From assembly GCA_003149555.1 (NCBI GenBank), contig QCWE01000001.1:1018546-1082545 (forward strand): a stretch of DNA of 64,000 nucleotides, given 5' to 3'. The notes under the pieces were generated by a model that had not been told where the DNA came from, made no database searches, and worked only from the letters and a program-made list of their open reading frames with translations. Of the stretch, positions 1 through 64,000 are shown piece after piece. Made by a program: the position numbers and the translations under genes. The stretch is from Candidatus Aquiluna sp. XM-24bin5. GTDB taxonomy: Bacteria > Actinomycetota > Actinomycetia > Actinomycetales > Microbacteriaceae. Position 1 is the first letter of the stretch. Each line of letters begins with the position of its first letter.

Positions 1-648
1 ATTGTTGGTTCTCAAAAGCTATCTGGAGGCAAGATTTCGTTTTTAGGTGCCCAGCCGGGCACTAAAAACTCAGAGCTGGGCTACATCCCGCAGCACAGGG
101 CCACAGATGCTGGATTACCACTCAGGGTTAGCGACTGTGTTGGCTTTGGTCTTGATGGCCACCTCCCCGGCCTGCCGCTCAATTCCTCCGCAAGAAAGCA
201 GCGAATTGCCGACGCTCTAGAGCAGGTTGATGCCCTATCGCTTGCAGGCGAGACCCTAGGGTCACTCTCAGGTGGAGAGATGCAGCGGGTTCGGGTTGCC
301 CAGGCAATCATTTCCAGGCCCAAGCTGCTGCTTGCCGATGAGCCACTTAGTGCTCTGGATCTGAACCACCAGATGAAAATAAGTGAGCTGATTGACGAGC
401 AAAGGCGCGAGCTTGGTAGCGCGGTGATCTTCGTCACTCACGATCTAAACCCGATTATTGACTTTGTCGATCGCGTTGTCTACATCGCAGAGGGCCGTCA
501 CACAATAGGAACCCCGGATGAGGTGATGCGGTCTGACGTGCTGTCTGAGCTTTATGGCGCGGACATCGACGTTGTGAGAAACCAGGGCAGGGTCGTGGTC
601 CTAGGCGCCCACGACCACGAGCACCACGAAGACGAGCGGTGGCACTAG
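1..648 (+). CDS. znuC: Zinc/manganese ABC transporter ATP-binding protein (5' part outside window)
   Basis: The reading frame is open from base 1, so the N-terminus with Walker A lies outside the window. Visible motifs are the Q-loop (YIPQH, about residue 30 of the visible part), the ABC signature LSGGEMQRV, Walker B LLLADEPLSALD and a switch histidine in FVTHD. The C-terminal tail is His-rich (HDHEHHEDERWH), as often seen in Zn/Mn-uptake ATPases. It would energise import through the permease encoded immediately downstream, whose GTG start lies 10 bp inside this gene. The following Fur-like gene supports zinc or manganese over other substrates. The metal itself is inferred. Confidence 0.85.
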   Translation: MVGSQKLSGGKISFLGAQPGTKNSELGYIPQHRATDAGLPLRVSDCVGFGLDGHLPGLPLNSSARKQRIADALEQVDALSLAGETLGSLSGGEMQRVRVAQAIISRPKLLLADEPLSALDLNHQMKISELIDEQRRELGSAVIFVTHDLNPIIDFVDRVVYIAEGRHTIGTPDEVMRSDVLSELYGADIDVVRNQGRVVVLGAHDHEHHEDERWH

Positions 649-1493
649 TGGATTTCTCAGACGTCATAAATTTCTCGGATTACGACAAGCTTTTGCCGCT
701 CGTCACTCACTCGCTGATTGCCGGAGCTTTGCTGGCCTTGATTGGTGGATTAGTCGGAGTATTTGTCATGAACCGAGAGCTCTCATTTGCGGTTCACGGA
801 ATCTCCGAGCTTTCCTTTGCGGGCGCCGCAGTCTTTTTGCTCGTTGGGCTCGATGTCGTCCTGGGATCGGTCATTGGGTCGCTTACGGCCGCCGGAATCA
901 TTGCCTTTCTGGGAGATCGAGCTAGAGATCGAAACTCCATAGTTGCGGTGCTGATGCCGTTCGGCTTGGGCATCGGGATTCTTGCCCTTGCCCTCTATCC
1001 GGGGAGGGCAGCCAATAAGTTTGGTCTGCTTACCGGACAGATCGTGGCGGTTGACGACCCGAAGCTCGGGGCAATGGCCCTTATCTCGGCAATCGTCCTG
1101 GTTTCTCTGGTGCTGATGTGGCGGCCGCTGACCTTTGCCTCCCTGGATGCCGAGGTGGCTGCCGCTAGAGGAGTAAAGACAACCTTCTTGGGTATTGCCT
1201 TTGTAATGCTTTTGGGTCTGGCGGTGGCGGCCGCGGTTCAAATTGTTGGGGCCTTGCTGGTTCTAGCTCTGCTGGTTACCCCTGCGGCCGCTGCGCTGAG
1301 GCTTTCATCTAGTCAACTTTGGGTGCCAGTGATGAGCGTGTTGTTTGCCATGGCTGCCATGGTTGGCGGCACCCTGTTGGCACTTGGTGGGACTCTTCCC
1401 ATCTCTCCTTACGTGACTACGATTTCCTTCACTATCTATTTGATTGCCAGGCTCATTGCCTGGGCCAAGGCAAAGCGGGAGGTGGTTAGGTGA
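639..1493 (+). CDS. znuB: Zinc/manganese ABC transporter permease
   Basis: An integral membrane protein of 284 aa with about eight or nine hydrophobic segments, typical in length and pattern for the ABC-3 family (ZnuB, MntB, TroC). It would form the channel for metal entry driven by the upstream ATPase. The chosen GTG start overlaps the ATPase gene by 10 bp; a second GTG at 648 is possible. The stop overlaps the start of the downstream Fur-family gene by 4 bp (GTGA), so the three genes look translationally coupled. The substrate-binding lipoprotein would be expected upstream of the window. Confidence 0.85.
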   Translation: MALVDFSDVINFSDYDKLLPLVTHSLIAGALLALIGGLVGVFVMNRELSFAVHGISELSFAGAAVFLLVGLDVVLGSVIGSLTAAGIIAFLGDRARDRNSIVAVLMPFGLGIGILALALYPGRAANKFGLLTGQIVAVDDPKLGAMALISAIVLVSLVLMWRPLTFASLDAEVAAARGVKTTFLGIAFVMLLGLAVAAAVQIVGALLVLALLVTPAAAALRLSSSQLWVPVMSVLFAMAAMVGGTLLALGGTLPISPYVTTISFTIYLIARLIAWAKAKREVVR

Positions 1494-1873
1494 CCGAGAA
1501 ACGAAACACCTGGCAAAAGACCGCGGTTTTAGACGAGCTTTCAAACACGGAGGAGTTTGTCTCCGCCCAGGAGCTGCATCAAAAGATCTCTCAATCTGGG
1601 AAGAAGCTTGGGCTAACCACTGTCTACAGGGCACTCACCGAGATGGTTGAGCAGGGTCTGGCCGACTCATTGAGCCTCTCTGACGGCGAGATGCGCTACC
1701 GAATCTGCACCCCAGAGCACCACCACCACCTGATTTGCAGGGTTTGTGGCAAAACGGTTGAGTTTGACCTCCCTGGGTTTGAGGAGCTTGCCCAATCCGT
1801 TGCGCAGCAGAACTCGTTTACTGAGCTGTCTCACGAGATTGAGCTCTTTGGGATTTGCAAAGATTGCGGGTAA
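1490..1873 (+). CDS. zur: Fur-family metalloregulator, probably Zur
   Basis: A 127-aa winged-helix repressor. The DNA-reading part is around residues 15-60 (LGLTTVYRAL, a classic Fur-family recognition helix). It is followed by the metal-binding run EHHHHLICRVCGK and a C-terminal pair CKDCG, giving the two CxxC motifs of the structural zinc site. It is coupled by GTGA overlap to the permease gene. The combination of a Zn/Mn importer upstream and zinc-free ribosomal protein genes downstream favours Zur over Fur or PerR (inference). I found no convincing Zur box in the 112 bp that follow. Confidence 0.8.
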   Translation: MTEKRNTWQKTAVLDELSNTEEFVSAQELHQKISQSGKKLGLTTVYRALTEMVEQGLADSLSLSDGEMRYRICTPEHHHHLICRVCGKTVEFDLPGFEELAQSVAQQNSFTELSHEIELFGICKDCG

Positions 1874-1880
1874 TTAGGAC

Positions 1881-1910
1881 TTGCTTTTGGAGCGAGATTC
1901 CTCCTAAACT
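1881..1910 (+). promoter_or_regulatory. Probable promoter of the rpmB-rpmG-rpsN operon
   Basis: TTGCTT at 1881-1886 and TAAACT at 1905-1910 are separated by 18 bp. The predicted leader is about 70 nt. It contains a GC-rich palindrome, CGGGCCAAGGCCCG, at 1923-1936 that could fold as a small hairpin. A strong ribosome binding site (AGGAGGAG) precedes rpmB. No AT-rich Zur-type inverted repeat is visible, so this operon may not be zinc-repressed. Confidence 0.5.
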
Positions 1911-1985
1911 TGGGGGGTTGCACGGGCCAAGGCCCGAACAATCCCAAACAATTTGCTTCGGGTAAACGCGCCCCTAGGAGGAGAA

Positions 1986-2222
1986 ATGGCAGCCTACTGC
2001 CAGGTGACGCAGACTGGACCGCAGTTCGGTCACAAGGTTTCGCACGCTCAGAACAAGACCAAGCGTCGTTTTGACCCGAACATTCAGAAGAAGACCTACT
2101 TCGTTCCATCACTGGGACGCAAGGTGACTCTGACCCTTTCAGCTCGCGGCATCAAGGTAATTGACGCTCGCGGGATTGACTCAGTAATCGCAGAGCTAGT
2201 CGCTCGCGGCGAGAAGATCTAG
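1986..2222 (+). CDS. rpmB: 50S ribosomal protein L28, zinc-free form
   Basis: A 78-aa L28 ([20 protein letters not shown] at the N-terminus). It keeps a single Cys at position 5 and lacks both CxxC pairs of zinc-binding L28, so it is a C-minus paralogue. The ATG at 1986 is preceded by AGGAGGAG; an in-frame ATG-like start further upstream at 1953 has no such site. The gene heads a tight operon with rpmG and rpsN. In other actinobacteria C-minus ribosomal proteins are induced by zinc starvation, and here the genes sit directly after a zinc-locus-like operon. Confidence 0.95.
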
Positions 2223-2230
2223 GAAGACAG

Positions 2231-2398
2231 ATGGCAAAGGATAAGGACGTTCGTCCAATCATCAAGCTGAAGTCCACTGCTGGCACCGGCTTCACCTACG
2301 TGACCCGCAAGAATCGTCGCAACGACCCAGACCGCATCAGCTTGAAGAAGTACGACCCAGTAGTGCGCAAGCACGTTGAATTCCGCGAGGAGCGCTAA
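2231..2398 (+). CDS. rpmG: 50S ribosomal protein L33, zinc-free form
   Basis: A 55-aa protein ([20 protein letters not shown] at the start, [16 protein letters not shown] at the end), which is full-length L33. There is no cysteine anywhere, so it is the C-minus form that does not bind zinc. It starts 8 bp after rpmB, with GGAAG as ribosome binding site, and its TAA stop abuts the ATG of rpsN. It is easy to miss because it is very short. Confidence 0.95.
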
Positions 2399-2704
2399 AT
2401 GGCAAAGAAGAGCAAGATCGCTCGTAACGAGCAGCGCAAGGTAGTAGTTGAGCGCTACGCCGAGAAGCGTGCCCAGCTAAAGAAGCAGCTTGTTGACCCA
2501 AACTCAACCGCTGAGCAGAAGGAAGAGGCACGCCTAGGCCTCCAGAAGCTTCCTCGTAACGCCAGCCCGGTTCGTGTTCGCAGCCGTGACCTAATCGACG
2601 GCCGTCCACGTGGCGTGCTCTCGAAGTTCGGTGTTAGCCGTGTTCGTTTCCGCCAGATGGCTCACAAGGGTGAGCTCCCAGGCATCACCAAGTCTTCCTG
2701 GTAA
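2399..2704 (+). CDS. rpsN: 30S ribosomal protein S14, long zinc-free form
   Basis: A 101-aa S14 of the long type, with no CxxC zinc ribbon, ending in the conserved block [22 protein letters not shown]. It binds 16S rRNA in the 30S head. The start ATG directly follows the rpmG stop codon, so translation is likely coupled. All three ribosomal proteins of this operon are zinc-free, which would spare zinc. Whether zinc-binding copies exist elsewhere cannot be seen here. The operon ends at the hairpin at 2720. Confidence 0.95.
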
Positions 2705-2717
2705 TTAGTCTTTAGAA

Positions 2718-3956
2718 CTATCCGCCCTGAGGGGCGGATTTTTCTTTAACGACCCTGGACGCCCTAATCAGCTGCGGCCCAAAGACAATTAGCGCCAAAA
2801 GGGCCATCACGCCGCCCGCGAGGAAAACCTCCCGCACGCCAAAGATTCCAATCAAGATTCCGCCAAATCCAAGTGACGCCATGCTGCCAGCATTGACGCT
2901 TCCCTGAACCGCTGCCATGATGCGTCCTCTTACTGACTCTTTTGCTCGGCGCTGTATTTGGCCAACGGCAAAGATGTTCACCCCGGCATTACCAAATCCT
3001 GCGAGGAAGTAGACGACGGCTGCAAACTGCCAGCTAGGCGCCTGGGACAGGCCAGTCAGCGCAAGCACCATAAGCAGGATGGCCAGCAGCAGACCCGCAG
3101 CCTGTCTGCTCTCGGGGATCTTCAAAACCTGAAGCAGGATTGCTCCAGAAAGGCTTCCTCCGGCAAATAGCGCCCCTATGAAGCCGTAAATGATTGGAGT
3201 TGCCCCGAGCTCGTCCACTACCAAGAAGACCTCGCCAACATTTATTACACCCAGCGAGAGCACTACCGCCAGCAAGATGATCATGATCGCCCTCAGCACC
3301 GGCTCGGCGATTAGGAACCTGAAGCCATCGAGAGCTCTGGGCTTGGAGCCATCTGCCTCGTGCTGAGGCTTTCTGTTTAGACCAAGTGCGAGAAAGGTGC
3401 CGGCCAAAATCAGAAACGAGACCGAGTCAATAACAAAGGGCCAAAAGAAGCCTGTTGTGCCAACCAGGATTCCGCCAGCTGCTGGCCCAGCGAGGGAGCC
3501 CATGGAGACATAGGTCTGCTGGATGCCCGCAACCCTGGTCATGTCTTCAGGCCTGGAGAGGTAGCCGACAGTGGCCGAGGACGCCGCCCCCACCATCGTC
3601 CCAAAAGTTGCAGTGGTGAATAGGGCAATTGGAGCCCACCAACTTAGCGTGACAAAGGCGATACTCAGCGTGCTCAGCGACATCGCACACAGCGCGAGCG
3701 GGATGACCTTTCGAGATTCGAACCCGTCGGCTATTTGCCCGGAAAATGGGGCCATCAGGACGTTCGGAATCAACATCGCTAACAGGATTATTGAGACCCC
3801 GGTAGGTCCAACGACGTCCTTATCCCTGAGGATGACGGCGAAGGTTGTGAGGCTGCTTCCCATGAAACTTAGACCTGCGGCCATTGACAGTAGCTGAATC
3901 TTTAGGAAAGGTGTGGTCTTCTTTAGCTGGCCATTCGACTCTGACTCTTGACTCAC
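2718..3956 (-). CDS. MFS transporter, DHA3-like exporter
   Basis: A 412-aa membrane protein with about 12 hydrophobic segments and the MFS loop motif GQIADGFESRKVIP near residue 75. The sequence style (TCR/DHA3-like, related to EntS and macrolide exporters) suggests drug or metabolite efflux, but the substrate cannot be told. The GTG start at 3956 is favoured because TAGTGT lies exactly 7 bp upstream on the same strand, predicting a leaderless mRNA. The gene converges with rpsN, and its stop codon lies in the foot of the rpsN terminator. Confidence 0.8.
   Translation of the reverse strand: MSQESESNGQLKKTTPFLKIQLLSMAAGLSFMGSSLTTFAVILRDKDVVGPTGVSIILLAMLIPNVLMAPFSGQIADGFESRKVIPLALCAMSLSTLSIAFVTLSWWAPIALFTTATFGTMVGAASSATVGYLSRPEDMTRVAGIQQTYVSMGSLAGPAAGGILVGTTGFFWPFVIDSVSFLILAGTFLALGLNRKPQHEADGSKPRALDGFRFLIAEPVLRAIMIILLAVVLSLGVINVGEVFLVVDELGATPIIYGFIGALFAGGSLSGAILLQVLKIPESRQAAGLLLAILLMVLALTGLSQAPSWQFAAVVYFLAGFGNAGVNIFAVGQIQRRAKESVRGRIMAAVQGSVNAGSMASLGFGGILIGIFGVREVFLAGGVMALLALIVFGPQLIRASRVVKEKSAPQGG
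2720..2747 (+). terminator. Intrinsic terminator of the rpmB-rpmG-rpsN operon
   Basis: An 8-bp stem (ATCCGCCC/GGGCGGAT) with the loop TGAG is followed by a T-rich run. It overlaps the last codon of the convergent exporter gene. On the minus strand the hairpin has no T-tract, so it should work mainly for the ribosomal operon. Confidence 0.85.
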
Positions 3957-4063
3957 CCAACCAACACTAGTGGCAATCGGACCATAAGTAGGTGGCTCAA
4001 AAAGTGCCTAAATCCCCTAAAACTCGGGGAAAAATCCACCGCAACACGCCGAAGCCAGAGGTG

Positions 4064-4111
4064 CTTGCACCCCCGTGGGTGGCTATAGGTTGATTGGGAC
4101 ATTAATGTCCC
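4064..4111 (+). promoter_or_regulatory. HU gene promoter with a 16-bp palindrome at the start site
   Basis: CTTGCA (4064-4069) and TAGGTT (4086-4091) form a plausible promoter with a 16-bp spacer. An inverted repeat CACCC-N4-GGGTG (4068-4081) lies in the spacer. The perfect palindrome GGGACATTAATGTCCC (4096-4111) covers the expected transcription start. Either could be an operator; the palindrome could also form a hairpin at the mRNA 5' end. Confidence 0.55.
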
Positions 4112-4133
4112 TAACAAGTCCAGGAGGACCATT

Positions 4134-4406
4134 ATGAACAAGAGCGAACTCGTAGCAGCAGTTGCATCGCACACTGGCGAGTCGCAGGCCGCCGTTGGCC
4201 GCGTTATCGACGCAATGTTTGACACCATTGCCGCTTCCATCAAGAAGGGTGACAAGGTCACCATTCCTGGTTACCTAAGCGTAGACAAGGGCCACCGTAA
4301 GGCTCGCACCGGCCGTAACCCACAGACCGGCGCGACCATTCAGATTGCTGCAGCTAACACCGTCAAGGTTTCAGCTGGAAGCAAGCTAAAGGCTGCTGTT
4401 AAGTAA
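4134..4406 (+). CDS. hup: HU-family DNA-binding protein
   Basis: A 90-aa histone-like protein of standard bacterial length. It has the N-terminal dimerisation helices (MNKSELVAAVASHTGES) and the beta-arm motif GRNPQTGATIQIAA that inserts into the DNA minor groove. It lacks the long Lys/Ala-rich tail found in mycobacterial HupB. AGGAGGACCATT before the ATG is a strong ribosome binding site. Codon choice resembles that of the ribosomal genes, consistent with high expression. It is monocistronic, with its own promoter and terminator. Confidence 0.95.
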   Translation: MNKSELVAAVASHTGESQAAVGRVIDAMFDTIAASIKKGDKVTIPGYLSVDKGHRKARTGRNPQTGATIQIAAANTVKVSAGSKLKAAVK

Positions 4407-4420
4407 CAACCTAAATCAGC

Positions 4421-4452
4421 AAGACGGCGTCCCACTGGGGCGCCGTCTTTGC
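4421..4452 (+). terminator. Intrinsic terminator of the HU gene
   Basis: AAGACGGCG pairs with CGCCGTCTT (9-bp stem, further pairing possible inside the loop), followed by a short T-rich tract. It stands 15 bp after the HU stop codon. Confidence 0.85.
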
Positions 4453-4472
4453 TTTGGAATAGGCTTTAGTGC

Positions 4473-4937
4473 ATGACCGATAAATCTCGCGGCTTGTTCT
4501 ATGTTGCTCTTCAGTTCATCCTGATCTTCCTGCTGGTGCTTTCACCAAGAATGGAAAGCCCTTATGGCGGCGCGAGCGAGGTTGTCGGCACGATTGGCGT
4601 AGCGATTATCGCTATCGGCTCTGGACTGCTGCTCTTTTCTTTTCTTGGGCTCGGAAACTCTCTAACGGCGCTGCCAACTCCAAAAGAGAAGGGCCAGCTC
4701 GTCACAACCGGTATGTACGCAAGGGTTAGGCACCCGATCTACTTCGCGCTCTTAGTTATGGGCTTTGGTGTGATGTTGGATGCCGGTTATTGGCCACAGG
4801 TCATCGTCTACATGCTCTTGTTTGCTCTACTCAGCACCAAGGCAGAGTTTGAAGAGAGCCTGCTTCGCAAGAAGTATCCGGCCTATGACAGCTATGCACT
4901 TAAGACCCCAAGGTTCTTCCCGAGGCTCGGTAGGTGA
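4473..4937 (+). CDS. Isoprenylcysteine carboxyl methyltransferase-like membrane protein
   Basis: A 154-aa membrane protein with three or four hydrophobic segments and the ICMT/PEMT-family signature TGMYARVRHPIYFALL (about residues 75-90), the region that binds S-adenosylmethionine in this fold. It also has the C-terminal EFEESLLRKKYPAYDSY. Bacterial members have no known prenylated protein substrate, so the true target is unknown. TAGGCT lies 7 bp before the ATG, predicting a leaderless mRNA. The gene overlaps the next one by 4 bp (GTGA) and heads a three-gene operon. Confidence 0.8.
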   Translation: MTDKSRGLFYVALQFILIFLLVLSPRMESPYGGASEVVGTIGVAIIAIGSGLLLFSFLGLGNSLTALPTPKEKGQLVTTGMYARVRHPIYFALLVMGFGVMLDAGYWPQVIVYMLLFALLSTKAEFEESLLRKKYPAYDSYALKTPRFFPRLGR

Positions 4938-6895
4938 AGACAGAGCCCTATCCATTTGCGCTAAGGGCACTTCTTTTAGTTTCTCTCGGTGCCATTGGCA
5001 CTCTTGGCCTCGGTCTGGTTTTAGGTGGTGCCGCCGAGCCGCTACCCCTCGCTGATCCAGGTGTTGTTGTGCGGCTGGGGCAGCCGATCACAAAGCTTGT
5101 TCTGAACCTTTCAATGGCGACCGCCATCGGAGCTCTAGTACTGGCGTCTTTTGCAGCCAATGATCAGGAGCGCTCTCGACTTCAACCAGTTGCCAGCTGG
5201 GCTGCCGCTCTTTGGCTTTTTGCCGCCGCCGCCAATTTTGTGATGACCTACCTCTCCGCCTCAGGATCGGCGGTTTCCTATGGACCGCAGTTCAGCGAGG
5301 GTCTTTGGCTGTTTGCTACTCAGATTGAATTGGGCACGCTGCTTGCATTTAATCTGGGCTTCGCATTTCTGTTGAGTCTCACAATGATTGCATTTGGTGG
5401 CAGGCGAATGACTGCCATCAACGCAGCGATCGGTATGGCGGGGCTCTATCCGCTTGCCGAGTCGGGTCACGCCTCGTCTGATTCTGGCCACGCACTCGCT
5501 GTGAACTCTCTGCTTATGCACCTTGTCGGCATAAGCGTCTGGGTAGGGGGGCTTATCGCGCTCTATGCGGTGTTCCGAGCAGGAAGCGAGCGGACTGAGG
5601 TGCTGGTTAGCAGGTATTCGACACTGGCGCTGGCCGCATTCATTCTGGTCGGAGTATCTGGCATCACCTCGGGCTTTATTCGGCTCTTTAGCCCGGAAGA
5701 CATATTTGGCCCCTACGGGCTGCTGCTAATTGGCAAGGCGATATTGCTCACGACCCTCGGGCTGTTCGGCGCTCGCTATCGCTTAGGGGCACTTTCAAAG
5801 ATTTCTGCATCTGCTTCCGGCTTTTGGCGGCTGGTTACTGTCGAACTCCTAATCATGGGAGCAGCGGTAGGTTTGGGAACAGCCCTCGCAACCACCGCAT
5901 TGCCGGAAGATCCCGCCGAGTTCGTTCCCCCAACCCCTGCACAGCTGCTCACTGGCGACCCACTGCCTCCGGAGCTGACACCTAGCGCTTGGCTTACGGT
6001 TTGGGACATAGACATCCTTTGGCTGTCCATCGCTGTTGGGGCAATCGTTCTCTACCTGTATGGGGTAGCAAGGCTTAGATCTCGTGGTGATAGCTGGCCG
6101 GTGGGAAGAACTATCTCTTGGGTCTCAGGCATGCTGGTTCTGGTTTATGTGACAAATGGGGCCCCCAATGCCTATCAAGAGTTCATGTTCTCAACCCACA
6201 TGGTTGGCCACATGATTCTCTCGATGATGGTTCCGGTGCTGCTGGTCCCCGGGGCGCCGGTGACCTTATTGTCCAGGGCTCAGCCCGCTCGAAAGGATGG
6301 TTCTTGGGGCCTTAGGGAGTGGGTGCTGTGGGCAGTTCACACCCCTTACGCCTGGTTTATCTCGCACCCACTTTTTGCTGGGCTTAACTTTGCTCTGTCT
6401 TTGGTGATGTTCTACTACACGCCACTGTTTAGGTGGTCGACCGAGGAACACCTTGGGCATCAGTGGATGCTCGTGCACTTTCTAATCACCGGCTACCTAT
6501 TCGTTCAGGCACTTATTGGCGTTGACCCCCAGCCGCATCGTCCTAGCTATCCGTTGAAGCTAATGCTGCTCATCGGCACCATGGCCTTTCACGCCTTCTT
6601 TGGGCTGAGCCTCATGAACGAAAAGAGCCTCCTGCTCGCAGACTGGTTTGGTTCGATGGGACGAACATGGGGTGATGACCCGCTTACCGATCAGGCGGTT
6701 GGCGGGGCCTTTGCCTGGGGAGTTGGAGAGATCCCGACGATCGTCATCACCACCATCGTGGTTTGGCAATGGGCGCGTTCAGATGATCGTGAACGACGGA
6801 GGCTCGATCGAGCCTCTGACCGAAGTGGCAACAAAGATCTAGAGGACTACAACGCCATGCTTGAGAGCCTGAACAGAACAAGGGACTCCAGGTGA
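4934..6895 (+). CDS. CopD-CtaG fusion: copper handling and cytochrome oxidase assembly
   Basis: A 653-aa polytopic protein. The first half (to about residue 330) resembles CopD copper-resistance membrane proteins. The second half (about 380-620) matches the caa3-type CtaG family, with the segment THMVGHMILSMMVPVLLVPG and further His residues in membrane helices. Such fusions are known in actinobacteria and are thought to deliver copper to cytochrome c oxidase or manage copper at the membrane. The GTG start overlaps the upstream stop by 4 bp, and the stop overlaps the helicase gene by 4 bp. Confidence 0.85.
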   Translation: MKTEPYPFALRALLLVSLGAIGTLGLGLVLGGAAEPLPLADPGVVVRLGQPITKLVLNLSMATAIGALVLASFAANDQERSRLQPVASWAAALWLFAAAANFVMTYLSASGSAVSYGPQFSEGLWLFATQIELGTLLAFNLGFAFLLSLTMIAFGGRRMTAINAAIGMAGLYPLAESGHASSDSGHALAVNSLLMHLVGISVWVGGLIALYAVFRAGSERTEVLVSRYSTLALAAFILVGVSGITSGFIRLFSPEDIFGPYGLLLIGKAILLTTLGLFGARYRLGALSKISASASGFWRLVTVELLIMGAAVGLGTALATTALPEDPAEFVPPTPAQLLTGDPLPPELTPSAWLTVWDIDILWLSIAVGAIVLYLYGVARLRSRGDSWPVGRTISWVSGMLVLVYVTNGAPNAYQEFMFSTHMVGHMILSMMVPVLLVPGAPVTLLSRAQPARKDGSWGLREWVLWAVHTPYAWFISHPLFAGLNFALSLVMFYYTPLFRWSTEEHLGHQWMLVHFLITGYLFVQALIGVDPQPHRPSYPLKLMLLIGTMAFHAFFGLSLMNEKSLLLADWFGSMGRTWGDDPLTDQAVGGAFAWGVGEIPTIVITTIVVWQWARSDDRERRRLDRASDRSGNKDLEDYNAMLESLNRTRDSR

Positions 6896-8295
6896 TTGTT
6901 GAGCTGAGCGACGAGCAGCGCGCTCTCTTTGAATACATCGAGCAGTCCGAGTCCCATGTTTTTGTGACAGGCAGGGCGGGAACCGGTAAGTCGACCCTGC
7001 TGAGTTACCTAACCGCAAATAGCGAAAAGAGCTTTGCGGTTTGCGCTCCGACTGGTGTCGCAGCGCTAAACGTTGCCGGCGTAACGATCCACTCCCTTTT
7101 CACTTTTCCATTTGGAGTTTTGGGAGAGGTTGACATAGCCCGTCACCTCTCCAGGCGAACCCGAGAAGTCCTTAGGGCGATCGACATGCTGGTAATCGAC
7201 GAAATCTCAATGGTGTCTGCGGACCTCATGGACGCGATCGACAGGGCACTGAGGATCGCAAGATCAAAACGAAAACTGCCCTTTGGCGGGGTCCAGATAG
7301 TGATGTTTGGTGATCCGTATCAGCTTGCTCCGGTAACGCCATCTGACCCAGTCGAGCGCTCCTACATGGCAGAGAACTATCGCTCAATGTGGTTCTTTGA
7401 CGCTCACGTTTGGCGAGAGGCTGAGCTGGAGCGGTTTGAGCTCAGCGAAATCTTTAGGCAGTCCGACGAGAGGTTCAAAGAAATCCTCAATTCGATCAGG
7501 GACGGGTCGGTGACCGGTGAAATGTTGGATGAGCTCAACCAGGCGGGTAATCGCCAGCCGCCCCACGCAGATGTCATAAGGCTTGCAACCATCAATGAGA
7601 CGGTGAATGCGGTGAACCGCCAGCGCATGAACCTCATCACCACAAAGCCCAAGACCTTTCACGCCACCTACTCAGAGGGGGCGGAGAAGATCTTTGGCAG
7701 AGCCCTCCCCGCAGAGACCCAGCTCGAGCTCAAGGTTGGTGCTCAGGTCATGTTTATCAAAAACGACGACTCATCTATGACAAAGGGCTCAGATGGCGGG
7801 AGAGTCAGAAGATGGGTGAACGGAACAATAGGCCACGTCATCGACCTGCCGAATGCCGGTGGAGTGGTTGTTGAGGTTGATGGCGAAGAGATTGAGGTCG
7901 GACCATCGACCTGGGAAAAGGTTCGCTACGAGGTCGATGAGGAGTTTGATGAGGTCACCGGCAGGGTCAAGGAGACTCTGGTTCCAATCACCCTGGCCGA
8001 ATTCAAGCAAATACCGCTTCGTCTTGCGTGGGCGGTGACCATCCATAAGTCCCAGGGTCAGACCCATGATGAAGTTCAGATTGACATGGGCAGGGGAGCT
8101 TTCTCTCCGGGCCAGACATATGTTGCGCTCTCGAGAGTGCGGTCGCTGGAGGGCATGTATCTCAACAGGCCAATCACGATGCGAGACGTGATGGTCGACA
8201 AGGACGTCATCCGGTTTATGTCCGGTGCTATCCCAGCTCCTGATCTCGACCAGGAGCCCTTAGCCACCAGTTCAGAGCATCTGCCACCCTTCTAG
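6892..8295 (+). CDS. Pif1-like AAA helicase
   Basis: A 467-aa superfamily 1B helicase. Walker A is GRAGTGKST (residues 27-35), Walker B is DEISMV, motif III is FGDPYQLAPV, and the C-terminal block WAVTIHKSQGQT with YVALSRV gives motifs V and VI. These are the landmarks of Pif1/RecD-type 5'-3' DNA helicases. It is shorter than eukaryotic Pif1 and has no extra domain I can see. It is last in an operon with a methyltransferase and CopD-CtaG, an odd setting for a helicase. The 3' end overlaps the convergent esterase gene by 68 bp. Confidence 0.85.
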   Translation: MIVELSDEQRALFEYIEQSESHVFVTGRAGTGKSTLLSYLTANSEKSFAVCAPTGVAALNVAGVTIHSLFTFPFGVLGEVDIARHLSRRTREVLRAIDMLVIDEISMVSADLMDAIDRALRIARSKRKLPFGGVQIVMFGDPYQLAPVTPSDPVERSYMAENYRSMWFFDAHVWREAELERFELSEIFRQSDERFKEILNSIRDGSVTGEMLDELNQAGNRQPPHADVIRLATINETVNAVNRQRMNLITTKPKTFHATYSEGAEKIFGRALPAETQLELKVGAQVMFIKNDDSSMTKGSDGGRVRRWVNGTIGHVIDLPNAGGVVVEVDGEEIEVGPSTWEKVRYEVDEEFDEVTGRVKETLVPITLAEFKQIPLRLAWAVTIHKSQGQTHDEVQIDMGRGAFSPGQTYVALSRVRSLEGMYLNRPITMRDVMVDKDVIRFMSGAIPAPDLDQEPLATSSEHLPPF

Positions 8296-9358
8296 ACCAG
8301 TAGCTCTCGTGGTGGCCGGTGTAGGGGTAGATGTTCGCAACTAGTCTTTCTGGCTCGCTATAGCCCTTCGACCTCATTACCTCTGCTGCCATTAGGTGAA
8401 GTGGCGGGTAGTGCTCATCGAGCTCCTTGGTCCCACTATCGGTCCAGATGCGGTGCTGGCCATCGGTGGGGAGCAGCGAGGTGAGCTCATTAACCATTGT
8501 CGACTTACCCATGAGCCAGTGCGTTGAGAAGCAGATTGCAGTGCCAAAGAGCTCGGGGCGCTTGCTTATCGCATAAAGGGAAATCAGGCCACCCATCGAG
8601 GCTCCCATGACCGCAGTTCGGTCTCGGTCGTGCTCGATCGCGTACCTATCGAGAACAAACGGCAAGATGGCATCCGCAATCAAGGAGACATAAGCATCAC
8701 CGAAGCTGTCGGTCCCGGTGGTCTTGTATTCATCGGGAAGCGCGTCCCAGAACTCTGGGTGACGATCAACAATCTCTTGAGGCGAAAGCTCGCGAATTCG
8801 AGTCTCGTCACTAAGACCCCAGATGCCAACAACCAGAGGCTTCTCTCCTCGAACCTCATCTCGTATCGCTGGGATTACTTCCCAGGTCTTGCCGGTGAAG
8901 CTCTCCTGTTCATCAAAAAGATTTCTACCATCGTGCATGAAAACAACCGGGGTCTGAGCGTTCAGTGTTTCTGGCACCCACACATCGACCCTGTGGTTAT
9001 CGAAGTCAAAGCGCTGCAGCTTTCCACCACCGAGGCGGATGCTCAATAGCTTGCGCTCGCGGAAGAACATAAACAGGGGGAAGGTAAAGGCAATGGCCGT
9101 CATACCCGAGAGCAGGAAATAGAGCCACACTCGCTTCATGCCCAGGCGCCTCGCCTCGCTAATCATGAAGATGGCTACTGCTACACCTACAACCAAAAGA
9201 TCAACAGAAAGCACCCAGTCAACCGCGCCGCCAAACCAGGCAGCCAGGTAGTCAGCCTCCTCGAATACCGCAAGGGCATTTAGGGTCCAGGCAGTGATGA
9301 GGCCTATCGCCGAGGTGATCAGGTAGAGGGTGGCTTTTACTGTGTGTTTTCTGAACAT
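8228..9358 (-). CDS. Membrane-domain/esterase fusion (DUF2834-like plus esterase D-like)
   Basis: A 376-aa protein in two parts. Residues 1-115 hold about three membrane helices ending in EARRLGMKRVWLYFLLSG and FTFPLFMFFRERKL, resembling DUF2834-type membrane proteins. Residues about 130-370 are an alpha/beta-hydrolase of the esterase D/feruloyl-esterase type, with nucleophile elbow GASMGG and a C-terminal His in YTGHHESYW. The hydrolase should sit at the membrane; its side and substrate are unknown. The last 68 bp overlap the convergent helicase gene. The ATG at 9358 has no obvious Shine-Dalgarno sequence. Confidence 0.75.
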   Translation of the reverse strand: MFRKHTVKATLYLITSAIGLITAWTLNALAVFEEADYLAAWFGGAVDWVLSVDLLVVGVAVAIFMISEARRLGMKRVWLYFLLSGMTAIAFTFPLFMFFRERKLLSIRLGGGKLQRFDFDNHRVDVWVPETLNAQTPVVFMHDGRNLFDEQESFTGKTWEVIPAIRDEVRGEKPLVVGIWGLSDETRIRELSPQEIVDRHPEFWDALPDEYKTTGTDSFGDAYVSLIADAILPFVLDRYAIEHDRDRTAVMGASMGGLISLYAISKRPELFGTAICFSTHWLMGKSTMVNELTSLLPTDGQHRIWTDSGTKELDEHYPPLHLMAAEVMRSKGYSEPERLVANIYPYTGHHESYWSRRVADALNWWLRAPGRDQELG

Positions 9359-9417
9359 TTAGGAATCTTTTCACGGATTCTGCAAATGTATTTATTTCAT
9401 ACTCACTAAGGAACATC

Positions 9418-11538
9418 ATGCGCCGCATCGGCAATCTCGTGGTGAGGCGCTCAAAGCTAATTTTGTTTGGTTTTGTAACCCTTGTCGTCATCTCCTCATT
9501 CTGGGGCTTTCAAGCCTTTGGGGCTCTCAAGGGTGGTGGCTACGACAACCCAAACTCCGATTCGACTCTGGTAACCGAGCTACTTCAGAGCGAGTTTGGT
9601 GTTGATCCCGCTGAGGTCATAGTTCTTGTTGACCTCCCCTCTGATGCTGACGAGATCGACGCAAATGGTTTTCCCGTGAACTTCGCACTGGTTCAGGAGC
9701 TCAGCTCTGAGCTATTGGATATCGAAGGCGTGGATTCCGTTCTCAACTACTACACCCTCGGCTCCCCACCGAACCTCAAGAGCGAAGACGGCAAGCTCAT
9801 TTACCTGCTAGTCGACCTGGATAACAGTGTTGACCAGACTCCCGTGGTCGCAGAAATCGTCGATGAATACACTGGCGACTACCAGGGTGCTCAGGTTCAC
9901 GTCTCAGGATTCGGGGCAGTGACAAAGGCCATCAACGAAACCATTTATGAAGACATCATCAGGGCCGAAATAGTGGCTGTTCCAATCGTGGTGATCTTGC
10001 TGATATTTGTTTTTGGCTCGCTCGTTGCAGCGGGTCTACCGCTCTTCGTGGGCGGTCTTGCAATTGTCGGGTCGTTTTTGATCATCTGGATTGGCAGTCA
10101 GTTCACTGACGTGAGCATCTTCGCGCTCAACCTGGTCACAGGCCTGGGGTTAGGGCTGGGTATTGATTACAGCCTCTTGGTTGTGAACCGCTTTCGCGAG
10201 GAGCGCGCTGCGGGCAACGATGTTGCAGCTTCGGTCTCGAACACCGTCGCATCAGCTGGCAAGACGGTTTTGTTCTCGGGTCTAACAGTTGCCCTGGTAC
10301 TGGTTTCAATGGTGTTTTTTCCGCAGTACTTCTTGCAGTCGTTTGCTCTTGCCGGGGTGGCGGTGGTGCTGTTCGCAGTGTTGGGTGCTGCTGTTGCGGT
10401 GCCGGCGATGCTGAACCTGCTCGGTGATCGGGTCAACCGACTCCGGTTGATTAGGCGCGATCTAACCCCGAAGGACACCGGCTTTTGGGAGAAGATTGCT
10501 CGTTTTACGATGCGAAGGCCGCTGCCGGTTTTGTTTGTAGGGCTACTTTTCTTGGCGTCCCTGTTCTCACTTTCAACCTCGGTGGTTTTCGGGCAGTCAG
10601 ATGACCGAGTGCTACCGGCAGACTCCCCGGCTCGAATCGCCAGTGACCTGTTGAGGGAGCGCTTCGAAGGACGCGAGTCCTCGCCCATTGAGATCTTGGT
10701 AAAGGGTAGCGACGAGGAGATAAACGAGTTTGTAGACCTGGTTGCAGACCAGGACAACATAGTCAGGGTTGGGATTGTGCCAACCGAGGAGGATTCCGAG
10801 TGGGTCCGAGTGAATGCGATCACTGAGCTTGAGACCAGGAGCCCGGAGGGGCTCGAGCAGATTGTTGCTCTGAGGTCGCTCGATACTTCTGTTGATGAGT
10901 ACCTAATAGGTGGGGGTGGTGCCTACTACACCGACAGCCAGCAGGGTATCGAGGGGGCGCTTCCAATCGCAGCGCTCTGGGTCTTCATCTCAACTTTCAT
11001 TCTGCTCTTCCTTTTCACCGGCAGCTTGGTCTTGCCCCTGAAGGCGATCGTTTTGAATGTGCTGTCACTTGGAGCGGTCTTTGGGCTTATTGGGTGGATA
11101 TTCCAAAACGGGGAGCTGCAGTGGTTATTGGGCGAATACTCCGTCACCGGAACCATCGACACTTCATCCGTTGTGATGATTGCGCTTGTCGCGTTTGGCT
11201 TATCCATGGACTACGAGCTGTTCCTGCTCAGCCGGATCAAGGAGCAGCACGATGCCGGATTCAACACCGTGAACTCGGTCGCTCTTGGCCTGCAGCGCTC
11301 CGGCCGGATTATTACCGCCGCCGCGTTGATTCTTGCGGTCACCTTTGGCGCATTCGCCTCTAGCGGGGTTTCCATTATGAAGATGCTCGGATTAGGCATC
11401 GCCGTTGCCATCTTGTTGGACGCCACCTTGGTCAGAGGGTTCTTAGTTCCGGCAATCATGCGGCTTCTAGGAAGTGCTAACTGGTGGGCACCCAAGTGGC
11501 TAAAGCGGCTCTATGAGAAGGCCGGGCTTTCTCACTGA
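9418..11538 (+). CDS. MMPL-family (RND) transporter
   Basis: A 706-aa protein with the duplicated RND layout of MmpL/SCO proteins: one N-terminal helix, an external domain (about 35-180), five or six helices with GLGLGIDYSLLVVNRFREE, then a second half with its own external domain and GLSMDYELFLLSRIKEQ. The paired Asp-Tyr motifs in helices 4 and 10 carry protons in MmpL3. It probably exports lipids or hydrophobic compounds; the substrate is unknown. CATACT and AAGGA lie upstream, so this mRNA probably has a normal leader. An inverted repeat GAATC-N8-GATTC sits in the 59-bp divergent gap. Confidence 0.85.
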   Translation: MRRIGNLVVRRSKLILFGFVTLVVISSFWGFQAFGALKGGGYDNPNSDSTLVTELLQSEFGVDPAEVIVLVDLPSDADEIDANGFPVNFALVQELSSELLDIEGVDSVLNYYTLGSPPNLKSEDGKLIYLLVDLDNSVDQTPVVAEIVDEYTGDYQGAQVHVSGFGAVTKAINETIYEDIIRAEIVAVPIVVILLIFVFGSLVAAGLPLFVGGLAIVGSFLIIWIGSQFTDVSIFALNLVTGLGLGLGIDYSLLVVNRFREERAAGNDVAASVSNTVASAGKTVLFSGLTVALVLVSMVFFPQYFLQSFALAGVAVVLFAVLGAAVAVPAMLNLLGDRVNRLRLIRRDLTPKDTGFWEKIARFTMRRPLPVLFVGLLFLASLFSLSTSVVFGQSDDRVLPADSPARIASDLLRERFEGRESSPIEILVKGSDEEINEFVDLVADQDNIVRVGIVPTEEDSEWVRVNAITELETRSPEGLEQIVALRSLDTSVDEYLIGGGGAYYTDSQQGIEGALPIAALWVFISTFILLFLFTGSLVLPLKAIVLNVLSLGAVFGLIGWIFQNGELQWLLGEYSVTGTIDTSSVVMIALVAFGLSMDYELFLLSRIKEQHDAGFNTVNSVALGLQRSGRIITAAALILAVTFGAFASSGVSIMKMLGLGIAVAILLDATLVRGFLVPAIMRLLGSANWWAPKWLKRLYEKAGLSH

Positions 11539-11550
11539 TAACCTCTACCC

Positions 11551-12147
11551 ATGCTGCTCTCAGATGGTGATATCAAAAAGCAAATAGACGCCGGTCGAAT
11601 TGGCCTCGAGCCTCTAAATCTGGACCTGTTGCAGCCAAGCAGCATCGACGTTCGTCTCGACAGGTTCTTTCGCCTGTTCGATAACCACAAGTATCCCTTT
11701 ATTGACCCTCGCGAGCAGCAGGATGATCTAACTAGGTTTGTCGAGGTTGCCTCAGACGAAGCCTTTATCCTTCACCCGGGAGAGTTTGTGCTGGGCTCCA
11801 CGTTCGAATATGTGAGCCTCCCGGATGACATTGCTGCAAGGCTTGAGGGCAAGAGCTCTCTTGGGCGCCTTGGTCTTCTGACTCACTCAACAGCTGGCTT
11901 TGTTGACCCGGGCTTTGAAGGGCATGTGACCTTAGAGCTTTCCAACGTCGCGACGTTGCCGATTAAGCTTTGGCCCGGCATGAAGATTGGCCAGCTCTGC
12001 TTCTTCCAGCTCTCGTCTGCGAGTGAGAACCCATATGGCAGCGAGAAGTACGGCTCGAGGTATCAGGGGCAAAGGGGGCCAACTGCCTCACGCAGCCACC
12101 TCAAGTTCCATATCACAGATGTTGGCAACGAACCACTAGACAAATAG
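11551..12147 (+). CDS. dcd: dCTP deaminase
   Basis: A 198-aa enzyme that deaminates dCTP to dUTP, feeding dTMP synthesis (some actinobacterial members also hydrolyse dUTP). The core motif [20 protein letters not shown] around residues 110-130 holds the catalytic residues, and [13 protein letters not shown] follows. TAACCT ends 6 bp before the ATG and there is no Shine-Dalgarno sequence, so a leaderless mRNA is predicted. The last 12 bp overlap the convergent M56-like peptidase gene. Confidence 0.93.
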
Positions 12148-12843
12148 CTTTCGCGCCTCAAAGAGGTCTTTCGAGTAGACCTTCTTGAGTGCGTACTTAT
12201 CTGCCGCGTGTTCGCAGAGGACATCAATCTCTCGCTTTAGCGCCCTGGATGCCACGACCCATGGCAGCAGCTGGTAGATCAGGTAGGCGAGCTTTTTGAT
12301 TAGACCATGCTTGAGCTTGATGTGCCCATACTCGTGTCTGAGGATTGCATCCCGCTGCCGGCTTGGGAGCTCAAAGACTGCCATTGAAAGGTAAATGGTG
12401 TTTTTTCGGGTCAGGGCAAAATAACCGGGGATCTCAAGCTCAACGATCCTGGCCCTGCGGTAGTTCATGATGTAGCGGCCACCAAGACTCTCGAGGTCTC
12501 CAAGCTCTGGCAAGACCTCGAACAGCGGCGCCAGTCTCTGATTTCCAAGCGCAATCAAGACACCTGCCAGAGCCAGCAACACCCAAGGGGCAAAGCTGGC
12601 TACCAACACAAACCCCAGGTCATCAGAGCTCTGGAGGGTTTGGTAGGTGGAGAAAACGGAGTAACCAGCCAGGGCGACTGCAGCAATTGTGGCTGCGATG
12701 CTGCTTAGCAGCGAGATCAACCAGAGGAAGATCCCGAGGTTTGGCACCTTGCGAAATCGGCCCGCGAAGAACATGGGGGCTGCAATTGTCACCAGCAGCA
12801 CCCACTCCAGAAGGAGTATCAAAAGATAGAGGTTGTTCTCCAC
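12136..12843 (-). CDS. M56/M48-type membrane metallopeptidase (BlaR1-like)
   Basis: A 235-aa protein with about three N-terminal membrane helices and a zinc-protease motif HEYGH (about residues 168-172) followed by CEHAADKYA, which supplies the third ligand. It is far shorter than BlaR1/MecR1 and lacks a penicillin-binding sensor domain. It follows a BlaI-type repressor gene by 9 bp, the usual partner arrangement. By analogy it may cleave or relieve the repressor, but what it senses is unknown. No beta-lactamase gene is present. Confidence 0.75.
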
Positions 12844-12852
12844 CTAAAGAGA

Positions 12853-13209
12853 CTACTTGTCGAGTGCCGCCCTGAGTTCCTTGAGCTGTTTGGCTGTTAG
12901 TCCGCTCGCAAAGTGGCTAAAGACCGCAGCTGGGTTACCGGTTTGACCGACTAGGTCAACTAATGCTTTGGCGGTGTGCTGTTCTCTAGTGGTTAGCGAC
13001 TGGAAGATAAAGCCTCTGCCCGGACCCGCTGACTTAGTTACTAGCCCCTTATCTTCGAGTCTTGATAGCACGGTGAGGATAGTGGTGACCTTGATGCTGT
13101 CATCGCCGATTAGAGCGAGGATTTGCTGGCTGGATAGTCCAGCTGGCCTGTCCCACAGGCAGCTGAGAACCTCAGACTCCAGCTCACCCTGCTTTCGCTT
13201 TGTGCTCAT
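12853..13209 (-). CDS. BlaI/MecI/CopY-family transcriptional repressor
   Basis: A 118-aa winged-helix protein (ESEVLSCLWDRPAGLSSQQI, then the recognition helix region VTTILTVLSRLEDKGLV around residues 40-57), typical of BlaI/CopY regulators. It is in an operon with the peptidase gene downstream. A perfect 17-bp inverted repeat lies 7 bp before the start codon and overlaps a TAGAAT box placed 6 bp from the ATG. This fits autorepression of a leaderless mRNA. Confidence 0.85.
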   Translation of the reverse strand: MSTKRKQGELESEVLSCLWDRPAGLSSQQILALIGDDSIKVTTILTVLSRLEDKGLVTKSAGPGRGFIFQSLTTREQHTAKALVDLVGQTGNPAAVFSHFASGLTAKQLKELRAALDK

Positions 13210-13216
13210 GCAGGAA

Positions 13217-13233
13217 TTCTACATGGTGTAGAA
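13217..13233 (-). promoter_or_regulatory. BlaI-type operator overlapping the promoter
   Basis: TTCTACA-TGG-TGTAGAA is a perfect 7-bp inverted repeat with a 3-bp spacer, close to known BlaI/MecI operators (TACA-N-TGTA core). Read on the minus strand, the -10 candidate TAGAAT (13221-13216) lies inside it and ends 6 bp before the repressor ATG. Confidence 0.7.
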
Positions 13234-13234
13234 G

Positions 13235-14554
13235 TTAGTCGCTTATGACTTGCGGATTCGGGCTAACCCTCCAGAGCAACAGGATTCCTGCGACCAGCAC
13301 CACCATCAGACCCAATATTCCCCAGACGGTTGCCTGGGCGTTGGTGTAGCCGAAGGTAAGTGCAAGCGAAATCGAGGCGGTCCAGAGCATTGGGCTTAGG
13401 AAGCTGACCGCGCGTCCTGTAGTCATGTAGAGACCCATGACCTCACCATCTCTGCCTTCAGGGGTGAACTTGGCGACAAAAGCCCTTGATGCAGCCTGCG
13501 CCGGGCCAACGAAGAGGGTCAGAATCAGACCACCGACCCAGTAGGTGATTGGTCCAAGTGACGCAAAAAGGAAAACCCCGAAGCCCGCAACCGTTAGCCC
13601 AATGAGCGAGATCATGATGGTGCGCTTGCCACCAATTTTGTCGTCGAAAAAGCCACCGACCATCGCCCCAATACCCGCGGTGATGTTGGCGGCAATGCCG
13701 AACAGAATGACTTCCGCAAGCTCGAAACCAAATGCCAAGGCACCCAGTGCACCACCAAAGGCGAAGACTCCAGACAAACCATCTCGATAGATAGCACTTG
13801 CGATCAGGAACTTTAGGGTCTCCGGAGCCTGGCGATAAAGCGACTTGAGCTGAGCCCAAAGCTTGAAGTAGCTCTCGACAATGTTTTCTTTCACCCGGTC
13901 CGGTTTGGCCGGAACCTCCGGGACGGTGAGGAACAGTGGAATCGAGAAGACTAGGAACCAAATCGCGCTAAATAAGAAGACCGCACGAACATTTAGCGCA
14001 TCATCCAGCGGGATACCGAACCACGGGTTCTCGGTCTGCACGAAGCCAACAAGCGAAATAAGCAACAGCAAGATGCCACCTATGTAGCCAAGTCCCCAGG
14101 CAAAGCCTGAGACCTTACCGATGTTGCTCGGCTTGGAGACCTGCTTGAGCATGGCGTAGTAGTTGATGAAAGCAATTTCCTGCACAAACCCACCAAAAGA
14201 AAAGATGATCAAACCCAGCCAGAGCATCTGCGGATTTGGCTCAATAAAGAACAGGCTGGCCATTACCCCAGAGAGCAGCAGCGTGTTTATCAGGAGCCAA
14301 AACTTTCTCCTGCCTGCCTCGTCGCTTCTTCGGCCAAAGACCGGAGCAACAATCGCAACAGCGATTCCAGCAATTGTGGCGGCTAGTCCTAGTGCCCTAG
14401 AGGTGTCTTCCTCTGGCCCAAAGGCCGCACTTGTTATGTAGATGGGGAAGATAAAGGTGGAAAAAATCGTGGGGAAAGGCTGTTCTGCCCAGTCCCAAAG
14501 TGCCCAGGCAAATGTGCCGCGGGGTTTCTTGGTTTCAACAGCTTCATTGCTCAT
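13235..14554 (-). CDS. MFS transporter of the UMF1/Atg22-like family
   Basis: A 439-aa membrane protein with about 12 helices. The N-terminus FAWALWDWAEQPFPTIFSTF is the signature of the UMF1 (Atg22-like) family, whose members are thought to export amino acids or small metabolites. Residues GRRSDEAGRRKFWL carry the MFS loop motif. I chose the ATG at 14554 over a start 39 bp upstream, because TACTCT lies exactly 7 bp before it, as in other genes of this window. It ends 26 bp upstream of the repressor start on the same strand. Confidence 0.82.
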   Translation of the reverse strand: MSNEAVETKKPRGTFAWALWDWAEQPFPTIFSTFIFPIYITSAAFGPEEDTSRALGLAATIAGIAVAIVAPVFGRRSDEAGRRKFWLLINTLLLSGVMASLFFIEPNPQMLWLGLIIFSFGGFVQEIAFINYYAMLKQVSKPSNIGKVSGFAWGLGYIGGILLLLISLVGFVQTENPWFGIPLDDALNVRAVFLFSAIWFLVFSIPLFLTVPEVPAKPDRVKENIVESYFKLWAQLKSLYRQAPETLKFLIASAIYRDGLSGVFAFGGALGALAFGFELAEVILFGIAANITAGIGAMVGGFFDDKIGGKRTIMISLIGLTVAGFGVFLFASLGPITYWVGGLILTLFVGPAQAASRAFVAKFTPEGRDGEVMGLYMTTGRAVSFLSPMLWTASISLALTFGYTNAQATVWGILGLMVVLVAGILLLWRVSPNPQVISD

Positions 14555-14625
14555 GAGCTTGAGAGTAGTCCTATTGCAGGCCAATTGGCGCAAGAAATTA
14601 GTGACGAGTCGGTGAATATCCCAAA

Positions 14626-14710
14626 CTTGAGTGAACCCTACTCAAGTTTTTGGAATAAATGCTTGACAATTATGTTGACATAACTGAAACTTGAGTGCAG
14701 TTGGCTCAAG
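14626..14710 (+). promoter_or_regulatory. dnaK promoter flanked by two HAIR operators
   Basis: HAIR elements (consensus CTTGAGT-N7-ACTCAAG) bind HspR. The first, 14626-14646, is perfect. The second, 14690-14710, has one mismatch (GCTCAAG). Between them lie TTGACA (14663-14668) and GAAACT (14686-14691) with a 17-bp spacer, the latter touching the second operator. A second TTGACA is at 14675-14680. Bound HspR would cover both ends of the promoter. Since hspR is the fourth gene of the operon, this forms a feedback loop. Confidence 0.93.
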
Positions 14711-14749
14711 TTGAGTCAAAAGGTTTGAAAACAAAGAGGAGAAACCAGA

Positions 14750-16606
14750 ATGGGTAGAGCAGTAGGTATCGACCTGGGAACCACCAACAGCGCGGTAACA
14801 GTGCTGGAGGCTGGCGAGCCAAAGGTCATTGCTAACGCTGAGGGCTTTAGGACCACACCATCGGTTGTGGCATTTACGAAGGATGGCAACATCCTGGTAG
14901 GCGAGACCGCAAAGCGTCAGGCTGTTACCAACGTTGACCGCACTGTTAGCTCGGTAAAGCGCCACATGGGCACCGACTGGAAGTTCAAGGTCGATGAGAA
15001 GGAGTACACCCCACAGGAGATCTCCGCTCGCATCCTGATGAAGCTAAAGCGCGATGCCGAGACCTACTTGGGTGAGTCCGTTACCGACGCGGTAATTACC
15101 GTTCCTGCCTACTTCAACGACGCAGAGCGTCAGGCGACCAAGGAAGCCGGTGAAATCGCGGGTTTGAACGTGCTTCGCATCATCAACGAGCCAACCGCAG
15201 CCGCTCTTGCCTACGGCCTAGACAAGGGTAAGGAAGACGAGCTAATTCTGGTGTTTGACCTTGGTGGTGGAACATTCGATGTGTCCCTTCTTGAGGTTGG
15301 CAAGGACGATGAGTTCTCGACCATCCAGGTTCGTGCAACCTCGGGTGACAACCGCCTCGGTGGTGACGACTGGGATCAGAGGGTCGTAGACCACCTGGTC
15401 AAGCAGTTCAAGGAGACCTCGGGCGTCGATGTCGCCTCCGACAAGATTGCTCTGCAGCGCCTGAAGGAGGCAGCTGAGCAGGCCAAGAAGGAGCTGAGCC
15501 AGTCGACCTCGACTCAGATCCAGCTGCCATACCTCTCACTGACCGAGTCGGGACCTGCGAACTTGGACGAGACCATTACTCGCGCACAGTTCCAGTCGAT
15601 GACTTCTGATCTTTTGGAGCGCACCCGCAAGCCATTCGAGGACGTGATCAAGGAAGCCGGCGTGAAGGTCGGTGACATCGCTCACGTTGTCATGGTCGGT
15701 GGCTCTACCCGTATGCCAGCTGTCAGTGAGCTAGTTACCAAGCTGCTTGGCGGCAAGGAGCCGAACAAGGGAGTGAACCCGGATGAGGTTGTTTCCGTTG
15801 GTGCTGCTCTGCAGGCAGGTGTGATCAAGGGTGAGCGTAAGGACGTGCTGCTAATTGACGTCACCCCACTGTCTCTTGGAATCGAGACCAAAGGTGGCAT
15901 CATGACCAAGCTCATCGAGCGCAACACCGCTATCCCAACAAAGAGGAGCGAGACCTTCACCACAGCTGATGACAACCAGCCGAGCGTGTCGATCCAGGTT
16001 TTCCAGGGAGAGCGTGAGTTCACTCGTGACAACAAGAGTCTTGGAAACTTTGAGCTGACCGGCATCGCACCGGCACCTCGTGGTATCCCGCAGGTCGAGG
16101 TCACCTTCGACATCGACGCAAACGGCATCGTGCACGTATCCGCAAAGGACAAGGGCACCGGCAAGGAGCAGTCGATGACCATCACCGGCGGCTCTTCGCT
16201 AAGCGAGGAAGACATCGAGCGCATGGTCAAAGATGCCGAGGAGCACGCAGCTGAGGATAAGCAGCGTCGCGAGGAGGCAGAGACCCGTAATCAGGCAGAG
16301 CAGATGGCGTATTCAACCGAGAAGCTCATCAAGGACAACGACGACAAGCTCTCTGAAGAGATCAAGACTGAGGTCCAGGCCGATGTAGATGCTCTGAAGA
16401 CGGCACTCGCTGGAGACGACATCGAGGCGGTCAAGACTGCTCAGGAGAAGCTAACCACCAGCTCCCAGAAGCTAGGCGAGGCAATCTATGCCGCGCAGCC
16501 AGCCGAGGGTGAGCAGGGAGAGGCCTCCGATGAGGACGTCGTTGACGCCGAGGTTGTTGACGAGGAAGAGTCAAAGGACGACTCAGAGCCTGAGGACAAG
16601 AAGTAA
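14750..16606 (+). CDS. dnaK: Chaperone DnaK (Hsp70)
   Basis: A 618-aa Hsp70. The ATPase domain begins [11 protein letters not shown] (about residue 6) and has [12 protein letters not shown] near 165; the substrate-binding domain follows about residue 360 and a helical lid leads to an acidic tail ([14 protein letters not shown]). It binds unfolded proteins in an ATP cycle driven by DnaJ and GrpE, encoded next. GAGGAG precedes the ATG. Its TAA stop shares a base with the grpE ATG. Expression should be repressed by HspR through the two HAIR sites. Confidence 0.98.
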
Positions 16607-17166
16607 TGCCGGAAGAGAACCTTCCAGAAGAGCCCGCCCAGGAGCCCGAAGAGAGCCAGACTCCCGAGGAGTCCTCGGAGGCTGACCAGGTAGCCGATGC
16701 AGCCGAGGAGGTTAGCTCGGAAGATGGCGACAAGGACGCCATCGATCGAGAGCTAGAAATCTTCCAGGATCTGCAACGACTTCAGGCCGACTTCGTGAAC
16801 TACAAGGCCAGGGTCGAAAGAGATCGAGGAGTGGAGAGGCAGCTTGCGGTTGCCGAGGCAATCAGAGCCTTTCTCCCGGCCCTCGATGATCTGACTCGCG
16901 CCGAGGCTCATGGAGATCTGCAGGATGGCACGCCCATGGCTGCTATCGCTCAGAAGCTCAAGGCCGCGGGCGAGAAGTTTGGGCTGAAGGCATTTGGAGA
17001 AAAAGGTGAGGCCTTTGATCCAGAGAAGCACGAGGCACTGGTTCAAAACCCGAGCGAGGAAGTCACCGAGCCAGTTATTGCAGATGTGATCGAGCTCGGC
17101 TACATGGTTGGGGATCGGTTGCTGAGACCTGCAAAGGTGGCGGTCTCGGTTCCGCAAGAGAGCTAA
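16606..17166 (+). CDS. grpE: Nucleotide exchange factor GrpE
   Basis: A 186-aa protein. The first 50 residues are strongly acidic and disordered-looking; then a coiled-coil dimerisation region (LQRLQADFVNYKARVERDR) and the beta-domain ending GYMVGDRLLRPAKVAVS, all standard for GrpE. It releases ADP from DnaK. The start overlaps the dnaK stop (TAATG), which implies coupled translation. Confidence 0.96.
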   Translation: MPEENLPEEPAQEPEESQTPEESSEADQVADAAEEVSSEDGDKDAIDRELEIFQDLQRLQADFVNYKARVERDRGVERQLAVAEAIRAFLPALDDLTRAEAHGDLQDGTPMAAIAQKLKAAGEKFGLKAFGEKGEAFDPEKHEALVQNPSEEVTEPVIADVIELGYMVGDRLLRPAKVAVSVPQES

Positions 17167-17182
17167 TTAGAAGGTGTATTAG

Positions 17183-18097
17183 ATGGCGTCACAGGATTGG
17201 ATTGAGAAAGACTTCTACAAAATCCTTGGTGTTTCCAAGGACGTCTCTGATGCAGATCTGAAGAAGGCCTACCGCAAGCTTGCTAAGGACAACCACCCTG
17301 ATCTGCATCCAGGAGATGCGGCAGCAGAGGCAAGGTTCAAAGACATCTCCGAGGCCTTTGACGTGCTGTCCGACAAGGAGCAAAGGCGAGAGTATGACGC
17401 AATTCGTGCGATGGGTGGCGGCGCTCGCTTCACAGCAGGCGGTCAGGGCGCAGGGTTTGAAGACGTATTCAGCAACCTCTTTGGAGGCGGCGGTTTCCAA
17501 GGCGGGGGGTTCCCTGGATTTGGCGGCTTCGGTGGTTTTGGACCCCAGCGCGGTCAGGACCTGAGCACTACAGCTTCAATCAATTTCATTGACTCGGTCA
17601 ATGGGACAACCGTGAAGCTGAACCTGAGAAACGAATCGGTGAGTGTGAAGGTGCCGGCCGGGATTCAGGATGGTCAGAAACTCAAGGTCAAAGGTAAGGG
17701 ACAGCCATCTCCCAATGGCGGCCCTGCAGGTGACCTGGTTGTGACCATCAAGGTTAAGCCGCACGCTGTATTCACCAGAGACGGCGACAACATCAGGGTT
17801 TCGGTGCCGGTGACCTATGCCGAGGCAACGCTTGGCGCAACCATTGAGGTTCCTGTCCTTGGCGGTGACCCGGTAAAGCTCAAGGTTGCTGCCGGGACAC
17901 CAAACGGCAGAACGCTTAGGGTCAAGGGCAAGGGCGTTCAGTTTGGCTCGCGCCAGGGCGACCTGCTTGCAACCGTAGAGGTGATGGTGCCTGCGCACCT
18001 GCCAGCCAAGGCCAAGAAACTACTTGAGCAGTTTGATGCCGAACTACCTGATGAGAACCCTCGTCAGGATCTGATTTCTAGGGCGGGGACACTTTAG
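17183..18097 (+). CDS. dnaJ: DnaJ-type co-chaperone lacking the zinc finger
   Basis: A 304-aa J-domain protein. The J-domain spans residues 10-72 with the HPD motif at 38-40. A Gly/Phe-rich linker follows (about 77-125), then directly the two C-terminal substrate-binding domains. No CxxCxGxG repeats, indeed no cysteines, are present, so it is a class B (CbpA-like) protein rather than class A DnaJ. It stimulates DnaK ATPase and hands over clients. It starts 16 bp after grpE in the same operon. Zinc-free design matches the zinc-free ribosomal proteins at 2 kb, though this may be coincidence. Confidence 0.92.
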   Translation: MASQDWIEKDFYKILGVSKDVSDADLKKAYRKLAKDNHPDLHPGDAAAEARFKDISEAFDVLSDKEQRREYDAIRAMGGGARFTAGGQGAGFEDVFSNLFGGGGFQGGGFPGFGGFGGFGPQRGQDLSTTASINFIDSVNGTTVKLNLRNESVSVKVPAGIQDGQKLKVKGKGQPSPNGGPAGDLVVTIKVKPHAVFTRDGDNIRVSVPVTYAEATLGATIEVPVLGGDPVKLKVAAGTPNGRTLRVKGKGVQFGSRQGDLLATVEVMVPAHLPAKAKKLLEQFDAELPDENPRQDLISRAGTL

Positions 18098-18105
18098 GAG
18101 GAGCC

Positions 18106-18516
18106 ATGGAGCTAGATGAGAACACACCGCTGTTTGTGATCTCGGTAGCGGCCGAGCTTTCCGGCATGCACCCGCAAACCCTCAGGCAGTATGACCGCAT
18201 GGGCCTGGTTTCCCCAACCAGGACCCAGGGGCGCTCCCGCCGCTACACCATGCAGGATGTGGCAAAGCTAAGGGAAGTTGCCAAGCTCAGTGCCGAGGGA
18301 GTTTCGCTTGAGGGTATTCGCAGGGTCCTCGAGCTAGTGAACGAAAACGTGAGTTTGAAATCTCGCGTGCGTGATCTCGAGCGAGAGCTCGCCGATCAAC
18401 TTATGAGTCAACCCGGGAATCGGGTATTCGCAGCCGGAGATCAAGGTGTTATTCGCCTGAATCCAGGGCAGAGGCCCGAGAAGTCCGGCTCAGTGGTTTT
18501 GTGGAGGAGGCGCTAA
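18106..18516 (+). CDS. hspR: Heat-shock repressor HspR (MerR family)
   Basis: A 136-aa MerR-type regulator. The winged-helix region is at residues 8-75 ([25 protein letters not shown]), followed by a short coiled coil. It binds HAIR sites together with DnaK and represses the operon until heat shock titrates DnaK away (established for Streptomyces). AGGAGGAGCC before the ATG is a strong ribosome binding site. Its stop codon overlaps the clpB start (TAATG). Confidence 0.95.
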
Positions 18517-20669
18517 TGCAGCAGCAGGAGCAGCAAGAACAACCTAAGGCCTTGGAGGCCTTCGGCATCGACCTAACCGCCCAGGCCAGGGCAGGAAAGC
18601 TTGACCCGGTAATTGGTCGCGACGGTGAAATCAGGCGCGTGAGCCAGGTGCTCTCTAGAAGGACGAAGAACAACCCAGTACTTATTGGTGAGCCGGGTGT
18701 GGGCAAGACAGCAGTCGTGGAGGGCTTAGCCCAGCGCATTGTCGCGGGCGATGTCCCAGAGAGCCTCAAGGGCAAGACTCTCATCAGTCTTGATCTGAGC
18801 GCGATGGTTGCAGGCTCAAAGTTCCGAGGTGAATTTGAGGAGCGCCTCAAGGCAGTATTGAAGGAAATTCAAGAGGCTGAGGGTGGCGTCATCACATTCA
18901 TCGATGAGCTTCACACTCTCGTTGGTGCCGGAGCAGCAGATGGCTCGATGGATGCCTCAAACATGCTCAAACCAATGCTTGCGCGAGGTGAGCTGAGGTT
19001 GATTGGCGCCACCACCCTGGACGAGTATCGCGAACGCATTGAAAAGGACAGCGCTCTTGAGCGCAGGTTCCAGCAGGTCTATGTCGGTGAGCCCTCAGTT
19101 GAAGACACCGTCGCTATTCTCCGCGGCCTCAAAGAACGTTACGAGGCTCACCACAAGGTCACCATCGCAGACAGTGCTCTAGTTGCAGCCGCAGCTCTAT
19201 CCAGCCGCTACATCACTGGAAGGCAGCTACCGGACAAGGCAATTGATCTTGTGGACGAGGCGGCATCAAGACTGCGCATGGAGATCGACTCAGCACCTGT
19301 GGAGATCGATGAGCTAAGACGACAGGTTGACAGGCTCAAGCTCGAGCAGCTTGCCCTGAAGAAGGAGAAAGACGAGGCCTCCAAGCAGCGCCTTGAGAAG
19401 CTCCAGGAGGATCTCTCGGAGAAAGAGGAGCGCCTCAACGAGCTGAACCAAAAGTGGGAGTCAGAGCGCAGCGAGCTAAACAAGATCGGAGAGCTGAAGA
19501 CCAAGCTGGATGCCGCAAGGGTTGCCGCGGAAAAGGCTCAAAGAGAGGCAAACCTAGAGCAGGCATCCAAGCTTCTCTATGGCGAGATCCCTCAGCTTGA
19601 GAAGCAGCTACAGGAGGCAGAAAGCCAGGAGTCTCAGCCGCGAGAGCGCATGGTTGGCGAGCAAGTTTCAGAGGACGAGATTGCAGCAGTGGTCTCTGCC
19701 TGGACCGGCATCCCAACCGGCAGGTTGCTTGCAGGAGAGAGCCAAAAGCTGCTTCAGCTAGAGGCCGAGCTTGGCAAGAGGCTGATTGGTCAGCGCAAGG
19801 CGGTTGGTGCCGTGAGCGATGCTGTCCGCAGATCGAAGGCTGGAATCTCTGACCCCGATCGCCCAACGGGCTCGTTTATGTTCCTTGGCCCAACCGGAGT
19901 TGGTAAGACGGAGCTTGCAAAGTCTTTGGCTGAGTTTCTCTTTGATGACGAGAAGTCAATGGTTCGAATCGACATGAGCGAATACGGAGAGAAGCACAGC
20001 GTTAGCAGGCTGATTGGAGCCCCTCCCGGGTATGTCGGGTATGACGAGGGAGGCCAGCTGACCGAAGCGATTAGGCGCAGGCCCTACTCGGTTGTTCTGC
20101 TGGATGAGATTGAGAAGGCTCACCCGGAGGTCTTTGACATCCTGCTGCAGGTGCTTGACGATGGCCGCCTAACCGACGGCCAAGGCAGAACGGTTGATTT
20201 TAGAAACGTCATCATGATCATGACCTCCAACCTTGGCTCTCAGTTCCTAATCGCAGATGACCTAGAGGATGCTCAGAGGCGCGAGGCGGTTATGGAGATG
20301 GTCAGGTCATCGTTCAAACCTGAGTTCCTAAACCGTCTAGATGACGTGGTCATATTTGATGCCCTCAGCAAGGAGGAGCTCGGGTCAATTGTCGATCTTC
20401 AGGTCGAGAAGCTGATGGCAAGACTTGAGGCGAAGCGTTTGACGCTCGGCGTGACGCCCGGAGCGAGACTATGGCTGGCAGAGCATGGCTACGACCCTGT
20501 CTATGGGGCAAGACCACTTCGCAGGCTGATGCAAAAAGAGATTGATGACCGACTTGCCAACCTGCTGCTCGCGGGAGAGGTCGAGGATGGAAGCTTTGTC
20601 CGGGTAGATGTCTCCGAAGGCTCGCAATCCCTTCGGGTTGAGAATGTGAAGGAAGATGCAAGCGTCTAA
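18516..20669 (+). CDS. clpB: ClpB-type disaggregase lacking the N-terminal domain
   Basis: A 717-aa AAA+ protein with two nucleotide-binding domains: Walker A GEPGVGKT near residue 58 and GPTGVGKT near 458. Between them is the long coiled-coil middle domain (about 285-390) that marks ClpB/Hsp104. The roughly 145-residue Clp-N domain is absent: the protein starts with a Gln-rich stretch and runs straight into [13 protein letters not shown]. It works with DnaK to dissolve aggregates. I chose the ATG at 18516 (TAATG overlap, GGAGGAGG 5 bp before) over a GTG 15 bp upstream. Confidence 0.93.
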
Positions 20670-21378
20670 GGTTTCCAGCGAGCTTAGGAAGCTTGGAAAC
20701 CCAGCCCTCGCAAAAAGCCAGGAGTGGTTCTACAAAACCGGTCCAGGTGAATACGGTGAGGGCGACAAGTTTCTGGGCATTAGAGTGCCAGTTTCCCGCT
20801 CGGTTGCCACGAACTTCAAGAATCTGCCCTTAGCTGAGATCAAGGAGCTTGCAATGAGCGAGTTCCACGAGGAACGGTTTTGTGCGTTGGTGATCCTGGT
20901 CAACCGCTACAAGTCGTCCAAGGATATCGAGAATCGAGAGGAACTGTTCAACCTCTACCTGGAGCTTCTTGATTTGCGCAAGGTAAATCACTGGGATTTG
21001 GTGGACTGCTCGGCGACACACTTGGGTGCGCAGCTCCTTGGTAGACAGGATGTCTTTGAATACCTCAAAACATTTGCCGACAGTTCTGACCTATGGAAGC
21101 AACGAGTGTCGATTATCTTTACCTACGCACTAATACGCGAGCATGAGCTTGAGCCAACATTTGAGATTGTTGAGCATCTTATGGGTCATGAGCACGACCT
21201 GATTCATAAGGCCTCCGGCTGGATGCTGAGGGAAGCAGGCAAGAAAGACCTAGCTGCACTCAGGCGTTTTCTGGAGGCTCACGCGGCCACCATGCCAAGA
21301 ACGATGCTGCGCTACGCGATTGAAAAGATGTCCAGGGAAGAACGCGATAACTGGCTCAGCCGGAAATCGAAGCTGTAA
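20656..21378 (+). CDS. DNA alkylation repair protein, AlkD-like
   Basis: A 240-aa all-helical protein of the AlkC/AlkD HEAT-repeat family. Typical parts are [11 protein letters not shown] near residue 40, the run [11 protein letters not shown], and [18 protein letters not shown] near 115, which contains the Trp-Asp pair used in catalysis by AlkD (removal of N3- or N7-alkyl purines). The start lies 14 bp inside clpB, so it is part of the heat-shock operon. Its last 23 bp overlap the convergent xth. Confidence 0.88.
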
Positions 21379-22135
21379 CCGGGACGTGGTCACTAGGGCC
21401 CTCGCCCTTGCGCTCGTCTCTTTCTATGGTTCCGCTTTTGATTCTCTCGGTTAGCTCCGGGGAGCTGAGAATAAAGTCAATTCGCATCCCCTCGTTTCTT
21501 GGGAACCTGAGGTCTTTGTAGTCCCAATAGGTGTAGCCCTCGGGGACAAACTGTCGGTGCAGATCGGTGAAGCCAATTTGCTCGAAGACATCAAAGACAT
21601 CACGCTCGGGCTGGGAGACATGGGTCTCAAAGAACCCGACATTGAATACATCGGAGTCCAGCGGCGCAATGTTGAAATCCCCAACCAGGGCGATTTGAGA
21701 CTCTGGGTTTTCCTCTAGTTCCTCCGCAACATGGGAGCCAAGTCGCTCCAAAAACTCCAGTTTGTAGTCCATGTGTGGGTCATCGAGGCCCCTGCCGTGG
21801 GGAACATAGAGGCTCCAGATTCTCACGTCGTTGAAGGTCGCTCCAAGTGCTCTCGCCTCGAGCACATCTTTGAAGTGGGGCTGCTGGGGAAACGAGGTCT
21901 CAACTTCTGCCGGCTCCAGATTCTCCTTGAAGGCAAAGGCAACGCCGTTCCACTGGTTCAGCCCGTGGGCAATGACCTTGTAGCCAATCGCCTCAAAGTC
22001 CGCGTAGGGAAACTGCTCGGGCTTGCACTTGATTTCTTGCATTGCCAAGACATCAACCTGGGTGCGCTCAAGGAACTGAGTCACCCTTTGAGCTCTCGCC
22101 CTTACCGAGTTGACGTTCCAGGTTGCAATTTCCAC
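21356..22135 (-). CDS. xth: Exodeoxyribonuclease III / AP endonuclease
   Basis: A 259-aa endonuclease/exonuclease/phosphatase-fold enzyme with MEIATWNVNSVRAR, the metal ligand in QEIKC, GDFNIAP and the catalytic SDHVPV near the end. It incises at abasic sites and acts as a 3'-5' exonuclease in base excision repair. It lies tail-to-tail with the alkD-like glycosylase gene, a functionally matching neighbour. The GTG start has TAGAGT 6 bp upstream; the promoter shares a 15-bp gap with pyrE. Confidence 0.95.
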   Translation of the reverse strand: MEIATWNVNSVRARAQRVTQFLERTQVDVLAMQEIKCKPEQFPYADFEAIGYKVIAHGLNQWNGVAFAFKENLEPAEVETSFPQQPHFKDVLEARALGATFNDVRIWSLYVPHGRGLDDPHMDYKLEFLERLGSHVAEELEENPESQIALVGDFNIAPLDSDVFNVGFFETHVSQPERDVFDVFEQIGFTDLHRQFVPEGYTYWDYKDLRFPRNEGMRIDFILSSPELTERIKSGTIERDERKGEGPSDHVPVTASISG

Positions 22136-22150
22136 TCCTAAACTCTAACT
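22136..22150. promoter_or_regulatory. Minimal divergent promoter between xth and pyrE
   Basis: Only 15 bp separate the two start codons. On the plus strand TAAACT (22139-22144) ends 6 bp before the pyrE ATG. On the minus strand TAGAGT (22147-22142) ends 6 bp before the xth GTG. The two -10 boxes overlap by 3 bp, and any -35 boxes must lie inside the opposite gene. Confidence 0.65.
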
Positions 22151-22708
22151 ATGACTTCTTCCTCCCCAGACAAGGCCAAGCTTGCTGAGCTTGTATCAAA
22201 GCTGGCCGTGGTGCATGGCAAGGTCACGCTTTCATCTGGGATCGAAGCTGACTACTACGTGGACCTGAGAAGGGCCACGCTGCATCACGAGGCCGGGGTA
22301 TTGGTTGGCAAGGTGATGCTAGATCTGCTTGAAGAAAACGATCTCGCCCCAAGCGCAGTTGGTGGGTTGACCATGGGAGCCGACCCGGTAGCGACCGCGA
22401 TGCTCCACCAGGCGAGCGGGCGCGGCATGAACCTAGATGCCTTTGTTGTGCGCAAGGAAGCGAAGAAACATGGCATGGCCAGGCAGGTCGAGGGGCCAGA
22501 CATATCTGGCCGCAAGGTAGTCATTCTGGAGGACACTTCAACAACTGGCGGGTCGCCATTGACTGCCGCCAAGGCCGCCGAAGAAGCAGGGGCTGAGGTG
22601 TTGGGAATTGCCACCGTCGTAGATCGCGATACCGGTGCTCGTGCGGCTATAGAATCAGCTGGCTACGCGTATTACTCAGCACTCTCGCTGAGTGATTTAG
22701 GTCTCTAG
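22151..22708 (+). CDS. pyrE: Orotate phosphoribosyltransferase
   Basis: A 185-aa PRTase with the PRPP-binding motif VVILEDTSTTGGS (about residues 118-130) and the lysine-rich loop VRKEAKKHGMARQVEG preceding it. It converts orotate and PRPP to OMP in pyrimidine synthesis. It is separated from other pyr genes here. The mRNA is predicted to begin at the ATG itself. Confidence 0.95.
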   Translation: MTSSSPDKAKLAELVSKLAVVHGKVTLSSGIEADYYVDLRRATLHHEAGVLVGKVMLDLLEENDLAPSAVGGLTMGADPVATAMLHQASGRGMNLDAFVVRKEAKKHGMARQVEGPDISGRKVVILEDTSTTGGSPLTAAKAAEEAGAEVLGIATVVDRDTGARAAIESAGYAYYSALSLSDLGL

Positions 22709-22722
22709 ATAAGAGGGTTTAG

Positions 22723-23928
22723 GTGCAGCGCACAATCGCGCCTTTCATACTCACCCAGTTTGCATCGATCACTAGCGTGATCTCTGGGTCGATGGTGTTT
22801 ATCGCCATACCCTGGATAGCTTTGGAGCTGGCGGGATCTGCCGCAACGAGCGGCCTGGTTGTTGCGATAACGGGTATTCCAGGCCTTCTCTTTGCGCCGT
22901 TTATAGGGTCGGTTATCGATCGCTTCGGACGCAAGCGCACTGCGGTTTGGATTGAGTTTCTGACTGCATTCACGGCACTGTTGATTCCACTGACCGATTG
23001 GGCCCTCGGCCTGACAATTCCGCTCTTGATAGCGATTGGCGTTGCCCGTGGTGTTGTTGCACCGGGCGGTGCAACGGCTAGAAAGTCTCTGGTCCCTGAC
23101 GTTGCCGAGCCTGCTCAGATGACCCTGGATAGGGCGAATTCAATTCACGAGGCAATCTTCGCTGCCGGCTTTGCAATTGGGCCGGCGCTCGCAACCTTCT
23201 TTATTGCCCTAATCGGTTCAACGAACACTTTCTATGTTGTTGCTTTGATGGGCTTTCTATCCGCTTTGTTTGCATCACTGGTTTTTGTCATCGAGAAGCA
23301 TGAGGCAAACGATGACTCTGAGAAAGAGCCGTTCTTTGTCTATGCTCTGCAGGGGTTCAAGATTCTGTTCTCGAATCCTGCTGTCTTTGTGATGATGGCG
23401 GCCATCATGGTTCTGGCGGTTATTTACCTGCCAACCGAGATGGTGGTTCTGCCAGCACACTTCACCGCTCTTGGTGATCCCGAGGGTCTCGGTCTGGTCA
23501 TCTCGGCTGGTGCCGGGGCATCGGTGATTGGAGCCCTTGGGTTTGAGAGGCTACACAAGCGATTTAGCTATGCCACCATTTTGCGCTTTGCAATCTTGGG
23601 CATCGGGATTTCGATGTTCCCTTTGAGCTTCTTGCCCCCCGTTCCGCTAATGGTCGTGTTCTTTTTCTTCCTTGGTCTTGCCTGGGGACCCTTGTTGCCG
23701 CTGTTGAACACCGTGATCCAAAAGAAAATCCCGGCAAATAAGCGCGGCCGAGTCTTTGCCCTCGAGATGACTATCTGGCATGCGGGCCCGCTGATTTCGA
23801 TGTACGCGGTCGGAACCGCGGTGGATGCCTTTGGCGTTGGCCCCGTTTACCTCCTGCTTGCCGCTGGAGTATTTGCGGCTGCACTGTTGGTTTCATTCAA
23901 CCGCTACATAGGGCAGCTCAACAGCTAA
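22723..23928 (+). CDS. MFS transporter, DHA3-like
   Basis: A 401-aa protein with about 12 membrane helices and the loop motif GSVIDRFGRKRTAVW near residue 65. It resembles the exporter at 2.7-4.0 kb in family but not closely in sequence. The GTG start lies 14 bp after pyrE, so the two could be co-transcribed. Substrate unknown. Confidence 0.8.
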   Translation: MQRTIAPFILTQFASITSVISGSMVFIAIPWIALELAGSAATSGLVVAITGIPGLLFAPFIGSVIDRFGRKRTAVWIEFLTAFTALLIPLTDWALGLTIPLLIAIGVARGVVAPGGATARKSLVPDVAEPAQMTLDRANSIHEAIFAAGFAIGPALATFFIALIGSTNTFYVVALMGFLSALFASLVFVIEKHEANDDSEKEPFFVYALQGFKILFSNPAVFVMMAAIMVLAVIYLPTEMVVLPAHFTALGDPEGLGLVISAGAGASVIGALGFERLHKRFSYATILRFAILGIGISMFPLSFLPPVPLMVVFFFFLGLAWGPLLPLLNTVIQKKIPANKRGRVFALEMTIWHAGPLISMYAVGTAVDAFGVGPVYLLLAAGVFAAALLVSFNRYIGQLNS

Positions 23929-23954
23929 GAAATCTAGGCAATACGCTTTAGGTT

Positions 23955-24611
23955 GTGAGCGAGACGACACCCGAGCCTAAGGCCCAGCCAACATGGGGAG
24001 TTGGTCCCTATGAGGGTGACCCAACTAGCCACCCTGACTATTCAAAATTCGACCCTGAGCTATTGGCAAGTGGCGACACAAGAAACGTCGTGGACCGCTA
24101 TCGCTACTGGAAGATGGAAGAAATTGTTGCCGAGCTTGACGGCAGGCGGCATCCCTTTCACGTAGCCATTGAGAATTGGCAGCACGATCTAAACATCGGC
24201 TCGATAGTGCGAAATGCCAATGCTTTTTTGGCCCAAGAGGTCCACATAGTTGGAAACAAGCGTTGGAACCGTCGAGGCGCAATGGTGACCGATAGGTATC
24301 AGCACGTAACTCACCACCCCACAATCGAGGACCTCATTGACTGGGCCAGCACGGCAGCAGAGGGCGGCAAGAAGCTTCCGATAATTGCAATCGACAACGT
24401 GCCGGGCTGTAAGCAGCTAGAAAAGTATCAACTTCCCAAGGAGTGTCTACTGCTTTTTGGCCAGGAGGGGCCGGGCCTCTCTCAAGCAGCCCTCGATGCC
24501 GCAGATGTGGTGTTGGAAATCACCCAGTTTGGCTCAACCAGAAGCATAAATGCCTCTGCAGCAGCCGCCATAACTATGCACACCTGGGTAATGCAGCACG
24601 TTTTTAGTTAG
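23955..24611 (+). CDS. TrmH/SpoU-family RNA 2'-O-methyltransferase
   Basis: A 218-aa SPOUT protein. Motif 1 is NIGSIVRNANAF (about residue 80), and the knotted SAM site appears as LLLFGQEGPGLSQ and STRSINASAAAAITMH near the C-terminus. It should methylate a ribose in tRNA or rRNA; the target base is not evident. An N-terminal extension of about 60 residues precedes the domain. TACGCT lies 7 bp before the GTG start, predicting a leaderless mRNA. Confidence 0.88.
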   Translation: MSETTPEPKAQPTWGVGPYEGDPTSHPDYSKFDPELLASGDTRNVVDRYRYWKMEEIVAELDGRRHPFHVAIENWQHDLNIGSIVRNANAFLAQEVHIVGNKRWNRRGAMVTDRYQHVTHHPTIEDLIDWASTAAEGGKKLPIIAIDNVPGCKQLEKYQLPKECLLLFGQEGPGLSQAALDAADVVLEITQFGSTRSINASAAAAITMHTWVMQHVFS

Positions 24612-24627
24612 ACTTTGGGAGGGCTGA

Positions 24628-25947
<1,320 letters not shown>

Positions 25948-25988
25948 AAAAGTAACTCAGAGCAAATCTCTGCAGGGAGAATAGCCAG

Positions 25989-26558
25989 ATGAGTGACGCA
26001 AAACCAGAAGAGCTCGAGGGCATCCCATACCCGGATGAGGCCTTCAACACCTGGGGTGCTGCGGCCGTAGGCGTAGATCCTCTAGCCGCCAGCTTTACGT
26101 CGCTTCCCTACCAGCCAGTCAGGCCACACGTCCCCTTTTATCGTTTCGTTGCCTATCCAGACATCCTTGACCTTCGTAAAGCTGGCTACGAAATAGACAG
26201 ATTCATCCCGCTCTTTGATCAGCTCGAGGACATTCGCTATCGCGAGGCGCTCCAGCTGAGTCAGATGCTGCACCACCCAAACCCGATGCTCCCTTGGAAC
26301 CCAAGGCGCGCGCGAGAACTCGAGATGGATGTTAGAAGCCAGCTTCACGAGCATGGCCTCGGAGATTTGCCAACCCTGCTGAGGAGGTTCTTAGGCAAGG
26401 CATTTCCAGGGGACACCATCAGTTATTTGAGCATTGACCTTGTGAACGTGTTTTTCTGGGCGGCGATAGCTGAGCTTGCCGACGATCTTGCGTGGAAGGC
26501 CCCAAACCTTGCCTGGCAAGCTGAGTATCTGAGGTTCCCGCTAAGGGCAATCAGCTAG
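25989..26558 (+). CDS. Protein of unknown function
   Basis: A 189-aa protein that I do not recognise. It is soluble-looking and rich in Pro, Leu and acidic residues. Distinct stretches are MLHHPNPMLPWNPRRARELE near residue 95 and an aromatic C-terminal part (VNVFFWAAIAELADDLAWKAP) that is probably helical rather than transmembrane. There is no signal peptide and no cysteine. AGGGAGA precedes the ATG. It follows purA by 41 bp on the same strand and precedes a K+ channel gene by 36 bp, so it could belong to either unit. Composition is like its neighbours. Confidence 0.6.
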   Translation: MSDAKPEELEGIPYPDEAFNTWGAAAVGVDPLAASFTSLPYQPVRPHVPFYRFVAYPDILDLRKAGYEIDRFIPLFDQLEDIRYREALQLSQMLHHPNPMLPWNPRRARELEMDVRSQLHEHGLGDLPTLLRRFLGKAFPGDTISYLSIDLVNVFFWAAIAELADDLAWKAPNLAWQAEYLRFPLRAIS

Positions 26559-26594
26559 CAGCTCAATAGACTCGCTTGTTGAAAGGATGTCAAC

Positions 26595-27254
26595 GTGGCA
26601 AGTTTTCGCGAAATGCTCGGCAAGCTCTTTGATCGGGTCGAGTTCCTCTACATGGTTCTTGGATTCGGCTATCTGGGCATTTACTCGGTGCAGGTCCTGG
26701 TCGAACCACCTGCAGACATTTACGCCTCGCTCGAGCTTGTGGCGGAAGTTATTTTCTGGATTTTTGCCGTTGATGTCGTCTTGAGAATCATTCACGCAGG
26801 AGGCGAGCTTCTCACCTGGAAAGGTGCGCTTGAGTTTTTGAGGGAAAATTGGTTTGCCCTTCTTGCACTCTTGCTTCCAGCCTTCAGGAGCCTTCGGGTG
26901 CTGAGGGTGATAGTTGTCCTTAGGGGCCTTGAGCCCTACCTAAATACTCGCTCGTCCAGGGTTGGAATGATCGTTGGTGTTACCTTCCCCCTCATTCTTT
27001 ACACAGCGGCGCTCTCGATATTCGAGGCGGAGAGATATGCCGACGGTTCTAACATTCAGTCCTTTGGTGATGCTGTTTGGTGGTCAATCGCCTCGGTCAC
27101 GACCGTCGGCTATGGAGATAAGTTCCCTGTCACGGCAGATGGCAGGGTAATTGCAACCTTCTTGATGGTGATTGGCATTGGATTGTTCTCGGCCTTGACC
27201 GCACTCCTCGCAGCCTGGGTAATGGGAGATCGAAAGAAGGAGTCGCAGGGTTAG
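26595..27254 (+). CDS. Voltage-gated-type potassium channel
   Basis: A 219-aa six-helix channel subunit. The fourth segment carries regularly spaced arginines (FRSLRVLRVIVVLRGLEPYL, about residues 96-115), a voltage-sensor pattern. The pore loop has the K+ selectivity filter TTVGYGD near residue 171. It would form a tetramer for K+ flux at the cytoplasmic membrane. There is no cytoplasmic RCK/TrkA domain. GTG start with GAAAGGA upstream. Confidence 0.9.
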   Translation: MASFREMLGKLFDRVEFLYMVLGFGYLGIYSVQVLVEPPADIYASLELVAEVIFWIFAVDVVLRIIHAGGELLTWKGALEFLRENWFALLALLLPAFRSLRVLRVIVVLRGLEPYLNTRSSRVGMIVGVTFPLILYTAALSIFEAERYADGSNIQSFGDAVWWSIASVTTVGYGDKFPVTADGRVIATFLMVIGIGLFSALTALLAAWVMGDRKKESQG

Positions 27255-27263
27255 GCTGGGTTT

Positions 27264-27620
27264 ATGAGCGAATGGACAGTAAAAGTACCGGGAAACGAAC
27301 ACCACCTATCAACCGAGGAGCTAAAGCTCTGGGCTGAGGGCGGAAAAATCAAAGGCGACACGATTGTGGTCGATGCTCGTGGTGAGCACTGGACCGCCAA
27401 GCAGATTCCCGGAGTGTTTTCAAAGCGCGATTGGCTGGTAACACTCCTGCTTTCGGTGTTTGTCGGAACCTTTGGAATCGACCGCTTTTACCTTGGCAAG
27501 ATCGGAACCGGAGTTCTCAAGCTTCTCACCTTCGGAGGCTTCGGTGTTTGGTCGATCATCGACATTGTCTTGGTGGCAATCAAGAAGCTAAACGACAAAG
27601 AGGGCTACAAGCTCGCCTAG
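27264..27620 (+). CDS. TM2 domain-containing membrane protein
   Basis: A 118-aa protein. Residues 1-55 form a GYF_2-like soluble part (TVKVPGNEHHLSTEELKLWAEGGKI). Residues 56-115 are a TM2 domain: two helices with the conserved GTFGIDRFYLGKIGTGVLKL. Its function is unknown; TM2 proteins are widespread. TAGGCT ends 6 bp before the ATG, predicting a leaderless mRNA. Its TAG stop forms a shared CTAG with the stop of the convergent NUDIX gene. Confidence 0.85.
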   Translation: MSEWTVKVPGNEHHLSTEELKLWAEGGKIKGDTIVVDARGEHWTAKQIPGVFSKRDWLVTLLLSVFVGTFGIDRFYLGKIGTGVLKLLTFGGFGVWSIIDIVLVAIKKLNDKEGYKLA

Positions 27621-28000
27621 CAGCTAGGTATCAGAAGCTTTTTCAGAGCTGGAATGTCTGGCTCAGCCCAATCAAGCTTGCTCAGCTCGCTTTCTTTCAC
27701 CCAGCGCAGTTCGCTGTGATCGGTTGATGTTGTTGGTTTTTCGCCTTCTAGCAAGGCGACAAAGCACACCAGTTCAATATCGCCTGTCGTGCTGCGGTCA
27801 AACTGTCGGATAACTGCGATCTCAACGCCGAGCTCTTCTTTGATCTCTCGATAGAGCGCTTCTTGTAGGGACTCACCCTGCTCTGGCTTACCCCCTGGAA
27901 ACTCCCACTTGCCGGCGGCCTGCTTATGGGGGGCCCGTTTGCAGCAGAGGTAGTTGTCCTCTCTGTCTTGAATTATTGCGGCGACAACTAGCGTGGGCAT
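27617..28000 (-). CDS. NUDIX hydrolase, MutT-like
   Basis: A 127-aa protein with a complete NUDIX box, GGKPEQGESLQEALYREIKEELG (23 residues, about 35-57, given by its key residues G, E, R-E-x-x-E-E). The style is that of 8-oxo-dGTP diphosphatases, so it may clean the nucleotide pool. TAATCT ends 6 bp before the ATG and overlaps the stop codon of the upstream glutathione peroxidase gene. Confidence 0.88.
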   Translation of the reverse strand: MPTLVVAAIIQDREDNYLCCKRAPHKQAAGKWEFPGGKPEQGESLQEALYREIKEELGVEIAVIRQFDRSTTGDIELVCFVALLEGEKPTTSTDHSELRWVKESELSKLDWAEPDIPALKKLLIPSC

Positions 28001-28009
28001 GAGCCCAGA

Positions 28010-28492
28010 TTAGCCCTGGAGGTTCGCTTCTATCGCTTCGATGATCTCTGGAGCGTCGGGCCTTACAGTGGGGCGGAAGCGCATTGCCCTGCCATCGGGG
28101 AGCAATAGAAACTTTTCGAAGTTCCACATCACAGGACCTGCGAGGCCTTTCGAGTCTTTGATTTTGACCAGTTCTTTGTAGAGGTCGTGTCGCTTGCGTC
28201 CATTGACATCGGTTTTCTCTGTCATGGGAAAGGTGATTCCCCAGGTGCTGGAGCAGTACTCCCCAATCGCGGCCTCATCTTTGAGCTCCTGCTTGAACGA
28301 GCCAGAGGGGACCCCGAGGACAGTAAAGCCGCGGTCCTGATACTTTTTCTGAAGCTCCTCCAAAGCCTCGTATTGAGGTGAAAGGCCGCAGCGAGATGCC
28401 ACGTTCACAACCAGCACGACCTTGCCAGCGAAGTCAGAGAGCGACCTCGAAGACCCATCGAGCATGGTGAGCGATATCTCTTTTGTAAGCAT
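28010..28492 (-). CDS. Glutathione peroxidase-family thiol peroxidase
   Basis: A 160-aa thioredoxin-fold peroxidase. The active-site region NVASRCGLSPQYEALEEL has the catalytic Cys in place of Sec, and GPVMWNFEKFLL supplies Trp and Asn of the catalytic tetrad. Actinobacteria usually lack glutathione, so it probably draws electrons from thioredoxin (inference). I prefer the ATG at 28492; a TTG 18 bp upstream would add six residues. It lies 9 bp upstream of the NUDIX gene, another oxidative-damage function. Confidence 0.88.
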   Translation of the reverse strand: MLTKEISLTMLDGSSRSLSDFAGKVVLVVNVASRCGLSPQYEALEELQKKYQDRGFTVLGVPSGSFKQELKDEAAIGEYCSSTWGITFPMTEKTDVNGRKRHDLYKELVKIKDSKGLAGPVMWNFEKFLLLPDGRAMRFRPTVRPDAPEIIEAIEANLQG

Positions 28493-28538
28493 GCGAAGAA
28501 GAACAGCCAAGGGCTGCAGATAATTTCAAAGAGTTTGG

Positions 28539-29186
28539 CTAGCTTGTGCGCAAGAGCTTCATCGCCCCAAGCCGCAAACCCAAGACGATGAACCCAAGCG
28601 AGATAAATCCTCCTGCGATGAGCAAGATGTAGGTAATCATTCCAACTACGCCACCCTCGCTGCTTGGGTTGATAAACCAGTATGGCCACCAGCCATCCGC
28701 GAGTCCGCGAATGATGGAAAGAAATAGCCAGATAAGCGGATAGACAACGACCCAGAGCGCTTTTCTTAGCTTGGGTTTTGCGCCTCTGATTGAAAGCAGG
28801 TAATCAACTGCGATGGCAATTGGAGCCCAAGTGTGGATGACAAGGTTTGGAATTCTTGGCCACTCATAGCCGATGTCCTCTGGCGCAACTGCGGAGTCGC
28901 CAAGAAGCGCGTGGTAGACAACTCCGACGATGATCATCGAGACGGTCACTATGAGTCTGAGGATGTTTTGCCGGTCGGTTTCTGCTTTTCCCTGCAGCAG
29001 CCAGATGCCGCTTAGCAGCACCACAATCCCGGCAAAGATCGAGCTGTCAATTGAGAAGAATGCAAAGTATTCAAAGGGCCTAAAGCGGTCGACCCTGATG
29101 CGATCCGCTACCTGCCAGACAACACTGCCTAGAAGGGAGAGTCCGAGTAGAGCTCTGAACACTCCAAATGCGCTCCTGTAAAGCAT
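28539..29186 (-). CDS. Pr6Pr-family membrane protein
   Basis: A 215-aa protein with six membrane helices, including FAFFSIDSSIFAGIVVLLSG and the conserved loop WPYWFINP near the end, matching the Pr6Pr (FAR-17a/AIG1-like) family. Function is unknown. TAGGCT ends 6 bp before the ATG and lies within the 3' end of the upstream hydrolase gene, so it likely has its own leaderless mRNA despite a 1-bp gap. Confidence 0.78.
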   Translation of the reverse strand: MLYRSAFGVFRALLGLSLLGSVVWQVADRIRVDRFRPFEYFAFFSIDSSIFAGIVVLLSGIWLLQGKAETDRQNILRLIVTVSMIIVGVVYHALLGDSAVAPEDIGYEWPRIPNLVIHTWAPIAIAVDYLLSIRGAKPKLRKALWVVVYPLIWLFLSIIRGLADGWWPYWFINPSSEGGVVGMITYILLIAGGFISLGFIVLGLRLGAMKLLRTS

Positions 29187-29187
29187 C

Positions 29188-30153
29188 CTATGAGCCTAGG
29201 GCCAAGAGGAACTTTGCAACGGCATTGGCAAACTCGGTGGGTTTTTCTTCATTGGGGAGGTGACCGGTCTGCGGGATAACCACGAGCTCCGCGCCCATTA
29301 TTTTGGCCACCTCGATGGAGTCTTCTGTTGCCACTATCTCGTCGGTATCGCCGGTGATTACGAGGGTGGGGATGGTTATCTCTGTAAGCCGCTCGCCAAT
29401 AGTCCTGTCTCGTGGGGCTTTATTAAACTCCCAGAACGCTCGCTCCCAACCAATAACTTCAAGCGGTGCGGTGTAGCCCTTTAGGGTTTCATCGGTGACG
29501 GCGCTCTCGTCGAAGTAGCTGGCATAGAGGATGTCGAGGCCGCTGGTGGCAATTGTTGATACGAGCAGTGGACCTAGGTGGTCTAGTTGTGGGATGTCAT
29601 AGATCCAATTGATGCCGCTCGGTCCGCCACCACCCGATAGCACGGCAGGCGCAAATAGCACTAGGCCTGCCAGCTTGTCTTGGTGCTTGGCTGCGTAGCT
29701 TGCGGCGATCGAACCCCCAGCGGAGTGGCCGACCACAAAGACGTCTTTCCCTTGACCGAATAGTTCAATTAGCTCATCCAGTACTTGAAGCTGACCGGGG
29801 GTGCCATAGGGGTTTGTTTCCCAATCAGTTGGTCTTTCAGTAAAACCAAATGCGGCACGGTCGTAGGCAATCACATGCCCAACCTCGCCAAGAATCTCGA
29901 GGTTGCCTTTATACGAGAATGCGCTCGCCCCAAAGCCGTGGAGAAGCACGATAAGGCGCTCAGAGCCTCGGTCTCCTGCCTCAACGAAGTGCACCTGGTG
30001 ACCTGCAACCTCAACAAACTTTGACTGCCCATTCCAGAGGTTCGCAGCTGCCTCTTCCTTGGTGAGGGTGCCGGAGGTATTTACAGGTATCAGAAACGGG
30101 ACGACAAGGATTGCTCCCAGAACAACGAGCAAAATAACGCGCAGTTTCTTCAC
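29188..30153 (-). CDS. Membrane-anchored alpha/beta-hydrolase
   Basis: A 321-aa protein with an N-terminal hydrophobic anchor (LRVILLVVLGAILVVPFL), then an alpha/beta-hydrolase fold: oxyanion region LLHGFGASA near residue 72, nucleophile elbow GHSAGG near 143, acid in TGDTDEI near 270 and His in TGHLPNEE near 298. Substrate unknown. GTG start at 30153. Confidence 0.82.
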   Translation of the reverse strand: MKKLRVILLVVLGAILVVPFLIPVNTSGTLTKEEAAANLWNGQSKFVEVAGHQVHFVEAGDRGSERLIVLLHGFGASAFSYKGNLEILGEVGHVIAYDRAAFGFTERPTDWETNPYGTPGQLQVLDELIELFGQGKDVFVVGHSAGGSIAASYAAKHQDKLAGLVLFAPAVLSGGGGPSGINWIYDIPQLDHLGPLLVSTIATSGLDILYASYFDESAVTDETLKGYTAPLEVIGWERAFWEFNKAPRDRTIGERLTEITIPTLVITGDTDEIVATEDSIEVAKIMGAELVVIPQTGHLPNEEKPTEFANAVAKFLLALGS

Positions 30154-30217
30154 GCTGTCCTAAACCGCTCGCCGGTTGTTTTGGTTCCCTTAGGCTGGTG
30201 AGGTTCAAAGGAGATCG

Positions 30218-31261
30218 ATGTCAAAGGCAAAAGCAATCATCACAACAGCACCCGGTGCAAAGTTTGAAAAAGGAGAGGTGCCCACAAGGCCATTAGGCCC
30301 CGAGATGGTTGCCATCGACATCAAGTACTCAGGCATTTGCCACAGCGATATTCACCAGGCGAGAGACGAGTGGTTTGAGGGAACCTACCCAATGGTCCCG
30401 GGCCACGAAATTGTCGGGTTGGTGACTGCCGTTGGTGAAAGCGTGAAGAATTTCAAGCCTGGAGATCGGGTGGGGGTTGGCACTTTCGTGGACTCCTGTC
30501 GGACCTGCGAGCCCTGCGCAAGTGGCAATGAAAACTTCTGCCGCACCGGAAATGTGCAGACCTACAACGGTCATCACTACGACGGTGAGCCAAGTTATGG
30601 GGGCTACGCAACCGCGATTGTGGTCGATCAAAACTATGTCCTGAGGGTTCCCGAAAACATCGACTTTGCAGCAAGTGCGCCGCTGCTGTGTGCGGGGGTC
30701 ACTGTCTACACCCCCCTAAAGCACTGGAAAGCGGGCCCAGGCATGAAGGTGGGTGTCATGGGCCTTGGCGGGCTTGGCCACCTAGCCGTGAAGCTCGCTG
30801 TCGCCATGGGTGCCGAGGTCTATGTCCTAGGCCACTCAGCCGCAAAGGCAGAAGATGCCAAGCGGATGGGTGCACTTGAGTACCTGATGACAAGTGAGAT
30901 CTATGAGTCACACAAAAACTTCTTTCACCTAATCCTGAACACCACAAGTGCAGACCTTGATCTTGACCCCCTGCTTGGGACTTTGAGAGTTGGCGGGACC
31001 CTCGTCTACCTGGGACTTTCGGGCAATCCTCAAAGCTTCAATGCCGGAGGGCTAGTTACGAGCCTGAGGTCGATAGCTGGGATCAACACCGGAAACATCG
31101 CAGATACGCAAGAGATGCTCGACCTATGCGGAGAAAAGAACATCGTTAGCGACATCGAACTTTTGGATGCTACGGAGGCATCGGCTGTTGACGGAGCCTA
31201 CGAAAGAGTTGTCAATTCTGACGTGCGCTACCGCTTCGTAATCGATGCGGCCACAATCTAA
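30218..31261 (+). CDS. Zinc-dependent NAD(P) alcohol dehydrogenase
   Basis: A 347-aa medium-chain dehydrogenase. Catalytic zinc ligands lie in SGICHSD and GHEIVG; structural zinc cysteines in CRTCEPCASGNENFC. The Rossmann motif GLGGLGHLAVKLA is near residue 180. It is most like the cinnamyl-alcohol/YahK branch that reduces aldehydes with NADPH. TAGGCT lies upstream, followed by a short leader with AAAGGAG. It precedes an aldo/keto reductase gene by 12 bp. Confidence 0.9.
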   Translation: MSKAKAIITTAPGAKFEKGEVPTRPLGPEMVAIDIKYSGICHSDIHQARDEWFEGTYPMVPGHEIVGLVTAVGESVKNFKPGDRVGVGTFVDSCRTCEPCASGNENFCRTGNVQTYNGHHYDGEPSYGGYATAIVVDQNYVLRVPENIDFAASAPLLCAGVTVYTPLKHWKAGPGMKVGVMGLGGLGHLAVKLAVAMGAEVYVLGHSAAKAEDAKRMGALEYLMTSEIYESHKNFFHLILNTTSADLDLDPLLGTLRVGGTLVYLGLSGNPQSFNAGGLVTSLRSIAGINTGNIADTQEMLDLCGEKNIVSDIELLDATEASAVDGAYERVVNSDVRYRFVIDAATI

Positions 31262-31273
31262 GACAGGAGAAAC

Positions 31274-32233
31274 ATGAGAACACGGCGACTGGGGACTAGA
31301 GAGGTCTCCGCAATCGGAATCGGTTGCATGAACGTATCTTGGATTTGGTCAAACGGTGCTGCACTAGACCCAGTGCGCAGGGCTGAGGAGGCCATACCGG
31401 CAATTCACGCTGGCCTCGATGCCGGGATTACATTTTTAGATACTGCAGATATTTATGCCCCCACCTGGGATGCGATGGGTCACAACGAGGAGTTTGTGGC
31501 TGAGGCACTGAGGACCTGGAGTGGCTCCAAGGAGCAAAAAGACAAGGTCGTAATCGCCACCAAGGGCGGCATCACACGCAGCGAAGGTGAGAGTTGGGGT
31601 AGGAACGGAAGCCTTGATTACTTGCTCGCTGCCACCGAGAAGTCAATGAAAGCTCTTGGCGTCGACAAGATCGACCTTTGGCAGCACCACAGGCTAGACC
31701 CGAGTATTGACTTTGAAACTCAGTTTGAAAACGTTTTAGAGTTGAAGATCCGGGGACTGGTTGACCAAATTGGTGTCTCAAACTACGACGCACAGCAGCT
31801 CAGGGTCGCCCTCGACATCGCCGGCACCCCGGCCGAGGGCGGAGTGGTCTCGATACAAAACGAGTTCTCTCCCCGCTACCGTCACGATCTTGATGTGCTG
31901 GAGGTGTGTGAAGAGCACGAGATAACCTTCCTGCCCTGGTCACCGCTCGGGGGAGTGAGGACCAAGAGTCAGATTTCCTCCAGCTCTGCTTTTGAAGAGG
32001 TCGCCGCAAAGCTTGGCGTTAGCCCTTTTGCCCTGGCACTGGCTTGGGAGATGAAGTATTCGCCTGCAGTGCTGCCAATTCCAGGTGCGACTAGGGCAGA
32101 AAGCGTTCTCGATTGCGTGAGCGCTTTAGACATCAAGCTCAGCGATGAGGACTTTGCATACCTAAGCGGAAATCTTCCTGAACAGGCGGATTACTCGACA
32201 GAGCTGACACCCAAGCCGGAATACCGGTCCTAG
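31274..32233 (+). CDS. Aldo/keto reductase
   Basis: A 319-aa TIM-barrel oxidoreductase. The tetrad appears as Asp and Tyr in [10 protein letters not shown], Lys in VVIATKGGI and His in LWQHHRLDP. The C-terminal NADPH region is [12 protein letters not shown]. It is preceded by ACAGGAG and pairs with the alcohol dehydrogenase upstream, so both may reduce carbonyl compounds. The stop codon forms a shared CTAG with the convergent trhO-like gene. Confidence 0.9.
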
Positions 32234-33138
32234 CCAATCTCCTGAAGGCGTTTGCCTCTGACATGTTCAGGCCTGCACTCAAGGTTTGCTTGGTCCTCGT
32301 TGCAGGAGTCACAAAGCAGTACCAAATCCTTGCAACCAGGTCTTGAGCAGTCTCTGTAGGTAGATGCCGGACCATTACAGGCATCGCACTTGCCAAGAGT
32401 CTTGGCTTCATCGGAAAAGTTGATGTTCATTCTCGAATCAAATACATAGAGCGAGCCCTCCCAAAGGCCCCTGTCTCTATAACGCTCGCCATAGCGAACG
32501 ATGCCACCTTCAATCTGGTAAACCTCTTTGAAACCTCGATTGAGCATGACTGCGCTGAGAATCTCGCAGCGGATGCCGCCCGTGCAGTAGGTGACTATTG
32601 GCTTGTCCTTCAGGTGGTCGTACTTGCCACTTTCTAGCTCGTCAATGAAGTCGTGCGTGGTCTGAACGTCAGGCACGACTGCATTCTTGAATTTTCCAAT
32701 CCTCGCCTCAAATGCGTTACGGCCGTCAAAGAACACGACTTCGTCGCCACGCTCTTCAACCAGCCTGTTGACCTCTGCCGGCTTTAGGTGCTTGCCGCCA
32801 TTTTGAATTCCAGACTCCCCTACAACAATCTCATTGGGGTTTGTGAACGCTACGAGCTCCTTGCGAACCTTCACGCTCAGTCTTGCAAATTCATCTCCAT
32901 TGCCACCCGACCATTTGAAGTCAGTCTTGCCAAAGCCTGGATACTCACGAGTCGCCTTGACGTACTTTTTTAGAGTGTTCATGTCGCCACCAAGCGTGCC
33001 GTTGATTCCGTGCTCCGAGATCAGAATGCGACCTTTCAGGCCCAATGACTGGCAGAGCGTCCGTTGCCATAGCATCACAGCCTGAGGGTCACCTACGGGC
33101 GCAAAGGCGTAGTAGAGAATGATTTTGTTCACTTCCAC
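32230..33138 (-). CDS. trhO: tRNA uridine hydroxylase/rhodanese-family protein (TrhO/YceA)
   Basis: A 302-aa protein. An N-terminal acylphosphatase-like domain ([16 protein letters not shown]) precedes a rhodanese domain with the active-site Cys in [11 protein letters not shown] near residue 183. The C-terminal segment is Cys-rich ([21 protein letters not shown]) and could bind zinc. The family makes 5-hydroxyuridine in tRNA using oxygen. TAAAAT ends 6 bp before the GTG start, predicting a leaderless mRNA. Confidence 0.9.
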
Positions 33139-33179
33139 CCCGACATTTTAGCGAAGCCAAGTTTGCTTAGACTAGGGGT

Positions 33180-35138
33180 ATGCCAATGAAGCCTGGGCTG
33201 GAAAAAGCCGCATTCAAAGAATCAGTAAGACCGCAAGACGACCTCTTTCGCCATGTCAATGGCAAATGGTTGGACGAAACCGAAATCCCCGAGGATAAGG
33301 CCATCCACGGCAGCTTCTACATGCTCGCCGATGACTCAGAGCTTGCCGTCAAAGAAATCCTTGAAGAGGCCAGCCAAAATCCAAGCCCCGGGGTGAGCCA
33401 GCAAATCGGAGACCTCTACGCGTGCTTCATGAACGAGCAGCACATCGAAGAGCTTGGTGCCGAGCCGCTCCAGCCCGAGCTCAAAAGAGTCGATGCCGTT
33501 TCCACTGTTACTGAACTCTTCACCCTGATTGGGGAGCTGGAGAGTGAAGGTGTCGGGGGATTCTGGGGTTCATATGTCGACAATGACCCGGGCAATCCAG
33601 AGCGCTACTTGCTTCACCTTTATCAGGGCGGCCTGGGGCTCCCCGATCGCGATTACTACTTTGACGAGAAGTATGAGGAAATTCGCAACGACTACCTGCC
33701 ACACCTAGAAAAGATGCTTGCCCTCGCGGGGATTTCAGACGCTGAATCCAGAGCGGCAAGAATCTTTGAGCTAGAGACCGAGATTGCCAAAATCCACTGG
33801 AACCGAGTTGAATCTCGAGATGCTGAGAAGACCTACAACCTTCATTCACTCGAAGACCTGAAACAGCTTGCATCAGGTATTCCATGGAATGAATACATTA
33901 CAGCCCTTGGCAAAGGCGATGCATTACTCGAATGGAATGTAGTCATGATGCCCTCATTCTTTGAGGGCTTTGCAGAACTTGTGAATGAGCACAACTTAGA
34001 GGCAATGAAGGATGCGCTTCGTATGGACCTAATCCGCGGTTACGCTCCCTACCTCTCAAACGACCTCGTTTCAGAACGATTTGAGTTTTATGGCAAGAAG
34101 CTAACCGGTGCTCCCATGAACAGGCCTCGCTGGAAGCGAGCCGTATCGCTAGTTGAAGGAAGCCTCGGGGAAGCCATCGGTCAGATTTATGTCGAGAAGC
34201 ACTTTCCTCCAGAGGCTAAGCAGCAGATGGACGCTCTTGTCGACTATTTGATTCAGGCATACGAGCAGAGCATCAAGTCTTTGGATTGGATGACCGATGA
34301 GACGAAAGAGAAGGCGCTCACGAAGCTTTCCAAGTTCACTCCAAAGATTGGCTATCCGGTGAAGTGGAAGGACTACAGCTCTATCAAGATCTCTCGTGAG
34401 AACCTGATTGAAAACGTGAAGGCGGTCTCTCGGTGGGAGTTCGATTACCACACCGGCAAGATTGGGTCGCCTATCGATCGTGATGAGTGGCACATGACTC
34501 CACAGACCGTGAACGCTTATTACAACCCGGGCCTCAATGAGATTGTCTTCCCCGCAGCTATCTTGCAGCCCCCTTTCTTCTCTCCAGATGCTGACGCAGC
34601 AGAAAACTTTGGCGGCATTGGTGCCGTCATTGGCCACGAGATTGGTCACGGCTTTGATGACCAGGGCTCTAAGTATGACGGCGATGGACGGCTTGTCTCT
34701 TGGTGGACAGAGGATGACCGCAACGCCTTCGAGGCTCGTACCAAGTCGCTCATCGATCAGTACTCAGCACTTACTCCGGCTCAGCTAGATGAGAAGTACA
34801 AGGTCAATGGCGGGCTAACAATTGGTGAGAACATCGGGGACCTTGGTGGCCTTGGCATCGCCTGGAAGGCATACCTGATTTCACTAGGCGGCAAGGAGCC
34901 GCCGGTAATCGATGGCCTCACAGCCGCCCAGAGATTTCTGATGAGCTGGGCGCAGTGCTGGAGAAACAAGGGTCGCGATGAAATCACTATTCAGAGACTT
35001 GCTGTGGACCCTCACTCGCCACCGGAGTTCAGAGCTAATCAAGTAGTCAAGAACCTAGACATCTTCCACGAAGCTTTCGAGGTCTCTGAGGAAGATGAGA
35101 TGTGGCTCGCCAAGGAAGACCGAGTGGTGATCTGGTGA
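33180..35138 (+). CDS. M13-family (neprilysin-like) metallopeptidase
   Basis: A 652-aa zinc peptidase. HEIGHGFDD near residue 486 gives the HExxH zinc site; ENIGDLGG near 549 gives the third ligand and RANQVVKNLDIFHEAF the C-terminal substrate-binding block. No signal peptide is visible, so it is cytoplasmic like other PepO-type members and probably degrades oligopeptides. TAGACT ends 6 bp before the ATG at 33180 (leaderless); a second ATG is 6 bp further in. The stop overlaps the next gene by 4 bp (GTGA). Confidence 0.93.
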   Translation: MPMKPGLEKAAFKESVRPQDDLFRHVNGKWLDETEIPEDKAIHGSFYMLADDSELAVKEILEEASQNPSPGVSQQIGDLYACFMNEQHIEELGAEPLQPELKRVDAVSTVTELFTLIGELESEGVGGFWGSYVDNDPGNPERYLLHLYQGGLGLPDRDYYFDEKYEEIRNDYLPHLEKMLALAGISDAESRAARIFELETEIAKIHWNRVESRDAEKTYNLHSLEDLKQLASGIPWNEYITALGKGDALLEWNVVMMPSFFEGFAELVNEHNLEAMKDALRMDLIRGYAPYLSNDLVSERFEFYGKKLTGAPMNRPRWKRAVSLVEGSLGEAIGQIYVEKHFPPEAKQQMDALVDYLIQAYEQSIKSLDWMTDETKEKALTKLSKFTPKIGYPVKWKDYSSIKISRENLIENVKAVSRWEFDYHTGKIGSPIDRDEWHMTPQTVNAYYNPGLNEIVFPAAILQPPFFSPDADAAENFGGIGAVIGHEIGHGFDDQGSKYDGDGRLVSWWTEDDRNAFEARTKSLIDQYSALTPAQLDEKYKVNGGLTIGENIGDLGGLGIAWKAYLISLGGKEPPVIDGLTAAQRFLMSWAQCWRNKGRDEITIQRLAVDPHSPPEFRANQVVKNLDIFHEAFEVSEEDEMWLAKEDRVVIW

Positions 35139-35686
35139 AGCTCTGGTTTCGGATCTTCCATGTTTGGCTCACCTGGAGACGCAGACCTCCGGTGAAGATC
35201 AATGAGGTTTCAAGGCTTGAGCTTCGCGTTTGGCCAACCGACCTTGATGTGTATAACCACATGAACAACGGAGTCTTTCTAACCCTTATGGACATAGGGC
35301 GCTATGACCAGGGACTGAGAAGTGGCATCTGGCAAAAGTGGAACAAGCTCGGTTGGTTTCCTATCGTCGTAAATTCGACGATTAGCTACCGCAAGGCGCT
35401 GCTGCCCTGGCAAAAGTTCACACTGGAGACCAAGGTTCTCGGGTGGGACGAGATTGCCTACTACATCGAGCAGCGTTTTGTTCGAGACGGCGAGATTTAC
35501 GCCAGAGCCATCATGCGTGGCAGATTCCTAAAGCGCTCGTGGGGAACGCTAACCCCGGAAGAGGTAATGGAAGGCTCTGGCGGTTGGCCTGGAGAGAAGC
35601 CGGAGCTTCCAAAGTGGATTGTGCAGTGGGCCAAAGAGGTTCAGCTTCCAAAGGGTAAGGAGCCCGCTCCCAGCACTTGGGACTAG
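35135..35686 (+). CDS. Hotdog-fold acyl-CoA thioesterase
   Basis: A 183-aa protein with the hotdog signature WPTDLDVYNHMNNGVFLTLMD around residues 40-60, like 4-hydroxybenzoyl-CoA thioesterase and THEM6-type proteins. It should hydrolyse an acyl-CoA of unknown type. The GTG at 35135 overlaps the stop of the peptidase gene; a start 33 bp upstream would sit deep in that gene and is unlikely. Its TAG joins the convergent stop in a shared CTAG. Confidence 0.82.
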   Translation: MKLWFRIFHVWLTWRRRPPVKINEVSRLELRVWPTDLDVYNHMNNGVFLTLMDIGRYDQGLRSGIWQKWNKLGWFPIVVNSTISYRKALLPWQKFTLETKVLGWDEIAYYIEQRFVRDGEIYARAIMRGRFLKRSWGTLTPEEVMEGSGGWPGEKPELPKWIVQWAKEVQLPKGKEPAPSTWD

Positions 35687-36012
35687 TCCTTCTTGTACCA
35701 CCTACATTGAGCAATAGCCTCTTCGATGGGGTTTAGTAGCAGGTCATGAGTATCTGGGTGTTTCTCCATGTATCGGACCGTGTAGGAGCAGACCGGCACA
35801 ACCTTCTCCGTGCCCTTCTCCCTGATGTCAGCCAGTGACTCTCTTAGCAGTATTGCCGCGAGGTTCTTGCCCTGGTGAGCCGGGTCAACCTCGGTGTGGA
35901 CGAGGTGAATTTCTCCAGGCATCAGGCTGTAGTCCATGAGACCCACGCGATCTTCCTCAAGAAAGATCTCGTAGCGCTTATTGGCTTGGTCGTGAACGAC
36001 TTTTGTCTCCAT
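35683..36012 (-). CDS. GNAT-like N-acetyltransferase (YjdJ/Gtn type)
   Basis: A 109-aa short GNAT domain. The acetyl-CoA loop is visible as VDPAHQGKNLAAILL (about residues 43-57), and VCSYTVRYMEKHPD is typical of the small YjdJ subfamily. Acceptor unknown. It is divergent from the methyltransferase gene, with 18 bp between the starts. Confidence 0.82.
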   Translation of the reverse strand: METKVVHDQANKRYEIFLEEDRVGLMDYSLMPGEIHLVHTEVDPAHQGKNLAAILLRESLADIREKGTEKVVPVCSYTVRYMEKHPDTHDLLLNPIEEAIAQCRWYKKD

Positions 36013-36030
36013 GCTGTTAACCTCTTCTCC

Positions 36031-36870
36031 GTGAGCGGCAATCAGGTCTACCTAGCAGACAACCTACCTCTCTTGCGCTCACTTCCAGACGAGTCGGTGC
36101 AGCTGATTTACATCGACCCTCCGTTTAACACTGGCAGGGAGCAGGAGCGGACTACCCGTACCTCCAAAGCCTCTGACTCTGGTTCGGTTGGGTTCGCTGG
36201 CAAGCGCTACGAGCAGATTGTTCAAAGTGCACTCAGTTATGACGACAGTTTTGCTGATTACTGGGAGTTTTTAGAGCCGAGACTCATCGAAGCTAAAAGG
36301 CTGCTTACCAAAACCGGAACGCTTTATCTGCATCTTGATTACCGGGAGGCTCACTATGCAAAGGTGCTGCTCGATGGGCTGTTTGGCAGAGACAACTTCT
36401 TGAACGAAATCATCTGGGCATATGACTATGGGGGAAAGTCAAAATCGAAATGGCCAGCAAAGCACGACACGATTTTGGTCTATGTAAAAGACCCAAAGAA
36501 CTATTACTTTGACTCGGCAACTGTTGATAGGGAGCCCTACATGGCACCCGGTCTTGTCACCAAGGAGAAGGCCGAGCTCGGCAAGCTGCCAACCGATGTT
36601 TGGTGGCACACAATCGTCTCTCCAACCGGCAAAGAAAAAACTGGCTACCCGACCCAGAAGCCCGAGGGCATCCTTAGAAGAATCATTCAGGCAAGCTCGA
36701 AGCCGGGCGATCGGGTGTTGGACTTCTTTGCCGGCAGTGGCACGACGGGAGTTGTTGCAGGCGAGCTTGGCAGGCTATTCACTCTTATTGATCAGTCGCC
36801 GGACTCTTTTGAAACGGTTACTACGAGGCTCCGCTCTCGGGGCTTGAGCTTCGAGACTCCTGAGAAATAA
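36031..36870 (+). CDS. Site-specific DNA methyltransferase (beta class), solitary
   Basis: A 279-aa amino-methyltransferase. The catalytic motif IV DPPFNTG (near residue 30) comes before the SAM-binding motif I DFFAGSGTT (near 232), the beta-class order used by N6-adenine and N4-cytosine enzymes. The GTG start at 36031 is favoured by TAACCT 7 bp upstream; a longer reading frame upstream overlaps the GNAT gene antisense and has no motif. No restriction nuclease lies nearby, so it may be a regulatory or orphan methyltransferase. The last 50 bp overlap the convergent permease gene. Confidence 0.85.
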   Translation: MSGNQVYLADNLPLLRSLPDESVQLIYIDPPFNTGREQERTTRTSKASDSGSVGFAGKRYEQIVQSALSYDDSFADYWEFLEPRLIEAKRLLTKTGTLYLHLDYREAHYAKVLLDGLFGRDNFLNEIIWAYDYGGKSKSKWPAKHDTILVYVKDPKNYYFDSATVDREPYMAPGLVTKEKAELGKLPTDVWWHTIVSPTGKEKTGYPTQKPEGILRRIIQASSKPGDRVLDFFAGSGTTGVVAGELGRLFTLIDQSPDSFETVTTRLRSRGLSFETPEK

Positions 36871-38230
36871 ACAGCACAACCAAAAGGGCCAGCATTACAA
36901 ACAGCAGCGCTGCGGTCATTGCCATGCCTAGGTTCTCCTCGCCAGGTCTCGATGCCAATCGGAAGATCACCAGTGGCAGCGTTGCCTCCGAACCTGTTGC
37001 CAAGAAACTGGCCGCTCCAAATTCACCCAAAGACGCAAGCGACACAAAAGCCATTGCCGCAGCAAGTGGGCGAGCGAGAATCGGCCCCTCGATGCTTCCG
37101 AAGACCCGCAGCTTGGTCGCACCGTCCATTTGCGCGGCCTCGACTATCTCTCGGCTCATACCCAGCCTCGCAGGGCGAATGATTTGGTAGGCGAGGGGGA
37201 AGAGAAAGATCGATTGCACGAGCGGAACCAACCACCAACCGGAAAGCTCTCTGGGTAGGTAGCCGCTTAGGATCAGAAAGCCAAGCCCCAGCACAACTGG
37301 AGAGACGCCGATTGGTAGAACAAAGAACAGTGAAGATTTCCTTCTTCCTGATGCGATCCACGCAAGCGGCAGCACTATCAGTGCAGCGACCAAAAGGTTC
37401 CTAAGCGAGTTACCAGCTGCCTCAACAACTGAGATGTTGAGAATCTCCCTCGCACCCCTTGTCTCAAGGCTAGCGAGGTTCCGAAATAATCCCCCATTTA
37501 GCGTCAGAGCTCGTGAGGCGATGTTGGTCACGAGCAAGGCCACCGCCCCGACTAGGACCACAGCCAGCAGCGCACCCATCCTGCTCGGCAGGCTCGATTG
37601 AACCTCTCCAAAAACTGGCGTGGGTCTCGCACCCAGTCTTTGAGCAAGAGCAAAGAGAGTGATTGTGAGCAAGGTTTGAAGTGCGGCGAGAACACCTGCC
37701 CTAGCGAGGTCTAGATCTCGCAGCGCCGAGATGGCGATCTCGGTTTCCAACGTGGAGACTGCTCCCTGCCCCAGCGAGATGACTAGACCGTAGCTTGTTG
37801 CACTGTATAGGGCGATTAGTAACCCCAATGCTGCCAGTGCAGCACTCTGCTGTGGCAGCGCCACCCGAGTGCGAATCAAGAAGTCGCTAGCTCCATCGAG
37901 GCGAGCCGCTTCGAGCTGTTCCAGCGGCAGCTGCGACGAGGCCACCACCCGAGCAACGAAGCCCGCATTCATGAGGGTGTGTGCCAGCAGAATAAGAAGT
38001 ATTCCTCTGGAGGAATCTAAGTTTTCGCCGGCTAGTGGAAGCAGGGTGATGCCAATCAGAAACGGTGGCAACAAGAAGGGGAGTATCAATACCGTGCTGA
38101 GGACTGATCTGAATTTCGGATTAAGCCCTGCTACGAAGTTCCCAATTGGGAAACCCAGAATCAGCGACGCTAGAGAACTGACAACCGCAATCCATGCGGT
38201 TGTAGCAAATAGCTCGAAGCTAGTTATCAA
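36821..38230 (-). CDS. thiP: Thiamine-type ABC transporter permease (fused double permease)
   Basis: A 469-aa protein with about 12 helices made of two repeated permease modules, as in ThiP/FbpB. Each half has an EAA-like loop (LEAARLDGASDFLIRTRVALP near residue 132, VEAAQMDGATKLRVFGSIEGP near 360) that contacts the ATPase. The TTG start overlaps the binding-protein gene by 11 bp. The TPP riboswitch upstream identifies thiamine as the likely substrate. No ATPase gene (thiQ) follows; the next gene is the convergent methyltransferase. Confidence 0.87.
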   Translation of the reverse strand: MITSFELFATTAWIAVVSSLASLILGFPIGNFVAGLNPKFRSVLSTVLILPFLLPPFLIGITLLPLAGENLDSSRGILLILLAHTLMNAGFVARVVASSQLPLEQLEAARLDGASDFLIRTRVALPQQSAALAALGLLIALYSATSYGLVISLGQGAVSTLETEIAISALRDLDLARAGVLAALQTLLTITLFALAQRLGARPTPVFGEVQSSLPSRMGALLAVVLVGAVALLVTNIASRALTLNGGLFRNLASLETRGAREILNISVVEAAGNSLRNLLVAALIVLPLAWIASGRRKSSLFFVLPIGVSPVVLGLGFLILSGYLPRELSGWWLVPLVQSIFLFPLAYQIIRPARLGMSREIVEAAQMDGATKLRVFGSIEGPILARPLAAAMAFVSLASLGEFGAASFLATGSEATLPLVIFRLASRPGEENLGMAMTAALLFVMLALLVVLFISQESRSSSPESGAS

Positions 38231-39167
38231 ATACGTCGGACCAATCTTTCAGCCATTGCTCGCGATTGGCTGCAAAGTCCAGGTCTTCACCAAGAACACT
38301 TATCGCCGGCTTGGCGTGCTTGGCCCACTCTTCGGGAACAGCCACTGCGTCAGTAGCTGGGTAGACATACATCGCCTCCGGGACAGATTCCTGGAACTGG
38401 GGGGAGGCCAGGAACTCAACCAGTTGCTGAGCGCCGCTTGGGTTTGGCGTGTTCGCAAGGACCGCCGCGTATTCGGTCTGGCGGAAACACTCGGTTCTCA
38501 GAGCGGCGGTTTGGGCTACGCCATCCACTACCTCTGCTGCCGGCGAACTTGCGTAGCTGAGGACAATTGGCCTATCGCCACCGTAGCGAGTGAAGTCAAC
38601 GAAGTAGGCATCCTCCCAGCTGCCGGCAATCTTGACTCGGTTGTCTCTTAGGTTGCGCCAATACTCGAACACCTCGGCATTGGTTTCGAAGCCGGCAAAG
38701 GTGGTTGCGAGGAAGGCAAGCCCGGGAGATGAGAGCCTGGGGTTTGTTACGACTGTGAGGCCCTCGAATTGGGGCTCGGTTAGCTCGCGCCAGCTCTGAG
38801 GTGGCGTTAAGCCGTTTTCCTCAAAGAAGGAAATGTCGTAGTTGAAGCAAACGTCTGAGTAGTCAATCGCGGTCCATTCGCCCTGGGCGATGCCGTTTTC
38901 GATGGCGAGAGGCTGGAAAGTATTGTCAACGCCGAAGACGGCGTCTGCGACTGGGGCGTTCTTGGTGAGCGAGAGTTGGTTAGTCAGTGAGCCGGTGTCA
39001 CCAAGTCTGATGATCTCGAGTTCGAAACCGCTTTGCTCCTCGAAGCTCTGGATCAGCTCGTCGGATATGGCAAACGAGTCGTGGGCTGCAAGCCGAACGG
39101 TGTCAGGTGTTTGTGAGCAGCCTGCCAGGGTGAGCAGGGCTGCTAGTAGTAGTGCGATTTTCTTCAT
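38220..39167 (-). CDS. thiB: Thiamine ABC transporter substrate-binding lipoprotein
   Basis: A 315-aa binding protein. The signal peptide MKKIALLLAALLTLAGC ends in a lipobox, so it is anchored outside the membrane. The fold type is that of ThiB/iron-binding proteins (LAAHDSFAISDELIQSFEE near the N-terminus is typical of ThiB). The ATG at 39167 is preceded by GAAAGG; a longer start at 39218 would lie inside the TPP riboswitch and is rejected. It is co-transcribed with the permease gene. Confidence 0.92.
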   Translation of the reverse strand: MKKIALLLAALLTLAGCSQTPDTVRLAAHDSFAISDELIQSFEEQSGFELEIIRLGDTGSLTNQLSLTKNAPVADAVFGVDNTFQPLAIENGIAQGEWTAIDYSDVCFNYDISFFEENGLTPPQSWRELTEPQFEGLTVVTNPRLSSPGLAFLATTFAGFETNAEVFEYWRNLRDNRVKIAGSWEDAYFVDFTRYGGDRPIVLSYASSPAAEVVDGVAQTAALRTECFRQTEYAAVLANTPNPSGAQQLVEFLASPQFQESVPEAMYVYPATDAVAVPEEWAKHAKPAISVLGEDLDFAANREQWLKDWSDVFDN

Positions 39168-39188
39168 ATCGTGCCTTTCGTTTATAGG

Positions 39189-39288
39189 CACGGGATTGAG
39201 GTCTTCCTGCGCTGGCATTACCCAGATCAGGTTTGACGGTCGAAGACTTTCAGTCTTCCTCTCAGACCGGTGCTACCGGACTCCCGTG
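39189..39288 (-). promoter_or_regulatory. TPP riboswitch (THI element)
   Basis: On the minus strand the conserved core CUGAGAGGAAGACU, then ACCUGAUCUGGGUAAUGCCAGC and GCAGGAAG is complete, closed by a P1 stem CACGGGA/TCCCGTG. It ends 21 nt before thiB, next to the ribosome binding site, and there is no hairpin-plus-U terminator in between. Control at translation is therefore more likely than at termination. TPP binding should shut off thiamine uptake. Confidence 0.96.
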
Positions 39289-39297
39289 ATTTCTTCG

Positions 39298-39303
39298 ATT
39301 ATA
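39298..39303 (-). promoter_or_regulatory. -10 box of the thiBP transcript, overlapping a stop codon
   Basis: A perfect TATAAT lies on the minus strand and ends 7 bp before the expected start of the mRNA near 39291, just upstream of the riboswitch. Its last bases include the TAA stop codon (39301-39299) of the exporter gene. I see no good -35 box. Confidence 0.6.
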
Positions 39304-40993
39304 GAGATTCCGCTTGCCTCTTTAGCGCTGCCTCTTCGGCAGCCTCCTCAGATGCACTTTTGTTCCGAAGCGGAATCTCTTTGATAAACCAGCTGATTAC
39401 AAATCCAATTCCAATGATTACCCCAGCTGTTAAAAAGACATTCAGGGAAGACTCCACAAAGCCAATTCGGAATGGAAGCGTTAGCCGCTCATCGGCCCCA
39501 ATCAGAAAGCTCGAGTCATTGGTGACATCGGCTGCTGAGCCGCCGCTTTGAAGGACGCCAAGAATCTCGGAGTTCACTGGGTTTGCTGCAACTTGTGGGT
39601 CGCTAAGCGCATCCGAGATTCCGCTTGCAACTTCAGGACGCCTGAAGGCATCGACAATCTTTTCCGTCACCGAGGAGAAGAGCATGGACATGAAAATGGC
39701 GACACCCAGGGTTCCACCCATTTGCCTGAAGAAGGTGGTTGTCGAAGTTGCCACTCCAATGTTTCTTGCCTCGACGGCATTTTGAGACGCGACCATTGTG
39801 GTCTGCATCAGCTGCCCAAGTCCAAGGCCTACCATGATCATTCCGATCGCCACCACCCACAACGGGGTATCGGCCTTGAGCATCAAGACCATGTAGAGGT
39901 AGCCAAAGAAAAGGGTGGCGGTACCGGTATTGAAGAAGAAGCGATACTTTCCTGTCTTAGCGGTTACCCTCCCTGCGGTGATGGTTGCGGTCATCATGCC
40001 GAGCACCATCGGGAGCATCATGAGGCCGGTGAGGGTAGGGCTTACGCCGTAGACCACCTGAATGATCAGCGGGATGATGATCATGCCGCCGAACATTCCC
40101 ATGCCGATGATGAACCCTAAAACCTGGGTGCGGGCAAAGGTCTTGTTCCTAAATATGTGCAGCGGGATTAGGGCCGCCTCACCCATCTTCTTCTCGATGA
40201 GGATGAAGGAAACTATGCCGGTAACACCAGCCACATACATTGCGATTGCTAGTGGCGATGACCAGCCCCACTCTCTACCCTGCTCAGCGACCAAAAGCAG
40301 CGGCACGGTGGCAACGATGATTGCTGCAGCGCCCCACCAGTCAATCTTTTGTTTTCTCGGGGTATGGGGAACGTGGAGGAAGGTAATCACCATAAACATC
40401 GAGGCGGCACCAATTGGCAGGTTCATCAGGAAGATCCAGCGCCAGCCCTCTACGAACATCAGCTCATCGATGCCGGCGAGGGTGCCGCCGATAACCGGCC
40501 CCAATAGCGAAGACGACCCAAAGACTGCTAAGAACAACCCCTGATATCTGGCGCGCTCCCTTGGCGGAACAATGTCGGCGACGATCGTAAGCGCTAGCGA
40601 GAAGAGCCCTCCAGCTCCGATACCTTGCAGCGCCCTGTAGCTCGCCAGCTCGATCATGGAATTTGCAAAACCCGTGGTGAAGGAGCCAAGGATGAAAATG
40701 GCAATCGCCGCCATGAATACCGGCCTGCGACCAAAGATGTCACCGAGTTTTCCGTAGATGGGGGTAGTCACAGTGGAGGTGATTAGGTAGGCGGTGGTTG
40801 CCCAGGCCTGAAGTGAAAGGCCGCCAAGGTCATCTGCAATGGTTCTCATGGCCGCAGATACGACCGACTGGTCCAGGGCAGCAAGGAACATGCCGGACAT
40901 TAGGCCAATGAGGACGAGCCAGATCTGGCGGTGAGTCATCTGTCCAGATTGTGCTGCTTGTTTCGCGGCTTCCCGCCGAGATTTGGCAGTCAA
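39299..40993 (-). CDS. DHA2-family (EmrB/QacA-like) multidrug exporter
   Basis: A 564-aa MFS protein with 14 helices. LDQSVVSAAMRTI in the first helix (motif D1), GKLGDIFGRRPVF (motif A) and LGPVIGG (motif C of antiporters) mark the drug:H+ antiporter-2 family. The start is TTG with TTGGAG 5 bp upstream. It is divergent from the vanY-like gene with 27 bp between. Its end provides the promoter of the thiamine genes, so read-through could couple them. Confidence 0.88.
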   Translation of the reverse strand: MTAKSRREAAKQAAQSGQMTHRQIWLVLIGLMSGMFLAALDQSVVSAAMRTIADDLGGLSLQAWATTAYLITSTVTTPIYGKLGDIFGRRPVFMAAIAIFILGSFTTGFANSMIELASYRALQGIGAGGLFSLALTIVADIVPPRERARYQGLFLAVFGSSSLLGPVIGGTLAGIDELMFVEGWRWIFLMNLPIGAASMFMVITFLHVPHTPRKQKIDWWGAAAIIVATVPLLLVAEQGREWGWSSPLAIAMYVAGVTGIVSFILIEKKMGEAALIPLHIFRNKTFARTQVLGFIIGMGMFGGMIIIPLIIQVVYGVSPTLTGLMMLPMVLGMMTATITAGRVTAKTGKYRFFFNTGTATLFFGYLYMVLMLKADTPLWVVAIGMIMVGLGLGQLMQTTMVASQNAVEARNIGVATSTTTFFRQMGGTLGVAIFMSMLFSSVTEKIVDAFRRPEVASGISDALSDPQVAANPVNSEILGVLQSGGSAADVTNDSSFLIGADERLTLPFRIGFVESSLNVFLTAGVIIGIGFVISWFIKEIPLRNKSASEEAAEEAALKRQAESL

Positions 40994-41020
40994 GAGAACT
41001 CCAAGAAATAGGGTTTAGGT

Positions 41021-41851
41021 GTGCCCAATCCTACTCCCGTGCGCCGCAGGGCCAGCTTTGTATTCCTGCCGCCGCTGATTGCCGCGACAGCGGGAATTAC
41101 CCTCTTGGTTCAGGGGGCAGTCGGGCAGCCAAACTTCGAGATTCTCAAAGAGCGTGCAGAGCAGCGTGAGCTCTCTGGTTGGGAGATTCCCACCCTGGAG
41201 CTGACCGACTACTCCTATCCGCGTCTCGCCACTGGGTTTGCAGGCAGCGAGTGGGTAGTGGTGAACAAGCTCCGTCCGCTTTCGCCATTGGACTTCGAGC
41301 CTGTCGTGAGGGAAATCGAATCCTCAAGCTCCCTAGATAACTCACGAGGCTTGGAGCTTCGTGTGGTTGCGGCCACGGCACTCGAAGAGATGGCTGCTGA
41401 GATGAGCTTCCAAGGGGCAGGACAAATCTTTGTCAACTCTGCATACCGCTCTTATGACTATCAAGCGGGGCTCTTTGAAGACAAAGTGGCTCAGTATGGC
41501 GAGGCAGAGGCACTTGTCAGGAGTGCCAAGGCCGGGCACTCCGAGCATCAGACCGGACTAGCCGTTGATGTTTCTGTTCCCGCTCAGGGCTGCGCAATCA
41601 TGCAGTGCTTCGGTGACACGGTTGCCGGAAAGTGGATTGCTGATAACTCCTGGAAGTTTGGCTACATCGTCAGGTACGAGCGAGACACCACTTCCGTTAC
41701 CGGGTACACCTACGAACCCTGGCACCTCAGATACGTTGGCAAACAGATAGCAAAGATGTATGCCAATAATGGAATACAAACCCTTGAAGAGTTCTGGGGG
41801 TTTGAAGCGGCGGAGTCTTATCCCGAAATTGCTGAGTCCACAATCGACTGA
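41021..41851 (+). CDS. M15 D-alanyl-D-alanine carboxypeptidase (VanY-like)
   Basis: A 276-aa exported enzyme with an N-terminal signal-anchor (ASFVFLPPLIAATAGITLLV). The zinc site shows as SEHQTGLAVDVS (His and Asp) and EPWHLRYVG (Glu and His). It trims the terminal D-Ala of peptidoglycan stems. TAGGGT ends 6 bp before the GTG start (leaderless). The last 34 bp overlap the convergent pgm. Confidence 0.88.
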   Translation: MPNPTPVRRRASFVFLPPLIAATAGITLLVQGAVGQPNFEILKERAEQRELSGWEIPTLELTDYSYPRLATGFAGSEWVVVNKLRPLSPLDFEPVVREIESSSSLDNSRGLELRVVAATALEEMAAEMSFQGAGQIFVNSAYRSYDYQAGLFEDKVAQYGEAEALVRSAKAGHSEHQTGLAVDVSVPAQGCAIMQCFGDTVAGKWIADNSWKFGYIVRYERDTTSVTGYTYEPWHLRYVGKQIAKMYANNGIQTLEEFWGFEAAESYPEIAESTID

Positions 41852-43440
41852 GCCTGCTCCAGCACCTGCTCCAGGTGCTCAGATCCCGTGAAGGACTCAG
41901 CATAGATTTTGTAGACGCTCTCGGTCCCCGAGGGCCTGGCTGCGAACCAAGACTTTTCGGTCGAAACTTTCACTCCCCCAAGAGCCCCACCTGAGCTCGC
42001 ACTCGTCTCGATGTTGGTGATCGCATCACCCGCAATTTCCGTTGCCGCCACGTCTTTCTCAGAGAGCTTGGAAAGCTTTGCCTTTTTCTCCAGGTCAGCA
42101 GGGGCGTCCACTCGCTTGTAGTGGGGTTCTCCATGACGCTTCGTGAGCTCGGCGTAGCGCTCAGAGGGACTGAGTCCAGTAACTGCTTCTATTTCGGCGG
42201 CCAATAGACACATGATTAGACCGTCTTTGTCTGTGGACCAGGGCTGACCGTCTTTTCTCAGGAACGATGCTCCGGCGCTTTCCTCACCACCAAATGCAAC
42301 TTCGCCCGAGACAAGTCCAGGAACAAACCACTTGAAGCCAACGGGAACCTCAACAAGCTTTCGGCCCAAGTCGGCGGCAACCAGGTTGATCATTGAGGAG
42401 GAAACCATGGTCTTGCCAATTCCCGAGTGCTCGTCCCAACCGTCGCGTCGGTGAAATAGGTATTCAATCGCGACGCTTAGGAAGTGGTTTGGGTTCATGA
42501 GTCCCGAGTCAGCAGTAACGATGCCGTGACGATCCGCGTCGGCATCGTTGCCGGTCGAGATGTCGTACTCATGCCTCGCGGCAATAAGAGTTGACATTGC
42601 ATACTCAGACGAGCAGTCCATCCGGATCTTGCCATCCCAGTCGAGGCTCATGAAGCCGAACTGGAGATCGACCTTGTCATTTACGACCTCAAGATCGATT
42701 CCGTAGTGGCTTGCAATTTCGCCCCAGTACTCAACCGAAGCTCCCCCCATTGGGTCTGCGCCAATCCTTACGCCCGACTCTTTGATTGGATCAAGATTTA
42801 GCACCTGATCTAGCTGGCCGATGTAATTGGCCCGGTAGTCAAAGCTCCTCGCATTTGGACTTGATCGTTTGACCCCCTTCAGCTGTTCGCCAATCAGCTC
42901 GTTTGCTCGAGTCGCTATCCAGGAGGTGGCATCGGAGTCGCTCGGCCCGCCGTGGGGAGGGTTGTATTTGATGCCTCCGTCTTGAGGGGGGTTGTGGCTG
43001 GGGGTGATGATGATGCCATCGGCCTGCGCGCTGCTGCCTCTAGGTAGCTGCATGTTGTGGTCGATGATTGCCACCGAAACCGCGGGCGTCGGGGTGTAGT
43101 CCCCGCTTGCTACATAACACTCGACATTGTTGCCCGCCAAAACCTCGAGCACCGATTGCTCCGCAGGAGCACTTAGGGCATGGGTGTCCTTGCCAACATA
43201 GATTGGCCCCTGAATGTCTTGGGCTTTGCGGTAATCGACGATTGCTTGGGTGATTGCCAGGATGTGCCACTCGTTGAACGAGGTGCTTAGGGCACTACCT
43301 CGGTGGCCGCTGGTGCCGAAGGCAACCTTTTGTTCTGCGATTTCAAGGTCAGGTATTAGCTCAAAATAGTTGCTCTCAAGCTTCTGGAGATCGATTAGGT
43401 CGTCGGCGCTCGCTGGCTGCCCTGCTCTTGCATGAATCAT
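41818..43440 (-). CDS. pgm: Phosphoglucomutase, alpha-D-glucose-specific
   Basis: A 540-aa hexose mutase. The phosphoserine loop is TPSHNPPQDGGIKYNPPHGG (about residue 150), the metal loop DADADRHG lies near 300, and the phosphate-binding RPSGTE near the end. It interconverts glucose-1-P and glucose-6-P, linking sugar catabolism with polymer synthesis. Its ATG directly follows the stop of the small membrane protein upstream. Confidence 0.95.
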   Translation of the reverse strand: MIHARAGQPASADDLIDLQKLESNYFELIPDLEIAEQKVAFGTSGHRGSALSTSFNEWHILAITQAIVDYRKAQDIQGPIYVGKDTHALSAPAEQSVLEVLAGNNVECYVASGDYTPTPAVSVAIIDHNMQLPRGSSAQADGIIITPSHNPPQDGGIKYNPPHGGPSDSDATSWIATRANELIGEQLKGVKRSSPNARSFDYRANYIGQLDQVLNLDPIKESGVRIGADPMGGASVEYWGEIASHYGIDLEVVNDKVDLQFGFMSLDWDGKIRMDCSSEYAMSTLIAARHEYDISTGNDADADRHGIVTADSGLMNPNHFLSVAIEYLFHRRDGWDEHSGIGKTMVSSSMINLVAADLGRKLVEVPVGFKWFVPGLVSGEVAFGGEESAGASFLRKDGQPWSTDKDGLIMCLLAAEIEAVTGLSPSERYAELTKRHGEPHYKRVDAPADLEKKAKLSKLSEKDVAATEIAGDAITNIETSASSGGALGGVKVSTEKSWFAARPSGTESVYKIYAESFTGSEHLEQVLEQAQSIVDSAISG

Positions 43441-43836
43441 TTATGCCCCCGGGTTGCGTTGCAGAAGAAAAACTGCGTAGGCCGCTGAGAAGCCAAAGCC
43501 AACGAGTGCATAGAGGATTACGAACCAGTTCACTCCAGTGGGAACCAGGAGGGTCAGTACTCCCAGGCCAAAGGCGCTGAGCTGCATGACTCGGGCTGCC
43601 CAGAGCACCCCATTGTCGCTGCCAGAGATTGAAACTACGAACATGTTTCCGGTCAGGGCCACAAGAGTGATGCCGATCATCTGCATCGACCAATCGAGTT
43701 CTGAGCTACCGGGGAGGCCTAGCAGGTCCGTGAAGATTCTTGGCACGACAAAGAGCGCAGTGGCGCTGAGGGCGAATACCAGGGCTCCCAGCCTCAGGAC
43801 CCCCCTGAGCCGTCCCACGTTGCCTCTTTTGTGCAT
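43441..43836 (-). CDS. Small four-helix membrane protein of unknown function
   Basis: A 131-aa protein with four hydrophobic segments (about 15-35, 48-68, 80-98, 103-122) and a basic N-terminus. I do not recognise the family. TACGAT ends 6 bp before the ATG, predicting a leaderless mRNA. The stop abuts the pgm start, so it probably forms a unit with pgm. Confidence 0.65.
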   Translation of the reverse strand: MHKRGNVGRLRGVLRLGALVFALSATALFVVPRIFTDLLGLPGSSELDWSMQMIGITLVALTGNMFVVSISGSDNGVLWAARVMQLSAFGLGVLTLLVPTGVNWFVILYALVGFGFSAAYAVFLLQRNPGA

Positions 43837-43887
43837 GAAAGCATCGTATTGCCATCTTTGATTTAGTGCCTGCCCTAATCTTGTTGC

Positions 43888-44802
43888 ATGGCTCAGCTCA
43901 AGATCGCTTACCTTGGCCCTGCCGGCACCTTTACCGAGATGGCTGCCGGTCAGGTGTCCAGCAGTGCTGAGCTCACGCCCGTCGCCTCTGTGACCGCAGC
44001 TATCGATGCGGTTCTAGAGAGTAAGGCTGACCGCGCTGTTGTTCCAATTGAGAATTCAATCGAGGGCGGAGTCTCCGCAACCTCCGATGCGCTTGCGGTC
44101 ATTGGCGGCGTTCAGATCTATGGAGAGTATTTAGTCCCAGTTCGCTTTGACCTAATGGCAAAGCCCGGCACCAAGCTTGAGGACATCTCCGCAGTGCTTA
44201 CCCATCCCGTGGCATATGCGCAGAGCAGGAAGTGGCTCGAGGCAGAGCTTTCAAATCACACCCACATTCCCGCAGCCTCGACCGCTGCCGCTGCTAAGGC
44301 AATGGCCGACGGGGCGGCCTGCGATGCCGTAATTGCTGCAACGGGAGCAGCGGAAATCTATGGCCTAGAAATCTTGGCCAGCGACATCGGAGAGAACAAA
44401 GAGGCCCAGACCAGGTTCATCGAGATCGGGAAGAGCGGTAAGCCGCATCCAAAGACCGGTCACGACAAAACCAGCGTGATCGTGGAGCTTCCTGATGACA
44501 GGCCGGGTGGCCTGCTGGAGATGCTCGAGCAGTTCGCAGCTCGCGGAGTTAACCTCAGCAGGATCGAGTCGAGGCCAATTGGAGACCGCTTTGGCCGCTA
44601 CCGCTTCAACATCGATGCCGAGGGCCACCTCGATGACGAGGCAATCGCGGAGGCCCTAATGGGTCTTCACAGATTCTCGCCCAAGCTAATCTTCCTTGGC
44701 TCATATCCCAGGGCTGACAAAACCGAGTCAAACCATCAGGGCAACAATGCGGATGGGGCCTACCAATCCGCCAAGAAGTGGCTTGAGGACCTGCGCGGCT
44801 AG
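43888..44802 (+). CDS. pheA: Prephenate dehydratase
   Basis: A 304-aa monofunctional enzyme. It begins KIAYLGPAGTFTEMAA, has the catalytic TRF motif in EAQTRFIEIG near residue 175, and a C-terminal ACT domain with ESRP (SRIESRPIGDRFGRY) that binds phenylalanine for feedback control. There is no chorismate mutase part. TAATCT ends 6 bp before the ATG (leaderless). Its TAG forms a shared CTAG with the convergent gene. Confidence 0.95.
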   Translation: MAQLKIAYLGPAGTFTEMAAGQVSSSAELTPVASVTAAIDAVLESKADRAVVPIENSIEGGVSATSDALAVIGGVQIYGEYLVPVRFDLMAKPGTKLEDISAVLTHPVAYAQSRKWLEAELSNHTHIPAASTAAAAKAMADGAACDAVIAATGAAEIYGLEILASDIGENKEAQTRFIEIGKSGKPHPKTGHDKTSVIVELPDDRPGGLLEMLEQFAARGVNLSRIESRPIGDRFGRYRFNIDAEGHLDDEAIAEALMGLHRFSPKLIFLGSYPRADKTESNHQGNNADGAYQSAKKWLEDLRG

Positions 44803-45731
44803 ATCAACACCTTTAGGGCCTTAGCCCTAAGTGAGAAGTCAACCTCGATAATCTCTCCGACCGGATCACCATCAAGTTGCATTGCGGCGGGGTTGTGGGG
44901 CTTGATTCGAATTCTTGGGCTCGAGAGATTCTCTAGGGTCTTCACGTTGGCCTTTTCATCCATCCAGCGCCTACCCAGGGCCAACGGCCGAACCACCAGG
45001 TTTTGCCAGGTAATGCGAGAGAAGAAGTCGACCCAGTTCCAGATTTTTCTTGGCCCGATGGCCGCGATATCGAGCTTTCCATCATCCATCTGGGCATCCG
45101 GCATCATCGAGATCAGCCCCGGCAGCCAGCCGACGTTGCCAACCAAGAGCGAGTAGCTTTTTAGGGTTCTCACCTGGTTATCAATTTGAACGTCAAAGCG
45201 CTCGAACTTTAGGGGCAGGGACCTAATGCCTCCCTCGATGTAGGCGATCCAGCCAACCCTCCTTTTTAGCTTTGGCTGGGTATTCTCCATGAGCTTGGCG
45301 TCCATGCCAACCCCGGCGATCCCCGTGAACACATACTCCCTCAGTGAGCCATCGGCAAAGATTGCCTTTGCAACCCCAAGGTCTATCTCGTAGGGGCTGC
45401 CTTTGAGAATTTTCTTGATGGCGGAGTCAAGGTTTCCGATGGGAATCTTCAGGTTTCTAGCCAGTATGTTGCCTGTTCCTAGCGGCAGGATCCCGATCTC
45501 CACGTCCAACCCGGCGGTTCCCTGCACCACGTTTCTCAGAGTGCCATCGCCGCCGGCAACCAGGAGCTGGTTCATTCCAAGAGCGACCGCCTCACGCGCC
45601 TGCGAAGCACCATTTGAACTTTTATCCGTGGCCAAGAATTTTGGAGCTACGTCCTTGTGCTTTGCGAACGCCTTTTCAAGGCGCTGAAGCGTGATTTTCT
45701 CTGGGTTGAAGATGACCGCAAGCTCTCTCAC
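44799..45731 (-). CDS. Diacylglycerol kinase-family lipid kinase
   Basis: A 310-aa protein with VAGGDGTLRNVVQG near residue 60 and LPLGTGNILARNL near 83, the nucleotide-binding loops of DagK/sphingosine-kinase-type enzymes. It probably phosphorylates diacylglycerol or a related lipid. TAGGCT ends 6 bp before the GTG start. It is divergent from serS with 39 bp between, and serS has the same box spacing. Confidence 0.87.
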   Translation of the reverse strand: MRELAVIFNPEKITLQRLEKAFAKHKDVAPKFLATDKSSNGASQAREAVALGMNQLLVAGGDGTLRNVVQGTAGLDVEIGILPLGTGNILARNLKIPIGNLDSAIKKILKGSPYEIDLGVAKAIFADGSLREYVFTGIAGVGMDAKLMENTQPKLKRRVGWIAYIEGGIRSLPLKFERFDVQIDNQVRTLKSYSLLVGNVGWLPGLISMMPDAQMDDGKLDIAAIGPRKIWNWVDFFSRITWQNLVVRPLALGRRWMDEKANVKTLENLSSPRIRIKPHNPAAMQLDGDPVGEIIEVDFSLRAKALKVLI

Positions 45732-45770
45732 CAGACAAGCCTAACGGGAGGTAGAAGATAGGCTAAGGGG

Positions 45771-47036
45771 GTGATTGACCTCTCCCTGCTGCGCGAAAAC
45801 CCCGACATTATTCGGCTATCGCAGCGAGCTCGCGGAGCGGATGAGTCACTTGTTGATCAAGCACTTGAGCTAGATAAAACCAGTAAGGCTTCCCTGCAGC
45901 TATTTGAAAAGCTCAGGTCCGAACAGAATGCTCACGGCAAGCTGGTTGCTGCAGCGCCAAAGGAAGAGAAGGCTGAGCTGGTTGCTCAGGCCCAGTCCAT
46001 GGCCCAGCAGGTGAAAGAGGCAGAGGCAAAGGCTAATCAGGCATACGAAGCCCTCAGTGCCGTGCTCTACAAAATTGACAACGTTGTTATTGAGGGGGTT
46101 CCCTCGGGTGGCGAGGATGACTTTGTAGTCCTTCGCGAAGAGGGGAAGAAGCCTGAGTTTGATTTCAAGGCTCTTGACCACGCGGAGCTTGGCGAAAGTC
46201 TCGATGTCATCGACATTGAGCGCGGTGTGAAGATCTCTGGCTCGAGGTTTTATTTCTTGAAGGGCTGGGGAGCAAGGCTGGAGCTTGCGATGATGCAGCT
46301 TGCGCTTGACCAGGCCCATGCTGCAGGTTTCACGCCCCTAATTACCCCCACGCTCGTCAGACCAGAGGTGATGCAGGGAACAGGGTTTTTAGGCGAGCAC
46401 TCTTCCGAGATCTATTACCTGGAGGCAGACGACCTCTACCTCACTGGAACCAGCGAGGTTGCGCTCGCCGGTTATCACTCCGGTGAGATTCTTGATGATT
46501 TCCAGGAGCCGATGAGGTATGCCGGTTGGTCAACCTGCTACCGCAGAGAGGCCGGCAGTCACGGCAAGGACATCAAGGGCATTCTCCGGGTCCACCAGTT
46601 CAACAAGCTGGAGATGTTCTCCTACTGCAAGCCTGAGGATGCCGAGGCTGAACATGAGCGCATGCTTGCTTGGCAAGAAGAGATGCTGCAGAAGTGCGAG
46701 CTGCCCTACCGAGTAATCGATGTTGCTGCCGGCGATCTCGGGTCTTCGGCCGCCAGAAAGTATGACGTTGAGGCGTGGGTGCCATCTCAGGGTAAATACC
46801 GGGAGCTAACTTCAACCTCGAACTGCACCACTTTCCAGGCCAGGCGGCTCAACACCCGCTATCGCGATGAGAACGGCAAGACGCAGATGCTTGCGACTCT
46901 CAATGGAACACTCGCCACAACTAGATGGCTGGTTGCAATTTTGGAGAACCACCAGCACGCGGATGGCTCGGTGAGGATCCCTCAGGCCCTGCAGCCCTAC
47001 CTCGGCGGACTAGAAAAGATAAGCCCCAAAGCCTAG
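45771..47036 (+). CDS. serS: Seryl-tRNA synthetase
   Basis: A 421-aa class II synthetase. The N-terminal coiled coil (about residues 30-100) grips the long variable arm of tRNA-Ser; motif 2 is [14 protein letters not shown] and motif 3 lies in [21 protein letters not shown] ends 6 bp before the GTG start, predicting a leaderless mRNA. A tRNA-Ser gene stands 850 bp downstream. Confidence 0.97.
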
Positions 47037-47038
47037 GC

Positions 47039-47866
47039 ATGAAAGATGACGGCTGGTTCATTGCCCTAGACATCGATGGCACTCTTGTCCACGATGACGG
47101 CTTTCTATCCGATCGCGTCAAAGAGCAAGTTAATCGAGTCCGCTCCCTCGGCCATCACGTCTTTGTTTCAACTGGAAGAGCTGCAGCTAACGCTTTTCCC
47201 GTAATCCGTGAGCTGGGTATTACATCTGGTCATGCGGTTTGCTCCAATGGGGCCGTGACCATTCGTCTGGATGAGGAGCACCCCAAGGGTTTTGCCACCC
47301 ACAGCGTCGAGACGTTTGATCCGGCTGATGTTCTAACTGAGCTAATCGACAAACTACCCAATGCTCACTTCGCGGTTGAGGATGTCGATGGCACCTACCG
47401 TTTTCACAAACCTTTTCCGACTTACGCACTTGGCGAGCAAAACTTCGAGACGCCACTGGATGAGCTTCTCCACCATCCGGTTAGCCGGGTGGTTGTGCTC
47501 TCACCCGACCACGATGTTGATCAGTTCATCGAGCTGATGGACAAAGTTGGCCTGCAGTCGGTCTCTTATGCCATCGGCTACACCGCCTGGCTAGACATAG
47601 CTCCTAAGGGCATCGACAAGGGCCACGGTCTTGCCAAGCTGAGGGCCGAGTATGGCCATTCATCGAGCCGAGTCTTGGTCATGGGTGATGGCAGGAATGA
47701 CATAGAGATGTTTGAGTGGGCAAAGTCTTTAGGTGGCTACGCGTTTGCAATGGGCCAGGCCCCAGATGAGGTCAAGCTTGCCGCCACCGCCACCACTGGT
47801 GCGGTTGATGACGATGGCGTTGCTCAGGTGCTCGCTTCCCTCGAGGGTCTTGAGTTTTTGAGCTAG
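47039..47866 (+). CDS. HAD-superfamily phosphatase, Cof type
   Basis: A 275-aa enzyme. Motif I DIDGTL near residue 11 contains the nucleophile Asp, KGIDKGHGL the Lys, and MGDGRNDIEMF the metal site. The inserted C2B cap makes it a Cof/YbjI-type sugar phosphatase. The ATG at 47039 lies 2 bp after the serS stop; a longer frame reaching back into serS has no domain support. No box at leaderless distance is seen, so it is probably co-transcribed with serS. Confidence 0.88.
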   Translation: MKDDGWFIALDIDGTLVHDDGFLSDRVKEQVNRVRSLGHHVFVSTGRAAANAFPVIRELGITSGHAVCSNGAVTIRLDEEHPKGFATHSVETFDPADVLTELIDKLPNAHFAVEDVDGTYRFHKPFPTYALGEQNFETPLDELLHHPVSRVVVLSPDHDVDQFIELMDKVGLQSVSYAIGYTAWLDIAPKGIDKGHGLAKLRAEYGHSSSRVLVMGDGRNDIEMFEWAKSLGGYAFAMGQAPDEVKLAATATTGAVDDDGVAQVLASLEGLEFLS

Positions 47867-47883
47867 GCACTAAACTCCTATGC

Positions 47884-47971
47884 GGAGGTCTGTCCGAGCG
47901 GCCGAAGGAGCTGGTCTTGAAAACCAGTGGGCAGAAATGTCTCGTGGGTTCGAATCCCACGGCCTCCGCCA
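47884..47971 (+). tRNA. tRNA-Ser(UGA)
   Basis: An 88-nt class II tRNA with acceptor GGAGGTC/GGCCTCC, anticodon loop CTTGAAA (anticodon TGA), a long variable arm, TTCGAAT T-loop and encoded GCCA 3' end. A TAAACT box at 47871-47876 ends 7 bp before the first base of the mature tRNA. Confidence 0.97.
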
Positions 47972-48015
47972 TCTTCTCTCCCATCCAGTAACCACACTCC
48001 CCAGGATCTTCCCCT

Positions 48016-48969
48016 ATGGCGCTTAGACTCCCCGATCGATGGATTTGGGATAGCTGGTACGTGTGGGATGGCGACGTCTGTCACGCCTTCTACCTGTGCG
48101 CGTCTAGAGGCCTGTATGACCCAGATCGTCGACACCGCAATACAAATATTGGACACGCGGTTTCCAGGGATCTAGTTACCTGGGAGGTACTCCCAGACGC
48201 CCTTTCACCGAGCGAATCGCCAGCTTTTGATTCATGGACCACATGGACAGGAAGCACGGTGCGAGGGCACGACGGTAAGTGGTGGATGTTCTACACCGGG
48301 ACCTCCCGAGAGACCGCAGGAAAGGTTCAGTCAATTGGGGCGGCAGTTTCCGAGGATCTAATCACCTGGCACAAGCTCGATAATCCGCTAGTTGTAGCCG
48401 ATGAGAACCTATACGAAAAAGTCGGCCAGCTCAGCCATGACGGAAACGAGCACTGGCGTGATCCGTGGGTTTTTTGGGATGCAGACTCCGAAATCTGGCG
48501 CATGCTAATCACGGCAAGGGCTAAGGATGCAAGCTCACGCTATGCAGGAGTTGCCGGCCACGCCCAATCAAAAGACCTCCTGAACTGGGAAATTCTGCAA
48601 CCGCTTTCAGTAACCGATTCTGGGTTCGCAAATCTTGAGGTTTTGCAGTTTGCCGAGGTCGATGGGGTGGGCGTGGTTGTCTTTTGCTGTGGATGGCGCG
48701 AATACGACGACGATCGACTGAGTAGTTTCGGTAAAACCGACTACACGTTCTCAGTGCCTTGCCCTTCGCTGAGCAAAGGCATTGACTTCAGAAAGGCAAG
48801 GCCTTTCACCCATCAAGAGCTCTACGCAGCGAGGCTCATTCAGAAGCCGACAGGAGAGTGGTTTTTGATCGGTTTTGTGAACTTCAGAGATGGCAAATTT
48901 GTGGGTGAACTATCGGACCCAATACCGGTAACTGCCGACCCTGAAATTGGTCTTGTCATCAGGCCATAA
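48016..48969 (+). CDS. GH32-like five-bladed-propeller glycosidase
   Basis: A 317-aa protein with the GH32/GH68 outline. The N-terminal WIWDSWYVWDG replaces the usual WMNDPNG but keeps the nucleophile Asp; HWRDPWVFWD near residue 155 is the RDP motif; GFANLEVLQF near 205 offers the acid/base Glu where EC is usual. There is no signal peptide and no C-terminal beta-sandwich, so it acts inside the cell, perhaps on a fructoside or another glycoside taken up by the adjacent importer. GH43 or GH130 membership is possible. Confidence 0.7.
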   Translation: MALRLPDRWIWDSWYVWDGDVCHAFYLCASRGLYDPDRRHRNTNIGHAVSRDLVTWEVLPDALSPSESPAFDSWTTWTGSTVRGHDGKWWMFYTGTSRETAGKVQSIGAAVSEDLITWHKLDNPLVVADENLYEKVGQLSHDGNEHWRDPWVFWDADSEIWRMLITARAKDASSRYAGVAGHAQSKDLLNWEILQPLSVTDSGFANLEVLQFAEVDGVGVVVFCCGWREYDDDRLSSFGKTDYTFSVPCPSLSKGIDFRKARPFTHQELYAARLIQKPTGEWFLIGFVNFRDGKFVGELSDPIPVTADPEIGLVIRP

Positions 48970-48980
48970 TTTGTAAAAAC

Positions 48981-48994
48981 TGGAAGCGGTTACA
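48981..48994 (+). promoter_or_regulatory. LacI/GalR-type operator upstream of the sugar importer
   Basis: TGGAAGCGGTTACA is an imperfect palindrome with the central CG and the TG-N-AA/TT-N-CA halves of LacI-family operators. It lies 110 bp before the binding-protein gene. A promoter candidate (TTGTGT, 17 bp, AGTAGT) lies just downstream. The cognate repressor is not in the window. Confidence 0.6.
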
Positions 48995-49104
48995 TTTTTA
49001 TAACCTCTTTCGATTTTGTGTTTATCGCAGCCCAGTGGAGTAGTACCTTTAGCGCTAGCGCGGGGTACCTATGCCCTGATGCGTATGAAAGGACAGTTAT
49101 CAAC

Positions 49105-50433
49105 ATGAAGAAAGCTTCGAAGTTCGTCGCTCTTTCAGCAGCTGCCCTGCTAGGTCTAGCAGGATGTGCTACTGACAGTGGCTCAGACACAGACACTTCA
49201 TCAAGCAACGGTGGTAGCGGCTCATCCGACGAAGTGGCCGAGGTCGTAATCTTCGGTGGCTATGCCGAGACCGATGCAGCCAACTTCCAGGCTGCACTGG
49301 ATGAGTTCGGTGCAGCTAACGGCATCGACATCACCTACACCTCACTAGCCTCATTCGACACTGACATCAAGGTCAAGATCGAAGCAGGCCAGGAGCCAGA
49401 CATCGCCCTATGGCCTCAGCCAGGTGGTCTGAAGGACCTTGCGGACTACCTAGTTCCGCTTGCTGACGTATTCGACACCAGCGCGGCACTTGGAACTTTG
49501 GTTCCAGGTTGGGACCAGCTTGCAGTTGTAGATGGTGAGCTTTACGGCCTACCAGTAACTGCAAACATGAAGTCCCTCGTGTTCTACAACCCAACTGAGT
49601 TCGAGGCCAACGGTTTGACCGTTCCTACCACTGAGGCTGAGCTACAGGCTCTAGAGGCAAAGATCGTCTCCGAGGGTCTTGGTTACCCATGGTGTGCAGG
49701 TATTGAGTCCGGTGGTGCTACCGGTTGGGCCTTCACCGACTGGATGGAGCAGTACGTCCTTATGTTCCACGGCGCTGAGAAGTACGCTCAGTGGATTGCT
49801 GGAGACCTAGCCTTCTCCTCACCTGAGATCACTCAGGCTGCAGAGTACGTTTCTGACCGTCTGCTGGCCGAGGGCCAGGTAAACGGTGGCGGTGTCGGTA
49901 TGGCAGCCACTGGCTTTGGTGAGACTGCACCGCTATTCGAGACCGGTGGTCTTGAAGCAGGTCAGTGCTTCATGATGCGCCAGGGTTCATTCATTGTTGG
50001 CTTCACTCCTGACGAGATTCAGGCAGAGGTTAACTCTGGAGATTACAGCCGCTTCGACGCCTTCCCAGTGCCAACTCCTGCTGGTGCTCAGGCTGGTGTT
50101 ATCGGTGGTGGTGACCTCTTCGCAGTATTCGATGGTCACGTCAACGATGCAGTTTCTAAGGTAGCTGCGTACATCGCTAGCGGTGCCCCACTGGAGATCA
50201 TGGTTTCCGCAGGTGCCGTATCCCCACACACCAACTTCGACAGCTCGCTCTACCCGAACGACCTGAACCGCAAGATTGGTGAGGCAATGGCCGCAGCCGC
50301 TGTCTTCGGTTTCGATGGTTCAGACCAGATGCCTGCTGAGGTTAACGCTGAGTTCTGGGCAGCCGGTACTGACTACGTCGCAGGTAACATCACCTGGGCC
50401 GAGGCAGCCGAGCGCATCGACTCCAAGTACTAA
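49105..50433 (+). CDS. Sugar ABC transporter substrate-binding lipoprotein (AglE-like)
   Basis: A 442-aa family 1 solute-binding protein. The signal peptide ends in LLGLAGC, a lipobox, followed by a Ser/Gly/Asp-rich linker. The downstream permeases resemble AglF/AglG, which import alpha-glucosides such as sucrose, trehalose or maltose. Codon choice is close to that of ribosomal and dnaK genes, suggesting very high expression. The ATG at 49105 starts the signal peptide; an upstream in-frame start at 49018 would fall in the promoter region. Confidence 0.88.
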   Translation: MKKASKFVALSAAALLGLAGCATDSGSDTDTSSSNGGSGSSDEVAEVVIFGGYAETDAANFQAALDEFGAANGIDITYTSLASFDTDIKVKIEAGQEPDIALWPQPGGLKDLADYLVPLADVFDTSAALGTLVPGWDQLAVVDGELYGLPVTANMKSLVFYNPTEFEANGLTVPTTEAELQALEAKIVSEGLGYPWCAGIESGGATGWAFTDWMEQYVLMFHGAEKYAQWIAGDLAFSSPEITQAAEYVSDRLLAEGQVNGGGVGMAATGFGETAPLFETGGLEAGQCFMMRQGSFIVGFTPDEIQAEVNSGDYSRFDAFPVPTPAGAQAGVIGGGDLFAVFDGHVNDAVSKVAAYIASGAPLEIMVSAGAVSPHTNFDSSLYPNDLNRKIGEAMAAAAVFGFDGSDQMPAEVNAEFWAAGTDYVAGNITWAEAAERIDSKY

Positions 50434-50470
50434 TCCCGTTGTCTAGCCTCATTTGAGGCGGGGCTTCGCA

Positions 50471-50509
50471 AAGTCAAGTGGCACCGAATCACTCGGTGCC
50501 ACTTGACTT
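50471..50509 (+). terminator. Intercistronic 17-bp hairpin without T-tract
   Basis: AAGTCAAGTGGCACCGA (50471-50487) and its exact reverse complement (50493-50509) enclose a 5-nt loop. No T-run follows, so it is a poor intrinsic terminator. It more likely protects the 3' end of the binding-protein message or attenuates the permease genes, giving more binding protein than permease. Confidence 0.75.
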
Positions 50510-50550
50510 CCTCAATTCAGGTCGCAAAACTCTAGAGGGAGGGAAATTCA

Positions 50551-51543
50551 ATGTTGAACGACGTTCTCGTAGCTGCAGTGTCGGTGGTAATCGGCGTTGT
50601 GGCCAGTTACGGCCTCTATTGGCTCCTCGGAAAAGCAGTCAGCCTCCTTCCCTCACGCATCAGTCAGAAGGCCCAGGTCTGGGCATTTGTTACTCCAGCC
50701 GTCGTGCTGCTGCTTGTCGTATCGGTTTATCCCATTATTCAGACCGCATTTTGGTCAATGATGAGCATCAAAGGTAAGACTCAGGAATGGGTAGGTTTCG
50801 AAAACTACGTTGAGCTCTTCACCGATGAAAGATTCCTTGGGATTCTCCTAAATAACTTCTTATGGGTTTTGGTGGTGCCTGCAATCACCGTGGCGATCGG
50901 AACTCTCGTTGCTCAACTGGGTAATCAGGTAGGTCCTCGCCGCGAAAAGATTTTTAAGTCCCTCATATTCATGCCTATGTCCATCAGCTTCATTGCTGCT
51001 GCGACCATTTGGGCCTACCTCTACGCTTACTCCCCACCTGGCAGACCAGTAATCGGTTTGCTGCAGAACATCGTTGAAGGCCTAGGGGTTGAGGATCCAA
51101 CTCCGTTTTTTCAGATTGAAGAATTCCGAATTAACAGCTTCCTCTTGATGATTGTCATCATTTGGCTTCAGGTTGGTTACTCGATGGTCATTATCTCCGC
51201 AGCTATTAAGGCTGTTCCAGAAGAGACGATTGAGGCGGCACGTATCGATGGCGCAGGGCCATTCCAGGTTTTCAATCGCGTTATCTTGCCGCAGGTGTGG
51301 GGCTCAATCATGGCGGTATTTGTCACCGTCTTGATTATGGTCATGAAGATTTTCGACATTGTTCTGGCTATGACACGAGGAAACTTCAACACGAGCGTTC
51401 TAGCTTTCGAGTGGTACAAGCGCTACTTCGAAAACTCCGACATTGGGTCGGCGTCGGCAGTCGTAATTGTGCTCGTAATTTTGATTATTCCGCTCATCTG
51501 GCTTCAGATAAGAACTGTTAGACAGCAGGAGACCCTCCGATGA
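50551..51543 (+). CDS. Sugar ABC transporter permease (AglF/ThuF-like)
   Basis: A 330-aa permease with an extra N-terminal helix, about seven helices in all. The EAA loop is EAARIDGAGPFQVFNRVILP near residue 230. Segments KSLIFMPMSISFIAAATIW and MKIFDIVLAMTRGNFNTSVL are characteristic of the alpha-glucoside AglF group. AGGGAGG precedes the ATG. It overlaps the second permease gene by 4 bp (ATGA). Confidence 0.88.
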   Translation: MLNDVLVAAVSVVIGVVASYGLYWLLGKAVSLLPSRISQKAQVWAFVTPAVVLLLVVSVYPIIQTAFWSMMSIKGKTQEWVGFENYVELFTDERFLGILLNNFLWVLVVPAITVAIGTLVAQLGNQVGPRREKIFKSLIFMPMSISFIAAATIWAYLYAYSPPGRPVIGLLQNIVEGLGVEDPTPFFQIEEFRINSFLLMIVIIWLQVGYSMVIISAAIKAVPEETIEAARIDGAGPFQVFNRVILPQVWGSIMAVFVTVLIMVMKIFDIVLAMTRGNFNTSVLAFEWYKRYFENSDIGSASAVVIVLVILIIPLIWLQIRTVRQQETLR

Positions 51544-52412
51544 ACCGCGTGAAGAAAATGATCTCCTCAGGCAGAGGCAGTATTTCATCGACAATTGCTC
51601 TCACGATTCTCGTTGCCATTTGGTCGATTCCTACCATCGGACTACTAATAACCTCTCTAAGAGAGCGAGAGGAAGCAGAGCTTTCACCTTGGTGGGAGGG
51701 CTTTTTCAATCCTTTGAGCACTGTTTGGTCGCTTGACGCTTATCAAAAATCTCTAGAGTCAGGGATGCTCGAGTCCCTTATAAACACGATTGCAGTGACC
51801 GTGCCCGCAACGATTCTGCCGCTAATGATTGCGGCCAACGCTGCGTATGCCTTCACCTTCCTGAACTTCAAGGGTAAAGAGGTCCTCTTTGCAATCCTGG
51901 TTGGCTTGATGGTTGTGCCTCTTCAGTCATCGCTGATTCCAGTGCTAAAGGGGATGGTCTGGTTCCAGAAGACCTTCGACATTCCACTCACGGGAACCTA
52001 CGCAAGCGCCTGGGTTGTTCACAGTGCCTTCGCTTTACCGCTGGCTATTTATATTCTTCGCAATTACATGCTGTCCCTGCCAACATCTTTGATCGAGGCG
52101 GCCCGCGTGGACGGGGCTAGTTATTACCAAATCTTCTGGCGCCTCGTGCTGCCGATGTCAGTGCCAGCAATTGCGTCTTTTGCCATCTTCCAGTTCCTGT
52201 GGGTTTGGAATGACTATTTGATCGCGTTCATCTTCGTTGGCGAGCAAAAGTCAGTTATGACGTATCGAGTCCTACGTCTGCTAGGTCAGTATGGAGAGGG
52301 TTGGCAGGATGTTGCGGCTGGCTCGTTTATTTCGTTGGTTGTGCCGCTAGTCGTCTTCTTTGCCCTGCAGCGGTACTTCGTACGAGGCCTTACTGCCGGA
52401 GCAGTTAAGTAG
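51540..52412 (+). CDS. Sugar ABC transporter permease (AglG-like)
   Basis: A 290-aa permease with six helices and the EAA loop IEAARVDGASYYQIFWRLVLP near residue 183. The first periplasmic loop SLREREEAELSPWWEGFFNP resembles AglG proteins. Its gene ends 2 bp before the convergent GH1 gene. No ATPase gene follows, so a shared MsiK-type ATPase must be assumed. Confidence 0.88.
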   Translation: MNRVKKMISSGRGSISSTIALTILVAIWSIPTIGLLITSLREREEAELSPWWEGFFNPLSTVWSLDAYQKSLESGMLESLINTIAVTVPATILPLMIAANAAYAFTFLNFKGKEVLFAILVGLMVVPLQSSLIPVLKGMVWFQKTFDIPLTGTYASAWVVHSAFALPLAIYILRNYMLSLPTSLIEAARVDGASYYQIFWRLVLPMSVPAIASFAIFQFLWVWNDYLIAFIFVGEQKSVMTYRVLRLLGQYGEGWQDVAAGSFISLVVPLVVFFALQRYFVRGLTAGAVK

Positions 52413-52414
52413 TT

Positions 52415-53794
52415 TTAAGACGAGCGAACTAGAACCGAGAATGCCTCGTAGCTGGCCTTCGGGGTTCTGAGCTGAGTCTCGTGATCGACGTGCACAAGGC
52501 CAAAACGCTTCTCCAGTCCCTCCGCCCACTCAATGTTGTCCATGAGTGACCAAGCGAAGTAACCTCGCAGGTCAACCCCCTGATCCATTGCATCGAGAGC
52601 GGCCGAGATGTGCGAAATGTAGTAGTCGATTCGATCTTGGTCTTCTACCCTTCCGTTCACCATCCGGTCTGGAAAGGCACCCCCATTCTCAGTTATGTAC
52701 AGGGGAGTTTCTGGGAGCCGCGCTGACGTCTGAAGTAGCGTGGTTGTCATTGATGGGGCATGAATCTCCCACCCCATCTCGGTACTAGGCTCAAGCGGAT
52801 TCATTCGGGCGCCAGTTGGCGAGCCTGGAAATAGCGAGAAATCTTGTCCGACAGCTTTGCTTTCGCTACCACCCTCATGAGGCACCAACCTAAATGGGGT
52901 GTAGTAGTTGATCCCTAGCCAGTCGATTTTCTGGCTGATTTTGTCTAGGTGACTCTCTTCCGCAAATGCCCAGTCCGTTATCCTCTGAGTTCTTTCAATC
53001 AAAGATTCGTCGATGCCACGTCCAGCTAGAAGGCCCAGCCAGAAACGATTCTGAAGCGAGTCAACATGGTCAGCAATATGGTCGACGGCTGGGTCCTCAG
53101 ATAACACGCTCGTCAAGTTCAGAACAATCCCAGGCATTGATGCTTTGTGTTCCCTCAGTACATCCATCGCATAGCCATGAGACACCATCAGGCGATAGGC
53201 AGCTTCGAGGCCTGCGGCCGGGTCGCCGCGGCCTGGCGCATGGATGTTTGTTGCGTAACCGAGAAATGCAGATACCCAGGGCTCGTTGAATGTCGCCCAC
53301 ATAGATACCCTGTCGCCAAAGTGAGTGGCGGCCATGCCTGCGTAGTCAGCGAATCGGTTGTGAATCTCTGGGCTGAGCCAGCCGCCTTCTGCCTCGAGCT
53401 CGCTCGGCAGATCCCAGTGGTAGAGGGTGGCCACCGGCATCACGTTTATTTCCAACAGGCCGTCGATAAGCCTGTTGTAGAAATCAATGCCTTTTTGGTT
53501 AAGGTTCCTGCTGCCGGGCATCAGCCTTGGCCATGAGAACGAGAATCTGTAGGCCTTGACACCGAGATTCGCAATCAGATCTAAGTCTTCATCCAGGCGA
53601 TTAACGTGATCACAGGCAGGGTCTGCCTTGCTTCCGTCCTTGATGTTTCCTGGGACATCGGCAAAGTCGTCCCAAATGCTCCTGCCGCGGCCTGAACTGT
53701 CTCCTTCTATCTGCCAAGAAGAGGTGGCCACACCGGTGATGAATTCACTGGGAATTCGTTGGGAAAGGTTGCTTATTGCCGTAGTGTCTAACAT
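52415..53794 (-). CDS. GH1 beta-glucosidase
   Basis: A 459-aa GH1 enzyme. The acid/base Glu is in TFNEPW near residue 168 and the nucleophile Glu in LYITENGG near 365; the N-terminal FITGVATSSWQIEG is also typical. There is no signal peptide, so it cleaves imported beta-glucosides. TAGACT ends 6 bp before the ATG (leaderless). It converges on the importer genes, so it may be part of the same pathway although under its own promoter. Confidence 0.93.
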   Translation of the reverse strand: MLDTTAISNLSQRIPSEFITGVATSSWQIEGDSSGRGRSIWDDFADVPGNIKDGSKADPACDHVNRLDEDLDLIANLGVKAYRFSFSWPRLMPGSRNLNQKGIDFYNRLIDGLLEINVMPVATLYHWDLPSELEAEGGWLSPEIHNRFADYAGMAATHFGDRVSMWATFNEPWVSAFLGYATNIHAPGRGDPAAGLEAAYRLMVSHGYAMDVLREHKASMPGIVLNLTSVLSEDPAVDHIADHVDSLQNRFWLGLLAGRGIDESLIERTQRITDWAFAEESHLDKISQKIDWLGINYYTPFRLVPHEGGSESKAVGQDFSLFPGSPTGARMNPLEPSTEMGWEIHAPSMTTTLLQTSARLPETPLYITENGGAFPDRMVNGRVEDQDRIDYYISHISAALDAMDQGVDLRGYFAWSLMDNIEWAEGLEKRFGLVHVDHETQLRTPKASYEAFSVLVRSS

Positions 53795-53824
53795 AAGTAA
53801 AGTCTAGTTTTCATAGGCAGTTGA

Positions 53825-55045
53825 TTGAGCCGGCCAGAGTTTCAATTTATAGAACCAGAGCGCCCGAAGCGTAGGCGCTGGTTGCGCTACGTCCTCATGG
53901 CAATTGCTGCCACCGTCGCAGTTGCAATGGTCACCCTAGGCGGTGGAGTTGTCTACGTTTCATCCCAGCTGAGGGCTGCGGGAATTGAGGTTTTCTCTAC
54001 TGACGGCGAGACCTACGATTTACCAACGCCCGAGGAAATAAACGGTCCAATAAACCTGCTCCTGATTGGTTCCGATACCAGGGAGGGCCAGGGTTCGACC
54101 GCATACGGCCCCGTTGGCGCTGAGCTCGCCGATGTCATCATCCTGCTTCACATCAATGAGGCTCGCACAAATGCCGTTGCGATGAGCTTCCCAAGAGATC
54201 TCATGATTGCCGTTCCTGAGTGCCCAAACCCTGACGGTGGTGAACCATACCCGGCCAAGGAGTTTTCGCAGATAAACGCCACCATGAACTACGGCGGCCC
54301 CGCTTGCACCCTCCTGGCAGTCCAGTCGTTGACCGGCATCGACATCCCCTACCTTGCGATGATCGACTTCAAGGGCGTGATCGCAATGAGTGAGGCAGTT
54401 GGCGGAGTGGATGTCTGTGTCGCAGAGCCAATCAATGACGATTACACACAGCTTTACCTTGAGGCCGGGGAGCACACCCTCATTGGAGAAGAGGCCCTTG
54501 CCTTCCTCCGCACCCGCCACGGAGTTGGCGATGGCTCTGACCTCTCTCGCATCTCAAACCAGCAGGTCTTCCTCACCTCACTGGTTAGAAAGCTCAAAGA
54601 CGAGGGTGCTCTCACTAACCCCTTCACCATGTTCCGCCTCGGTACAGCAGCGCTGAACAACATGACGCTTTCTAGGTCTCTCACCGACCTAGGCGTGATC
54701 TACGGCATGGCAAGAGAGGTAAACGACGTTGACCTCGACAAGATCACTTTCTTGAAGCTCCCCGTGTATGACTTGGAGGGTGATTTTGCTGGAAGGGTTG
54801 GGGTCTCCACCGAGCGCGCAACTTTACTTTTCGAGAAGCTCGCCAATGATGAGCCATTAGTTCTAGCGGAGGCGAACCTAGGACCCGGTGCTGTGGTCGC
54901 GGAGGACAGTGAGCCGGCGGAACAGGCGACCGATGCTGAGGCCGATCCTGAGGCAGCAGACAATGAGGTGACCAGTGATTCAGAGGAGGTCCTTCCTGAG
55001 TGGGTTCAGGGCACTAACGCATCCGTCAAGAGCTGCTCAAGCTAG
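53825..55045 (+). CDS. LytR-CpsA-Psr (LCP) family cell-wall glycopolymer ligase
   Basis: A 406-aa protein with a short cytoplasmic tail rich in Arg/Lys, one membrane helix (about 22-42) and an extracellular LCP domain: NLLLIGSDTREGQ, AVAMSFPRDLMIAVP, and LAFLRTRHG give the conserved Asp and Arg residues that bind the polyprenyl phosphate. The C-terminal tail is acidic and low-complexity. LCP enzymes attach teichoic-acid-like or arabinogalactan-type polymers to peptidoglycan. The start is TTG with TAGGCA 5 bp upstream; no Shine-Dalgarno sequence. Confidence 0.9.
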   Translation: MSRPEFQFIEPERPKRRRWLRYVLMAIAATVAVAMVTLGGGVVYVSSQLRAAGIEVFSTDGETYDLPTPEEINGPINLLLIGSDTREGQGSTAYGPVGAELADVIILLHINEARTNAVAMSFPRDLMIAVPECPNPDGGEPYPAKEFSQINATMNYGGPACTLLAVQSLTGIDIPYLAMIDFKGVIAMSEAVGGVDVCVAEPINDDYTQLYLEAGEHTLIGEEALAFLRTRHGVGDGSDLSRISNQQVFLTSLVRKLKDEGALTNPFTMFRLGTAALNNMTLSRSLTDLGVIYGMAREVNDVDLDKITFLKLPVYDLEGDFAGRVGVSTERATLLFEKLANDEPLVLAEANLGPGAVVAEDSEPAEQATDAEADPEAADNEVTSDSEEVLPEWVQGTNASVKSCSS

Positions 55046-55087
55046 TTTCTCAACCACACCTGTTTTCTTATAGGCTTTCAGGGCACT

Positions 55088-55181
<94 letters not shown>

Positions 55182-55272
55182 AGATTCTCTCCCGGTAAGC
55201 CGAGCTCTTTGACCTCTGGTTTGGGGGGTTATCTTCACCGCCCGAGTCCGTTAGACTCGGCTGTTGCACCAA

Positions 55273-55345
55273 GCGCCTGTAGCTCAATGGATAGAGCATC
55301 TGACTACGGATCAGAAGGTTGGGGGTTCGAGTCCCTCCAGGCGTG
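55273..55345 (+). tRNA. tRNA-Arg(ACG)
   Basis: A 73-nt tRNA with anticodon loop CTACGGA (anticodon ACG), anticodon stem TCTGA/TCAGA and acceptor GCGCCTG/CAGGCGT, which makes a G1-U72 wobble. The 3' CCA is not encoded, unlike the two tRNA-Ser genes here. TAGACT at 55254-55259, inside the small inverted repeat CCGAGTC-N5-GACTCGG, may serve as -10. Confidence 0.95.
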
Positions 55346-55350
55346 CTGAG

Positions 55351-55392
55351 ACCCATCAAGAATTTCACGACTTGGTGGGTTTCTTCTTTTTG
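55351..55392 (+). terminator. Intrinsic terminator after tRNA-Arg
   Basis: ACCCATCAAG pairs with CTTGGTGGGT (10 bp, one wobble) around a 10-nt loop and is followed by a T-rich tract (TTCTTCTTTTTG). Confidence 0.85.
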
Positions 55393-55451
55393 CTCGGGCT
55401 CACTCTCGTCTGCGAGGATTGACCCGACAATTGAAGTAGGAGGGTGCACAC

Positions 55452-56408
55452 TTGGCAGCAGATGAGGCCATCGAGCTGGCTTTGCAGTTTGAGTCGGGCC
55501 AGAATACCTTGGCCGGTTCTTTGACCACTCCGGCAGTGGGTGGCCCCCTGCCAGCTGTCCTGATGCTTCCGGGATCTGGCCAGACCGATCGAGACAGCAA
55601 CGCAAAGCAACTCAAAATAAACCTTTTTCGCCCAATTGTGGAGGCTCTAGCCAACGAAGGGGTTGCATCGTTCCGTTATGACAAGCGGGGAGTCGGATCA
55701 AGCGGCGGAAGCTTCTGGACAACTGGGTTTAACGATCTCTATGAAGACGCTGAGGCGGCTATTGGTTTTCTTGCTAGCAGACCTGAAATAGACCCCAAGC
55801 GAATCTATTGCCTCGGTCACAGTGAGGGTGCAATTCTCTCGCTCATGCTCGCAGCGAGGAGTGGAAAGGTTGCGGGTGCTGTCTTGTTAGCCGGGGCAGC
55901 GAAAACAGGGGAGGAAACAATCCTCTGGCAAACCAGGAAGATAGCCGCTTCCCTGACAGGCCTTAATAGGCTCATTTTGAAACTGTTTCGAATCGATGTC
56001 GTCGCTGGAGTTTCAAAGAACCTCGCAAGAATTAGGTCGACTCAAAGAGATGCGCTTCGAATTCAGGGTCGAATGGTTAACGCCAAATGGATGAGGGAGT
56101 TTTTGGATCATGACCCCAAGATGGACCTTGAAGAACTTAGAGTCCCCACGCTCGCATTGACCGGTTCGAGCGACGTGCAGGTAGATCCTGAGGACATCGA
56201 AGAAATGGTGAGGCTAGCCCCTGAGCACTTGGTTGGCAGGGTGCTTGATGGCTTGTCACATTTGCTTCGTCCAGATTTGAGCGGATCTGGCTTGAAGGGT
56301 TATCGAAAGCAAGCCAAGCAGCCCGTGGACACGCAAATGTTGGAGATCGTGTCAAATTGGCTCTCCGAGCAGGCCCGGACCAAAAATCAGGTGAAAAAGG
56401 AAAGATAG
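55452..56408 (+). CDS. Alpha/beta-hydrolase
   Basis: A 318-aa cytoplasmic hydrolase. The oxyanion region is LMLPGSGQTDRDSN near residue 38, followed by FRYDKRGVGSSGG; the nucleophile elbow is GHSEGA near 136, with Asp in TGSSDVQVDP and His in GLSHLLRP. It resembles the bacterial dienelactone-hydrolase-like/BAAT-type families. The start is TTG, with TAGGAGGG 7 bp before it. Substrate unknown. Confidence 0.82.
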   Translation: MAADEAIELALQFESGQNTLAGSLTTPAVGGPLPAVLMLPGSGQTDRDSNAKQLKINLFRPIVEALANEGVASFRYDKRGVGSSGGSFWTTGFNDLYEDAEAAIGFLASRPEIDPKRIYCLGHSEGAILSLMLAARSGKVAGAVLLAGAAKTGEETILWQTRKIAASLTGLNRLILKLFRIDVVAGVSKNLARIRSTQRDALRIQGRMVNAKWMREFLDHDPKMDLEELRVPTLALTGSSDVQVDPEDIEEMVRLAPEHLVGRVLDGLSHLLRPDLSGSGLKGYRKQAKQPVDTQMLEIVSNWLSEQARTKNQVKKER

Positions 56409-56509
56409 GACTGCCCCTGCCGTAGGGTCTCGGCCAGCGAACAACAGGGCGAATAAGCGGTAGCCTTAGAGCGCCTTATGTTGAACCCCAATCTGGAGAT
56501 AAGCAAACT

Positions 56510-58729
56510 TTGAGCACCCCAACTGTTATTTACACCTTCACCGATGAGGCCCCAGCACTAGCCACGGCCTCCTTCCTACCTATTGTTCAGGCCTACGCAT
56601 CGGCAGTTGGGGTGAATGTTGAGACTCGTGATATCTCGCTCGCAGGTCGCATCCTGGCCGTGTTCTCTGACCAGCTAAAGCCAGAGCAGCAGATCAGCGA
56701 TGCTCTTGGTGAGCTTGGGGCAATGGCCAAGACTCCAGAAGCCAACATCATCAAGCTTCCAAACATCTCGGCTTCTATCCCTCAGCTCAAAGCCGCAATA
56801 GCCGAGCTCCAGGAGCTCGGGTTTGACATCCCGAACTATCCAGACGAGCCCAATACCGATGCAGAGCGAGAGGCCAAGGCTCGCTACGACAAAGTGAAGG
56901 GCAGTGCCGTAAACCCGGTTCTGCGAGAGGGAAACAGCGACCGCAGGGCTCCGGCATCGGTCAAGGCCTACGCTCGCAAGCACCCACACCTCAACAAACC
57001 ATTTACCTCCGGTTCTAAGACTCGGGTTGCAACCATGGGCCACGATGACTTTTTCTCGAATGAGAAGTCAACGGTGTTGGCTAGCGAAGATGTTCTGAGC
57101 ATTGTTCATCTAGCGGGGGACGGCACAAGGACCGAGCTCAAAGCTGGCTTGAAAGTCTCAGCAGGCGAGATTGTCGATGCGACTTATATGAGCGCGAAGG
57201 CATTGGATGAGTTCTTGGCAGGGACGCTTGAGGAGGCGAAGAAGGACGATGTTCTTTACTCCCTTCACCTAAAGGCCACCATGATGAAGGTCAGCGACCC
57301 AATCCTTTTTGGCCACGTGGTCAAGACATTTTTTGCTGAAGTATTTGAGAGGCACGGGGCTGCCCTGGATGCGGCCGGCCTAAAAGCTAATGACGGACTG
57401 GGGACGATACTTGCTGGTCTGGAAAACGTTCCCGGCGGAGATCAGATTATTACTGATTTCAATGAGGCTCTAGGTGCTGGACCAAGGCTTAGCTATGTAA
57501 ACAGCGACAAGGGCATTACCAACCTTCACGTTCCCTCGGATGTAATTGTCGATGCTTCGATGCCAGCTCTGATTCGCAACGGCGGAAAGCTCTGGGGAGT
57601 TGATGGCGGTGAGGACGAGACCCTGGCAGTGATCCCAGACTCCTCATACGCAGGCGTGTACCAGGCCACTATCGAAGACGTAATTGCCAACGGTCCACTT
57701 GACCCAGCGACAATCGGCTCGGTTCCGAATGTGGGGCTAATGGCGCAGGCCGCCGAGGAGTATGGCAGCCACGACAAGACTTTCGAAATTGCCGCCGACG
57801 GCCAGGTTCAGCTGCTGAACCAGGCAGGCGAGGTTTTGATCTCGCACGATGTAAGTGCCGGCGACATATGGCGAGCTACTCAGACCAAAGATGTTGCAAT
57901 CCGCGACTGGGTCAAGCTGGCTGTCACCCGAGCCCGTGCCACGGGAGCGCCTGCAGTTTTCTGGCTCGACGAGACCAGGGCGCACGATTCCAAGGTGATT
58001 GCCAAGGTGCATGAGTACCTCAAGGACCATGACACCAGTGGTTTGGTGATCGAGATCATGGCTCCCGCCGCCGCAACCAAATACTCGCTCAAGCGCCTTC
58101 GCCGTGGTGAAGACACAATCTCTGTGACCGGCAACGTATTGCGTGATTATTTGACCGACCTGTTCCCAATTTTGGAGGTCGGCACCAGCGCCAAGATGCT
58201 CTCGATCGTGCCGCTGCTCAATGGCGGTGGCCTATTTGAGACTGGAGCTGGAGGGTCAGCTCCCAAGCACGTCCAGCAGCTTCTCGAGGAGAACTACCTG
58301 CGTTGGGATTCTTTGGGTGAATTCTTCGCTCTCGCCGCATCTTTCGAGCACCTTTCCGTGACCACCGGCAATGCCTCCGCAAAGGTATTGGCGGACGCGC
58401 TAGACCGTGCAACCGGAACCTTCCTGGAGCAGGATCGCTCGCCGGGTCGAAAGATTGGAACTATCGATAATCGCGGTAGCCACTTCTACCTCGGCCTCTA
58501 CTGGGCTCAAGAACTTGCAAACCAAACCGAGGATGCCGACCTGGCAGCAAGGTTCACTGCTATTGCTCAGGACCTGACTAGCAATGAAGACCAGATTGTT
58601 GCAGAGCTCAATGCGGTTCAGGGGAACAAGGTTGAAATCGGTGGTTACTACCGAGCGAATCCTGACCTGGTTGAAAAGGTAATGCGCCCATCTGAGACTC
58701 TCAACCGAATCATCGACGCGGTTCGTTAG
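56510..58729 (+). CDS. icd: Isocitrate dehydrogenase [NADP+], monomeric type
   Basis: A 739-aa monomeric IDH, about twice the size of the dimeric form, beginning [20 protein letters not shown] as in Corynebacterium and Azotobacter. It oxidatively decarboxylates isocitrate to 2-oxoglutarate with NADP+. The start codon is TTG, with GGAGA about 10 bp upstream, and an untranslated leader of some 40 nt seems likely (TAGCCT near 56461). The stop overlaps that of the convergent exporter (TTAG). Confidence 0.96.
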
Positions 58730-59910
58730 CGCAGCTCTTTACCTAGGTAGGCGGAGAGCAGCAGCGCTGCGGCCGGATACATAAGTGCCACCGGCAGACT
58801 AGTCAGCTCGGAAATGAATCCGGTGATAGTCGGCCCAATGAAATAGCCGGCAATAGAAATCACTCCGATGCGAGCGATTCCAAGAGAGGGCGGGACGCCC
58901 TCGATTCTGGTGCTGGCATCGATGAATGCGGGGAACATCGGCCCGATTGCGAGGCCCGCCATGAAGAAGCCGGCGTTAACCAGGATCATGGCAAACAGGG
59001 GTTCTGTTTCGTGCATCATGACGCCACCCCATATGCCTGCCGCCCAAAAAACTGCACCCAGCGAGCCAACTATCCGCACCGTGAAATAAGGGGTGTATTT
59101 CACCATGAACCAATCGCCAAAGAACCTCGAGAAGATCATTGCTAAAGAGAAGGAGATGAAAACCGTCGCCGTTGGCCCGAAGGGCACGTCCATGTGCTCG
59201 TGCAAGAGAATGCCACCCCAGTCCATCGAGGCACCCTCTGCCACGAAGCTCCCCAGAGAGCCAATTGCGAAGGCCCAGAGCATGACGTATTTCCCACCAA
59301 ACCATGGCATCTTCGAGCTAGTGCCCTCAGCTCCTTTGTGTTCATCAAACTCACCCGGCAGCATCTGCTCGGTCAGCGGAACAAAGATTACGAGTGCGGC
59401 AATGCCCAGCACGATGAGATTCTCACTCGGAGTCAGCACACCCACGACAGCTCCGCCAAAGAGCGCCGTGAAGAAAGTTCCGATGGACCAAGCACCGTGC
59501 ATAGACGCCAGGAACTTTTTCTTGAGCACCTTCTCGGCGATGACTGTCTGGGAGTTGGCGGCAATGTCCATCGCCGCATAACCGAGCCCCATCACGAACA
59601 GCCCTGCCATCACCCCGGGGACCGTCATGGTTACACCCATGGTTATCACGCCTAGTGGCATAACTACCTGAGAGACGCGAAGGGTGTTTTTGGACCCAAA
59701 TCTGTGGACCAACCTGCCCGAGTACTGAGCACCTAAAACTGCGCCAACGCTGCTTGCAGCGAGCATCAATCCGAACTGGGCGTCGTTTAGCCCAAGCTCG
59801 CTTTTGATTTCAGGAATCCTTGGAATCCATGCCATTGAGCTAACGCCCATAACCAGAAACATCAGCCCCAACGACCAGCGAGCACGAGCAGCCGAAACGT
59901 CTATTTGCAT
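58726..59910 (-). CDS. MFS transporter
   Basis: A 394-aa protein with 12 helices. The first segment [21 protein letters not shown] and [19 protein letters not shown] are typical of the FucP/YbjJ-type MFS group. Substrate unknown. AAAGGG lies 5 bp before the ATG, and a TAAGAT box stands about 20 bp further up, so this mRNA has a normal leader. Confidence 0.82.
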
Positions 59911-59992
59911 GGAACCCTTTCTTCGGCAATCTTAGGTTCAACCCTTACCTTGCAACGGGCTATGCAAGAGCTTGAACTAGGCTTTTTTGGAA

Positions 59993-60544
59993 ATGAAAAA
60001 GCTCATCGCCCTCGCATCCCTCTTGCCGCTTCTTGTCGGCTGCGCTCAGGCCGAAAGTCTTCCGGAGGCGCAGGAGCTCCCCGCGGTAAAGAACTTCATC
60101 GCCTCTGCAGCGCCCGAGGCCACAAGTGAGGTCGTTACCTTCGCGGATGTAGTCAAAGACAGCTACGAGCTTTTTCTCGAAAACGGGATGACCGAGGAGG
60201 TCACCTCTGGTGGGGATCGCTACATCCTGACCTATGAGCCGGGCGAAGAATTTGTTGCTGCTTTATACAACTTTGATTTCGATGATGTTGTGGGAGTTGA
60301 GCAGAAAGAGCTGTTTACCGTTTACTCGGCATGGGTGATGCTCTCTGAGCAGGCAACTGTGATCGAACAGACGGATCAGGGCTACTCGCTCTCTCACCCC
60401 GATTATGGAAGCTTTGTAGTTTTTGTTGAAGACAATCTGATTGTTGGGGGAGAGGGAATAGATGCCGGGTGGACAGGTGTTTTTCGGTATGAGCCCGACC
60501 CCGACATACTTGCACTATTAGACTCAGAGCCGGGGGATGGTTAG
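59993..60544 (+). CDS. Small lipoprotein of unknown function
   Basis: A 183-aa protein with a signal peptide MKKLIALASLLPLLVGC, ending in a lipobox, so it is lipid-anchored outside the membrane. The mature part is strongly acidic with no recognised domain. TAGGCT ends 9 bp before the ATG; a TTG two codons upstream is less likely. Its stop codon is in frame with the following small gene, separated by only 27 nt. Confidence 0.75.
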   Translation: MKKLIALASLLPLLVGCAQAESLPEAQELPAVKNFIASAAPEATSEVVTFADVVKDSYELFLENGMTEEVTSGGDRYILTYEPGEEFVAALYNFDFDDVVGVEQKELFTVYSAWVMLSEQATVIEQTDQGYSLSHPDYGSFVVFVEDNLIVGGEGIDAGWTGVFRYEPDPDILALLDSEPGDG

Positions 60545-60571
60545 GCCAACTCGACCCTAGGAGAAGCGGGC

Positions 60572-60862
60572 ATTAAGCGATTTTTCGGTAGCTCACGTTC
60601 GGATAACCGAACTGGCGCGGCTTTGCCCGAAGTCAATTTCGACTCCCCAGACGAGAAGGAGTTCGAAAGCCAGGTGAAGAACTGGCGCGGCAAGCTCTCA
60701 TCGGAGGTGGAGAGCTCTTTCAACCCTGAGGCTTCGAAGTATTTCTCATCGACTGCACTTTCTGAGAGTCGCAAGGCTCGCCTCGAGCGCAAGAGGCTGG
60801 AGCGCGAGAGCAAGGCGAACGAAAAGGCCAAGGCAAAGCCAAGAGCTAGTAAAAAGAAGTAG
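60572..60862 (+). CDS. Small basic protein, probably with a rare ATT start
   Basis: The frame holds a 96-aa protein, IKRFFGSSRSDNRTGAALPE at the start and a Lys/Arg/Ala-rich tail (KANEKAKAKPRASKKK). It has no ATG or GTG start. The ATT at 60572 has a strong ribosome binding site (AGGAGA) 8 bp before it; a TTG at 60623 has none and would give 79 aa. Family unknown; the basic tail suggests nucleic acid or membrane-surface binding. A hairpin GTTCGG-ATAA-CCGAAC lies at 60597-60612. Confidence 0.6.
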   Translation: MKRFFGSSRSDNRTGAALPEVNFDSPDEKEFESQVKNWRGKLSSEVESSFNPEASKYFSSTALSESRKARLERKRLERESKANEKAKAKPRASKKK

Positions 60863-60883
60863 TTTGGGCTAGCCTTTTCTCCC

Positions 60884-62011
60884 ATGAGCGAGCCAACGAA
60901 AAAGGTATTCGGCACGGCCGTTGGCGGTTATAACCGCAACGAGGTCGACCAGTACATCGCATGGCTACAAAAGAACCTCACAGATCTCGAGAGCTATAAC
61001 TCGCTTGCTGTTCGTGAGCAGCAGACTCTTCGTGAGCGCCTAGTCGAGGTTGAGGAGCAGCTCAAGGCTGCGAAGTCCCCCGGCTACGCTCAGCTCGGTG
61101 CAAAGTTCGAGGAGACCCTGAGGCTTGCCGAGAGCGAGGCGGCAAAGCTCATCAACGATGCCGGTAAGGAAGCACTCAAGGCTCGGGAGACTGCCAAGGC
61201 CGAGGCCGAGCGGATTCGCTTCGAGGCTGAGGATGAGGTCGCAAAGCTGCAGGCCAAGGCACAGCGCGAGACCAAGGCACTTCTCTCCCAGGCAAAAGCC
61301 GACGCCAACCAGATCAAAGAAGAGGCTGAAGACGAGCTTCAGCGGGTCCAGGCCGAGCGCGCTCAGCTTGATAAAGAGGCAGCGGTCGTTCGCTCTGATG
61401 CCGATAACTACGCGGCAAAGGTCAAGGCCGAGCTCCAGGTTGAGGTTGAGAAGATTCAGACCGAGAACGCTCGCCTCCTAAAGCGCAACGCCGAGATTGA
61501 ATCTGAGATCAGAGAAAAGATTGATCAGGGAGAGAAGCAGGCGCTGGAGATTTTCCGCAGGGTTCAAAAAGAGGCCGAGGAGATGCGCGATGAGGCAGAG
61601 CGTGAGCTGAAGGCGGCAACCGCAGAGGCAAGCTCGCTAATTGAAAATGCAGAGCAGACTCTTGAGAACGCTCGAACCGAGGCAGACCGCCTAGCCGCAG
61701 AGTCTGAGTCGATGGCCCTAAATATCATCGCTGATGCCAGGTCAAGAGCCGAGAAGCTCTCGATGCGCTCTCTCGAGATAACCCAGGCAGCCATTCAAGA
61801 CGCTGAGGCAAGACTAAGCAGGCTGCCTTCCCAGCAAAACGCGATTGAAGAATTCATTGCAGAGACAAAGTCTTTGCTAACTCCTGAGCAGGAAATGGCA
61901 ATCAGCCGACGCAAGACCATTGAGGAATCTCGCAAGCCAATCGAACCTGAGGTTGTAGCCGAAGAGGCCGAAGAAGTTGTTGTCGAGACCGAGCCTGACG
62001 AGAAGTCCTAA
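60884..62011 (+). CDS. DivIVA-domain coiled-coil protein
   Basis: A 375-aa protein. The N-terminal FGTAVGGYNRNEVDQYIAWLQKN is a DivIVA-type membrane-curvature-sensing domain. Residues 30-320 are almost unbroken coiled coil rich in Glu, Lys, Ala and Arg, and the tail is acidic. It is not the Wag31 orthologue by sequence style, but probably takes part in polar growth or septum placement. TAGCCT ends 8 bp before the ATG. Its stop is shared with the convergent desaturase (CTAA). Confidence 0.85.
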   Translation: MSEPTKKVFGTAVGGYNRNEVDQYIAWLQKNLTDLESYNSLAVREQQTLRERLVEVEEQLKAAKSPGYAQLGAKFEETLRLAESEAAKLINDAGKEALKARETAKAEAERIRFEAEDEVAKLQAKAQRETKALLSQAKADANQIKEEAEDELQRVQAERAQLDKEAAVVRSDADNYAAKVKAELQVEVEKIQTENARLLKRNAEIESEIREKIDQGEKQALEIFRRVQKEAEEMRDEAERELKAATAEASSLIENAEQTLENARTEADRLAAESESMALNIIADARSRAEKLSMRSLEITQAAIQDAEARLSRLPSQQNAIEEFIAETKSLLTPEQEMAISRRKTIEESRKPIEPEVVAEEAEEVVVETEPDEKS

Positions 62012-63399
62012 AGCAGCTTCGCAATCGAATTCATCGCGCCACCCATAACCGCGGGTATTCCTCCGCCTGGGTGAACAGATGCTCCGACCCGGTGAAGCCA
62101 AGGTCTGGCAATGCTTCTGTAACCCGGTTTATGAAATGGCCCCGACTGCCAAAGTGGATTCTTTGCACCATACAGTGCACCTCCCAGAGCGCCGAAGCCC
62201 TCAAAGTAACTTGCATTGAGAATTCGGTAGTCCTCAAATTGCTGATCTATGGGGGAATCCAGCCCAATCAGATTTGAAACCCGGTCGAGCTCAGAGCGAA
62301 CCCACGGAGTCTCAAGGTCGTAGTCAGCGCTGTCGGCTGGTGCAGTTAGGAGCACGGCTACCGTTGCTTTGCTGTTTGAGTAAATGTGTCCCGGTTTGTA
62401 ATAGTTCACAAAACTCATAGTTTGGTTTGGAGCCTGGTTTGTCTTGAGAGCCCCATAGAGCTCAGCTGGCTCATCTGGCATTACAACCGAGTGAGTGACT
62501 GTGTCTGCGGGAAGTGGCTCTTTCAGCGCGGCATAGATCGCAACTCCGGAGCAGGACCTATTTGGTGCAATCTTGGCCGGCTTGCCACTCAGTAGAGAGT
62601 CTGTAAGCGACGCATCGAGAGAGGAAACCACTAGGTCGGCTGGGAAAGTCTGATCCTCGGTGATCACCTTGCTCTGCGAAATAATCTTCACTCTTTGGCC
62701 AGTGAGGATCTTTGCCCCAGAGGATGCAGCAAGATTCGCGAGCATTTTCGGCACCTCGTTCATGCCACCGAGGGGAACAGAGATTCCTTGCTCGCTCATG
62801 ATCGCAGTCATTGATGCGTAGATGGGTAGGGTCTGATCGGGTGACACCCCAGCGTTCAGGGTGTGAATGGCTATGAGGTCTCTTAGGCCCTCGGGCATCC
62901 ACTTCAGTGAATCCAGGTAGTTGTTAGTAGATAACTTTGTGCCGTAGACGCCGAGTAGTTTGCCAAGTGCCGGCAGGGACTTTGGATCCATTGGAGCTGA
63001 AGTGAGAAGGGTTGTTATCGGACCAGCGAGATCTTTGTGCTCGTTGACGAATCTTTGCCAGGGCTCGTGCCACGGGTGATCTTGCGGGATAGGAATGTCT
63101 ATCTCGTCTCCTCGGAAGAAGTATCTCCCAACCTCCGGAAGCTGGACGAATCTCAGCTCGGTCGGAACCACGCCGCCTAGTGTTTTGTACTTTGCAAGAA
63201 ACGTTTCCCAGACTCCCGGGAATGTGAATAGAGAAGGTCCAGTGTCAATTGTCTGGCCCGCCACCTCAATGCGACGACTCTTGCCACCTATCCAGTCGCC
63301 TTGCTCTAGCACCGTGACCTTGTGTCCAGCTTGGGCGAGGAGAGCAGCCGAGGTTAGACCCCCCAGCCCCGCACCGATGACGACTATCTGCCTGGGCAT
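62008..63399 (-). CDS. crtI: CrtI-type carotenoid (phytoene) desaturase
   Basis: A 463-aa FAD enzyme. The dinucleotide motif VVIGAGLGGLTSAALLA is at residues 5-21, with GGKSRR and TGPSLFTFP following, and the C-terminal HPGGGIPAVMGGAM is the CrtI/CrtD signature. It is somewhat shorter than usual CrtI (about 490-550 aa), so a CrtD-like role in another desaturation cannot be excluded. It directly follows a UbiA-family prenyltransferase gene (stop and start abut), as in C50-carotenoid clusters. Confidence 0.85.
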   Translation of the reverse strand: MPRQIVVIGAGLGGLTSAALLAQAGHKVTVLEQGDWIGGKSRRIEVAGQTIDTGPSLFTFPGVWETFLAKYKTLGGVVPTELRFVQLPEVGRYFFRGDEIDIPIPQDHPWHEPWQRFVNEHKDLAGPITTLLTSAPMDPKSLPALGKLLGVYGTKLSTNNYLDSLKWMPEGLRDLIAIHTLNAGVSPDQTLPIYASMTAIMSEQGISVPLGGMNEVPKMLANLAASSGAKILTGQRVKIISQSKVITEDQTFPADLVVSSLDASLTDSLLSGKPAKIAPNRSCSGVAIYAALKEPLPADTVTHSVVMPDEPAELYGALKTNQAPNQTMSFVNYYKPGHIYSNSKATVAVLLTAPADSADYDLETPWVRSELDRVSNLIGLDSPIDQQFEDYRILNASYFEGFGALGGALYGAKNPLWQSGPFHKPGYRSIARPWLHRVGASVHPGGGIPAVMGGAMNSIAKLL

Positions 63400-64000
63400 T
63401 TATGGATACATCCCGAAGGTTATTCCGACCACCAGCTGCACTCCCGCAACCGCTCCGGCAGCGTAAGGGAAGGCTATGGAGTACTTGTATACGTCATGCG
63501 CTTTCTTTGGAGTCGGGTCTTTCCAGACCGAGAGCACCAAGTAGCCGGCGATGAGGGCGTTAGCAATCGCCAGTGGGAGATTCACCAGGAAGAAAAAGAC
63601 AGTTGAAACTATCCACCAAACCCCTGACCAAACTAGGGTGCCCCTGACGCCAAGGTGCACGGCTGTTGTTGTGATGCCGGTGTCACTGTCCTGAGGAATG
63701 TCTTGAATGGCGTCATAGGCGTGCTTGGCAATTGACCAGGCCATCAGGCCAATGACTGCAAGCCAGAGCGGTTCGTGCCCGAGAGCAAGTGGGACAAAGG
63801 CCAGTGGGAAGGCGTAGTCGGTGTTGGAAAAGCTGTCTAGATACGGCCTTGCCTTAAATCTCAGCGGAGGCGCCGAGTAAAAGGTGAAGAAGAGGCTGTA
63901 GGCGATCATCCAGGCAACTGCCTGCCAGGGCAGAGTCATGGCGAAGTAGATCAGGAAGGGGACGTTCGTGGCTATGACGCCTACCCAAATTGGTCTCACC
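63400..64000 (-). CDS. UbiA-family prenyltransferase, probably lycopene elongase (5' part outside window)
   Basis: About 200 residues of a membrane prenyltransferase are visible, with several helices, YSAPPLRFKARPYLD and the second Asp-rich motif DAIQDIPQDSD. The N-terminal Asp motif (NDxxD) is missing because the gene continues beyond base 64000. The sequence is closest in style to lycopene elongases (CrtEb/LbtBC) that add C5 units to make C50 carotenoids. The coding frame reaches the window edge, so the GTG at 63999 is probably internal. Confidence 0.8.
   Translation of the reverse strand, partial: VRPIWVGVIATNVPFLIYFAMTLPWQAVAWMIAYSLFFTFYSAPPLRFKARPYLDSFSNTDYAFPLAFVPLALGHEPLWLAVIGLMAWSIAKHAYDAIQDIPQDSDTGITTTAVHLGVRGTLVWSGVWWIVSTVFFFLVNLPLAIANALIAGYLVLSVWKDPTPKKAHDVYKYSIAFPYAAGAVAGVQLVVGITFGMYP

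Follow-up and report, generated by a model that had tools for sequence, protein, structure and literature searches.

The TANNNT hexamer that stands just before many start codons of the source Aquiluna, a small freshwater bacterium of the Microbacteriaceae, is very probably the −10 element of promoters read by the housekeeping sigma factor, with the mRNAs leaderless, and a few divergent gene pairs probably share one symmetric −10, both genes being leaderless. The first-pass annotation of the window, i.e. the whole stretch of 64,000 nucleotides analysed here, had ascribed the hexamers to leaderless transcription, and this reading is supported at the sequence level by their position, the depletion of Shine-Dalgarno (SD) sequences, the avoidance of TTG, the operon pattern and the orthologs. 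Leaderless −10 promoters appear by far the best reading, and one that is ordinary for actinobacteria.

TANNNT hexamers at start codons in the window

TANNNT had been reported to end 6 or 7 bp before 20 start codons of the window that lack an SD sequence. The hexamer was present at all 20, at 6 bp in 15 cases and at 7 bp in five, occupying positions −12 to −7 or −13 to −8 with respect to the start codon's first base. None of the 20 had GGAG, GAGG or AGGA at −17 to −5, and TAGGCT, described as recurrent, was found at five of them. The start codons were ATG in 12 genes, GTG in eight and TTG in none, the first base being a purine throughout. Of two near-matches, that at 60884 (TAGCCT, 8 bp) was as described, but the hexamer 5 bp from 53825 is TAGGCA, which is not TANNNT; as the TTG start there is also doubtful, 53825 is unsupported as a leaderless start.

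On the plus strand, hexamers at 6 bp are TAACCT (11539..11544) before ATG 11551 of a dCTP deaminase gene (motif in 1/1 orthologs), TAGGCT (27252..27257) before ATG 27264 of a TM2-domain gene (1/1), TAGACT (33168..33173) before ATG 33180 of a PepO-like peptidase gene (16/16), TAGGGT (41009..41014) before GTG 41021 of a VanY-type carboxypeptidase gene (11/11), TAATCT (43876..43881) before ATG 43888 of the prephenate dehydratase gene (8/9) and TAGGCT (45759..45764) before GTG 45771 of serS (6/6). Those at 7 bp are TAGGCT (4460..4465) before ATG 4473 of a PEMT-like gene (1/1), TACGCT (23942..23947) before GTG 23955 of a SpoU methylase gene (2/2) and TAACCT (36018..36023) before GTG 36031 of a DNA methyltransferase gene (9/14). 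On the minus strand, the 6-bp spacing was found for TAGAAT (13216..13221) before ATG 13209 of a Penicillinase_R family regulator gene (1/1), TAATCT (28007..28012) before ATG 28000 of a NUDIX gene (2/2), TAGGCT (29193..29198) before ATG 29186 (2/2), TAAAAT (33145..33150) before GTG 33138 of a UPF0176/rhodanese gene (9/15 at 6 or 7 bp), TACGAT (43843..43848) before ATG 43836 (5/6), TAGGCT (45738..45743) before GTG 45731 of a diacylglycerol kinase family gene (1/1) and TAGACT (53801..53806) before ATG 53794 of a GH1 glycosidase gene (1/1). Two minus-strand MFS transporter genes have the 7-bp spacing, with TACTCT (14562..14567) before ATG 14554 (1/1) and TAGTGT (3964..3969) before GTG 3956, for which no ortholog passed the filter. 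The two remaining starts, of xthA and pyrE, are described below.

Most orthologs retain TANNNT at 6 or 7 bp while the flanks change, though for 11 of the 20 starts this is judged from just one or two orthologs. Where orthologs of 33138 and 36031 deviate from this spacing, the hexamer is in several cases 8 or 9 bp from the start codon.

Spacing peak at starts called without the motif

Because the listed starts may have been picked via the motif, genes were called anew by a simple in-house method that sets starts by coding score and codon type alone and penalises TTG and GTG equally for all genes. In the window, 15 of 62 testable starts obtained in this way had TANNNT at 6 or 7 bp, against a background of ~0.5 per position at 9–40 bp (naive binomial P ~1e-13). 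Fourteen of the 15 are listed starts, and the extra one, 12843 on the minus strand (gene 12136–12843), has its hexamer 6 bp away at 12850..12855. Six listed starts were not picked by the caller, five of the genes being given another in-frame start and gene 27617–28000 being dropped; the motif at these six is present in some or all orthologs, at the same or a nearby start.

A genome-wide count of spacings had been proposed as a check, and the peak was indeed found in relatives of the window organism. The motif at 6 and 7 bp, respectively, was counted at 113 and 45 of 988 genes in Aquiluna genome G002 (background ~10 per position), at 39 and 16 of 282 genes in Aquiluna genome G001 (~2.5) and at 59 and 22 of 344 genes in Planktophila (~4), with a naive P <1e-39 in each of the three. 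With motif-blind starts the peak was confined to 6 and 7 bp in the window and in all three relatives. A 50-kb control from E. coli K-12, in which 45 of 48 CDS were used (thrL, mbiA and hokC excluded), gave no peak, and one of the 45 annotated starts had the motif.

The spacing had also been considered strict enough to pick start codons. Among 280 divergent genes of G002, 87 have the motif at 6 or 7 bp for some start ≤45 nt from the coding-score start, versus a mean of 15.9 for control spacings; hence, about one start call in five based on spacing would be false without other evidence. The claim is therefore fair, but not absolute.

Features of the putative promoters and gene context

The hexamers have the consensus TA(G/A)NCTt. 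In G002, information content is concentrated at −12, −11 and −7, and the favoured bases are G/A at −10, C at −8 and T at −6. Upstream of the −10, position-wise information content in G002 revealed no clear further signal, and a −35 element was not supported either by information content or by any clear excess of TTGA, TGAC or TTGC near −35. SD-like 4-mers precede 11/158 leaderless versus 317/828 other genes in G002 (8% in a control stretch), and 0/15 versus 20/46 in the window with motif-blind starts; SD sequences are near background in leaderless genes and several-fold above it in the others. TTG starts are likewise avoided (2/158 leaderless versus 118/830 other genes in G002), as would be expected if transcription began with a purine. 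Genes overlapping a preceding gene on the same strand hardly ever carry the motif (0/9 in the window, 0/58 in G001, 4/197 in G002 and 3/56 in Planktophila). Position of the hexamer, near-exclusivity with SD sequences, conservation and start-codon bias are thus all directly observed.

One protein with sigma-70 region 3 was found in each of seven relatives (7/7). In a check for the anti-SD, a 16S 3'-end pattern had no match in the sequences searched.

A housekeeping sigma factor would read TANNNT as the −10, and transcription would start on the first nucleotide of the coding sequence; starting there, the mRNAs would be leaderless and have no SD site. We infer both this transcription start and translation from the 5'-AUG or 5'-GUG end. 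Two modes of initiation would then coexist, leaderless in many promoter-proximal genes and SD-led in many others, including genes within operons. An estimated 25–47% of divergent genes have the exact motif at 6 or 7 bp, so that many promoter-proximal genes must use something else.

An excess of leaderless genes peculiar to the Aquiluna lineage was considered and rejected, as a comparison of groups does not set Aquiluna apart. At orthologous loci (part of the fetched loci were grouped, and gene calling is rough at high GC), the motif stood at 6 or 7 bp in 38/139 genes for Microbacterium, 21/52 for Nanopelagicales, 18/67 for Rhodoluna and related genera, 38/214 for the Aquiluna clade, 11/199 for Isoptericola and kin and 3/49 for Streptomyces, and in 0/31 for two non-actinobacterial loci.

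Two other origins of the pattern were weighed. Chance combined with selection, in which AT-rich hexamers are common and fitting starts were taken, draws on the six of 20 listed starts that differ from those of the caller; yet starts set without the motif give the same peak in the window and in each of three relatives, the hexamer is conserved in orthologs and the E. coli control has no peak. This explanation is hardly credible, being refuted by the genome-wide peak in the relatives. TANNNT might instead be a translation signal, an A/T-rich stretch that is unstructured or contacts the ribosome, and no promoter element. The fixed distance to the start codon and the replacement of the SD sequence would both suit such a signal, but genes overlapping an upstream same-strand gene also need translation starts and are nearly devoid of the motif, the avoidance of TTG points to a purine at the start of transcription, and the menB/menC element described below places the same 7 bp at −10 distance on both strands in 22/22 genomes. 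A translation signal is consequently very improbable, and the −10 of leaderless transcripts is preferred.

Probable symmetric −10 elements between divergent genes

The start codons of xthA (exodeoxyribonuclease III; 21356..22135, minus strand) and pyrE (orotate phosphoribosyltransferase; 22151..22708, plus strand) have 15 bp between them, their first bases being 16 bp apart. They match TIGR00633 (223.7 bits above cut-off) and TIGR00336 (110.2 bits above cut-off), respectively. Each gene is predicted to be leaderless, with GTG preceded by TAGAGT at 6 bp in xthA and ATG preceded by TAAACT at 6 bp in pyrE, and the two putative −10s overlap in a symmetric 9-mer at 22139..22147 that reads TAAACTCTA on one strand and TAGAGTTTA on the other. 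Counts for this pair were taken from loci found by protein, because an earlier ortholog set had been fetched partly by the pattern itself. The 9-mer core is identical in 14/18 genomes of the Aquiluna genus with an intact xthA ortholog, TAGAGT stands at 6 bp in 18/18 xthA orthologs, and TANNNT stands at 6 bp in 16/16 pyrE orthologs located beside xthA.

At menB/menC in relatives, the 7-bp palindrome TAGTCTA lies 6–7 bp from both starts in 22/22 Aquiluna-genus genomes, which were found through the MenB protein alone; the putative −10s of the two strands overlap or coincide there. The entire intergenic region is 17–18 bp, and the first codon bases are 18 bp apart (19 in four genomes). The same type of arrangement was seen at 23/30 pattern-found loci of the genus Rhodoluna. 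Judging by sequence, the xthA/pyrE and menB/menC elements resemble bidirectional promoters from which two leaderless transcripts would arise.

That conserved minimal bidirectional units, each with a symmetric −10 of 7–10 bp and two leaderless genes, recur in the Microbacteriaceae is reasonably likely. Mirrored start codons were found in 208/1809 one-sided counts versus ~57 expected, and the mirrored arrangement in 84/299 genomes versus 2/299 with a spacing-shifted pattern. The shifted pattern was chosen as control because the pattern read backwards differs in composition and yields hits of its own in a number of genomes. The Poisson P for the family count, 6e-28, is too extreme, since the genomes are related and hence not independent; the ratio and the distinct gene pairs are relied on instead.

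Alternatively, one gene alone may use the site, the mirrored start being coincidental or its gene having another promoter. Of 104 family sites 40 were inspected, and 18 of these lack two flanking ORFs of ≥80 aa (in one of the 18, L334, a 78-aa glutaredoxin nevertheless makes up a pair). In three genomes, moreover, the xthA and pyrE starts are 39 bp apart, each with a separate leaderless −10, hence the shared element is dispensable. Against this, one-gene use accounts neither for the excess of mirrored start codons nor for the 84 genomes versus two in the control, and both menB/menC distances are kept in all 22 genomes found via MenB. One-gene use is therefore unlikely, and sharing of the −10 by both genes is favoured.

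In the proposed units, the predicted start sites would be the first bases of the two divergent start codons, and little more DNA than the 15–22 bp between the codons would be needed to start both genes. A symmetric −10 is readable in both directions, so both genes would probably be started leaderless from one element, shared or overlapping. Divergent starts 7–25 bp apart are the criterion for a bidirectional promoter; the separations predicted here from the start codons are 16, 18 or 23 bp, of which 18 and 23 bp (the latter in a PfkB pair) are conserved. At a separation of 18 bp, one ATG would through its A supply a T at −18 that may help the opposite promoter. Of the inspected sites, 11 are distinct pairs of two ORFs, and three of these unite genes of one pathway, namely menB/menC, pabB and a class IV aminotransferase gene, and a DapD-type gene and an M20 peptidase gene; units of this kind would stand in for an operon, with the genes on opposite strands. 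A second d=17 site, alike by eye in four genomes (G005, G018, G023 and G024), was rejected, as the inspected copy (L307) has no gene pair, with 326 aa on one side and 57 aa on the other.

Comparison with known systems

In the available text of Zheng et al. 2011 (PMC3160421), a TANNNT core ~10 bp before the start codon is a sign of leaderless genes in actinobacteria, which make up >20% of genes, and operon-distal genes tend to be SD-led. The genes described here are the same in kind, in a lineage of 51–55% GC with the consensus TAGNCT(T), but their hexamers stand 6 or 7 bp away and hardly ever 5 or 8 bp. For M. tuberculosis, the available text of Cortes et al. 2013 (PMC3898074) reports a TANNNT −10, no −35 consensus and a preference for purine starts, all as in the Aquiluna lineage, and among tRNA synthetase genes that have a primary start, half are leaderless. 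The statement that leaderless mRNAs are common in actinobacteria agrees with both sources. Close divergent promoters are common there and one divergent pair with leaderless starts is illustrated in PMC3898074, but one symmetric −10 common to two leaderless genes is absent from that account, as far as its available text goes.

In the bidirectional promoters with a symmetric −10 of Warman et al. 2021, as described in PMC10268837 and PMC12825309 (available text), starts 18 bp apart that share a −10 are commonest, and separations of 10 and 23 bp are also common. Measured between first codon bases, the menB/menC and PfkB pairs give 18 and 23 bp, whereas xthA/pyrE, at 16 bp, falls outside the preferred values. 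Unlike those promoters, the two predicted starts here are two start codons, and a 17-bp intergenic region carries the −10 signal of both genes; neither of the two describing papers uses 'leaderless' in its main text. The divergent lysG/lysE of M. tuberculosis have mapped starts and overlapping promoters, with one lysE start on the first coding base (PMC5648196, available text). They differ in a 108-bp intergenic region with a regulator site, and in that the leaderless lysE promoter is the second one, not that overlapping the lysG promoter. In another phylum, Deinococcus-Thermus, a −10 directly before the ORF gives leaderless mRNA (PMC12340547), the same adjacency as here; bidirectional, divergent, palindrom-, opposite and shared do not occur in the available text. 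A search of titles and beginnings of abstracts, covering few subscription papers, found no shared −10 serving two leaderless genes. The leaderless part is already known, and the novelty looks like a combination of two known things, the bidirectional promoter and leaderless genes.

The leaderless part is chiefly an annotation aid, since start codons in the Aquiluna lineage can be corrected with the help of the spacing. The shared element matters more: if true, it would be a natural example of two genes whose −10, transcription starts and translation starts all lie within 17 bp. RNA polymerase could then bind in only one of the two orientations at any moment, and a mutated palindrome would affect both genes. 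As menB/menC is kept in two genera, it offers a ready test of balanced output of two genes versus a by-product of genome compaction. Rhodoluna lacicola is transformable and editable (PMC11577799, available text).

TANNNT lies at a fixed distance from start codons

All 20 start codons listed in the first-pass annotation as leaderless were found to be as described there, with a TANNNT hexamer ending 6-7 bp upstream, and an SD-like 4-mer was present at 0 of the 20, in agreement with the reported absence of Shine-Dalgarno (SD) sequences. As the motif could have steered the earlier reader to these starts, genes were also called with a home-made, codon-pair-scored caller in which starts are picked by coding score and codon type alone. 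These calls cover 94% of the window (G+C content, 54.5%). Of the 62 motif-blind starts of the window, 12 have TANNNT at a distance of 6 bp and 3 at 7 bp, and the hexamer is seldom located elsewhere; these starts include an additional leaderless candidate with TANNNT at 6 bp, the start at 12843 (minus strand) of the gene at 12136-12843.

The genome-wide spacing peak, proposed earlier as a check, was sought in relatives: Aquiluna genome G002 (one 1.07-Mb contig), 327 kb of the Aquiluna genome G001 and 400 kb of Candidatus Planktophila versatilis. The closest gene match of the window's PepO-like protein (91% identical) is in the Aquiluna MAG of locus L001, which belongs to G001, followed by matches in further Aquiluna and other Microbacteriaceae MAGs (69-75% identity). 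The peak was present at 6 and 7 bp. For the 988 genes of G002, TANNNT counts at distances of 0 to 12 bp were 7, 4, 4, 10, 4, 4, 113, 45, 7, 10, 8, 5 and 3, and motif-blind starts gave the same 6/7-bp peak in G001 and Planktophila. In an E. coli K-12 control of 50 kb, the motif was found at 1 of 45 annotated starts. Alignment by start codon of the 113 G002 genes with 6-bp spacing gave the consensus TA(G/A)NCTt at -12 to -6 and no other clear signal further upstream.

TANNNT as the probable -10 element of leaderless genes

Five facts point to TANNNT being a -10 element with transcription starting on the start codon. The distance from the hexamer to the codon equals that from a -10 hexamer to +1. 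The start codons are ATG or GTG and rarely TTG (2 of 158 motif genes versus 118 of 830 other genes in G002; 0 of 81 versus 15 of 263 in Planktophila). In motif genes the frequency of SD-like motifs is near background, and in the remaining genes it is several-fold over background. TANNNT is almost missing from genes overlapping the preceding same-strand gene, and is present in divergent genes and in those 0-29 bp behind another gene. Finally, orthologs with 50-94% protein identity mostly keep the motif while the surrounding bases are altered. Orthologs were obtained for 20 of the 22 starts tried, and at 17 of these 20 the motif occurs in every ortholog or all but one, 10 of the 17 resting on 1-2 orthologs. 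Conservation is weaker at 33138 (9/15), 36031 (9/14) and 53825 (1/2), and in several exceptions at the first two the hexamer sits 8 or 9 bp away. As each of seven relatives (7/7) encodes one region-3 sigma-70 protein, a count that leaves out ECF sigma factors, one promoter class suffices.

Upstream of the DNA methyltransferase gene, at 36005-36031, a block like CATGCTGTTAAYCT that extends beyond the -10 is kept in many orthologs, and by eye its conservation exceeds that at other starts. It may serve the methyltransferase gene in self-control, as a site of binding or methylation. The LytR_cpsA_psr gene (53825-55045) has a TTG start immediately after an in-frame TGA, and this start is uncertain; the ortholog in G002 starts two codons farther upstream, at a putatively leaderless GTG.

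Corrected by control spacings, the estimated share of genes with the exact motif, as ranges over four data sets, is 25-47% for divergent genes, 19-45% for genes 0-29 bp behind a same-strand gene, 0-14% for those further behind and 0-4% for overlapping genes. These shares are of the same order as those published for actinobacteria (>20% of genes; PMC3160421) and for M. tuberculosis (22-26%; PMC3898074). Hence, the leaderless finding as first given is ordinary.

A putative -10 element shared by divergent genes

The starts at 22135 (minus strand) and 22151 (plus strand), both listed earlier, belong to xthA and pyrE and are separated by 15 bp. Within the symmetric 9-mer TAGAGTTTA/TAAACTCTA, the hexamers of the two genes (TAGAGT and TAAACT) overlap, and this is the only listed pair in the window with overlapping -10 elements. 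The pattern for this arrangement was found in 14 of 22 Aquiluna-genus genomes at 15 sites (two contig copies in one genome), all directly adjoining an xthA match. An intact xthA ortholog is present in 18 of the 22 genomes. TAGAGT lies 6 bp before it in every one of these (18/18), and the element overlaps that of pyrE in 14 of them, in one of which pyrE is visible only on the second contig copy. In three others the -10 elements are separate, each 6 bp from its own start, and the starts are 39 bp apart; thus, the leaderless spacing survives changed promoter geometry. The remaining genome has no pyrE in the stretch examined beside xthA. In the Aquiluna-genus genome G011 (loci L253/L258), the xthA ortholog is split into two pieces that overlap, and a stop codon interrupts one of them.

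When followed by A, the consensus TAGNCT becomes the 7-mer TAGNCTA, a -10 on either strand, which allows two leaderless genes to have start codons separated by 17 bp. Matches to CAY-N5-TAGNCTA-N5-RTG were found in 18 of the 22 genus genomes and in 84 of 299 genomes of a family sample (104 sites); when the spacing of these parts was shifted, the figures were 0 of 22 and 2 of 299. Related genomes enter these counts separately. A mirrored start codon occurs 208 times among 1809 one-sided counts, against ~57 expected by chance, a significance inflated by relatedness, with recurring orthologous loci counted once per genome.

The best case is menB/menC, located outside the window and seen only in relatives, whose loci were retrieved using MenB as the sole query. 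In all 22 genomes (22/22) the distance from TAGTCTA to the menB start is 6 bp, and the menC start on its opposite side is 6 bp away in 18 and 7 bp in 4; for L267, L272 and L286, relatives' loci where the menB or menC alignment falls short of the protein start, the distance was taken from the TAGNCTA match. GA precedes TAGTCTA in 22/22, followed by T in 21, and most remaining spacer bases vary. In the genus Rhodoluna (of locus L014), the pattern occurs in 43 of 60 sampled genomes, and menB and menC flank 23 of 30 fetched sites, a rate that is not unbiased as the sites were pattern-found.

Forty of the 104 family sites were fetched and inspected. ORFs of at least 80 aa are present on both sides of 22 sites and on one side of 16 (one still a pair, its partner being a 78-aa glutaredoxin), and 2 sites have none; therefore, some four-tenths of the sites may be one-sided or due to chance. 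By our count from blastp grouping, the 22 represent 11 distinct gene pairs, whose gene content was assessed except for L330. They include menB/menC in three genomes (L297-L299), pabB with a class IV aminotransferase gene in six (HMM-checked in two), purD with an SCP_3 gene in four (checked in one) and a polyprenyl synthase gene with an SCO2097-family gene in two (checked in one). Further pairs are msrA with an aldo-keto reductase, peptidase M13 with MatE, a PdtaS-type histidine kinase with an alpha/beta hydrolase, and a DapD-type succinyltransferase with an M20 peptidase; at L303 and L308 one side is an ORF without a recognised domain. A third arrangement, two -10 elements with a common TA and 22 bp between starts, occurs in 13 of 22 genus genomes at 14 sites, mostly alike as judged by eye; the G002 copy has a pfkB-family gene on one side.

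Proposed use of the shared elements

The housekeeping holoenzyme would bind the symmetric -10 in either of two orientations, melt it and start at the first start-codon base of the gene it faces. With AUG or GUG at their 5' ends, both mRNAs would require ribosomes capable of starting on leaderless mRNA. The sequence, its spacing and its conservation are observed, whereas the start sites and activity in both directions are predicted. Counted from first base to first base, the 17-bp and 22-bp spacings become 18 and 23 bp; when one -10 serves divergent starts, these are commonly 18, 10 or 23 bp apart (PMC12825309). A T at -18 is helpful, according to PMC10268837; in the 18-bp case, ATG on one strand puts T at -18 of the opposite promoter, and GTG, frequent in menC, does not. 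Any balancing of the two products is no more than a possibility, because five bidirectional promoters tested in E. coli had a basal activity too low for competition between the directions (PMC12825309).

Three more divergent pairs in the window, 33138(-)/33180(+), 43836(-)/43888(+) and 45731(-)/45771(+), have both genes putatively leaderless, with 39-51 bp between start codons and separate -10 elements. The end of serS (45771-47036) is followed, after ~850 bp, by a tRNA-Ser(TGA) gene (47884-47971).
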